Source: a virus. Taken from it: 28,058 nt of DNA. Location: positions 1 through 28,058 of the IMG/VR virus record IMGVR_UViG_3300037189_028204; one strand, written 5' to 3'. Positions 1-28,058 of this stretch are shown piece by piece (position 1 is the first letter of the stretch; each line of letters starts with the position of its first letter). Under the pieces are notes generated by a model, which had not been told where the DNA came from, made no database searches, and worked only from the letters and a program-made list of their open reading frames with translations. The translations under genes were made by a program, and so were the position numbers.

Positions 1-87
1 CGCCGCCGCCGACCCACGAACGCCCGCCGCCGCCGACCCACGAACGCCCGCCGCCGCCGACCCACGAACGCCCGCCGCCGCCGACCC
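1..87. repeat. 24-bp perfect tandem repeat at window edge
   Basis: The unit CGCCGCCGCCGACCCACGAA+CGCC (24 bp) occurs three complete times (1-24, 25-48, 49-72) plus a 15-base partial copy (73-87), with no mismatches. It lies in frame inside the leftward gene that ends off the window, where it encodes the 8-residue repeat GSAAAGVR. Because it abuts the edge of the sequence, the true copy number is unknown and an assembler may have stopped or collapsed here. Confidence 0.95.
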
Positions 88-477
88 CCACATCACCGCC
101 TTGTCGCGGGGGGCGTAGTGGTTGAGCAGGCTCACGCACGCCGCGCGGCCAGCGGGCCCGCTCTCGGCCGCGACGAACGCCAGCCTGCACCGGGGGAACT
201 TCACCTTGCCATCCAGATCGATGACCGTGCTCTCGTCCACCACCAGCAGGAGCCAGCGGGAGTCGGCCGCATCGACGCGGTTTCCTGCGACGTCGGACTT
301 GCCGGCGCCGTAGTGCCATCCGTGCAACCCGTTGCCGCACGCCACCGTCGGGCGCCAGTCGGGCGCCTCGACCACGGCGCCGACGTCCAACGGCCAGATG
401 AACCCACCATGGCTCTCACCGTTCGGCCCGACCACCTTGAGGACGAGGCACTCTCCACGCTTGGTCAGCTTCTTCAC
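1..477 (-). CDS. Phage protein with WxxG-rich N-terminal domain and GSAAAGVR repeats (partial, C-terminus missing)
   Basis: The reading frame opens with GTG at 477, is open to the left edge (159 codons seen) and lacks its stop. The start overlaps the upstream stop as GTGA and is preceded by an AGGGGG ribosome-binding site five bases away. The N-terminus begins KKLTKRGECLVLKVV and contains GGFIWPLDVGAVVEAPDW and CGNGLHGWHYG; from memory this resembles phage proteins annotated with DUF7666-type domains, which are followed by short repeats such as GTATAGYG. Here the repeat is GSAAAGVR, at least three copies from about residue 130. Such repeats may form a solenoid, but this is inference. Function unknown. 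It is the last visible gene of a four-gene leftward operon. Confidence is high that it is coding and moderate for the family. Confidence 0.75.
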   Translation of the reverse strand, partial: MKKLTKRGECLVLKVVGPNGESHGGFIWPLDVGAVVEAPDWRPTVACGNGLHGWHYGAGKSDVAGNRVDAADSRWLLLVVDESTVIDLDGKVKFPRCRLAFVAAESGPAGRAACVSLLNHYAPRDKAVMWGSAAAGVRGSAAAGVRGSAAAGVRGSAAA

Positions 478-941
478 GCATTCCCCCTGTTCTGTTTCTC
501 GGCTTCGGCCTCGCGCTTCACGCGCGCCGCCTGGTGTTTGTCGTCCTCGACACACGCGGCCGCGTAGGCCGGCGTCGCGAGGTTGGCCTCGATGGCATCG
601 TTCAGCCGGCAGGCCGTCTCGGTCCCGGCGAGGCACCGCACGCTGAACACGTGCGAGATGTCGTGGAAGTTGCCCCAGAACTCCATGACGCCGGGGCGCC
701 GCTCGCTCTCGAGGCGGAAGTTGCCGTAGTCCCGGAATCGCGGGGACAGCGTGTGCTCGGCCAGGGCGGTGAAGAGCGCGTCGAGCTCGTACACCTGCCC
801 CGACCCGTTGGAGATGACGAGCACCGGCGTCGCCGCGTCGGGAATCCCGCGGGTGTGGGCCTCGGCCTTCTGGGCGTCGGTCCGGGCGTAGAAGATGGCA
901 TCGACCGCGGGCGTGAAGTCGATGGCGAGTTGCGAGGTCAC
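474..941 (-). CDS. Unknown 155-aa protein of the leftward operon
   Basis: Encodes 155 residues beginning MTSQLAIDFTPAVDAIFY from a GTG at 941 that overlaps the stop of the upstream gene (GTGA). Its own stop overlaps the next start (GTGA at 477-474), so expression is probably translationally coupled. No signal peptide or membrane helix is seen. The C-terminal third is rich in Ala, Lys and Glu (ARVKREAEAEKQNRGNA) and probably helical. Two Cys lie in the central part (VRCLAG, TACRLND) without a metal-binding pattern. I do not recognise the family. Placement with a RecA-like fragment and a membrane protein gives no clear functional clue. Confidence 0.7.
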   Translation of the reverse strand: MTSQLAIDFTPAVDAIFYARTDAQKAEAHTRGIPDAATPVLVISNGSGQVYELDALFTALAEHTLSPRFRDYGNFRLESERRPGVMEFWGNFHDISHVFSVRCLAGTETACRLNDAIEANLATPAYAAACVEDDKHQAARVKREAEAEKQNRGNA

Positions 942-1189
942 TGATGGACCTCGCAGTCCCGCCAGACCTCGACCTTGCGGTCCGCGTCCTGCCGGTGGGG
1001 GAAGTGGAGCACCCAGCCCTCGGGCGTCTGAGTGACGTTGGTCAGGTCCATGTCGGCCGACAGATGCCCGCGCTCCGGATCGACGCAGAGCACGCGGGCC
1101 TGGGGCGCGTCGAGCAGTCCCTTCGCCCAGGCGGCGCCCACGATGAGCGCCACGACGACCACCGCCGCGACCAACGACGCGGGCCTCAC
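938..1189 (-). CDS. Small membrane-anchored protein (83 aa)
   Basis: GTG at 1189 overlaps the stop of the RecA-like gene (GTGA), and the stop at 938 overlaps the next GTG start. The 83-residue product starts MRPASLVAAVVVVALIVGAAWA, a single strongly hydrophobic segment at residues 5-22 that could be a membrane anchor or uncleaved signal, followed by a soluble domain of about 60 residues (VLCVDPERGHLSADMDLTNV, then VEVWRDCEVHQ). The two Cys (VLCVD and RDCEV) could form a disulfide if the domain is exported. A longer upstream reading in the same frame exists but would overlap the RecA-like gene entirely, so the GTGA start is preferred. Function unknown. Confidence 0.7.
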   Translation of the reverse strand: MRPASLVAAVVVVALIVGAAWAKGLLDAPQARVLCVDPERGHLSADMDLTNVTQTPEGWVLHFPHRQDADRKVEVWRDCEVHQ

Positions 1190-1470
1190 AGCGCGGCCCC
1201 GAGCCGATAGCAGCCGATCAGGAAGCATCGGTCCACGCAGCGTGAGCGGCGCAGCGCGTCGTAGATCTCCTGCACCTGCGCCGCGTTGTCGGGCTGCGAC
1301 ACCAGCAGCCGGGCCATGTTCGCCCCGGCCGCCGCAGCGGCCTTCAGGTCGAACGCCTGCCCCAGGCACAGCACAGCGACGGTGCGGCCCTTCGCCTGCC
1401 AGCGTGCGATGCGGCGGTAGGTGGCCGCGAGGCCGGTGGTCTTCGCGATACGTGCGGTCGTCGTCTTCAT
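1186..1470 (-). CDS. Miniature RecA-like protein lacking functional Walker motifs
   Basis: Encodes 94 residues from ATG at 1470, with ribosome-binding site AAGGGAGAGA just upstream. Residues 49-80 (GANMARLLVSQPDNAAQVQE, then IYDALRRSRCVD) align by eye with the RecA core segment around [32 protein letters not shown], including the SQPD signature at 58-61. Residues 10-41 (AKTT...KGRTVAVLCLGQAFD) look like the region from Walker A to the catalytic Glu of RecA, but the Walker A glycines are gone (ARIAKTT), the Glu of DAEHALD is replaced by Gly, and the Walker B strand lacks its Asp (RCFLIGCYRL). The C-terminal half of RecA is absent. It is therefore probably ATPase-dead. It could be a RecA-interacting decoy or a decayed remnant. 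First gene of the leftward operon. Confidence 0.65.
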   Translation of the reverse strand: MKTTTARIAKTTGLAATYRRIARWQAKGRTVAVLCLGQAFDLKAAAAAGANMARLLVSQPDNAAQVQEIYDALRRSRCVDRCFLIGCYRLGAAL

Positions 1471-1512
1471 TCGTTCTCTCCCTTGCGACCCCACTCGGGG
1501 CCGACGAGGCAG

Positions 1513-1541
1513 ACATTACAAACGCGAGATCGGAGAGTCAA
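1513..1541 (-). promoter_or_regulatory. Sigma70-like promoter of the leftward operon
   Basis: On the minus strand TTGACT (1541-1536), a 17-base spacer and TAATGT (1518-1513) give a near-consensus promoter. Predicted transcription start is near 1506, about 36 bases before the ATG of the RecA-like gene, leaving room for its AAGGGAGAGA site. The same TTGTAATGTC core recurs in the promoter upstream of the HTH gene at 9988-9998. Confidence 0.65.
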
Positions 1542-1620
1542 CAACAAAACGAGCAGCCCGCGCGGGCCCGCGTGGCAGGCCGTGGCGACAGCATGGCGCG
1601 CGTGGTATCAGTCGGGCACC

Positions 1621-3288
1621 ATGCTCGCCCAGTCCACGCTCAGGCTCCAACCTCCCAGCGGCTACGGGCAGGCCGCTCGGCTACTCCGCGGGCCGGTCGA
1701 TCCGAAGCTCTCGCCGCCGGCCGAGGCCGCGCCGCCCGTCGACGAGGTCCCCGTGCGTGAGCTGGCCGACGTGACGCGCGGGCTGCCGCTGTCGGACACG
1801 ACGGCCGAGCAGGTCCAGGCGCTCGCCGACTCGGGCCGCCCGCCCTTCGGCCTCAGCCAGGCCGTGCGCGCGCTGCTCACGGCCGACGAGACGCCCGCGC
1901 CGCTGGTGCTCGAGATCACGCGCCGCGCGACGCGCTGGGCGAAGAAGAAGGCAGCCGATGCGCCGAAGACGAAGCGCCCCGCCGTCGGCACGCCCGCCGC
2001 GCTGAACCTGCGCAAGGCCGGTGTGATCAAGGTCGGCCCCCACGGTGGTCAGATCGTCGGCTACGCGCACGGCGACATGACCCGGCCCATCTACGCCGGC
2101 AAGAACGACCACCTCACCCACGCCCACGTCTACCCCACGGGCTCCGGCCCGACGGGCCACGCGGTCGAGGTCCCCGTCCAGGGCGCCCAGGGCCCCTACG
2201 CCTGGGCCGACCACCCGGACATCGCCGGCGGGGCCCCCGCCGTCGTCCACCTGCCCACCGGCCGCACCATCAAGGCCGTGCAGCCAAAGCCGGGCGCCGG
2301 GAGTGCCGGCGAGGTCGCAGCGAAGGCCGTCGCCGAGCTCGGGCAGAATCACGGCGGCAAAGGGCTCGACGCGAGCCCCGGCGGGTTCGTCTCGAAGCCG
2401 GACTACGCCGCCATGCGCGCCGTCATCGAGAAGCACGAGAAGTCCCCGCCCCCGGTGAAGGCGCCGCCGCCAGCCCCCGCGGCGCCCGCCGGCCCGCTCG
2501 ATGGCGATGGCGCGAAGGCGCTTGCGGCACACGTCGCCCAGGCCTCGGGCATGACCCACGACGAGGTGCGCGCGGCGCTCACCGCGACCGACGCCTCGCC
2601 CAAGAACAACGACGTGGCCCAGGCCCGCGCCAAGATCGAAGCGGCGCTTCTGAAAAGTGGCGCCCGCCCGAACGCGCTCGTGGAGCTGCTCGACGGCGGC
2701 CACCACGAGCAGGCCCACGTCGACGCGCGCCTCGACCAGATCGGTTCGGGTGACGTGGCGCGGGCGAAGGCCGAGTACGCGCACACCCCGGTCTACGACC
2801 TCGAGATCCTGACGAGCGTGGACGTGGTCAACGATCACCTGCCCGGTCAGGCCTGGTGCTCCTACGGTCGGAAGCTGACGATGGGCCTGGGGCCCGACGG
2901 CGAGCACGTCACCGGCGACTTCCGCCACGAGCTCGGCCACGCGGTCCGGTTCGCCTGGGGGCCCGGCCCCATGTCGAAGGTCGTCTTCGACCACTACGAC
3001 GCGGCGAAGGCGGCCGAGGCTGCAACCCCGCCCCAGGGCAAGCCCTCGCACGAGTGGTTCGAGACGACCTACGGCGTGATCGGGCGCCGCGCCCTCGACA
3101 GCGCCGAGGAAGACGCGGCCGAGCACTACCGCGGCTACCACCGCGAGGCCCTGCGCCATCGCTTCAAGAAGAACGGCGGCGGTCAGCTCGACACGTACCG
3201 GCAGCGGCACCCGGAGATGGCCGCGCTCTGGGACGCGCGCTACACCGCCGCGCTCCTGGCCAGCCTCGCGCGAAAGGGCTCGTGGTGA
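1621..3288 (+). CDS. Head-cluster multidomain protein with GPHGG module and HExxH zinc-metalloprotease domain
   Basis: Encodes 555 residues from ATG at 1621. The frame is open upstream to 1483, but the leftward promoter occupies that region. Residues about 136-160 carry the shared module (KVGPHGGQIVGYAHGDM..PIYAG). A following region (AVVHLPTGR ... GGFVSKPDYAAMRAVIEKH) matches a region of the kinase protein at 14793-16451. A Pro-rich linker follows, then a C-terminal domain with H436-E-L-G-H440 (RHELGHAVRFAWG) and a downstream acidic stretch SAEEDAAEHYRGY near residue 495, the arrangement of zincin proteases found in phage head proteins and lethal-factor-like toxins. It probably cleaves protein, in the head during assembly or in the host after injection. 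The stop overlaps the next ATG (TGATG). Zincin call moderate; target unknown. Confidence 0.75.
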   Translation: MLAQSTLRLQPPSGYGQAARLLRGPVDPKLSPPAEAAPPVDEVPVRELADVTRGLPLSDTTAEQVQALADSGRPPFGLSQAVRALLTADETPAPLVLEITRRATRWAKKKAADAPKTKRPAVGTPAALNLRKAGVIKVGPHGGQIVGYAHGDMTRPIYAGKNDHLTHAHVYPTGSGPTGHAVEVPVQGAQGPYAWADHPDIAGGAPAVVHLPTGRTIKAVQPKPGAGSAGEVAAKAVAELGQNHGGKGLDASPGGFVSKPDYAAMRAVIEKHEKSPPPVKAPPPAPAAPAGPLDGDGAKALAAHVAQASGMTHDEVRAALTATDASPKNNDVAQARAKIEAALLKSGARPNALVELLDGGHHEQAHVDARLDQIGSGDVARAKAEYAHTPVYDLEILTSVDVVNDHLPGQAWCSYGRKLTMGLGPDGEHVTGDFRHELGHAVRFAWGPGPMSKVVFDHYDAAKAAEAATPPQGKPSHEWFETTYGVIGRRALDSAEEDAAEHYRGYHREALRHRFKKNGGGQLDTYRQRHPEMAALWDARYTAALLASLARKGSW

Positions 3289-5915
3289 TGCGCATCGTGA
3301 ACGAGGCCGGCGCCGTCGTGGCGTCGCGAGACGATCAGGGCCGCATCCACGGCACCGTGCCGCGGGCGCTGCACTGGCTGCGAGACGGCGTACCCGGCCT
3401 GAAGCCGGTGAAGCTGCGCAAGGGCATCGAGGAGCGCGCGGTCACGATCGCCGTGGACGATTCGCTCTACAACCTGGCGCTCGCCGAGGCGTGCGACAAC
3501 GCCGGCTGGACGCTGGAGGACGACGAGATGGCGAAGAACACGACCTTCGAGAAGAGCCAGAACGACGAGGCAGCCGAACTGCTCCGTTCCGCCGGCGGCC
3601 TGCCCACCTCGCAGACCTACGGCACTCCGGCGAAGACCGCGAAGCCTGCCGCAGCGTCGCCGCCCCCAGCCCCGCCGCCCGTGGCTCGCCCGCACCACCA
3701 CCAGGACACGATGCAGCTCCCGACGAAGCCCACGAAGAAGTTCCCGCCGCCGTCGCACCCCAAAGACACGAAGGCCCCGCTCAAGCTCATGTCGACGCCC
3801 GGCGAGATGATGAAGGCCCAGCGCCACGACGCCGACGCGCTGCTGAAGGCCGCGGGCGGGGAGCCCGAGCCCGTACGGCGGTACTCGGTCGCGGCGCCCG
3901 CCGCGAAGAAGGCGGCGAAGAAGCCCGCAGCACCGGCGCAGTCCCCCGATCTCGCGCGCCTCGCCGACCATCACGAGAAGATGGGCAAAATGCACGCGAA
4001 GGCCTACGAAGAGGCCGCAAACGCCGGAGACGGCGAGCTCGCGAAGAAGCACACCGACGCCGAGATGGCCCACCGCGAAGCCGCGACCGCCGCACGCGGA
4101 GGCGGCGGGCCTGCGACGAGCGCCGCCAGCCAGAAGGCGAAGGACGCCACCGAGGCGACGCTCCCGAAGGCCGACGCAGGAAAGGGCAGCCCCGCCGGCA
4201 AGGCCAGCGAGGGCAAGCCCGCAGCGGCGGCCCCGGCCGCAGGCGGCGCCCAGGCGCAGGGTATCGGCGGCCGGTCGAAGGAGGGCCTGAAGGTCATCGC
4301 CATCGGGCCCCGCGGCGGCAAGATCGTCGGCTACACCACCAAGGACGGGAAGCAGAAGGCGATCTACGAGGGCAGCCAGGCCGCGGAGAAGCTCGCCGCC
4401 ACCGTCGCCACGCACGCCGAGCCCCCCAAGGCCGAGCCGGACACGAAGGATGCCGCGGCCCCCACGGCTGCCGCTGGCGACGCAGCCCCCGACGCAGCCG
4501 CAGCCGACGCCCCTGCCCCGGCCGGCAAGGGTGGCGACTACCACCGCGCGAAGCAGGCCGAGCACGCCAAGGCCGCAGCCACCGCCAGCAAGGCCGGCGA
4601 CACGGCCACCGCCGACAAGCACCTCGCCGCCGCGCGCGCACACTGGGACGCGTCGCTCCAGAACGACAAGGGCACGAAGGGCGAGGACGCCGCTGGGGCG
4701 TCGGAGTGGGCGGACGAGGTGTCGGCCAAGGCCGGCCCCGGCGAGGCGGACGACGCTGCCGCCCCTGCGGCCGGAGACGCGACGCCCCCCGCGGCCGGTG
4801 CCTCCGGCGACCAGGGCGCTCCGCCCGCACCGGCCACCCCGAGCGAGCCCATCGACGACAAGCCGTTGTCCCCCGACGAGCCCGCCGGCGGCACGCCCAG
4901 CGACGCCCCGGATCCGGAAGATCTCGGCAGCGCGTCTCCGAAGACGGACTCGCCCGAGTCCCGGCACGCCGAAGAGATCGCGAAGATGCGCGGGCAGGTC
5001 GAGGACGCGCACAAGAAACTCGCTGCCCTCGCCCACCACATCGACGCGAACCTTGTGCCGATGTTCAACAACCTCAAGGGCCAGGCGCGCGCCGCGCACC
5101 GCAACCCCAACCCGTCCGTCGTCGGATGGCTGCTCGCTCAGATCGGGCGCTTCGCCTCGTTCGTGCTGGGCCTGCACGAGGACAAGGGCAAGGTGACCTC
5201 GGCGGCTGATGCCATGAACGGCAAGACGGGCCAGGGCGCCACCGGCACCGACGGCCGGGAGTTCGACATGAACCCCGACGGGTCTTTCACGGAGACCAAG
5301 GACAGCAAGGCGAAGCAGGCCGCCAAAGCCGCCAAGCCCGCCCCAAAGGCGAAGCTGCCCCAGACCCGCATCATCGAGAAGAGCCTCACAGCCAGCGACG
5401 CGGGCGATCTCGAGGGGACGTGCGTCTCGCTGCTGTCCACGCTGCAAGCCATCGAGCGACTGCACCACAGCGCACACCTCCAGGCCCAGGGCCCGGAGGC
5501 CTACTCCGACCATCTGCTCTTCCAGCGCCTCTACACCGACGTCCAGCACGAGATCGACGGACTGTCGGAGAAGATGGTGGCCACGTTCGGGCCGGGCGTC
5601 GTGGACGCCGACGCGCGCGCGGCCGACGCTGCCGAGCTGCTCGACGAGTGGCAGTCGAGCGAAGACAACCCGGTCGAACGAGCCCTCGTCGCGGAGCTGG
5701 AGCTTCAGGACGCCATCTCCGGAGCGCTCACGCAGGACGGTCTGTCGGCCGGCATGGAGAACTTCCTCCAGGGCCTCGCCGACGCCCACGAGACCGCCAT
5801 CTACCTGCTCCAGCAGCGGTTGAGCCCGGCTGTATCGAAGTCCGTGCGCGCCAACACATCCCGGCAGGCCTACGAGGCAGGCGCGCTGCTCAAGTCGGCC
5901 AGCGCTCTCGGGTAG
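3288..5915 (+). CDS. Large Ala/Pro/Lys-rich head-cluster protein with GPRGG module and C-terminal Dps/ferritin-like ferroxidase domain
   Basis: Encodes 875 residues from ATG at 3288 (TGATG overlap). The N-terminal ~85 residues form a small folded region (RIVNEAGAVVASRDDQGRIH) resembling structural proteins. A long low-complexity linker rich in Ala, Pro, Lys and Asp follows, containing the shared module at about 337-365 (IGPRGGKIVGYTT...AIYEGS). Residues about 710-860 look like Dps: HLQAQGPEAYSDH supplies His730 and His742, and HEIDGLSE supplies Asp757 and Glu761. The His-12-His-15-Asp-4-Glu spacing is that of the Dps ferroxidase site (HWN.RG...H, D..AE). The domain may oxidise and bind iron, or bind DNA. 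Lys-rich linkers may bind packaged DNA. Family by eye; domain call fairly confident because four ligands and spacing agree. Confidence 0.78.
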   Translation: MRIVNEAGAVVASRDDQGRIHGTVPRALHWLRDGVPGLKPVKLRKGIEERAVTIAVDDSLYNLALAEACDNAGWTLEDDEMAKNTTFEKSQNDEAAELLRSAGGLPTSQTYGTPAKTAKPAAASPPPAPPPVARPHHHQDTMQLPTKPTKKFPPPSHPKDTKAPLKLMSTPGEMMKAQRHDADALLKAAGGEPEPVRRYSVAAPAAKKAAKKPAAPAQSPDLARLADHHEKMGKMHAKAYEEAANAGDGELAKKHTDAEMAHREAATAARGGGGPATSAASQKAKDATEATLPKADAGKGSPAGKASEGKPAAAAPAAGGAQAQGIGGRSKEGLKVIAIGPRGGKIVGYTTKDGKQKAIYEGSQAAEKLAATVATHAEPPKAEPDTKDAAAPTAAAGDAAPDAAAADAPAPAGKGGDYHRAKQAEHAKAAATASKAGDTATADKHLAAARAHWDASLQNDKGTKGEDAAGASEWADEVSAKAGPGEADDAAAPAAGDATPPAAGASGDQGAPPAPATPSEPIDDKPLSPDEPAGGTPSDAPDPEDLGSASPKTDSPESRHAEEIAKMRGQVEDAHKKLAALAHHIDANLVPMFNNLKGQARAAHRNPNPSVVGWLLAQIGRFASFVLGLHEDKGKVTSAADAMNGKTGQGATGTDGREFDMNPDGSFTETKDSKAKQAAKAAKPAPKAKLPQTRIIEKSLTASDAGDLEGTCVSLLSTLQAIERLHHSAHLQAQGPEAYSDHLLFQRLYTDVQHEIDGLSEKMVATFGPGVVDADARAADAAELLDEWQSSEDNPVERALVAELELQDAISGALTQDGLSAGMENFLQGLADAHETAIYLLQQRLSPAVSKSVRANTSRQAYEAGALLKSASALG

Positions 5916-5960
5916 CCTCAGCACCCCGCACCATGTACCATCGCACCGAGGAGTGAACAG

Positions 5961-6947
5961 ATGCCCGTGAACGCCGAACAGACCGCCGCCTTCGCCAACC
6001 TGACCAAGTCCTTCATCAGCGCGGACGACACGCGCGATCGGCTGGGGGCGGCCCTGCGCCTGCACCTCGACGTCGCCCCGAAGGACTACTTCTGGATCTG
6101 CGACCACGGCGCGACCGAGGAAGGCCCCGTCGCGATCTACAACCTCGAGCGCGGCAGCGACGGCGACTCCCCGATGAAGGCGATCCCCATCGGTCCCGGC
6201 GAATACTTCCGAATCCCGTTCAAGCTGGAGGCGGGCGTCTACACCTTCGGCGAGCCGGTGAAGGTCCGTCGGAAGACGGACTACGAGGTCGTGCCCACGC
6301 CCGTGCAGAAGAGTCAGACGGCCGGGGCACAGGCCGCGGCGCCCGCTCGGGTTCCCCCGCTCGTCGCGCGCCGCCTGGGCGCCTCGCTGACCGACGAGGA
6401 GCGCGCGTTCGCGAAGTCCCTCCAGGCCTCGCACCTCGCCGCAGCCGAGCGCCAGCCCGACGCCGGGGCGAAGGCCGCGCACGCCGAGGCAGCCGGCCAC
6501 TTCGACGGCGCGTCGCGTACGCTCGACACGCCCGAGTACCGCCGCGAACTCGCCAAGGGCGGCACCGTGGCCGGGCTCATCAAGGCCTGGTCGAACATCC
6601 CCGACGGGCATCGCCCGCCCTTCGCCGACTTCCGCAAGTCGATGGAGCAGCCCACGTCCGCCCGCCTGGGCAACCTCGGCTTCCGTCCGAGCAACGCCAC
6701 CGGCGACGCCCTGGGCGGCCTGAGCAAGGCCTTCGTGGCCGCCCGTCCCGTCGTCGAGCAGCCCACCCCCGTCGCCCCAGAGGCGAGCACCTACAGCGCA
6801 CAGCGCGGGGCCGTGAACGGCATGCGCAAGAGCATGGGCGCCTTCTACGACCGGCTCTCGGCCGGCGCCGCACGCACGCCGCTCGACGTCCGGTTCCCGC
6901 CCGAGGCGAAGGGCCAGACGCCCGCCGCGCAGCCGGAGCGGATCTGA
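5961..6947 (+). CDS. Unknown head-cluster protein upstream of portal (328 aa)
   Basis: Starts at ATG 5961 behind a strong GAGGAG site (5948-5953, spacing seven). The first ~115 residues look folded and beta-rich (DYFWICDHGATEEGPVAIYN, then IPIGPGEYFRIPFKLEAGVY). The remainder is Ala/Pro-rich and probably flexible, with helical patches (LTDEERAFAKSLQASHLAAA). It has five hydrophobic-x-K-S peptides (LTKSF, VQKSQ, FAKSL, FRKSM, MRKSM), a pattern shared with the scaffold-like protein. There is no signal peptide. One base separates it from the portal gene. Family not recognised; its place and composition suggest an internal head or scaffold-associated protein. Confidence 0.75.
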   Translation: MPVNAEQTAAFANLTKSFISADDTRDRLGAALRLHLDVAPKDYFWICDHGATEEGPVAIYNLERGSDGDSPMKAIPIGPGEYFRIPFKLEAGVYTFGEPVKVRRKTDYEVVPTPVQKSQTAGAQAAAPARVPPLVARRLGASLTDEERAFAKSLQASHLAAAERQPDAGAKAAHAEAAGHFDGASRTLDTPEYRRELAKGGTVAGLIKAWSNIPDGHRPPFADFRKSMEQPTSARLGNLGFRPSNATGDALGGLSKAFVAARPVVEQPTPVAPEASTYSAQRGAVNGMRKSMGAFYDRLSAGAARTPLDVRFPPEAKGQTPAAQPERI

Positions 6948-6948
6948 C

Positions 6949-8619
6949 ATGAGCAACTGGCAGGCCGCGCTCGCCGAGGGGGTCGCCGGGTTCCTCGGCG
7001 ACCTCAGCAAGGCCGGTCAGGGTTCGCTCGAGCCCGCGGCCGACGCCGGCGCGAACGGCGAGCAGCGCGTATTCGGCCCCGCCGCCCGCGCGCCCGACAG
7101 CCTGCTCTTCGACCCCTACTCCTGGTACTCGGGCAGCCAGGAGTTCCACACCCGGCCGCTCAGCCTGGACTGGAACACGATGCGCCGGATGGCGGCGGCC
7201 CCGCCCATCTCGGCGATCATCAAGCGACGCTGCGAGGACGCCGAGGAGTTCTGCCACCCCGAGGAGAACCCCTACCTCCCCGGCTTCAAGGTGCGCATGC
7301 GCAGCCGCAAGGCCGCGCCATCCCGCGCCGCGCTCCGCATGATCGAAGAGCTGGAGCGCTTCGTCCTCCAGGGCGGCGTCGTCGAGGACATGCGCCAGGT
7401 CCAGGTGCGCGACGACTTCCCCACGTTCGTGAAGAAGGTCGTGCGCGACAGCCTCACCTACGACCAGCTCTGCTTCGAGATCGTGCCGTCGAAGATCTCG
7501 CGCTTCGGTGGCGGCTTCCGACCCGCCCGGTTCATCGCAGCCCCCGCGCACTCCATGCGCATCGCCACGACCTCGCACGACGGCCACGCGCTGCCCGACG
7601 ACGACTTCGAGACCCCCCGCTTCGTGCAGGTCTACGACGAGGTCGTGATCAACGAGTACCGCCCGTCGGAGCTGTGCTTCGGGATCCGCAACCCGCGCTC
7701 CGATCTGGAGTTCTGCGGCTACGGCTACTCCGAGCTGGAGATGCTCGTCACCATCGCGACAGCCTGGCTCAACGCGTTCGAATACAACCGCAGGTTCTTT
7801 TCTCAGGGCGCCGGCATCCCCGGCATCCTGAACTTGAAGGGCCAGGTGGTGAACGAGCGCATCATGCGGGCGTTCAAGCGCGAGCTCCAGATGCTCGCCA
7901 CCGGCGCCCAGAACGCGCACCGCATCCCCGTGACCTCGGCCGAGGGCATGGAGTTCATCAACCTCCACTCCACCAACCGGGAGATGGAGTACAGCGCGTG
8001 GATGGACCTGCTGACGAAGCTCGCCTGCGCGCTCTACAGCATGGATCCCGCCGAGATCGGCTTCAACTTCGGCAACACCGGACAGCAGAGCAGCATGGGC
8101 TCGGCCAACCAGGTCGAGAAGATCGGCGAGTCCCGCGAGCGCGGCCTCAAGCCGCTGATCCGTTTCCTGTTCTCGCAGCTCAACCGCTTCGTGATCTGGC
8201 AGATCGACCCGGACTTCGAGATCGTCGCGCAGGGCCTCCGGTCGAACAGCGAGTCTGATGACCTGGAGCTCGACGCGAAGCGCGCCGCGACCTACATGAC
8301 CGTCGACCAGATCCGGGCGCGCTACGACATGCCCGCCATGGAGGACGGCAAGGGCAAGTGCATCCTCAACGCGACCTGGCTCCAGTTCCAGGCGGCCGCG
8401 CAGGGCGAGCAGGACGGCGCTGGCGAACAGATCCCGCCCATGGACACGGCCGATCTGTTCTCCGCCCCGCAGCCGCCCGCCGGTGGCCCTCCGCAGGGTG
8501 TTGGCACGCCGCCCGGTGGCGTGGTACAGGACCAGAGCCAGGCGGCAGGACAACCGCTCGCCGCTTCGATGACAGCCCGGCAGGTTCGCCGGCCCAAAGT
8601 GAGCAGCTTCACGCTGTAA
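6949..8619 (+). CDS. Portal protein
   Basis: Encodes 556 residues from ATG at 6949, one base after the previous stop. Portal features include the N-terminal helix-rich region after WNTMRRMAAAPPISAIIKRR, the central AAPAHSMRIATTSHDGHALP and FIRNPRSDL-type segment (here LCFGIRNPRSDLEFCGYGYS) followed by ELEMLVTIATAWLNAFEYN, and the G.GIPGILNLKG stretch typical of HK97-family portals. Twelve copies would form the ring at the capsid vertex through which DNA is packaged and ejected. The C-terminus (PPAGGPPQGVGTPPGGVV) is Pro/Gly-rich and flexible, as is common. The portal lies about 16 kb from the capsid gene, with the effector-like genes between them. Confidence 0.9.
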   Translation: MSNWQAALAEGVAGFLGDLSKAGQGSLEPAADAGANGEQRVFGPAARAPDSLLFDPYSWYSGSQEFHTRPLSLDWNTMRRMAAAPPISAIIKRRCEDAEEFCHPEENPYLPGFKVRMRSRKAAPSRAALRMIEELERFVLQGGVVEDMRQVQVRDDFPTFVKKVVRDSLTYDQLCFEIVPSKISRFGGGFRPARFIAAPAHSMRIATTSHDGHALPDDDFETPRFVQVYDEVVINEYRPSELCFGIRNPRSDLEFCGYGYSELEMLVTIATAWLNAFEYNRRFFSQGAGIPGILNLKGQVVNERIMRAFKRELQMLATGAQNAHRIPVTSAEGMEFINLHSTNREMEYSAWMDLLTKLACALYSMDPAEIGFNFGNTGQQSSMGSANQVEKIGESRERGLKPLIRFLFSQLNRFVIWQIDPDFEIVAQGLRSNSESDDLELDAKRAATYMTVDQIRARYDMPAMEDGKGKCILNATWLQFQAAAQGEQDGAGEQIPPMDTADLFSAPQPPAGGPPQGVGTPPGGVVQDQSQAAGQPLAASMTARQVRRPKVSSFTL

Positions 8620-8630
8620 GGAGCCCCCAG

Positions 8631-9095
8631 ATGAGCGCCGTCGCCTCTCCCCTCCCCCCGAACGCCAGCCCCTCCGACAGCGAGGTCGCCGGCATCCCGA
8701 ACCTCGTCCGCCACGAGTCGGTGATCTTCGAGCAGGCCTCGACCATCGCCACCGGCGTGATGAAGAAGCGGCACTACTTCCGCCGCCCCGGCCGCATCGT
8801 CGGCATCACGAGCTTCCGCCGCACGGCCGCCTCGGGCATGGGCGCCGCGGACAGCACCGACGTGGACGTCAACCTCAACGGGTCGACCATCCTGACCGCG
8901 ACCATCCAGCACGAGAACGCCAGCGGCAACAACGACAAGCTCGTCGCCGTGCTCAAGACCAACCACGCAGCCTCGGACGCCTACGGCATCCAGGTCGTCG
9001 TCGGCGACTACCTTGAGGTCGAGGTCGACGCCATCGAGGCCGGCGCCACCGGCGCCTCCGGTCTGTTCATCGAGATCGACGTCCTCGTCGGCTGA
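8631..9095 (+). CDS. Unknown beta-rich protein following portal (154 aa)
   Basis: Starts at ATG 8631 with AAGGAG eight bases upstream (8617-8622 region). Alternating hydrophobic strands (GRIVGITSFRRTAASGMG, VDVNLNGSTILTATIQ, GDYLEVEVDAIEAGATGA, GLFIEIDVLVG) suggest an all-beta fold, such as a capsid decoration or jelly-roll protein. The repeated Asn/Thr-rich strand pattern resembles the later small structural genes at 27447-27863. No signal peptide. Not recognised at family level; structural by context. Confidence 0.7.
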   Translation: MSAVASPLPPNASPSDSEVAGIPNLVRHESVIFEQASTIATGVMKKRHYFRRPGRIVGITSFRRTAASGMGAADSTDVDVNLNGSTILTATIQHENASGNNDKLVAVLKTNHAASDAYGIQVVVGDYLEVEVDAIEAGATGASGLFIEIDVLVG

Positions 9096-9168
9096 GTTCA
9101 TCGAGGGCCTGGGCACCGCCTGAACCGCGGGCCCGGCCGGGGGCGCACGGAGGCCCGAAGGCGACAAC

Positions 9169-9188
9169 GGCGGGGGCGCCCCCCCGCC
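9169..9188 (+). other. GC-rich hairpin before the 9208 gene
   Basis: GGCGGGGG (9169-9176), loop CGCC, and CCCCCGCC (9181-9188) form a perfect 8-bp stem. No U-run follows, so it is not a classical intrinsic terminator. It sits just upstream of the AGGAG site of the next gene and may attenuate or stabilise the transcript. Confidence 0.45.
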
Positions 9189-9207
9189 AGCCTTCACAGG
9201 AGTCCCC

Positions 9208-9594
9208 GTGGCCATCAGCTACAAGCGCCGGGCGGTCGTCGCCGTCGCCAACGACACCGACTTCGCGCTCCTGGTCGCCGATCGCGACCGCACCATCACC
9301 GACTCGTCGCTCGAGTCCTCGGCCACGTTCGTACGCCAGCTCGCCGCGTCGGCCAACGTGCAGGTCGACCTGGGCGAGATCGCCACGCTCAAGGCCCTGG
9401 CCATCGAGTACAACGGCGCCGTGAACCTGCGCCTCGGCGCGGCAGATGCCGATCCGCTCCCGCTCAAGCCCGTGTCGGAGGGCCAGGTCGGCTTCGCCGT
9501 CATCGAGCTGGAGACCGAGGACGGTGTGTGGCTGGGGAACCCCAGCAGCACCGCCGCGGTGGCCGTCACGCTCGTCGCGGTCGGCAACAACTGA
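9208..9594 (+). CDS. Unknown small beta-rich protein (128 aa)
   Basis: GTG start at 9208 with AGGAG five bases upstream. The product (MAISYKRRAVVAVANDTDF...) has alternating short hydrophobic strands (QVDLGEIATLKALAIEYNG, VNLRLGAADADPLPLKP, VAVTLVAVGNN), consistent with a beta-sandwich virion protein. Positions of charged and Thr residues resemble baseplate or decoration subunits, but no family is recognised. Preceded by the neighbouring 154-aa beta-rich protein across a 112-base spacer containing a hairpin. Confidence 0.7.
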   Translation: MAISYKRRAVVAVANDTDFALLVADRDRTITDSSLESSATFVRQLAASANVQVDLGEIATLKALAIEYNGAVNLRLGAADADPLPLKPVSEGQVGFAVIELETEDGVWLGNPSSTAAVAVTLVAVGNN

Positions 9595-9601
9595 TCTCGC
9601 C

Positions 9602-9958
9602 GTGCTCGACAGAACACGCCCGGTCCTCGTCCACCGCACCTTCGGTGACGAGCCGGGCCTCTGGACGCTCACGCAGGACGACGAGGTCGTAGGCTTCCTC
9701 GACGAGCTGCACCTCACGGGGGTGACGTTCGTCTTCGATGCGCAGCTCCAGGCCAAGGCGCGGGTGACCGCCGGCGGCCGCGTCGTGTACGCATGGGCTC
9801 GGGGCACCCTGGCGGGCCCGCAGGCGGGCGAGGAGTCCCCGGTGCGGTTCGACGGAAAGGCCGAAGCCTTCGTCGGGCCTGGCGGGCCGCTGGTCGGCTG
9901 CGCCTGGCTCTCATTTCGGGAAAAGCGCGTCAGCGGTGGCGGGCTCTCGCTCGCCTGA
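9602..9958 (+). CDS. Unknown 118-aa protein
   Basis: Best start is GTG at 9602, eight bases after the previous stop; there is no convincing ribosome-binding site. Residues include WTLTQDDEVVGFLDELHLTG and LQAKARVTAGGRVVYAWARG, a mixture of strands that suggests a small folded domain. No motif recognised. It ends just before a promoter, so it is likely the last gene of the portal transcription unit. Confidence 0.55.
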   Translation: MLDRTRPVLVHRTFGDEPGLWTLTQDDEVVGFLDELHLTGVTFVFDAQLQAKARVTAGGRVVYAWARGTLAGPQAGEESPVRFDGKAEAFVGPGGPLVGCAWLSFREKRVSGGGLSLA

Positions 9959-9968
9959 CGCACCGCGC

Positions 9969-9997
9969 TTGTAATCTCTGTTCGCCGCTTGTAATGT
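9969..9997 (+). promoter_or_regulatory. Promoter giving a leaderless transcript of the HTH gene
   Basis: TTGTAA (9969-9974), a 17-base spacer and TAATGT (9992-9997) lie immediately before the HTH gene. TAATGT ends only six bases before the A of the ATG at 10004, so transcription should begin at or next to the start codon. No Shine-Dalgarno site is present. The repeated CTTGTAAT words at 9968-9975 and 9989-9995 could also be an operator. Confidence 0.6.
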
Positions 9998-10003
9998 CGG
10001 CGC

Positions 10004-10336
10004 ATGGACACCATCACCGACCGACCGCCCGATCGCAGACGCCCCTGGGGCGGAACGCGCGACGGCTACGAGGACTCCACCCGCCGCCGGGTCGAGCTCC
10101 GCATGCTCTTCCTGGGCCTCACGCAGGCGTCGCTGGGCGCCCGCATGGACCCGCCGACCGACCAGCAGGCGGTCTACCAGTACCTCGTCGGGAAACGCCC
10201 CTGGCGGCGCCGCAGCGGCGATCCGTTGCCCCACGCCATCGACCGCTTCGCCGCGGCTCTCGACGTACCCGTGGAGGCCCTGGAGGTCGGCGGCCCGTGG
10301 GTGGCGCTACTCGCCCCGCCGAGTGACCCGCCGTGA
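10004..10336 (+). CDS. Cro/CI-type helix-turn-helix regulator
   Basis: Encodes 110 residues from ATG 10004, which sits directly at the predicted transcription start. Residues about 38-95 read [20 protein letters not shown], then [20 protein letters not shown] and [16 protein letters not shown], the helix pattern of XRE-family DNA-binding domains. A basic Arg-rich N-terminus precedes it. It is likely a phage transcription regulator, possibly acting on the TTGTAAT or CATTTCGGG elements in this window. Its stop overlaps the next GTG start (GTGA), tying it to the zinc-ribbon and exonuclease genes. Confidence 0.7.
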
Positions 10337-10545
10337 GCCGGGCGAAGGGATTTGTCTGCCACGTCTGCGGGGGTGACACGAAGGTGGTCGACTCCCGACC
10401 GGGCAAGGGCGACGTCCGCCGGCGGCGCGCGTGCATCAAGTGCCCCATCCGGTTCACGACCATCGAGGTCGGCGAGGAAGATCTGAAGCTGCTGCTCGCG
10501 GCGCGAGCGTTCGACAGGCAGATGAAAAAGGAGAGGCTGCTGTGA
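10333..10545 (+). CDS. Stand-alone NrdR-type zinc-ribbon protein (70 aa)
   Basis: GTG start at 10333 overlaps the preceding stop. Cys9-x2-Cys12 and Cys34-x2-Cys37 frame [20 protein letters not shown], followed by RFTTIEV, closely matching the N-terminal zinc ribbon of NrdR (CPFCG...TKVVDSR...IRRRR..C..C..RFTT.E). NrdR represses ribonucleotide reductase genes using an ATP-cone; that domain is missing here. The protein may bind DNA through the ribbon without nucleotide sensing. The stop overlaps the exonuclease start (GTGA at 10542-10545). Confidence 0.8.
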
Positions 10546-11378
10546 AGATCCTCGAGGCCAACATCCTTGTTTTCGACACCGAGACCACCGGCGTCGACCC
10601 GCTGCGCGACGCCATCGTGGAGTTCGCCGCCGTCGAGCTGCGCGCCGGCCGCCCAGGGCGCAGCGCGACCCTGCGCCTCAACCCTGGCTGCCCCATCCCC
10701 GACGGGGCCAGCAAGGTCCACGGCATCTACGACGCCGACGTGGCGAACGAGCCGTTCTTCGACGAGGTCGCCGATCGCGTGGCCGCCCGCCTGGGTGCCG
10801 CCGACTGGCACGTCCTCTGCGGCTACAACGCCGTCCACTTCGACGTGCCGATGGTCAACAGCGCCTTTGAGAACGCGGGGCACCCGTTCCGCATCGACCC
10901 GGCGCGGGTGCTCGACCCGTTCATCTTCCTGCGCCGGCGCCACAACCACCTCCCGTCCAAGCTGGGCGAGGTCTGCCAACGCCACGGCGTCGTGCTCGAC
11001 AACGCCCACGCCGCGGACGCCGACGCCAAGGCCACCGCCGAGCTGCTCACCGTGTTCGTGCGCGAGGGCCTGATGCCCACCGAGATCGACCACGCCCTCG
11101 AAGTCCAGGCCCAGTGGCGCGAGGTGCTCGTCCGCGAGGAGCAGGAGTTCGGGCGCAAGCTCTACCGCGACACCCTGGGCGAGGGTGACTCCGTGCTGCG
11201 CCTGGGCTTCGGGAAGCAGCGCGGCTGCCGCCTCGACCAGGTCGACGGTGGGCTCATCCGCTGGGTGCTCGAGCGCCCCGACTTCCACCCCGGCGCCGTC
11301 GCCGCCTTCAAGGCCGAGCTCGACCGACGCTCCGGCCGCTCGTCACGCCCGACCACCGAGCAGATGTCGTTCGCCTGA
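10542..11378 (+). CDS. DnaQ-like (DEDDh) 3'-5' exonuclease with ExoX-type C-terminal domain
   Basis: Encodes 278 residues from GTG 10542. Exo motifs are D12-T-E14-[12 protein letters not shown]101, and H156-AADA-D161, the DEDDh set of DnaQ/exonuclease X enzymes that degrade DNA from the 3' end using two metal ions. Residues about 210-260 ([16 protein letters not shown]...[13 protein letters not shown]) fit the small GK..G..L..V domain seen at the C-terminus of ExoX-like proteins. All catalytic residues are present, so it should be active. Possible roles are proofreading, replication or host DNA degradation. Its operon with HTH and zinc-ribbon genes implies early expression. Confidence 0.85.
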
Positions 11379-11869
11379 TCCAGCCGTCGCCGTTCTCCCG
11401 AAATCCCCCCCCGTCGCCGATTCCCCGAAATGAAAGCCCGCCCCGCGGCGCCGCTCAGGCCCGCCGATCGGCTGCGCCCGTGCGCCTGCCGTGCGCCGCA
11501 CGTCGGGCTGCGGGGGAACGCCAGGGGGACGGCGGCCGTCGCCGCAGGGTCCTCGGACGCCCCGTCCCCGAAATGGCCCAAAAACCGAAAAATGCCAGGA
11601 ATCGCCCCGAAATGAGGATCCATGCGGAAAATCTCGATTCTGATGCCTCGAAAAAGGGCCAAAAAACTACAAAAACCGACGTTTCTTTACAGGTCGGTCC
11701 ATCCACTTTTCCGCATAGCAGGCCATTTCGGGAGAAGTACGCTTACTTGTAATAGAGATATGGGGCTCAGCGGCGATCTGGCCATTTCGGCGGCCCCTGA
11801 ACCCCCTTCCGTCGTCGCCATCCCACGGATATGCTCGGGACCGTCTGCTACGAACAGCCGGAGGCGGCG
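11379..11869. promoter_or_regulatory. 490-base AT-richer non-coding region with six CCCCGAAATG-type elements
   Basis: No credible gene is seen. The segment from about 11575 to 11760 is visibly richer in A and T than its surroundings. It carries CCCGAAAT (11397-11404), CCCCGAAATG (11423-11432, 11566-11575, 11605-11614), and inverted copies CATTTCGGG (11724-11732) and CATTTCGG (11783-11790); a degenerate CCGAAAAATG lies at 11585-11594. GGCC flanks several copies. A -10-like TAATAG at 11750-11755 lies just after a fifth copy. The array could be an operator set for the HTH protein, or iterons of a replication origin. Confidence 0.6.
11675..11698. repeat. Inverted repeat ACCGAC-12-GTCGGT
   Basis: ACCGAC (11675-11680) and GTCGGT (11693-11698) are perfect inverted arms separated by 12 bases, within the AT-rich part of the intergenic region. 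This could be a hairpin or a protein-binding site. The downstream sequence has no U-run. Confidence 0.45.
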
Positions 11870-12235
11870 GTGAACGTTTGGGGCTTCTTCGCGGTGATCG
11901 TGGCCTGTGCGGTTGGCGCATGGCTGTACCTGCGAAAGCGGGTCGAGGTGGTGAGCGTGGACGAGAGCCGCCGCGTCGCCATGGAGCAGGCGCGCGTCGA
12001 CGCTGCCGACGCCTTCGTCCAGCGCCAGCGCACCGCCGCCCAGATTGCAGCCGAGGGTGAGGCGAAGGCGCAGGCCGAGCGGGTCGTCGTCACGACGGGC
12101 GCCGTGGAGGGTGCCGGGCGCCTCGCCGGAGATCTGCACGCCCAGGCGGATGCGGTCGCCGACATGGTGGGGGCGTCTCCGTCTCACCGTGACACCGATC
12201 CGGGCATGATTCCGCCGCCGGGGCCGCCGAAATGA
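11870..12235 (+). CDS. N-terminally membrane-anchored coiled-coil protein (121 aa)
   Basis: Start chosen at GTG 11870 because GGAGG (11860-11864) lies five bases upstream; the same frame opens earlier at 11831 without such a site. Residues 3-20 (VWGFFAVIVACAVGAWLYLR) form one membrane helix, followed by a charged helical region (ESRRVAMEQARVDAADAFVQ, RQRTAAQIAAEGEAKAQAER) likely to be a coiled coil. The C-terminus is Pro-rich (GMIPPPGPPK). The arrangement is compatible with an inner-membrane spanin or other lysis-related protein, but no endolysin or holin is identifiable nearby. It overlaps the next gene by four bases (ATGA). Confidence 0.65.
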   Translation: MNVWGFFAVIVACAVGAWLYLRKRVEVVSVDESRRVAMEQARVDAADAFVQRQRTAAQIAAEGEAKAQAERVVVTTGAVEGAGRLAGDLHAQADAVADMVGASPSHRDTDPGMIPPPGPPK

Positions 12236-12726
12236 CGCGGATCCTGGTCCTGGCCCTCGTCCTGGTGGCCTGCACGGCACAACCCGCCTTTGCGGGGCTG
12301 CTGGAGGCCTTGCCGGCTCCGTCGTCGCTGCCGCCATACGTCGCCCCCCGTGCCGTGCTCGACGAGCAGCTTCACCTGCCCGCCGGCGAGGCCCCAGACG
12401 TGGAGGCCGCCCGAGTCTGCTACGGCCCTGCCGCCCACCTGCGCCTGACGCTGGCGCTCCAGCTCACGCAGCCGCTCTCCGACGAGCGAGCGCGCGTCGC
12501 CTGGCTGTACGGCTGGCGAGATGCGCAGGAGAAGGCCGCCGCGGCCTTCGACCGTGAACACACAGCCCGGCTCCAGGCCGAGGCCACCGTCACAGCCTAC
12601 GACGCGCGGTTCCAGGCCGCGGAGCGGTCGGAGGACTGGGCATGGTGGCGTCAGCTCGTGACCGGAATCGGCATCTTCGGGCTCGGCGGTCTCGTCGGGG
12701 CCTTGGCATGGGGAGCGTCTCGATGA
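12232..12726 (+). CDS. Lipobox plus C-terminal TM protein, possible unimolecular spanin
   Basis: Encodes 164 residues from ATG 12232 (ATGA overlap). The N-terminus MTRILVLALVLVACTAQPAF has a lipobox L11-V-A-C14; cleavage after AFA at about residue 21 by signal peptidase I is an alternative. The middle is helical and charged (RARVAWLYGWRDAQEKAAAA, FDREHTARLQAEATVTAYDA). Residues about 142-160 (LVTGIGIFGLGGLVGALAW) form a C-terminal membrane helix. Lipid anchor at one end and inner-membrane helix at the other is the layout of u-spanins such as T1 gp11 (131 residues), which fuse the membranes in host lysis. Assignment is by architecture only. The host would need an outer membrane. Confidence 0.6.
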   Translation: MTRILVLALVLVACTAQPAFAGLLEALPAPSSLPPYVAPRAVLDEQLHLPAGEAPDVEAARVCYGPAAHLRLTLALQLTQPLSDERARVAWLYGWRDAQEKAAAAFDREHTARLQAEATVTAYDARFQAAERSEDWAWWRQLVTGIGIFGLGGLVGALAWGASR

Positions 12727-13229
12727 AGAGTCCGTCGGTGTGGGGGCTCCCGGCCCTCGCGTTGGTGTCCTGCTGGGGCAGCGTGGCCATGGCCGAGTCT
12801 CTCGGCGGGGATCCCAGCACAGGGACGCTGATCGGCTACGGGGTGATGGCCGCGATTGCCATTACGCCGACCATCGGCCTGCTGCTCAAGCTCGGCCGCG
12901 ACGTCGGGCGCTACGAGGCGAAGCAGGAGCATCTGTCCGCGAACCTGGCCACGTTGACGGCGCAGCTCCAGACGTCGCTCAACGAGAGGCGCAGCGAGCT
13001 TGCGGCGTACATCGCCGAGGTCCAGAAGTCGCGCGAGGCGGCCCAGAGCGAGAACCGCGAGATGCGCGGCGAGTTCGCCCGGTCCATCGAGCGGCTCACG
13101 GAGCAGATGATGCCCCGCGAGATGTCGGTGCTTCAGCTCCAGGGCCTCACGACCAAGATCGAGGCCGACGTGCTGCGCGGGTTGGTCAAGGAGCTTCGCC
13201 TCCAGCAGCAGGACCACCGAGAGGGGTGA
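12723..13229 (+). CDS. Membrane protein with long C-terminal coiled coil (168 aa)
   Basis: Starts at ATG 12723, overlapping the previous stop (ATGA). Residues 6-24 (VWGLPALALVSCWGSVAMA) are a signal-like segment with a possible lipobox LVSC; residues 35-57 (TLIGYGVMAAIAITPTIGLL) form a membrane helix. Residues 66-160 are a long amphipathic helix (EHLSANLATLTAQLQTSLNE, AEVQKSREAAQSENREMRGE). Could be a holin-like or spanin-related protein; nothing family-specific is recognised. Followed closely by the receiver-domain gene. Confidence 0.6.
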   Translation: MKSPSVWGLPALALVSCWGSVAMAESLGGDPSTGTLIGYGVMAAIAITPTIGLLLKLGRDVGRYEAKQEHLSANLATLTAQLQTSLNERRSELAAYIAEVQKSREAAQSENREMRGEFARSIERLTEQMMPREMSVLQLQGLTTKIEADVLRGLVKELRLQQQDHREG

Positions 13230-13232
13230 CCC

Positions 13233-13595
13233 ATGCGTTTATGGGTGGTCGAGGACGACGATGACTTCCTCCGAGCCCTTCGCTGGCGGCTCAAACGGAC
13301 GGCCCCGCACGTCGAGGTGATTCAGATCGACTCGCCCGACGAGGCGCTACGCCGGATGGTGGCGGGTGATCTCCCCGACGCGCTGATCTCGGACCTGATG
13401 TTCCGGGGGTGCGCCTCGGGCGAGGACGTGATCCTGGCGGCCCGGCGCAGGGACGTGCCGTCGCTGCTGTGCTCCGACCTGATGGAGTCCTTCGGGCCAG
13501 CCGGGATGATCCGCAAGGTCCGGTTCCTGGAGTCGCCGTGGCGTTTCATGTGCGACAAGTCGGTTCCGAGCCTGGAGGCCAGCGCATGCGCGTGA
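13233..13595 (+). CDS. Stand-alone CheY-like receiver domain protein (120 aa)
   Basis: Starts at ATG 13233 with GAGAGGGG upstream. MRLWVVEDDDDFLRALRWRL supplies the acidic pocket (E7/D8/D9), and LISDLMFRG gives the phosphoacceptor candidate D54, matching response-regulator receiver domains, which accept a phosphate from a histidine kinase. The usual Thr/Ser near residue 81 is in LLCSD, and the conserved Lys-Pro is replaced by Ser101-Pro (FLESPWRF). There is no output domain. It may act as a phosphate sink, a decoy, or an unphosphorylated interaction module, unusual in a phage lysis/head interval. The last bases overlap the next gene. Confidence 0.7.
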   Translation: MRLWVVEDDDDFLRALRWRLKRTAPHVEVIQIDSPDEALRRMVAGDLPDALISDLMFRGCASGEDVILAARRRDVPSLLCSDLMESFGPAGMIRKVRFLESPWRFMCDKSVPSLEASACA

Positions 13596-13891
13596 GCGTC
13601 GAAGACCATCAGCCGGGCGAGATCCTGCGCAAACTCCCCGAAATCGTCCGCGAGCTCATGCAGCTCGACGCGGGCGCCATCGCCGAGGCCTGCTCGCACC
13701 ACGACCACGCCGACGAGGCCGCGCTTAGCAAGGCCTGGAAGCCGGGCGAGCCCGATCCGCTCGAGCAGAAGTTCACGCACCCGGTCACGCTGGCGATGTA
13801 CCGCCAGGCCAAGGGCGCCGCCGAGGTGCAGGGCCGGGTCATGGCCGCCGAGGTCAACGCCTACCTCGCTCAGATCGGGCGGGTAAGCTGA
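13586..13891 (+). CDS. Unknown 101-aa protein before minor head protein
   Basis: Start chosen at ATG 13586, with GGAGG seven bases upstream; a GTG at 13592 that overlaps the previous stop is also possible. The product (MRVSVEDHQPGEILRKLPEI...) is predicted helical with the His-rich CSHHDHADEAALSKAWKPGE. C-terminal HPVTLAMYRQAKGAAEVQGR suggests a helical tail. The final TGA overlaps the next ATG (TGATG). No family recognised; its coupling to the minor head gene suggests a head-related role. Confidence 0.65.
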   Translation: MRVSVEDHQPGEILRKLPEIVRELMQLDAGAIAEACSHHDHADEAALSKAWKPGEPDPLEQKFTHPVTLAMYRQAKGAAEVQGRVMAAEVNAYLAQIGRVS

Positions 13892-14793
13892 TGGCGCGCC
13901 CGCTCAACCCCGACGAACTCGCGAAGGTCAAGGACCTCATCCGGCAGAACTTCGTCGTGCTGGCGATCCGGCTGTACGGCGCCGACTCGATCCCGAAGGA
14001 ACTGCTCGACGAGGCGGTCGCCGCAGGCAAGATCACGCAGGCGATGATCGACTCCCTTGGCCGGGGGGCCGCCGGCAACGCATACCTTCTCGGCTACGAG
14101 CAGCACGCGCACCCCGCCCAGGTCGCCAACGTCCGACCCGAGGAGTTCGAGCAGCGCGCCGATCGCATCCACGACGACCTGTCGGACTGGGAGCGGCGGA
14201 TGGCGAAGCAGGCGCGCATGAAGGGGGCGCAGCTCATCGTGGGCCTGGGCAACGAGGTGGCCGACGACTTCACCACGACGGTCATCAACTCCGACAACGA
14301 GCAGGCCCGCGAGGCCCGTCGGGTGATCGCCGAGGAGACGGCCAGCGCCATCGAGGCGCGGGAGTCGTGGCGCCGGCTGCGCGGCACCCTGGGCGAGAAG
14401 CTCGGCGAGGACTGGGCGCGCGATCTACACCGCATCGCCGCGACCGAGATCCAGGCGGCGGTGAACGCGGGCATCGCCGACGCCATCGAGGAAGACGAGG
14501 GGCACGAGGCCCTGGTGGCGGTGATCCCCAACCCGGACGCATGCGAGGTCTGCCTCGGCTTCTACACCCGCGCCGGAAAACCGCGGATCTTCAAGCTCGC
14601 CGACCTGCCGCCGCATGGGGTCAATCACAAGAAGCCGAAGTCGCAGTGGGTGCCGTGTCTGCCTCCAAGTCATCCGTTTTGCGCGTGTAGTCTTACAGCG
14701 GTTCCCGACGGCTGGACCTTCGACGACGACTGGGTGTTGCGTCCCCCGCCGACCGCGCCGGTCATCCCGCAGCAGATCTCCGAGGATCTGTGA
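13891..14793 (+). CDS. Minor head protein, SPP1 gp7/Mu gpF-like (phage head morphogenesis)
   Basis: Encodes 300 residues from ATG 13891 (TGATG overlap). Residues about 180-200 (DLHRIAATEIQAAVNAGIAD) correspond to the conserved A.TE...A.N.G helix of head morphogenesis proteins. The C-terminal zinc-like cluster follows: NPDACEVCLGF near residue 215, then PKSQWVPCLPPSHPFCACSL, the usual HP.C.C ending. In SPP1 gp7 binds the portal and aids DNA delivery, while gpF of Mu acts in head assembly. In other phages this family is often fused to toxin or ADP-ribosyltransferase domains; here the fused-type domains sit in separate downstream genes. Confidence 0.85.
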   Translation: MARPLNPDELAKVKDLIRQNFVVLAIRLYGADSIPKELLDEAVAAGKITQAMIDSLGRGAAGNAYLLGYEQHAHPAQVANVRPEEFEQRADRIHDDLSDWERRMAKQARMKGAQLIVGLGNEVADDFTTTVINSDNEQAREARRVIAEETASAIEARESWRRLRGTLGEKLGEDWARDLHRIAATEIQAAVNAGIADAIEEDEGHEALVAVIPNPDACEVCLGFYTRAGKPRIFKLADLPPHGVNHKKPKSQWVPCLPPSHPFCACSLTAVPDGWTFDDDWVLRPPPTAPVIPQQISEDL

Positions 14794-16451
14794 TGCTCCG
14801 CCTGCTCATCGTCCCGCCCGCTCCGCTGAGAAAGTCCGACCCGAAGCCCCCGCCCGGCTTCCACGCGGCTCCCGGATCGAAGCACGGCGGTTGGACGGAC
14901 GGGCAGGGGCGCTACTGGTATCCGGGGCATGTGGGGCAGGTGCAGGCGGTGCCGCCCGGCAAGGGCGCCGCGGAGGCGCTGGACGTCCACGGTTCGGGCC
15001 CGGCCGGCAGCGTCTTCGCGATCAGTTCGCACCCGGCCGTGGCGCAGCCGAAGCGCACGGCGCTCGTCCACCTGCCCACGGGGCGCGTGCTCGGGCAGAT
15101 CCAGGGCCAGTCCGCGGCGATGTCCGCGGTCGAGGCGCTGCACGACAAGCACTCGGAGTTCGGCGCCGACAAGGCCGTCGGCGGGTTCCTCGACGCGAAG
15201 GACTACGCGTCGGCGAAGAGCACGATCGCCACGGCGACCGCGGCGCCCCACGTCTCGATGCCGAAGAAGCAGCCCACGGCAGCGCCCGCGTCAGCGCCGC
15301 CCCCGGTCGCCGCTGAGCCTGCGTCGCCGGCGACGATGACCAAGGTGGGCGACAAGCCGGGCGGGGCGTCCCCCGGATCCGTCGTCGCCATCACCGGGCG
15401 GTCGGGCAACTGGCTGCTCAAGCCCGAGGGGCCCGTCAAGGTCACGGCCGAGGCGGCGGGCTCGCAGCTCGCGGCCCTGGTGCTCGGGGCCGGCAACGTG
15501 AACGTGGCGGAGGTGGTCCCGCTCGAGGGCGTGGCCGACGAGCTCGCGCACGGGTTCACCCAGGGCACCGTGCAGCAGATGATGCCCCACGCGGGCGCGC
15601 TGCCGAAGTCGGGGCCCGGCCTCGCCGCGCTCAGCCACGACGACCACGCCGAGCTGCTGGCCTCACACGTTGCGAACTGGCTCGTGGCGGATCACGACGC
15701 CCACGGCGGGCAGTACCTCCGCAAGCCCGACGGGAACGGGCTGCTCAAGATCGACTTCGCGCAGGCCTTCAAACATCTGGGCGACGACAAGCTCGACACG
15801 AGCTACCACCCCAACGCGAAGTTCGGCGAGGCGCAGCCAGCGCCGATCCAGGTGATGGCCGCGTTCGAGGCGGGCAAGATCCCGCTCGACTTCAACGACC
15901 CCCGCATTTTGAAGGCGGTCGAGGCGGCCGAGGCCATCCCCGACGCCACCATCGAGCAGCTCGTTAAGCCCTACGCCGACGCTTCGTCCCAGGCGTTCGG
16001 CAAGTCGGCGGCCGGCATCGTGGCCGCGGTCGTCGCCCGGAAGAAGAGCGTCCGCGCCGACTTCGAGGACTGGTTCTCGCGCGCGCTGACGAAGCGCATG
16101 GGCCAGCCCATCGCGTTCAAGTTCGGGGCACCGCCGGTGGCGAAGTCGTTCCGCTTCACCTTCGCGGCCGGGCTGCTGAAGGCGACCCGCGAGACGGGCG
16201 TGGCACCGCTGCCCGAGGATGCGATCGTGGCCGAGGACGGCAGCCTCACCGAACGGGGCGAGGACCTGCTCGAGTCGTTCGCGCGCCTGGTGCAGTCGCG
16301 CCATCCCGACGCCCCGACCAACCGGGCGGCCGTGGCCCTGGACGACGATCTGGGCCCGGTGCTCCAGCGCCTCGCCCTGGCGGGCGACATCGTGGACGAC
16401 GTGTTGTCCGACGTCTCGGCGCGCCGCGCCGTGGGGAGGATCGCGGCATGA
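14793..16451 (+). CDS. PI3/4-kinase/HipA-fold kinase-like head-cluster protein
   Basis: Encodes 552 residues from ATG 14793 (TGATG overlap; a GTG at 14790 is immediately upstream). N-terminus MLRLLIVPPAPLRKSD resembles the start of the 1289-residue protein. GSKHGGWTDGQGRYWYPG near residue 30 is a diverged relative of the GPxGG module. Residues about 90-150 share AL(V)VHLPTGR...GGFLDAKDYASAK with the metalloprotease. From about 195 a kinase fold follows: GNWLLK210P (ATP-binding Lys), AD300HDAH304GGQ307YL (catalytic loop; canonical D.H..N has Asn where Gln stands) and KID321FAQAF (metal-binding Asp). It may phosphorylate a protein or lipid in the infected host. The Asn-to-Gln change may reduce activity. 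Confidence 0.75.
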   Translation: MLRLLIVPPAPLRKSDPKPPPGFHAAPGSKHGGWTDGQGRYWYPGHVGQVQAVPPGKGAAEALDVHGSGPAGSVFAISSHPAVAQPKRTALVHLPTGRVLGQIQGQSAAMSAVEALHDKHSEFGADKAVGGFLDAKDYASAKSTIATATAAPHVSMPKKQPTAAPASAPPPVAAEPASPATMTKVGDKPGGASPGSVVAITGRSGNWLLKPEGPVKVTAEAAGSQLAALVLGAGNVNVAEVVPLEGVADELAHGFTQGTVQQMMPHAGALPKSGPGLAALSHDDHAELLASHVANWLVADHDAHGGQYLRKPDGNGLLKIDFAQAFKHLGDDKLDTSYHPNAKFGEAQPAPIQVMAAFEAGKIPLDFNDPRILKAVEAAEAIPDATIEQLVKPYADASSQAFGKSAAGIVAAVVARKKSVRADFEDWFSRALTKRMGQPIAFKFGAPPVAKSFRFTFAAGLLKATRETGVAPLPEDAIVAEDGSLTERGEDLLESFARLVQSRHPDAPTNRAAVALDDDLGPVLQRLALAGDIVDDVLSDVSARRAVGRIAA

Positions 16452-16642
16452 AGGTGTTCGACGACGACGGCATGTTCACGCCCGAGGCGGAGGCGCTCGT
16501 GCGGAAGTACGCGGCCGCGGTCGTCGAAGGCGACGACGACGATCGGTCGGAAGCGCGTGACGCGGCGCCCGAGCCGGTGCGCCACGTCCTCGACGATCTC
16601 GACGTCTCGATGGCCCTGGCCCTGTACCTCGCGGAGGTGTGA
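16448..16642 (+). CDS. Small acidic protein (64 aa)
   Basis: ATG 16448 overlaps the kinase gene stop (ATGA), and its own TGA overlaps the next start (TGATG). The product is strongly acidic (DDDGMFTPEAEALVRKY, EGDDDDRSEARD) with a hydrophobic C-terminal helix (VSMALALYLAEV). Unknown; possibly an accessory or antidote-like partner of the adjacent large proteins, but nothing in the sequence proves this. Confidence 0.6.
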   Translation: MKVFDDDGMFTPEAEALVRKYAAAVVEGDDDDRSEARDAAPEPVRHVLDDLDVSMALALYLAEV

Positions 16643-19600
16643 TGTTCCGGCTGCTGCTGCCCACCGGCCTCCAGAAGTCGAGCGGGAAGCTCGGCGTGAT
16701 CGCCATCGGCCCGAAGGGCGGTCAGATCGTGGGGTACGCCCACGGCGACATGAAGAAGCCCATCTACGCGGGATCGGCGGCCGCGGCGAAGCTGGCGCAG
16801 GCCCAGGGGCACAAGGGCGAGGCGGCGGCCGGGACGTTCGGCCTGGCCGAGTGGCTCGACGCGCTCACCAGCAACTATGGCCTCGCGGTGCAGCACCACG
16901 CCGGCGACGCGGCAACCATCACCAGCCCGACGACTCCGCACGCGATCGTGCTCGCGCAGGCCTCCATGCCGGGGGCGCACTTCGGCGCGCTCCAGGAGAC
17001 GGCGAGCGGCTGGGCTGCGACGGCCACGTTCAAGCCGGGCACCAAGGACGAAGCGGCCGCGGGCGGCAAGCAGTCGCTGGTGCATCAGGGCGGGCTGAAG
17101 CCGCCGGGCTGGCCGGACAGCGTCCCGCCGCCGGGCACGGTCATCAAACGCTCGGCCGGTGGTCACACCTACCTGCTGACGATCTCGGCGGGCGCCGACG
17201 GGAAGACGCCGCGCTACCTCGTGACCGCGCCGCCCGGCGCCCCGCTGTTCGCCTTCACCTCGACGGCCCAGGGCGGCATCGTCAAGGGCACGATCGGGCA
17301 CCCGGATCTGTCGGTCACGGTGGCGTTCGACACGCACACCGCCGCGGCGGTGGCCATCGTCGGCCCGAAGGTCTCGGCCGAGGGCGTCGGGCAGATCAAA
17401 TGCACCTCGGGCCCGAACTGGTGGGGCTGGTGGGCCGAGGCGGGCAAGACCGCGCCGATCTCCACGGCGGCCGGGCAGGACACGCCCCCGGACTGGCTGG
17501 CGAAGCAGCCGGAGACGGGCGTGCTGACGCCGGATGCGGCGCTCTCCAGCGGCGTCTTCGGCAAGGTTTGGCCGTCCGGCGTTGCCCCCGCGTCGCCAGC
17601 CCCCGCCGATCTGCCGCCCCCCGAGCCCGTTGCAGATCTCCCGCCCGCGCCCGAGTCGCTCTCGCCGCCGGCGAAGCCGTGGCCGGATGGCGCGGCTCCC
17701 GTCGGTGGCTCGCACACCTTCGGGCTCCACGGCCACCAGGTCAGCGTCGAGGTGGTGGACGCAGGCGTCGCGCCCGGCTACGTCGTGACGGTGCCATCCG
17801 ATCCGGCGGACGTGGGGCACTTCTACGGCTCCCTCGAGGACCTCAAGCTGCACCTCGACGCGGTGGCCGGTGGTGAGCCGGAGTCGGATGGGAGCCTGCC
17901 GACGTTCCTGACGGGTGAGCAGATCCAGGCGGCGCTCGGCGGCGCCCCGGCCCCGGCGGAGGAACCGGCTGCGCCGGCCGCGCCCGAGCCGGAGCCCGCG
18001 GTGCCGTCGCCACCTTCGCCCGAACCTCCACCCGCGGCGGGCCCAGCCGCCCACCCAGGCTGGTCGAAGCTGCCGTCCGGTGTGTCGCACGGGTTCAGCT
18101 CGCAGAAGGCGCTGAAGCCCGGCAAGGCCCCGGAGAACAAGGGCAAGCTGGCGGTGCTGACGGTGGTGTCGGGCGCCGACGGCGCGCCGAAGTACCAGGT
18201 CACGCTCCCCGAGGGCGGGGCGCTCTACAACGACCCGGACACGGGCAAGCTGATGCCCGCCCCGAAGGTGTTGGCGCCCGGCGAGAGCGCAACGTTCTCC
18301 AGCTCCACGACGGCGGCCGAGGCGCTGATGAACGCCCCGAGCACGGGGTTCATCTTCTGGGGAATGAAGCCGGGGAAGTCTGGGAAGCTGGAGGCTGTGG
18401 TCCTGCCGCCGGCAGCCCCGCCGCCGTCTGCGCCCCCGGTGCCGCCCCCGGCGGAGGCATCGCCCATCACCACCCCGGAGCCGACCCCCGAGCCCGAGCC
18501 CGAGATCCCCGCGGCGCCTGCGCCCCCCGCGAAGAAGAAGTCGAAGAAGAAGGCCGCGGTCGAGCCCCCCGCCGCCGCCACCGCGAAGCCGAGCGGGTGG
18601 GCGGCCTGGCTGGCGAAGCACCCCGGCACAGCGACGTCCGAGTGGCTCGACGAAGCCCCGGCCGGCACGGCCATCCCGGCGGTCGGTGGTGGCCACGTAT
18701 GGAAGTCGGTGGCCGGCGGCTGGGTGGACACCAGCGGCGCGCCCGCATCTCCGGATCTGACCTCGGCCACCCCGGACGGGATCGCGGCTGCCGAGGGCGT
18801 GGGCCCCGACGGCATGAAGCACGCGACCGGGACGAAGTTCGTCTGGGCGTCGACCTCGAAGACCGCCGGCTCGGAGCTCTACAACGACCTGCTCAAGGCG
18901 TTCCCCGGCGCCATCATGGAGGCGAACACGCAGACGGCGAAGGGCGTGCCGCTGCCGCCGAACGTCTACAAGGTGCAGTTCCCGCTCACGCTGCTCCCGT
19001 CGAGCGTGGACGCCTCGGACAAGGCCGCGGTGAAGGCCTACGTCGAGGGCGTGGTCCTGCCGCTGCTGCCGAAGTACGGGTTCAAGCCCTTCACGAAGGA
19101 GCTGTGCAACCACGTCGGCGGCACGAACGCCTTCGCGAACATCACGGGCGACGCGGACGCGATCGTCGCGGTCGAGACCAGCATGCAGGCGATCCCGCCG
19201 GCTGCCACCGGCACGAACGCCCACATGCTGCACGACGAGGCGATGTTCTCGGCGGGCACGCCATGGCACGGCCACGGCATCGACCTCGACGGTGGGCTCA
19301 TCCGCGATCAGTACGCCTCGGTGACGAAGCGAAAGGGCGGTGCCCGCGAGGTTCGGTTCAAGCTGACGCCCTGGGGGGCCGCGGCCGTTGGTGCGAAGCT
19401 CGCCGGTGCTCCGGCGGGGGCGTGGGACCTGGGCGGCGGAAACTTCGACCCCAAGGCGGGCGAGGTGGACGCCATCGGCCTCGTGCATCACACCACGCCG
19501 ACGAAGGTGCTCTCCGGGCCGGGCTGGACGGCGCACTTCTCCACCGACTCCACCTGGGCGATGCAGCACGCGGTCAAGGTCGACGTGGAGCCCGGCAACC

Positions 19601-20511
19601 CCGTGGCGGCCGCGATGGCGGAACTCGCCGAGCAGCTCGGCATGCCGCAGATCGCGGTGCCCCCCGGCGACGAAGACCGCGAGCACATGAAGCTGCGCAA
19701 GCTGCTCTGGAACGTCTCGCCGAAGAAGCACAACGAGCTGTTCGGCAAGCTGGGCGACACGCCGTCCCCGCCCCCGAGCAGCGCAGATCTGCGCGTCGCG
19801 CTGAAGGCCGCCGGCCTGCCCCTGGAGCAAATCGACAAGGCCGAGGTCGTGTCCATCGGCTCCGGGCACCGCACCGTGCGGATTCAGGACGGACAGTCCT
19901 TCATCGACAAGGGCATCCACGGCCTCTACCACAACTGGTACTCGAGCGACGCGAAGGACCTGGCACGCAAGCTGGCCTCGGGCGGCAACGTGGCGACGGC
20001 GCAGCGCTGGAAGACGGGCATGGGCGGGTACGGGCAGTCGTCGCCGTCGGACATGGCCAGCGGCGGCGCGGACTACGTGTTCCACTACGCCTTCCGGGCC
20101 GACAAGGACTCGGCCTTCTCCGGGCTCAGCGCGGGGCATGGCCTGCACATCGTCACGGGCGCCGAGACGCTCGAGCGAGCGGACTGGCACTCGTGCCCGC
20201 ACGACAACTATGGCAGCACGATCAACGACAGCTTCTCGGACCGGAAGCCGCGAGCGACCGCGCTGAACACGCACAAGGCCGGCTCGGGCGAGGTCATGGT
20301 GCAAAACCAGGTGGCTCTCGATGACATCCGGGCCATCGTCTGCAACACGGCGAAAAAGCGGCAGGACGCGATCTCCGAGTTCAAGTCGCTGGGCGTACAC
20401 ACCATCGGCGGTCGCCCGGTCGAGGAAGTCGTGGTAACCTCACACGCTGAGGCCGGGGCGCTTGTGAAGGCGTCCTGGGCCGCGACGATCCAGGCCAGGA
20501 GCCAGCCGTGA
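16642..20511 (+). CDS. Giant multidomain head-cluster protein with GPKGG module, beta repeats and toxin-like C-terminus
   Basis: Encodes 1289 residues; ATG 16642 (GGAGG at 16633-16637) is preferred over the GTG at 16639. The shared module is at residues 22-40 (IGPKGGQIVGYAHGDMKKPI, then YAGS). Three related beta segments follow near residues 183, 370 and 510 (GADGKTPRYLVTAPPG, APGYVVTVPSDPADVGHFYG, GADGAPKYQVTLPEGG), joined by long Pro/Ala/Glu linkers with a KKKSKKK patch. The C-terminal ~170 residues (GNVATAQRWKTGMGGYGQSS, ASGGADYVFHYAFR, SGEVMVQNQVALDDIRAIV) resemble toxin/ADP-ribosyltransferase-like ends of phage head-associated proteins from memory, with EVMV as candidate Glu strand; this is tentative. 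Likely a virion-packaged effector. Confidence 0.75.
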   Translation: MFRLLLPTGLQKSSGKLGVIAIGPKGGQIVGYAHGDMKKPIYAGSAAAAKLAQAQGHKGEAAAGTFGLAEWLDALTSNYGLAVQHHAGDAATITSPTTPHAIVLAQASMPGAHFGALQETASGWAATATFKPGTKDEAAAGGKQSLVHQGGLKPPGWPDSVPPPGTVIKRSAGGHTYLLTISAGADGKTPRYLVTAPPGAPLFAFTSTAQGGIVKGTIGHPDLSVTVAFDTHTAAAVAIVGPKVSAEGVGQIKCTSGPNWWGWWAEAGKTAPISTAAGQDTPPDWLAKQPETGVLTPDAALSSGVFGKVWPSGVAPASPAPADLPPPEPVADLPPAPESLSPPAKPWPDGAAPVGGSHTFGLHGHQVSVEVVDAGVAPGYVVTVPSDPADVGHFYGSLEDLKLHLDAVAGGEPESDGSLPTFLTGEQIQAALGGAPAPAEEPAAPAAPEPEPAVPSPPSPEPPPAAGPAAHPGWSKLPSGVSHGFSSQKALKPGKAPENKGKLAVLTVVSGADGAPKYQVTLPEGGALYNDPDTGKLMPAPKVLAPGESATFSSSTTAAEALMNAPSTGFIFWGMKPGKSGKLEAVVLPPAAPPPSAPPVPPPAEASPITTPEPTPEPEPEIPAAPAPPAKKKSKKKAAVEPPAAATAKPSGWAAWLAKHPGTATSEWLDEAPAGTAIPAVGGGHVWKSVAGGWVDTSGAPASPDLTSATPDGIAAAEGVGPDGMKHATGTKFVWASTSKTAGSELYNDLLKAFPGAIMEANTQTAKGVPLPPNVYKVQFPLTLLPSSVDASDKAAVKAYVEGVVLPLLPKYGFKPFTKELCNHVGGTNAFANITGDADAIVAVETSMQAIPPAATGTNAHMLHDEAMFSAGTPWHGHGIDLDGGLIRDQYASVTKRKGGAREVRFKLTPWGAAAVGAKLAGAPAGAWDLGGGNFDPKAGEVDAIGLVHHTTPTKVLSGPGWTAHFSTDSTWAMQHAVKVDVEPGNPVAAAMAELAEQLGMPQIAVPPGDEDREHMKLRKLLWNVSPKKHNELFGKLGDTPSPPPSSADLRVALKAAGLPLEQIDKAEVVSIGSGHRTVRIQDGQSFIDKGIHGLYHNWYSSDAKDLARKLASGGNVATAQRWKTGMGGYGQSSPSDMASGGADYVFHYAFRADKDSAFSGLSAGHGLHIVTGAETLERADWHSCPHDNYGSTINDSFSDRKPRATALNTHKAGSGEVMVQNQVALDDIRAIVCNTAKKRQDAISEFKSLGVHTIGGRPVEEVVVTSHAEAGALVKASWAATIQARSQP

Positions 20512-20918
20512 TCACAGCCAAGCCCCAGCACGCCGCGCTGAACGCCGCCCTCGCCGCCCACCGCCTGTGGGTCATCGAGGGACTGCCGCTCGGCCCGATG
20601 GTGGCGATCTCGCCCCAGGCCGGCAGCCTCGACGGTGGCGACACGCCCGAGCCGCACCCGGACGTCGACAGGGATCACCTCGTCTTCTGCGACGGCGGCC
20701 GCGACCGCAACCCGATGTGCGAGGGGCTGGCGCTGGCGGAGGGCTGCGTCACGTTCACCGCGCCGCACTGGGCAGGCGAGGTCGCGCTGAAGCTGCGGCC
20801 CCTCGATCTGGCGCTGGCGAAGCAGATGGGCATGAAGCCGAGCGGCATCGACCTGGTCGACCTGGAGCCCGGCGTCACCGAGCACGAGGACGTCTTCGAC
20901 GGGCTGTTCCCGCGGTGA
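20508..20918 (+). CDS. Unknown 136-aa protein
   Basis: Starts at 20508 with ATGA-type overlap (GTGATCACA: GTG start sharing the TGA of the giant gene) and ends overlapping the next GTG (GTGA). Residues include LWVIEGLPLGPMVAISPQAG and LALAEGCVTFTAPHWAGEVA, a compact globular protein with no export signal. The last third (DLVDLEPGVTEHEDVFDGLF) is acidic. No family recognised. Tight coupling on both sides suggests it works with one of the two neighbouring large proteins, perhaps as chaperone or immunity partner, which is inference. Confidence 0.7.
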   Translation: MITAKPQHAALNAALAAHRLWVIEGLPLGPMVAISPQAGSLDGGDTPEPHPDVDRDHLVFCDGGRDRNPMCEGLALAEGCVTFTAPHWAGEVALKLRPLDLALAKQMGMKPSGIDLVDLEPGVTEHEDVFDGLFPR

Positions 20919-22396
20919 GCCAGGCGGTCGTCAAGATCGGCCCCCACGGCGGCAAGATCGTGGGCTTCCACAACGGCAAGCCCATCTACCTGAGCGAGGG
21001 CACAGCACCGGGCGGCACGCACGACTCGGCCGCAGCCGCCCACGGGTCACCAGCGCACGCCGCGCAGATCGCGGGGCTCCAGGTGGGCACGCACCCCACG
21101 CAGCACGACATGGTGCAGGTGGCCTGGAAGCCGGCGAGCGCCGCGGGCGCTTCGTGGCTGTCGACGCACCCGCTGCCCGAGGGCGCGCGGCATGTGTCGA
21201 CCCCTGCGGCCAGCATCGCGCTGGTCCCGAAGTCATGGGCGCATGCCCCTGCGACCCCGCCAGCCCTGGCCGCAGCCGGCGTCGAGGCCGTGGACAAGGC
21301 CACGCTGAAGAACCCCGTGACGAAGTGGGTCGACTCCCCCCGGCACCCGGTCACCGTGAACGGCGTCGCCGGCGAGCTCGTCGGCTGGGAGGTCACGGGC
21401 GCGCCGCCGCAGAAGACCGGGCGGCTGGTGGTGATGACGCCGGGCCCGAGCCGCCTGGGCGGCATCCTGGCGGCCTACGACCAGGACCAGGTCACGCCGA
21501 CGAAGGCCGAGGCGCACGCGCCGTGGCAGGGTGAGCGCGTGCGCGTCTGGAAGTCCGCCGCGGCGACCGAGGTGGTCAACAAGCTCCTGGCCGGCGCGGC
21601 GCCTGGCCTGGGCGGCAAGACGCGCATGCAGGTCATCGAGGCGCTTCAGAGCGGCGGGATCCCGACCTACCCGATGGGTGGGTTCGTGCGCGACGCGCTC
21701 CAGGGCAAGGACTCGAAGGACATCGACCTGAGCATGGGCGGCGACTGGACCGAGATCGTGTCGGTCGCCTCGAAGAAGAAGATCGCCTACACGCCGCCGG
21801 GCGGCGGAGGCCTCGTCTCGTTCGGGAAGAAGGACGGCACCGGCCCGCCGCTGGAGGGCAAGGCCATCATGGGCCTCAACGCCGATCGCCACGCGCTCGC
21901 CCCGTCCGCTCCCGTCACCACGGACGCGGACCTCGAGGCCGAGTGCATCTACGGCGACTTCACCTCGGGCCGGCTCTGGTACGACACGGTCAACGAGACG
22001 ATCATCGACCCCACGGGCCACGGCGTCGAGGACGCGCTCAACCATGTGTTGCGCATCCCCGTACCGAAGGAGCAGTGGGGCGACTGGGCAGCAGGCAGCC
22101 CGGACAAGATCTGGCGCTACTGGAAGTTCACCGCGCGCGACGAAAAGCCCGCCGACGAGGAGACACGGCAGTTCTTCATCTCGAAGGCGCAGGAAGTGTT
22201 CGCACCCGGCGCGTCGGTCTGGACCGCGCCGCACAACCTGCGCGTGCGCCTCCAGAAGGGCGTGCTCGACGGAGACTTCGGCAGCGCCGGTCAGGTGAAG
22301 CTCGACGCGTTCAAGACCGCGGTGGTGTCTGATCTGGGCGAGGCGTTCTGGGACGCGCACTGGAAGCCGCACGTCCCCCACGGCATGAAGGGGTGA
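20915..22396 (+). CDS. CCA-adding enzyme/poly(A) polymerase-like nucleotidyltransferase with N-terminal GPHGG module
   Basis: Encodes 493 residues from GTG 20915. The shared module is the very N-terminus (VVKIGPHGGKIVGFHNGKPI, then Y). After a linker domain, residues 253-272 read PMGGFVRDALQGKDSKDIDL, the class II nucleotidyltransferase signature (GG.VRD.L.G....D.D.) with D269 and D271 as metal ligands. Further CCA-enzyme-like motifs follow in order: GDFTSGRLWYD (348-), ETIIDPTGHGVEDALNHVLR (361-) and IWRYWKFTAR (398-). Such enzymes add CCA or A-tails to RNA 3' ends. The canonical RRD..N.A residues are changed to YGD..SGRL, so substrate choice may differ. It may act on tRNA or mRNA of the host after injection. 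Confidence 0.8.
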   Translation: MSQAVVKIGPHGGKIVGFHNGKPIYLSEGTAPGGTHDSAAAAHGSPAHAAQIAGLQVGTHPTQHDMVQVAWKPASAAGASWLSTHPLPEGARHVSTPAASIALVPKSWAHAPATPPALAAAGVEAVDKATLKNPVTKWVDSPRHPVTVNGVAGELVGWEVTGAPPQKTGRLVVMTPGPSRLGGILAAYDQDQVTPTKAEAHAPWQGERVRVWKSAAATEVVNKLLAGAAPGLGGKTRMQVIEALQSGGIPTYPMGGFVRDALQGKDSKDIDLSMGGDWTEIVSVASKKKIAYTPPGGGGLVSFGKKDGTGPPLEGKAIMGLNADRHALAPSAPVTTDADLEAECIYGDFTSGRLWYDTVNETIIDPTGHGVEDALNHVLRIPVPKEQWGDWAAGSPDKIWRYWKFTARDEKPADEETRQFFISKAQEVFAPGASVWTAPHNLRVRLQKGVLDGDFGSAGQVKLDAFKTAVVSDLGEAFWDAHWKPHVPHGMKG

Positions 22397-22399
22397 CGG

Positions 22400-22612
22400 A
22401 TGGCGCGCAGGCTCTACCTGAAAGGCCCGGACGGGCGATACGACCTCGACCCGACCGAGGCCGACACACTGTTCTCGGCGAGCGAGCGTCACATCGAACC
22501 GACCGAGAGCATGCTGATCAACCCGACCCCCGGCTGGGTGACGCTCGTCGACGGTCGAGATGTGGGCGCGGTCCTGGGGGACGGCGGGCTCGCCATCGTG
22601 GTACACGACTGA
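22400..22612 (+). CDS. Small unknown protein (70 aa)
   Basis: ATG 22400, three bases after the nucleotidyltransferase stop. MARRLYLKGPDGRYDLDPTE suggests a small beta/alpha fold; the C-terminus (WVTLVDGRDVGAVLGDGGLA) ends in short hydrophobic strands. No motif is recognised. It sits between the effector-like genes and the zinc-ribbon gene. Confidence 0.6.
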   Translation: MARRLYLKGPDGRYDLDPTEADTLFSASERHIEPTESMLINPTPGWVTLVDGRDVGAVLGDGGLAIVVHD

Positions 22613-22613
22613 C

Positions 22614-22895
22614 GTGCATATCCGCTGCCCGAACTGCAACGCGAGTCTGGCGAAGAGCCAGGCGGGCCGCCTCAAGGTCCGTCTGCCCATCCTGAGCTTC
22701 CGCCGCACGGACGCGGACGGTGGACACGTCTGCGAGACGGTCTGCCCGGCGTGCAAAGCGGACGTGCCGATCCCGCTGACCATCGCCGACGAGGGGCTCG
22801 TGAAGTCGCTCGCCCCGCCCCCTGCCGCGCCGCCGTTGGGGCTGCGGTTGTCCCTGCGCTCGCAAACCTTGACGCCAGCCATCCCCGCCGAATAG
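22614..22895 (+). CDS. Zinc-ribbon protein, Com-like (93 aa)
   Basis: Start GTG at 22614 (MHIRCPNCNASLAKSQ). Cys5-x2-Cys8 and Cys44-x2-Cys47 give a zinc ribbon, with an additional Cys40. The beginning IRCPNCNASLAKSQAGRLKV resembles Mu Com and related phage zinc-finger proteins (IRC.NC...L.K). Com acts in translational control of the mom modification gene; here no such target is visible. The C-terminal half is Pro/Leu-rich and probably disordered. It is the last gene before a strong terminator. Confidence 0.65.
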   Translation: MHIRCPNCNASLAKSQAGRLKVRLPILSFRRTDADGGHVCETVCPACKADVPIPLTIADEGLVKSLAPPPAAPPLGLRLSLRSQTLTPAIPAE

Positions 22896-22952
22896 CGTTG
22901 GGTCACACGTCGGCCTCAAACCGACACTGACGCCCTGGCCACAAGCCTGAGA

Positions 22953-22985
22953 GGGCGCTTCTGCGAAAGCGGGGGCGCCCTTTTT
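22953..22985 (+). terminator. Intrinsic terminator
   Basis: GGGCGC-UUCUGC (22953-22964), tetraloop GAAA, and GCGGGG-GCGCCC (22969-22980) form a 12-pair stem with three G-U pairs and a GNRA loop, followed directly by UUUUU (22981-22985). It closes the transcript coming from the effector-like genes and separates it from the protease-capsid operon. Confidence 0.85.
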
Positions 22986-23001
22986 GCGTTTGGAGTTCCC
23001 G

Positions 23002-23811
23002 TTGCCCGCAGAGTCGTTTCACCGCTGGATTCCGTTCCAGGTCGTCGGCCTCGAAAAGGGCTCGGACGGCAAGGAGCGCGTGCGCATCCGCGGGCTGGCG
23101 AGCACCGAGCACATGGACCAGGACGGCGACACGATCGTCCAGGACGGGCTCGACTTCAGCTACTTCCTGAAGCGCGGGTTCTTCAACGACAACCACAGCA
23201 AGGAAACGGCCGACGTCCTGGGCTACCCGGACAAGGTCTACCCGGTCACCATCGACGACGACGGGAAGAAGGTTCGCGCGACCGCCGTGGAGGGCTACCT
23301 GCTCGACACGCCGGAGGCCATGCGGATCGCTGACCTCGCGCGCTCGCTCGATGGCACGCCGCGGCAGCTCGGGTTCTCGGTCGAGGGCCCGCCGCCCGTT
23401 CGCGATCCGCGCAACCCCGCCCGGATCGTGAAGGCGACCGTGCGCAACGTCGCCATCACCAACTGCCCGGTGAACCCGTTCACGAAGCTGGACCTGGTGA
23501 AGTCGATGCGGTTCGCGAAGGCGCTCAGCGCCGGCGGGCCCGCGCAGGCGCCGGGTGTGGTCGTGGCCGGCAGCGCCCGCCCGCTCATGCCCGAGTCGCT
23601 CGGCCTGCGCCTGCCCATCGGCGGCCCGGATCCGGTGGCCGTGGCGAAGCGGGCGAAGGCGCTCACCGACGAATGGCTCAAGGCCAACGGCGGGCTCTCG
23701 CTCGAGAAGAGCCTGGCCATCCGGCTGATCAAAGCTCGGCACCCGCAGGCGACGCCCGCGGAGGTCGACCGCATCCTGGCGCAGGCGCGCCGATTGGGAG
23801 AGGACCGATGA
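23002..23811 (+). CDS. Prohead protease
   Basis: Encodes 269 residues from TTG 23002, chosen because GGAG (22992-22995) is six bases upstream and an earlier TTG at 22984 would begin inside the terminator U-run. Motifs of the herpes-like/HK97 prohead-protease fold are GLASTEHMDQDGDTIVQDGL, FFNDNH65SKE and LGFS126VEGPP, with His65 and Ser126 as candidate catalytic residues; the third member of the triad is not assigned. It cleaves scaffold and other internal head proteins during maturation. The C-terminus is helical (LVKSMRFAKALSAGG, LEKSLAIRLIKARHPQ). Its stop overlaps the scaffold ATG. Confidence 0.8.
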   Translation: MPAESFHRWIPFQVVGLEKGSDGKERVRIRGLASTEHMDQDGDTIVQDGLDFSYFLKRGFFNDNHSKETADVLGYPDKVYPVTIDDDGKKVRATAVEGYLLDTPEAMRIADLARSLDGTPRQLGFSVEGPPPVRDPRNPARIVKATVRNVAITNCPVNPFTKLDLVKSMRFAKALSAGGPAQAPGVVVAGSARPLMPESLGLRLPIGGPDPVAVAKRAKALTDEWLKANGGLSLEKSLAIRLIKARHPQATPAEVDRILAQARRLGEDR

Positions 23812-24551
23812 AGAAGAAGGACTTCCTGGCGACGCTGAAGGCCATGCCGGACTGCGAGGCGAAGGACAAGCTCATCAAGTCGTTCGAGGACGACAAGGAG
23901 AACGTCGAGGACGACGACGACGAGGCCGAGGGCGACAACGAGAAGTCCCTGACGGTCGGCGCCGGCGGTCTGTCCAAGGCGCTCGAGGAGTTGGAGCGCA
24001 TCCAGGGCGCGGGCGCCCCGGCCATCGCCCCCCTCGGTGCGCGCATGGGCGACAACGCCGACGTGAGCCTTGCGAAGTCGATGGACGCCACCGGCTTCGT
24101 GAAGTCGCTCGTCGAGCAGGTCGCCGCGCACTCCGACGACCTCGGCGCCGCGGTGTCCGAGATCAGTCAGCAGCAGGGCGTGAACAACACGGCCGTGCTG
24201 GCGACGGGCAAGCTGATGCTCTCGCTCGTGAAGAGCATCCAGGAGCGCGACGCCAAGATCGACGCGCTGATCGCCGCGGTGAACGCCCCGGCTCAGCCCC
24301 GCACGACGACGACCGCTCGCCCAATGGCGAAGAGCTTCAACGCCGGCGGCGGTGGCGGCGAGGCGCCCCAGGGGCTCAGCAAGGGCCAACTCGCGAACCT
24401 CATGAACGGCGAGCTCAAGAAGAGCATGGAGGCGGGCGATCACGGTCGCGCGCACCAGCTCCAGGAGAGCGTCGCGCTGTTGCTGGCCGGGAAGAAGAAC
24501 GGCCTGGCGACGGAGATCGAGCAGTCCCACCTGCGCAAGGCCCAGGCCTAA
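23808..24551 (+). CDS. Scaffold-like acidic protein
   Basis: Encodes 247 residues from ATG 23808 (ATGA overlap). Sequence is strongly helical and charged, with an acidic stretch (SFEDDKENVEDDDDEAEGDN), glycine-rich breaks and seven hydrophobic-x-K-S words (LIKSF, NEKSL, LAKSM, FVKSL, LVKSI, MAKSF, LKKSM). Position between protease and capsid is that of scaffolding proteins, which direct capsid assembly and are then cleaved. The repeated LxKS words are candidate cleavage or binding sites. No sequence family recognised; the assignment rests on place and composition. Confidence 0.75.
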   Translation: MKKKDFLATLKAMPDCEAKDKLIKSFEDDKENVEDDDDEAEGDNEKSLTVGAGGLSKALEELERIQGAGAPAIAPLGARMGDNADVSLAKSMDATGFVKSLVEQVAAHSDDLGAAVSEISQQQGVNNTAVLATGKLMLSLVKSIQERDAKIDALIAAVNAPAQPRTTTTARPMAKSFNAGGGGGEAPQGLSKGQLANLMNGELKKSMEAGDHGRAHQLQESVALLLAGKKNGLATEIEQSHLRKAQA

Positions 24552-24596
24552 GCGCGAAGACCGGCCACAGACGGCCACACTGAGAGGATGACAGAC

Positions 24597-26033
24597 ATGG
24601 CACTCATCGACTGGCAGGACTTCACGCAGGGCTACGGCGAAGGCGGTGGCGGCCCCGGCGCCGCGAGCGTCGAGGACGTCGCGGAGCTGAACAAGGCCCT
24701 CAACGCGGGCGGCGGCAACGGCGGGGCGCACGGCGTCCAGACCGCCGGCGCCATGGGCCCCCTGATGCCCGAGTCCCTCGACCCGCTCCTGACGTCCATG
24801 ACGTACACGGAGCAGGAGTTCAAGTTCTGGAAGGCGGTCTACAAGGATCCGGCGTACAACACGGCCGAGGAGTACAACCGACTCCACAAGGTCGGCTCCG
24901 GCGAGGCCGCGTTCATCGGCGAGGGCGATCTGCCGAGCGAGGAGGACAGCACGTACTCCCGCGAGGTCACGCTGGTGAAGTTCATGGGCACCACGCGCCG
25001 CGTGACCCACGTCGCCAGCCTGGTCCGCACCATGGGCATCGAGAACGCGGTGGCGCAGGAGACCAAGAACGGCACCCTCTGGCTGATGCGTCAGCTCGAG
25101 GAGTCGCTCTTCTTCGGCGACAGCAACATCATCAGCGTGCAGTTCGACGGTCTGAACAAGCTGATGGCTGACGGTGGCACCCCCACCTACGACCTCCGCG
25201 GCGATCCGCTGACGGAGGAGGTGCTGTCGGGCATGTGCGCGGTGGTCCGCCAGGCGCCGAACTACGGCTCCATCGACACCGTGTTCTGCTCCATCGGCGT
25301 CAAGAACGACCTGAAGAACCTCATCCGCGACCGTCTCCGCGCGAGCTTCGGCACGGCGGTGGACTTCGAGCCCAAGGTCGACGGGTTCGCCAACGTCAAG
25401 ATCGAGGACAACGTCTTCATCCAGGAGGGCGGTCGTCCCTACGCCTCCGGCCTGGGTCCCGCCTCCAAGCGTCCGCTCACGCCGGTGCTCGGCGCGGCCG
25501 GCACGAGCTCGCCGGTCACGGCCTCGGCCCAGTTCGCCGCGGGCGACGCCGGGACGTACTACTACAAGATCGTGGCCTACAACCGCTACGGGCGGTCGGC
25601 CCCGCTGACGGTCACCGGCTTCGCCATCGCGGCCGGCGACAGCGGCGTGATCCCGGTGGTGGACGGCGGCCAGGACACGGCCGGCTACATCGTCTACCGC
25701 AGCGCCAAAGACGCGGGGGCGGCGACGGACTGCAAGGAGATCTTCCGCGTCAAGCGGTCGGGCGCCTCGCAGGACATCTCCGATCTGAACGACTACCTGC
25801 CGGGTTGCAGCGTGGTGTTCGGCCTCGAGATGAAGCCCGCCGTGATCGGCTGGAAGCAGCTCGCGCCCTTCACGAAGCTGCCGCTCGCGACCATCGACAC
25901 CAGCATCCGCTGGATGCAGGTGCTCTACGGTGCGCTCCAGCTCAAGGCGCCCCGCCACGCCTTCCGGATCATCAACGTGGGCCGCGATCCGAACGCCCCC
26001 GTGCTGACCCCGGCGCTGGTCGGCTTCGAGTAA
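24597..26033 (+). CDS. Major capsid protein with inserted fibronectin-like domain
   Basis: ATG 24597 is preferred because GAGAGG sits about nine bases upstream; an ATG at 24588 directly abuts that site. The 478-residue product has an N-terminal arm, then FKFWKAVYKDPAYNTAEEYN, FIGEGDLPSEEDSTYSREV and VKFMGTTRRVTHVASLVRT, the HK97-fold capsid pattern seen in several large phage groups. Residues about 290-400 (AGDAGTYYYKIVAYNRYGRS, DTAGYIVYRSAKDAGAATD) look like a fibronectin type III or Ig-like insertion, probably displayed on the capsid surface. The C-terminal P/E-loop part resumes with LEMKPAVIGWKQLAPF. A hairpin follows the gene. Confidence 0.9.
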   Translation: MALIDWQDFTQGYGEGGGGPGAASVEDVAELNKALNAGGGNGGAHGVQTAGAMGPLMPESLDPLLTSMTYTEQEFKFWKAVYKDPAYNTAEEYNRLHKVGSGEAAFIGEGDLPSEEDSTYSREVTLVKFMGTTRRVTHVASLVRTMGIENAVAQETKNGTLWLMRQLEESLFFGDSNIISVQFDGLNKLMADGGTPTYDLRGDPLTEEVLSGMCAVVRQAPNYGSIDTVFCSIGVKNDLKNLIRDRLRASFGTAVDFEPKVDGFANVKIEDNVFIQEGGRPYASGLGPASKRPLTPVLGAAGTSSPVTASAQFAAGDAGTYYYKIVAYNRYGRSAPLTVTGFAIAAGDSGVIPVVDGGQDTAGYIVYRSAKDAGAATDCKEIFRVKRSGASQDISDLNDYLPGCSVVFGLEMKPAVIGWKQLAPFTKLPLATIDTSIRWMQVLYGALQLKAPRHAFRIINVGRDPNAPVLTPALVGFE

Positions 26034-26051
26034 GCCGATCCTGGTGACGTA

Positions 26052-26088
26052 GGAGCGACGGGCGGGTAACCTCCCGTCCCGTCGCTCC
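26052..26088 (+). other. Strong hairpin after the capsid gene
   Basis: GGAGCGACGGG (26052-26062) pairs perfectly with CCCGTCGCTCC (26078-26088), with an inner CGGG/CCCG helix, for at least 15 pairs. No U-run follows. It may be a partial terminator or a 3' stabiliser that keeps capsid mRNA abundant relative to downstream genes. Confidence 0.65.
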
Positions 26089-26124
26089 AACCCACGACCC
26101 AACAGCCCAGCGGAGAAGACCTCC

Positions 26125-26700
26125 ATGTCGTCTGCCCAGAAGCGTCTCACCCTGAAAGCCCCGAACCTCCGCATGGCCGGCAGCACCATCTGGTGCGAGG
26201 TCGAGAAGCGGCTGCTCCACATCGACCAGAACGGTCTCCTGCCCGACCTCACGGACGAGCAGGCCGCGGAACTGCTGAAGTGCGGGTACACCCTGGCCGA
26301 AGGTCAGACGCTCCTGGAGATGCGGCAGAAGGCCGACGCCTACGCGAAGGCGGCCGCCGCGTTCGCCGCCGCCGAGGATGCGACCGTCGGCGCCATCCGC
26401 GCCGCGCGCGCCGACGGCGTCAGCGAGGAGACCCTCGCCGACATCATCAAGAGCGCGGGCAAGTCCCACCAGACGGTGCTCCCCGACGTGTCCGAGATCG
26501 CGCCGCCCCCGGCCGAGAAGAAGGCCGCCCCTGCGCCCCAGGCGCAGGCCCCGGCCGCGCCGCCCGCCGAGCCCCCTGCGGCCGACAAGAAGCCGGGCGG
26601 CAAGAAGACGCTGAGCGAGAGCATCAAGGCCGAGCCGAAGCCCGAGGGCGACCCCGCCCCGGGCCCGGCCGCGCCGCCCGCCGAGCCCCCCAAGGAGTAA
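26125..26700 (+). CDS. Post-capsid protein with Pro/Ala/Lys-rich tail (191 aa)
   Basis: ATG 26125 with GGAGAAG upstream. Residues 1-60 appear folded (LTLKAPNLRMAGSTIWCEVE); residues 60-110 are helical (LLEMRQKADAYAKAAAAFAA, LADIIKSAGKSHQTVLPDV). The tail is low-complexity Ala/Pro/Lys/Glu. Function unknown; location immediately downstream of the capsid gene suggests a decoration or accessory head protein. Confidence 0.7.
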   Translation: MSSAQKRLTLKAPNLRMAGSTIWCEVEKRLLHIDQNGLLPDLTDEQAAELLKCGYTLAEGQTLLEMRQKADAYAKAAAAFAAAEDATVGAIRAARADGVSEETLADIIKSAGKSHQTVLPDVSEIAPPPAEKKAAPAPQAQAPAAPPAEPPAADKKPGGKKTLSESIKAEPKPEGDPAPGPAAPPAEPPKE

Positions 26701-26706
26701 GCGTCC

Positions 26707-27204
26707 ATGTCCGTCGTCGCCCGCAACCTGCGTCGCTTCGCGCGCGCCCTCCAGGCCGTCCCCGCCGGTGACGTGCTGGCCAAGGCGTACGACCGCTGGT
26801 CGCACCTGCTCGTCGTGCGCGATCACGGGAAGGGTGCGCCGTCGTACCGCGAGGGCGAGGACGGCGAGGTCTACAAGACCACGCTGGACACGACGACCCT
26901 GCCCGACGCGCCGAACACCACCGCGCCGGCCTCGGGCACCTACTTCAACATCGAGGCCTTCGGCGGCATCTGCCTGTACTGGCGCGAGTCCGCCGTGGAC
27001 GGCGCCACGCACACCGACATCGACGTGTCCGTGTGGGCGCTCGCCGACAACGGCGACTGGCTCCAGATCGCCACCGAGCCGGCGCTCTTGCCCTACGTCG
27101 AGCTGAGCGTGCCCGGCACCGGCTACCGCCGTGTGTTCGTGCAGGTGACCGACACGAACGGCGGGGCCGCAGGCAACATCGACCTCATCGCGGCGGGGGA
27201 CTGA
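26707..27204 (+). CDS. Unknown structural-type protein (165 aa)
   Basis: ATG 26707, six bases after the previous stop. N-terminal amphipathic helix (NLRRFARALQAVPAGDVLAK) is followed by a beta-rich domain (GTYFNIEAFGGICLYWRESA, IDVSVWALADNGDWLQIATE, YRRVFVQVTDTNGGAAGNID), the profile of a beta-sandwich virion or baseplate protein. Unrecognised; structural by context. Confidence 0.7.
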   Translation: MSVVARNLRRFARALQAVPAGDVLAKAYDRWSHLLVVRDHGKGAPSYREGEDGEVYKTTLDTTTLPDAPNTTAPASGTYFNIEAFGGICLYWRESAVDGATHTDIDVSVWALADNGDWLQIATEPALLPYVELSVPGTGYRRVFVQVTDTNGGAAGNIDLIAAGD

Positions 27205-27205
27205 C

Positions 27206-27445
27206 GTGTCTCGCCAGCAGGGGAACATCGCGGGCGTCTACGACCCGGCCGAGGTGCTCACGCAGAAGGGCGGGCTGCTCGCGCACAACGGGAGCGATCC
27301 CGTCGAGGTTCCCCCCGGCGCGGATGGCGAGGCGGTCGTCTACGACTCCACCACGGCGTCCGGCCTGAGCTCGCGCCCGTTCACCTCGGCCGAGCAGAAC
27401 ATCACGAACGCCGCGAACGCGGCTCTCTTCAAGCTGGGGATGTGA
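27206..27445 (+). CDS. Unknown small protein (79 aa)
   Basis: GTG start at 27206 (MSRQQGNIAGVYDPAEVLTQ), one base after the upstream stop. Gly/Ala/Thr-rich with a C-terminal helix (EQNITNAANAALFKLGM). No family recognised. It lies among small post-capsid structural genes and is probably a virion component or adapter. Confidence 0.6.
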   Translation: MSRQQGNIAGVYDPAEVLTQKGGLLAHNGSDPVEVPPGADGEAVVYDSTTASGLSSRPFTSAEQNITNAANAALFKLGM

Positions 27446-27446
27446 C

Positions 27447-27863
27447 ATGCCGGCCGGAGCTTCACCCACCTACGCGAACACCCCCTACAACAACGGGATC
27501 GCGTTCGACGACGGCGACGGCACGACCGCCAAGGTGGTCGCCTACGGCAACACCGCCATCCTCGTGCTGCGGGCCATCCTGCTGACGAACCTGTCGGGCA
27601 CGGCGTACACGTTCGACGTGTTCCTGCGCCGCTCGGCCGTCGACTACCAGCTCGCCCGCGTGCAGGTCGCCGCGAACGCCGGCCACGCCAACGGCACGCC
27701 CGCGAAGAACCTGCTCGACCCGGACATCCTGCCGGGCCTGGACAGCGAGCCCAACACGAAGCTGGTGCTCGAGGCCACCGACCAGATCGTGATTCAGCCG
27801 GTCGCGGGGCTGGGCTCCGGTCACGAGGTCCACGTCGTCGTCCTGGGCGGCAAGGCGACCTGA
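27447..27863 (+). CDS. Unknown beta-rich protein (138 aa)
   Basis: ATG 27447, one base after the previous stop. Strands such as AILVLRAILLTNLSGTAYTF, FLRRSAVDYQLARVQVAANA and DQIVIQPVAGLGSGHEVHVV indicate an all-beta fold, similar in character to the proteins at 8631-9095 and 9208-9594. Possibly a decoration or tail-connector protein; not recognised. Confidence 0.7.
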   Translation: MPAGASPTYANTPYNNGIAFDDGDGTTAKVVAYGNTAILVLRAILLTNLSGTAYTFDVFLRRSAVDYQLARVQVAANAGHANGTPAKNLLDPDILPGLDSEPNTKLVLEATDQIVIQPVAGLGSGHEVHVVVLGGKAT

Positions 27864-28058
27864 TGGCGATCCTCGAAGGCATCTTCGGGTTCGCAGCGAA
27901 GCCTCGCGGCGACATGGGCGCGGCCATTGCTGGCCGGCTGCTCCGGTTCACCACGAAGGCGGGCCGCGTCGTCTCCAGCCTCATCAGCGTGGACGCCAGC
28001 GGGAACCTGAGCACGCCGGGCCGCGTGGACGCGGCGTCCAGCTCCGACGGCTCGGCGC
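27863..28058 (+). CDS. Putative structural protein (partial, cut by right edge)
   Basis: ATG 27863 overlaps the previous stop (TGATG); 65 codons are visible before the edge. The N-terminus reads MAILEGIFGFAAKPRGDMGA, then LRFTTKAGRVVSSLISVDAS and GNLSTPGRVDAASSSDGSA. The small-residue-rich ending could be the start of a fibre-like or shaft segment. Too little is present for a family call. Confidence 0.6.
   Translation, partial: MAILEGIFGFAAKPRGDMGAAIAGRLLRFTTKAGRVVSSLISVDASGNLSTPGRVDAASSSDGSA

Follow-up and report, generated by a model that had tools for sequence, protein, structure and literature searches.

Why do several proteins that end in quite different domains, all encoded in the head gene cluster of one virus, share the same short peptide? 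We analysed a 28,058-nucleotide stretch of viral DNA (positions 1 to 28,058 of IMG/VR record IMGVR_UViG_3300037189_028204; hereafter 'the window'), for which the original prediction had proposed a modular arsenal of virion-packaged effectors bearing a common peptide module. A six-frame scan of the whole window for GP[RHK]GG[KQ]IVG[YF] returned exactly four matches (at 2035, 4305, 16708 and 20939), in precisely the four ORFs that had been named, and the residues predicted for the module agree with the translations (P0001 135–160, P0002 337–363, P0004 19–44 and P0005 5–25); the consensus common to the four proteins is IGP[RHK]GG[KQ]IVG[YF]..PIY. In pairwise BLASTP the six module pairs gave E-values from 9e-10 (P0001/P0004, the best pair) to 0.004, and the likeness is therefore beyond chance. 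The near-identity claimed for the P0001 and P0004 copies was confirmed, with GYAHGDM(TR/KK)PIYAG in both and 53 of 66 bases of module DNA the same. No form A/B module beyond the window copies was found in a 78.9-kb version of the same phage.

A fifth, diverged copy had been proposed in the kinase protein P0003. The segment in question, GSKHGGWTDGQGRYWYPG (form C), is indeed present at residues 29–46; the module HMM did not recover it, and its candidate link to the other forms is made by the pattern KPPxGFx(2-8)G[ST]K, which occurs in four ORFs (the window kinase, L052, L097 and L099). A second region common to P0003 (residues 47–153) and P0001 (164–276; BLASTP E 8e-8) had gone unmentioned. The five genes had also been placed between portal and capsid; three are, and the metalloprotease and Dps-domain genes precede the portal gene (Table 1).

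Table 1. Coordinates of the module copies, genes and predicted sites in the window.
Feature	Coordinates	Strand	Basis or remark
P0001, module protein, C-terminal zincin-like domain	1621..3288	+	HELGH at 2926-2940
Module copy 1, form A	2014..2106	+	in P0001; LRKA 6-9 residues upstream of GP
P0002, module protein, C-terminal Dps-like domain ~5424-5816	3288..5915	+	phrog_3636 8e-5, phrog_858 2e-4
Module copy 2, form A, internal	4281..4379	+	in P0002; no [LIVMF]xK[SA] just upstream
Head-region protein	5961..6947	+	7 [LIVMF]xK[SA] vs 0.64 expected
Portal protein	6949..8619	+	PF04860 4e-15; PHROG 6e-39
MuF-like minor head protein	13891..14793	+	phrog_595 1e-4; PF04233 only 0.12
Accessory cassette (kinase, ART, small ORF, NTase)	14793..22396	+	missing in close relative G002
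P0003, HipA/PI4K-type kinase, form C module N-terminal	14793..16451	+	homology; fold of homologous domain
Form C module (candidate)	14874..14927	+	in P0003; pattern only
P0004, 1289 aa, N-terminal module, C-terminal DarT-like ADP-ribosyltransferase (ART) fold (low-confidence model) 19519-20508	16642..20511	+	
Module copy 3, form A	16684..16776	+	in P0004; LQKS upstream
136-aa ORF in cassette	20508..20918	+	without module, without Pfam match
P0005, N-terminal module, tRNA-nucleotidyltransferase/poly(A)-polymerase head domain ~21668-22054	20915..22396	+	PF01743 7e-6; phrog_2244 4e-6
Module copy 4, form A	20918..21001	+	N-terminus of P0005 ORF as called
Head maturation protease	22984..23811	+	phrog_1028 1e-35; 5 [LIVMF]xK[SA] vs 0.58 expected
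Scaffold-like protein	23799..24551	+	named by position only; 8 [LIVMF]xK[SA] vs 1.15 expected
Major capsid protein	24588..26033	+	phrog_752 4e-78
LNKA, predicted capsid maturation site	24687..24698	+	[LI]xK[AS] in this region of capsid ORFs

The domains proposed for these proteins fared unevenly. The nucleotidyltransferase was recognised by its Pfam profile, and a HipA/PI4K/CtkA-type fold is supported for the P0003 kinase: the modelled homologous domain of the relative L015 scores Z 14.5 to PI4KII-alpha and 14.4 to CtkA, and the catalytic residues H264, D265 and D283 are invariant in nine of nine alignment rows. The window kinase itself may be inactive, because Q replaces the N of its relatives. 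Less firmly, a Foldseek search suggests a DarT-like ART fold for the C-terminus of P0004; its eight best chains belong to DarT or DarTG (E 3.7e-3 at best and in no case 0.001 or lower), obtained with a low-confidence model (pLDDT 59.5). The Dps-like match is weak. The zincin assignment combines the HELGH motif with 42% identity of P0001 residues 305–555 to the C-terminus of the 1682-aa L013 protein (E 1e-44); there is no Pfam match.

A relative whose portal is 81% identical has no kinase–ART–NTase block in the interval that runs from the MuF-like gene to the conserved gene after it, and we therefore regard the block as an accessory cassette. In other phages the kinase and ART homologues form one protein of ~1900–2500 aa with a single N-terminal module, the two homologies occurring together in five of the seven L012–L018 proteins. 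The window has a separate gene for each: the one for the ART carries a form A module, and the one for the kinase has form C, recognised at the level of the pattern.

Instead of constituting one arsenal in one phage, as first thought, the module is present in many uncultivated phages. It occurs there in three larger forms (GPRGGKIVGY..PIYAG, GEGSRGGKVIGHTxSGKPIYE and IGPRGGKWADPxHTIPW), and modelling of a copy in a relative suggests that it is a short (~25-residue) beta-hairpin. Among 50,697 cultured-phage records tblastn gave no convincing copy (0 to 3 weak matches per query). Matches in Planktothrix/Synechococcus phages were set aside, Pag-Yong1 not being counted as a carrier because in its protein the GG core is missing and the score is weak; a form D match had an E-value of 4. 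Searched whole against cultured phages, P0001 had no match, and among the matches listed for P0005 only the nucleotidyltransferase region was covered, the module remaining uncovered. Two scans of bacterial genomes from 84,980 species, with form D outside their scope, returned 21 and 15 pattern stretches, none of which was confirmed at a threshold that may hide weak relatives. Module peptides had no good match among known domains (best E 0.22 in Pfam, 0.01 in PHROGs), and we found no description of the module in Pfam, PHROGs or the literature text, to which sequence given only in figures is invisible; literature text searches on virion-packaged effectors and on Pag-Yong1 likewise found nothing.

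What might the module do? The original prediction spoke of a 'targeting, cleavage or ejection tag', and it is the cleavage part that has gained a concrete site. [LIVMF]xK[SAG] lies within the 16 residues upstream of 107 of the 132 form A/B modules and 110 of the 135 form D modules, as compared to means of 14.1 and 15.8 for shuffled upstream sequence, and in the 16 residues downstream it is found for none of either group; these counts, like those of modules and portal genes given below, take in phages that are related to one another and cannot be treated as independent. Two of the five window copies (in the Dps-domain and NTase proteins) have no site just upstream. A matching [LI]xK[AS] lies near the N-terminus of 25 of the 26 capsid ORFs that include this end, in 24 of them at an identical profile offset (the exception is L120). 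In the HK97 major capsid protein, whose mature chain begins at S104, the matching FNKS stands at the mature start, and all four [LIVMF]xK[SA] sites begin at or before residue 101. Because such a site sits where the capsid protein should mature, we read [LIVMF]xK[SAG] upstream of the module as a predicted prohead-protease recognition site.

Counted over whole proteins, the window products with an excess of [LIVMF]xK[SA] are the scaffold-like, protease, kinase, Dps, NTase and 5961–6947 proteins (an L002 homologue of the last bears a form D module); in P0001, P0004 and the portal, MuF and capsid proteins no enrichment is clear. Elsewhere in the genome, taken as a whole, the sites are not enriched (23 sites vs 19.8 expected, in GC3-based gene calls that include some doubtful ORFs); one replication-side protein has five sites vs 1.3 expected.

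A probable role of the module is thus to mark, or to help trim, proteins that the virion carries within it to the next host cell. The model that we favour, and consider reasonably probable, is that of protease-trimmed capsid cargo: hairpin-tagged accessory proteins encoded in the head gene cluster. The ~25-residue hairpin would tag the cargo, whose precursors would join the scaffold core of the prohead; an HK97-type prohead protease would then cut after the lysine of [LIVMF]-x-K-[SAG], trimming single proteins and splitting long multidomain ones into units, and the hairpin would stay near the new N-terminus of each unit. The kinase, the DarT-like ART, the nucleotidyltransferase, the zincin and the Dps-like protein would enter the host with the DNA, where they could blunt defences or reprogramme the cell. 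For the module proteins, cleavage, packaging, ejection and host function are all steps that we infer. A bolder version, which we advance tentatively and rate a little short of evenly balanced, is that one standard cargo label – the site, cut between its K and [SAG], plus the GxxGG hairpin – loads arbitrary enzymes (kinases, DNA-directed ARTs, NUDIX hydrolases, SAM lyases and CRISPR-polymerase-like proteins) into capsids across a large undescribed group of uncultivated phages; the protease would split polyproteins into weapons that keep the hairpin as an N-terminal handle for storage or ejection, and labelled cassettes would be swapped within the head operon.

Alternatively, the hairpin could serve only to dock or space the prohead protease, as a cleavable linker between the domains of head-associated polyproteins, with packaging set elsewhere (e.g. 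by the MuF, scaffold or zincin region). The tight one-sided association of module and site is what such a linker would give, and copies that are internal or repeated (L063 has as many as five) fit domain borders; forms A/B and D are present together in eight ORFs. However, the site also stands in the capsid and scaffold-like proteins, where there is no module, so that the protease should be able to do without the hairpin, and some modules have no upstream site; we consider this reading unlikely, though one to be taken seriously.

The cargo model is also to be weighed against the location of the module and the domains joined to it. In 20 of 32 contigs – related phages included – a module lies within 5 kb of a PF04860 portal gene, as compared to a mean of 7.0 and a maximum of 16 in 5000 random shifts, and all 79 of 79 modules are on the portal's strand. 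The portal was not found by PF04860 in nine of 49 contigs, including G051, home of a NUDIX–mCpol protein; in linear coordinates, modules are ~80–87 kb from it in G022, G029 and G045, and 16–34 kb in G018, G025, G031, G044 and G052. None of 49 portal ORFs and 35 capsid ORFs contains the module. The module is found, though, in two ORFs for proteases and in at least two of MuF type, and it is thus not purely a mark of enzymes. Apparent portal labels on module proteins mostly dissolved on inspection: all three phrog_15528 matches fall on the NUDIX domains of L089, L049 and L063, the phrog_2662 match of L054 (in G029) covers profile positions 440–715, shared with phrog_2468 'head morphogenesis' and not part of the portal, and a local portal HMM matched no module ORF better than E 0.25. 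One phrog_859 'portal' label is also among the PHROG labels of module ORFs.

While the expected closeness to portal genes was thus seen, the expected diversity of enzymes holds for a part of the proteins: of 29 distinct module ORFs scanned singly, 11 had any Pfam match and six an enzyme domain. The domains joined to some copies are NUDIX, pyrophosphatase, CRISPR-polymerase-like, SAM-lyase-like, kinase, DarT-like and zincin-like, with NUDIX, mCpol and SAM-lyase-like domains in a single protein (L089). By Pfam, inorganic pyrophosphatase (InPase) is present in two of 90 module ORFs, L011 and L017; PHROG labels of DarB-like antirestriction, endolysin and minor head protein (phrog_4660) fall on this same domain and do not denote extra ones. 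Since most have no recognised enzyme, many module proteins may be structural or internal. This count, together with the few protease and MuF fusions and with the common strand and operon, which are usual in phages, is what one would see if the module proteins were ordinary structural or morphogenesis proteins, or late morons that never enter the virion, their location reflecting late transcription. We regard this as improbable: the capsid-type site is enriched in module proteins without being so elsewhere in that genome, enzyme domains are recognisable in some, and the cassette is dispensable, being absent from a close relative.

Least probable, to our mind quite remotely so, is a reading in which the module, as an adaptor that binds nucleic acid or the core, would keep enzymes attached to the packaged DNA, like the small basic adaptor domain (PF08789) on virion-packaged kinases of PBCV-1, where A278L and A282L (kinase plus basic adaptor) are reported in virions and associated with DNA (PMC3281028): kinases and a Dps-like domain are present here too, but on visual inspection the module is no more than mildly basic, PF08789 matched none of 20 module contigs at E-values up to 10, and none of 24 module peptides scanned singly matched it.

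If the cargo model is right, a simple sequence label predicts which proteins many uncultivated phages hold in their heads, and early, counter-defence and host-modifying enzymes overlooked by annotation become visible. The HK97-type maturation site would double as a cargo-processing site, and a short tag would be available to load foreign proteins into phage capsids.

The original statement that no described system matches was too strong, as two come close in logic: polyvalent proteins (PMC5512222) and T4 capsid-targeting sequences (PMC5694885). For polyvalent proteins, which join zincin, ART, kinase, InPase and other domains, both packaging and injection have been predicted (Iyer et al. 2017, PMC5512222). 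Like them, the module proteins are encoded with packaging and head genes, as portal proximity and gene order in the window indicate, and the window kinase and ART have long multidomain relatives. Two or more disparate domains per polypeptide, the mark of polyvalent proteins, are found in relatives (the L012–L018 proteins and L089), whereas the window proteins have one recognised enzyme domain each, spread over separate genes, and are multidomain only as a set. The catalogued polyvalent domains (InPase, LPD, ArdC, DdrB and others) are represented by InPase in the two ORFs named above and by none in the five window proteins; the window ART would, by its modelled fold, resemble DarT rather than the HYD2 clade named for polyvalent proteins (PMC5512222). 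The portions of that account on which we draw describe no shared short hairpin with a prohead-protease site, and attribute processing mainly to zincin domains (PMC5512222).

Other likenesses are fainter. The window protease, a phrog_1028 head maturation protease, is weakly similar to HK97 gp4 (BLASTP E 0.053). A stretch of the CdiA toxin chain 7m5f_C, GKIVGYQGAGAGRPIYE, matches 14 profile positions (E 0.0025) without the GPxGG part, and is probably a coincidental match or a distant hairpin.

Unlike the N-terminal signals of T4, module copies can be internal and repeated. T4 prohead-protease sites end in E. The sites of phiKZ and 201phi2-1 end in E as well (SQE; PMC5694885), and [LIVMF]xK[SAG] differs from all of these. 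What T4 capsid-targeting sequences and giant-phage propeptides do share with the module is the logic of a short element beside a prohead-protease site – N-terminal in their case, and on proteins that are loaded into the head and ejected (PMC5694885) – the site next to the module being predicted from sequence. The T4 and SPN3US signals lie upstream of the cut, inside a propeptide that is removed (PMC5694885), whereas here the 107 and 110 copies counted above have the predicted site on their upstream side and no copy has it in the 16 residues downstream, so that the hairpin, lying downstream of the predicted cut, would stay on the protein.

The motif proposed to unite five enzymatically different proteins of the window occurs in its strict form four times over the six reading frames, each time within the four ORFs originally named (zincin-like P0001, Dps-like P0002, ADP-ribosyltransferase-like (ART) P0004 and nucleotidyltransferase (NTase) P0005) and never outside them. 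Six module pairs among the five window proteins are detected by BLASTP (E 9e-10 to 0.004), and P0001 and the kinase P0003 have about 110 further residues in common after the module (E 8e-8). The diverged copy attributed to the kinase fits a pattern seen in four ORFs (form C), although the module HMM does not recover it. The claim that all the genes lie between portal and capsid did not hold, as two of the five sit upstream of the portal.

The same region of this 28,058-base virus record is found, offset by 26 bases and with 100% portal protein identity, in the 78.9-kb contig IMGVR_UViG_3300032330_002408 (G001). The phage is likely contractile-tailed, since the remainder of G001 encodes an 846-aa protein resembling a tail sheath, a label that comes from reading the gene-call sequence with no database match behind it. 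Both the window and G001 start within a 24-bp tandem repeat (window 1–87), probably an assembly break; translated, it gives an 8-residue repeat that closes a minus-strand protein (1–636), whose DUF7666 match falls just under the cut-off. A small plus-strand ORF (13233–13595) shows similarity to response-regulator receiver domains (PF00072, E 0.0013, under the curated cut-off), which is unexpected in a phage head/lysis region.

Head genes of the window and the matches on which their assignment rests
Feature	Position	Basis
Portal	6949–8619	Pfam and PHROG profile match
MuF-like protein	13891–14793	Weak PHROG profile match
Head maturation protease	22984–23811	PHROG profile match
Major capsid protein	24588–26033	PHROG profile match

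Scans of IMG/VR confirmed 10 of 30 pattern stretches with the window modules, 18 of 30 with an enlarged form A member set, 83 of 107 with form B (GEGSRGGKVIGHTxSGKPIYE; best 80 of 83 retained) and 116 of 155 with form D (IGPRGGKWADPxHTIPW; best 80 of 116 retained). G003, a relative by portal, gave six matches to a sister form with E up to 1, and this is the form (B) used for the larger scan. Iterative HMM searching of a subset of the loci recovered 162 form A/B domains, spread over 116 ORFs; removal of near-duplicates left 99 ORFs with 133 form A/B modules, at most five per ORF, and forms A/B and D occur together in eight ORFs. Form B modules (e.g. L063:4219–7989) often have a His-rich segment, FTxxDHxDAxxxH, after them. 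Two module pattern scans of prokaryote genomes from 84,980 species yielded no confirmed case, and searching 50,697 phage records with three module queries returned 3, 0 and 1 matches, all weak; one of these, examined further, is without the GG core. Pfam and PHROG searches with module peptides gave no good family match, and a literature text search found none of five peptide strings.

The module search covered 59 of 77 listed contigs, 49 of which (≥20 kb) were searched for the PF04860 portal; it was found in 40, 38 of them above the cut-off. Setting aside three near-duplicates (G014, G023, G050) and everything shorter than 30 kb left 34 contigs, or 32 without G001 and G003, both found via their portals. 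The predicted proximity to portal genes was largely borne out: a module lies within 5 kb of the portal in 20/32 contigs, whereas 5000 random circular shifts averaged 7.0 such contigs and never exceeded 16. Portal and module strands agree for 79/79 modules in these contigs, which by itself is weak evidence because phage genomes are commonly strand-biased. In 8 of the 34 contigs the nearest module is 16–87 kb from the portal in linear coordinates; in one of these at least, G029, the distant module still adjoins a predicted head gene, since its ORF (L054) bears a MuF-type domain. This ORF is additional to the one module carrier among 46 MuF ORFs collected by local iterative HMMs, which likewise gave 2/27 protease, 0/49 portal and 0/35 capsid ORFs with a module.

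A tetrapeptide, [LIVMF]xK[SAG], usually precedes the module. Requiring [RKH]GG and no fewer than 25 upstream residues leaves 125 of the 133 form A/B modules (99 ORFs), and 101 of these 125 have the tetrapeptide within 16 residues upstream, as compared to 15% at random positions in the same proteins; for form D the figures are 127/138 and 10%. A second count, with a slightly different anchor and limited to modules with room on both sides, found the site in the 16 upstream residues of 107/132 A/B and 110/135 D modules (shuffled upstream means 14.1 and 15.8) and in the 16 downstream residues of 0/132 and 0/135. In the window, [LIVMF]xK[SA] exceeds expectation in the scaffold-like protein (8 vs 1.15), protease (5 vs 0.58), 5961–6947 protein (7 vs 0.64), kinase (6 vs 1.7), Dps protein (7 vs 2.6) and NTase (4 vs 1.2), with no clear enrichment in P0001 (2 vs 1.35), P0004 (5 vs 3.5), portal (1 vs 0.7), MuF (0 vs 0.5) or capsid (2 vs 0.9). 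The remaining genome of the same phage shows no overall enrichment (23 vs 19.8), with one protein at 5 vs 1.3. Of 28 capsid rows, some of them close relatives, two without an N-terminus were left out; 25 of the other 26 carry [LI]xK[AS] near the N-terminus, 24 at an identical profile offset (in L122 it lies four residues later, and L120 is without it). We infer that the tetrapeptide is a prohead-protease site.

The original prediction of diverse attached enzymes stands for a minority: of 29 distinct module ORFs scanned singly, 11 have any Pfam match and six an enzyme domain, with no recognised enzyme in the others. Pfam scanning of the 90 of 99 module ORFs of up to 1500 aa (four being copies of the window's own) gave NUDIX (4), DUF5661 (4), DUF2924 (3), InPase (2), SAM-lyase (2), mCpol (1), MuF (1) and PolyA_pol (1, the window NTase type), plus others. 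PHROGs added head maturation protease in two (L050, L076); DarB-like and endolysin labels fall on the InPase domain and were not counted. The 931-aa protein at L089:9917–12709 combines a module (27–50), NUDIX (160–277), a minimal CRISPR polymerase, mCpol (431–543), and a SAM-lyase-like segment (807–893, under the curated cut-off), making it a candidate multi-target counter-defence protein; a PF04860 search of its contig found no portal. Three module proteins of L011 in contig G005 (7097–9127, 12409–13977, 14220–16733) also share a ~70-aa segment that overlaps their matches to DUF2924 or DUF4357, so they have more in common than the module.

Each of seven ORFs of 1937–2468 aa (L012–L018) has form A close to its N-terminus and matches the window kinase (E 3e-19 to 1e-7). 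In five of them (L012, L013, L016, L017, L018) the C-terminus is similar to the window ART (E 8e-11 to 2e-5); L014 and L015 run into the contig edge. In the window, kinase and ART are separate genes, with a form C and a form A module, respectively. This arrangement, one N-terminal module when fused and one each when split, suggests that the tag accompanies each delivered polypeptide. AlphaFold2 modelled the module–linker–kinase segment of L015, from nine sequences including the window kinase, with pLDDT 83.6. In this model the module folds as a hairpin (strands 21–26 and 29–32) with helices after it, and fold comparison, including Foldseek, matches the kinase part to PI4KII-alpha (Z 14.5) and CtkA (Z 14.4). 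The window kinase (14793–16451) keeps the catalytic H and D and may be catalytically altered, since Q replaces the catalytic-loop N of the other eight aligned rows. For the ART the model is poor (pLDDT 59.5), and DarT or DarTG chains fill its first eight Foldseek places, the best at E 3.7e-3 and none at or below 0.001.

The close relative G002 (portal identity 81% by tblastn, 83% in the best segment) keeps the window gene order from the 5961–6947 protein through capsid and further; its contig ends before the P0001/P0002 region, and the comparison covers the 5961–6947 protein onward. At E 1e-5 G002 has no match to any of the four genes at 14793–22396 (kinase, ART, 136-aa ORF, NTase): similarity to MuF stops at L002:9959, and the conserved gene that follows is contained in a 154-aa ORF starting at 9972. 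The G002 homologue of the 5961–6947 protein bears a form D module. A plus-strand DnaQ-like 3'-5' exonuclease between the portal and capsid genes (10500–11378; PF00929, 5.5e-24) is kept in G002.

The best explanation for these sequence patterns is a cargo tag coupled with prohead-protease processing, in which the module proteins would be packaged, cleaved and ejected. Both components of this reading are known ideas: it merges that of polyvalent effector proteins (PMC5512222) with that of capsid targeting and proteolytic trimming (PMC5694885). In HK97 the mature capsid chain starts at residue 104, directly after FNK, which matches the kind of tetrapeptide seen here, and the HK97 capsid protein has the tetrapeptide at 7, 50, 85 and 101 only (4 vs 1.1 expected); similarity between the window protease and HK97 gp4 is weak (E 0.053). 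The shared hairpin and protease site are features of the present proteins that are absent from the consulted portions of the polyvalent protein account (PMC5512222), and, in contrast to the T4 case, the conserved element here would stay with the protein after the predicted cut.

Follow-up and report, generated by a model that had tools for sequence, protein, structure and literature searches.

A conserved, duplicated non-coding element with inverted words in a high-GC phage: candidate replication origin or promoter/operator region

What function may be served by a short word, repeated in both orientations within the largest non-coding gap of a viral sequence? The question is raised by the window analysed here, a stretch of 28,058 nucleotides of DNA, which the first-pass annotation had singled out for an array typical of iterons or cooperative operators. 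Compared with IMG/VR record 3300032330_002408 (78,926 bp, hereafter G001), the window shows 100% identity across all 28,058 bases; it is therefore the same virus, and G001 contributes no independent evidence. Comparison was extended to a more distant relative, record 3300013131_000222 (G002, 25.9 kb), whose exonuclease and portal proteins are 76% and 83% identical to those of G001. No terminase gene was recognised in these two incomplete contigs. The genome is about 70% GC in G001, and portal and capsid proteins are similar to those of the SPO1-like myovirus lineage, their identity being no more than about 33%: judging from these similarities, the phage is most likely a distant SPO1-related myovirus of a high-GC host. 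DNA relatives were sought among phages and plasmids, and relatives of the portal in GTDB, in both cases with no result, and no close cultured member of the group was found. At its left end the window carries a perfect 24-bp tandem repeat, CCCGCCGCCGCCGACCCACGAACG (window 1-87; G001 1-113, 4.7 copies in G001), which is probably the point of an assembly break.

The description of the array given by the first-pass annotation holds well. All six word matches were recovered, the first four sharing one orientation and the last two, further downstream, being inverted: three are exact copies of CCCCGAAATG, two differ from it by one mismatch (TCCCGAAATG and CGCCGAAATG) and one, TCCCGAAATC, by two (Table 1). 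The GGCC said to flank several of them is present on the TG side of three words (11566, 11724 and 11783). A simple gene caller places the largest non-coding gap of the window at 11379-11830 (452 bp), with the DnaQ-like exonuclease on its left and small membrane-protein genes on its right, as described; the gap is also AT-richer, with 63% GC as a whole and 45% where it is conserved. An imperfect 27-bp tandem repeat (CCGTCGCCGTTCTCCCGAAATC...; window 11384-11440), seen only at this locus, holds two of the words.

Counting the word genome-wide gives an answer which depends on the stringency of the match. The exact 9-mer CCCGAAATG occurs 7 times in G001 (78.9 kb), against 0.14 expected under a third-order Markov model, and is thus about 50-fold enriched; four of these occurrences lie in the 452-bp gap, two in a second copy of the element described below (copy B) and one is intragenic. 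When up to two mismatches are allowed, 26 words are found in the whole window against 25.9 expected, with no enrichment. The latter figure is what could be said for a chance clustering of a functionless word; this explanation, hardly credible in our view, is contradicted by the enrichment of the exact word and by the existence of a conserved duplicate (E 6e-24) with a core that is invariant in the relative.

Table 1. Features of the repeated-word locus and of neighbouring or associated genes (window coordinates, unless G001 is indicated)
Feature	Position	Strand	Remarks
XRE/434-repressor-like HTH protein	10004..10336	+	candidate binder
DnaQ-like DNA polymerase exonuclease, left of element	10539..11378	+	PF00929 5e-24; phrog_192 4e-42
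Extra word TCCCGAAATC	11396..11405	+	within imperfect 27-bp tandem repeat
Extra word CCCCGAAATG	11423..11432	+	copy A-specific
Extra word CCCCGAAATG	11566..11575	+	39 bp upstream of left arm
Conserved composite non-coding element, copy A	11588..11759	+	sequence-only model match, E 6e-43 (by construction, see text)
Left conserved block, A-tract then ATGCC(A/T)G(A/G)AATCGCCCCG	11589..11609	+	near-invariant in A, B, C
Left arm CCCCGAAATG (CCCCGTAACC in G002)	11605..11614	+	
Nested arm ATGCGGAAAA	11622..11631	+	complementary to 11707-11716 in copy A (repeat search)
Weak internal word repeat CCTCGAAAAA (CCCCGAAAAC in copy B)	11647..11656	+	about 42 bp after left arm (alignment)
Inverted repeat ACCGAC-N12-GTCGGT	11675..11698	.	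kept in copy B, half lost in G002
Right arm, inverted TCCCGAAATG	11724..11733	-	adjoins GAAGTACG
Invariant core TTTCGGGAGAAGTACGCTTACTTGTAATAGA	11726..11756	+	includes near-palindrome AAGTACGCTTACTT (11735-11748)
Extra inverted word CGCCGAAATG	11783..11792	-	immediately right of element
Small membrane-like protein, first gene right of element	11831..12235	+	ORF, gene caller; G002 homologue 66% identical
Gene 72, prim-pol/helicase-like, 1412 aa	G001 70549-74787		

The words surround, and in part belong to, a larger non-coding AT-rich element of about 172 bp, copy A in the window; this element, its duplicate and its invariant core are absent from the first-pass annotation. Searched as DNA against G001, the gap returned a second copy of part of itself at 74518-74691 (78%), self-BLAST of G001 aligned 163 bp of the two at 78.5% (E 6e-24), and an ungapped alignment places copy B at 74514-74684, 63 kb from copy A, the two being 75% identical over about 172 bp with no indels. 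Copy C lies on the minus strand of G002 (20122-20291), at a place syntenic with copy A, and is 57-59% identical to the other two (57% to A), again with no indels; copies A and B are closer to each other than either is to C. GC content is 45% in A, 50% in B and 57% in C. When the three copies, i.e. three sequences from two incomplete contigs, are aligned on GAAGTACG, zero gaps are found over roughly 170 bp, and the distance from the start of the left CCCCG to the start of GAAGTACG is exactly 129 bp in each of them. Non-coding DNA under no constraint should have gathered some indels at the divergence of A and C, and the length of the element is therefore probably constrained. The identity profile of the ungapped alignment is low inside the element and high in its flanks. 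The significance of the model match to copy A (Table 1) is given by construction, because the model was built from these same three copies; the model found no element in nine more distant records.

Two other readings of the conservation were examined and rejected. Coding is excluded, as mismatches fall evenly on the codon phases and the single frame that B and C both leave open is interrupted by stops in copy A. Identity of 78% over 163 bp, with a conserved inside, is not what is seen in att sites, i.e. direct repeats flanking an insert. The locus holds a real, conserved, duplicated cis element.

The most invariant part of the element is the core, which is asymmetric and lies at the gene-proximal end, the right arm CATTTCGGG being joined directly to TTTCGGGAGAAGTACGCTTACT[A/T]GT[A/T]AT; the middle is AT-rich and poorly conserved. 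Across IMG/VR the 16-mer GGGAGAAGTACGCTTA has no occurrence outside the three copies. Both phages carry AGTANNNNTACT at these sites and nowhere else, and no match to the core pattern GGAGAAGTACGCTTACTNGTNAT exists among the genomes of some 85,000 GTDB species. Within the 79 kb of G001, TTACTNGTNATAGAG has no match besides the two cores, and allowing three mismatches in the core yields one extra match only, on the minus strand. Looser core patterns, searched in IMG/VR, gave one coincidental match, within the coding sequence of an unrelated phage gene, and three unrelated matches. A second, related near-palindrome, GGGTACACTTACCC, was noticed in the same gap of G002 (around 20314; L018 1685-1700), oriented opposite to the core.

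Both arms of G002 read CCCG[A/T]AACCGC, a string found at only those two places in its 25.9 kb, and the nested pair differs as well (GGGAATTCTGG and CCAGAATCCC), while duplex energies indicate only a weak nested pair in copy B. Loss of the word in related phages had been proposed by the first-pass annotation as a refutation; the arm word is indeed changed in G002, yet the element is kept, and the finding is therefore not refuted. Complementarity of the arms is equalled by none of 2000 shuffled arms in A, by none of 2000 in C and by 37 of 2000 in B, a marginal excess over shuffled arms; copy B keeps just the 9-bp closing arms, and its own pairing is weak. Duplexes of cognate arms have energies of -20.7 (A) and -23.0 kcal/mol (C), against -17.7 and -13.0 when the arms of A and C are swapped; at random GC-rich genome positions with the same spacing, from 141 to 904 out of 2000 pairs are as strong as the arm duplexes or stronger. 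Arms changing in step are expected if one protein binds both sites, or if the arms pair as a stem-loop in DNA.

The same pairing might be read at the RNA level, as a leader or small RNA folded from one strand and closed by the CCCCGAAATG/CATTTCGGG stem. The closing stem can be drawn in all three copies, with two double changes, and fold z-scores on the minus strand approach -2 for A and C; copy B, however, folds no better than shuffled sequences (z -0.4 to -0.8). Judged from the arm duplexes, stem-loop pairing is strong in A and C and weak in B, and covariation among the three sequences is near the level of shuffled controls (65/500). No Rfam family was recognised, the only match (E 0.89, below gathering) being at chance level, and the extra words outside the stem are left unexplained, so that a structured RNA appears quite improbable. 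No convincing intrinsic terminators were found in the element copies.

Since the word clusters in two non-coding elements that are homologous, and the arms have co-changed in the relative, a clustered cis-acting array of candidate binding sites is well supported on comparative grounds. To this extent the first interpretation stands. Regular iterons do not: word spacings are 27, 143 and 39, orientation is mixed, unlike a regular direct-repeat layout, and only two words occur in copy B and in G002. The functional unit is the fixed-length composite with its invariant core, not the word alone, and may be either an origin or an operator.

Genes next to the copies offer candidate partners for the array. 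Copy B is associated with gene 72, which contains archaeo-eukaryotic primase-polymerase motifs (FADIDCD, SGGGLHPFW and RILRLPGTHNQK) followed by helicase-like motifs, the helicase part being SF2-like in look. Profile matches are to phrog_2478 (4e-7) and, below cut-off, to PF16793 (RepB_primase, 2e-4); no SF3, winged-helix or PF02399 (Herpes_ori_bp) match was detected in the profile search. No relatives of gene 72 or gene 73 were found in cultured phages, nor any, by tblastn, of the C-terminal 595 aa of gene 72, and the predicted structure of gene 73 was of too poor a quality for use. The coding signal of gene 72 breaks off at the start of copy B, with GC3 dropping from 0.93-1.0 to about 0.5 at 74509, and the reading frame happens to stay open through the copy with a non-coding-like GC3. 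This arrangement recalls in-frame palindromic repeats, and copy B could be seen as a small mobile or selfish repeat, inserted in frame at the 3' end of the gene; the likeness of A and B, exceeding that of either to C, would fit such an event. Conservation, however, reaches beyond the arms on both sides, G002 has the element in a syntenic position, no more than two copies exist in 79 kb and their internal length is constrained, all of which makes this explanation very improbable.

Near copy A, the HTH protein encoded at 10004-10336 is a candidate binder: its predicted model (pLDDT 68.6) has the 434 repressor as best fold match (E 0.01, prob 1.0), and its G002 homologue matches HTH_31 at 2.8e-5, just below the curated cut-off. 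The other HTH gene, gene 64, was rejected as binder, its own divergent upstream region (G001 64253-64405) carrying a different inverted repeat, AACGGC/GCCGTT. Other genes of the window include a small NrdR-like zinc-ribbon protein (10333-10545; PF22811 7e-12) between the HTH gene and the exonuclease, a protein with weak response-regulator receiver similarity (13233-13595; PF00072 1.3e-3, below cut-off) in the structural region, and a large protein with a tRNA nucleotidyltransferase-like domain (20915-22396; phrog_2244 4e-6).

Third-position GC skew passes from -0.20 to 0.00 exactly at copy A (gain 32.5, against a permuted maximum of 19.8), and the same step is found at the homologous place in G002. 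There is no sign reversal, the step ends near 24.6 kb where no element lies, and none is seen at copy B. It could reflect a change of replication or transcription regime, or of gene content, and chooses neither. In both G001 and G002, the genes corresponding to window 11831-24551 have a third-position skew near zero, between stretches near -0.2.

The reading that we tentatively prefer, at somewhat less than even confidence, is that the element may be one of a pair of replication origins, akin to the inverted-repeat origin of pRN1 and BIP-1. We infer binding, unwinding, priming and origin activity along the following lines. A phage initiator, plausibly the prim-pol/helicase encoded beside copy B, would bind the inverted CCCGAAATG arms on either side of the AT-rich, length-fixed spacer. 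Opening of this spacer would follow, helped by the nested inverted repeats, which can fold into a stem-loop, and primer synthesis by the prim-pol would begin close to the invariant core. AT-richness, duplication, the syntenic copy in G002, fixed spacing, co-changed arms, arm complementarity above that of shuffled arms, the location of copy B 3' of a prim-pol gene and the skew step at A all count for an origin. Against it count the weak pairing of copy B, the many random positions at which pairing equals or exceeds that of the arms, the lack of a sign reversal in the skew and of a step at copy B, an RNAalifold covariation term of only -0.43, the lack of SF3 and PF02399 matches in the helicase part of gene 72, and the gene-proximal, asymmetric core, which suits a promoter too.

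A close rival, to which we give only slightly less confidence than to the origins, is that the two copies are promoter/operator regions, since each is followed at a short distance by a gene on its own strand. The core would be a phage- or host-specific promoter with AAGTACGCTTACTT as palindromic operator, and the CCCGAAATG words would be cooperative sites for a regulator, possibly the XRE-like protein at 10004-10336, joined by a loop of fixed spacing. A same-strand gene follows just downstream in all three copies, starting about 70-110 bp past the core at A and B, and the core is the most invariant part; the extra words, in both orientations, resemble an operator array, the repressor-like HTH gene nearby is kept in G002, and the skew step at A fits a strong promoter equally. 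On the other hand, zero E. coli-type sigma-70 -35/-10 sites at standard spacing were found in A, B and C (host promoters may differ), two cores in 79 kb are few for a class of phage promoters, the region beside the other HTH gene has its different inverted repeat, and about 172 bp of exactly kept length are long for a promoter. The origin and promoter/operator readings may overlap.

As far as could be found, origins of phages with archaeo-eukaryotic prim-pols are almost unmapped, the sole worked example being plasmid pRN1, to which a predicted origin in one group of phages may be added. With its exact spacing, invariant core and co-changing arm word, the present candidate, compact and duplicated, is directly testable DNA. 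Should it be a promoter pair instead, it would define a two-site regulon in this phage group.

Among known systems, lambdoid or 434-type repressor operator arrays share with the locus oriented repeated words near a gene start and a close XRE/434-like HTH gene; unlike them, the locus has no sigma-70 promoter found inside, its words are spread over 400 bp and its binder is a candidate only. In pRN1, a stem-loop of about 100 nt, located 3' of the prim-pol gene and poorly conserved inside with well conserved flanks, is essential for replication, and phage BIP-1 is predicted to have a similar one 3' of its replication gene (PMC4234260). The present element likewise is a non-coding stretch in the 100-170 bp range, directly 3' of the prim-pol gene at copy B (of the exonuclease gene at copy A), with an inverted repeat, a poorly conserved inside and conserved flanks, and with pairing that may be kept as sequence changes between A and C. 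It differs in being longer, in having an invariant core and in its two copies, one far from the prim-pol gene and the other weakly paired; in addition, the helicase part of gene 72 looks SF2-like, not SF3, and a winged-helix domain at the C-terminus was not found.

Fusions of prim-pol proteins with remote SF2 helicases resembling the herpes origin-binding protein UL9 have been described (PMC5862659). In herpes oriS the inverted sites enclose an AT-rich spacer, the length of which is critical, and the genome has redundant origins (PMC12543377). As in herpes simplex oriS/oriL with UL9, short inverted sites flank here a fixed-length AT-rich spacer (45-57% GC), with an extra inverted site, two copies of the element and an SF2-type helicase as putative initiator; the spacer is about 110 bp against about 20, host and virus are unrelated, and gene 72 has no detectable PF02399 match. 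The satellite phage P4 replicates with two separate cis regions, ori1 and crr, which contain the same iteron word in both orientations. Two cis regions with a word in both orientations, and a primase-helicase as putative initiator, are features of the present phage as well, where word density is lower, the sequence is unrelated and the primase is not of the Toprim type of P4. The mechanism of the P4 alpha primase-helicase initiator has been summarised (PMC4234260).

On paper the element would work like the pRN1/BIP-1 and herpes origins, from which it is set apart by the lack of SF3/winged-helix and PF02399 matches in gene 72. It is conceivable, though unlikely, that it represents a class of phage replication origins not described before: an inverted-repeat element, duplicated and locked in length around an invariant core, which would be recognised by a fusion of an archaeo-eukaryotic prim-pol with an SF2-like helicase, its copies forming an ori/crr-like pair in a myovirus.
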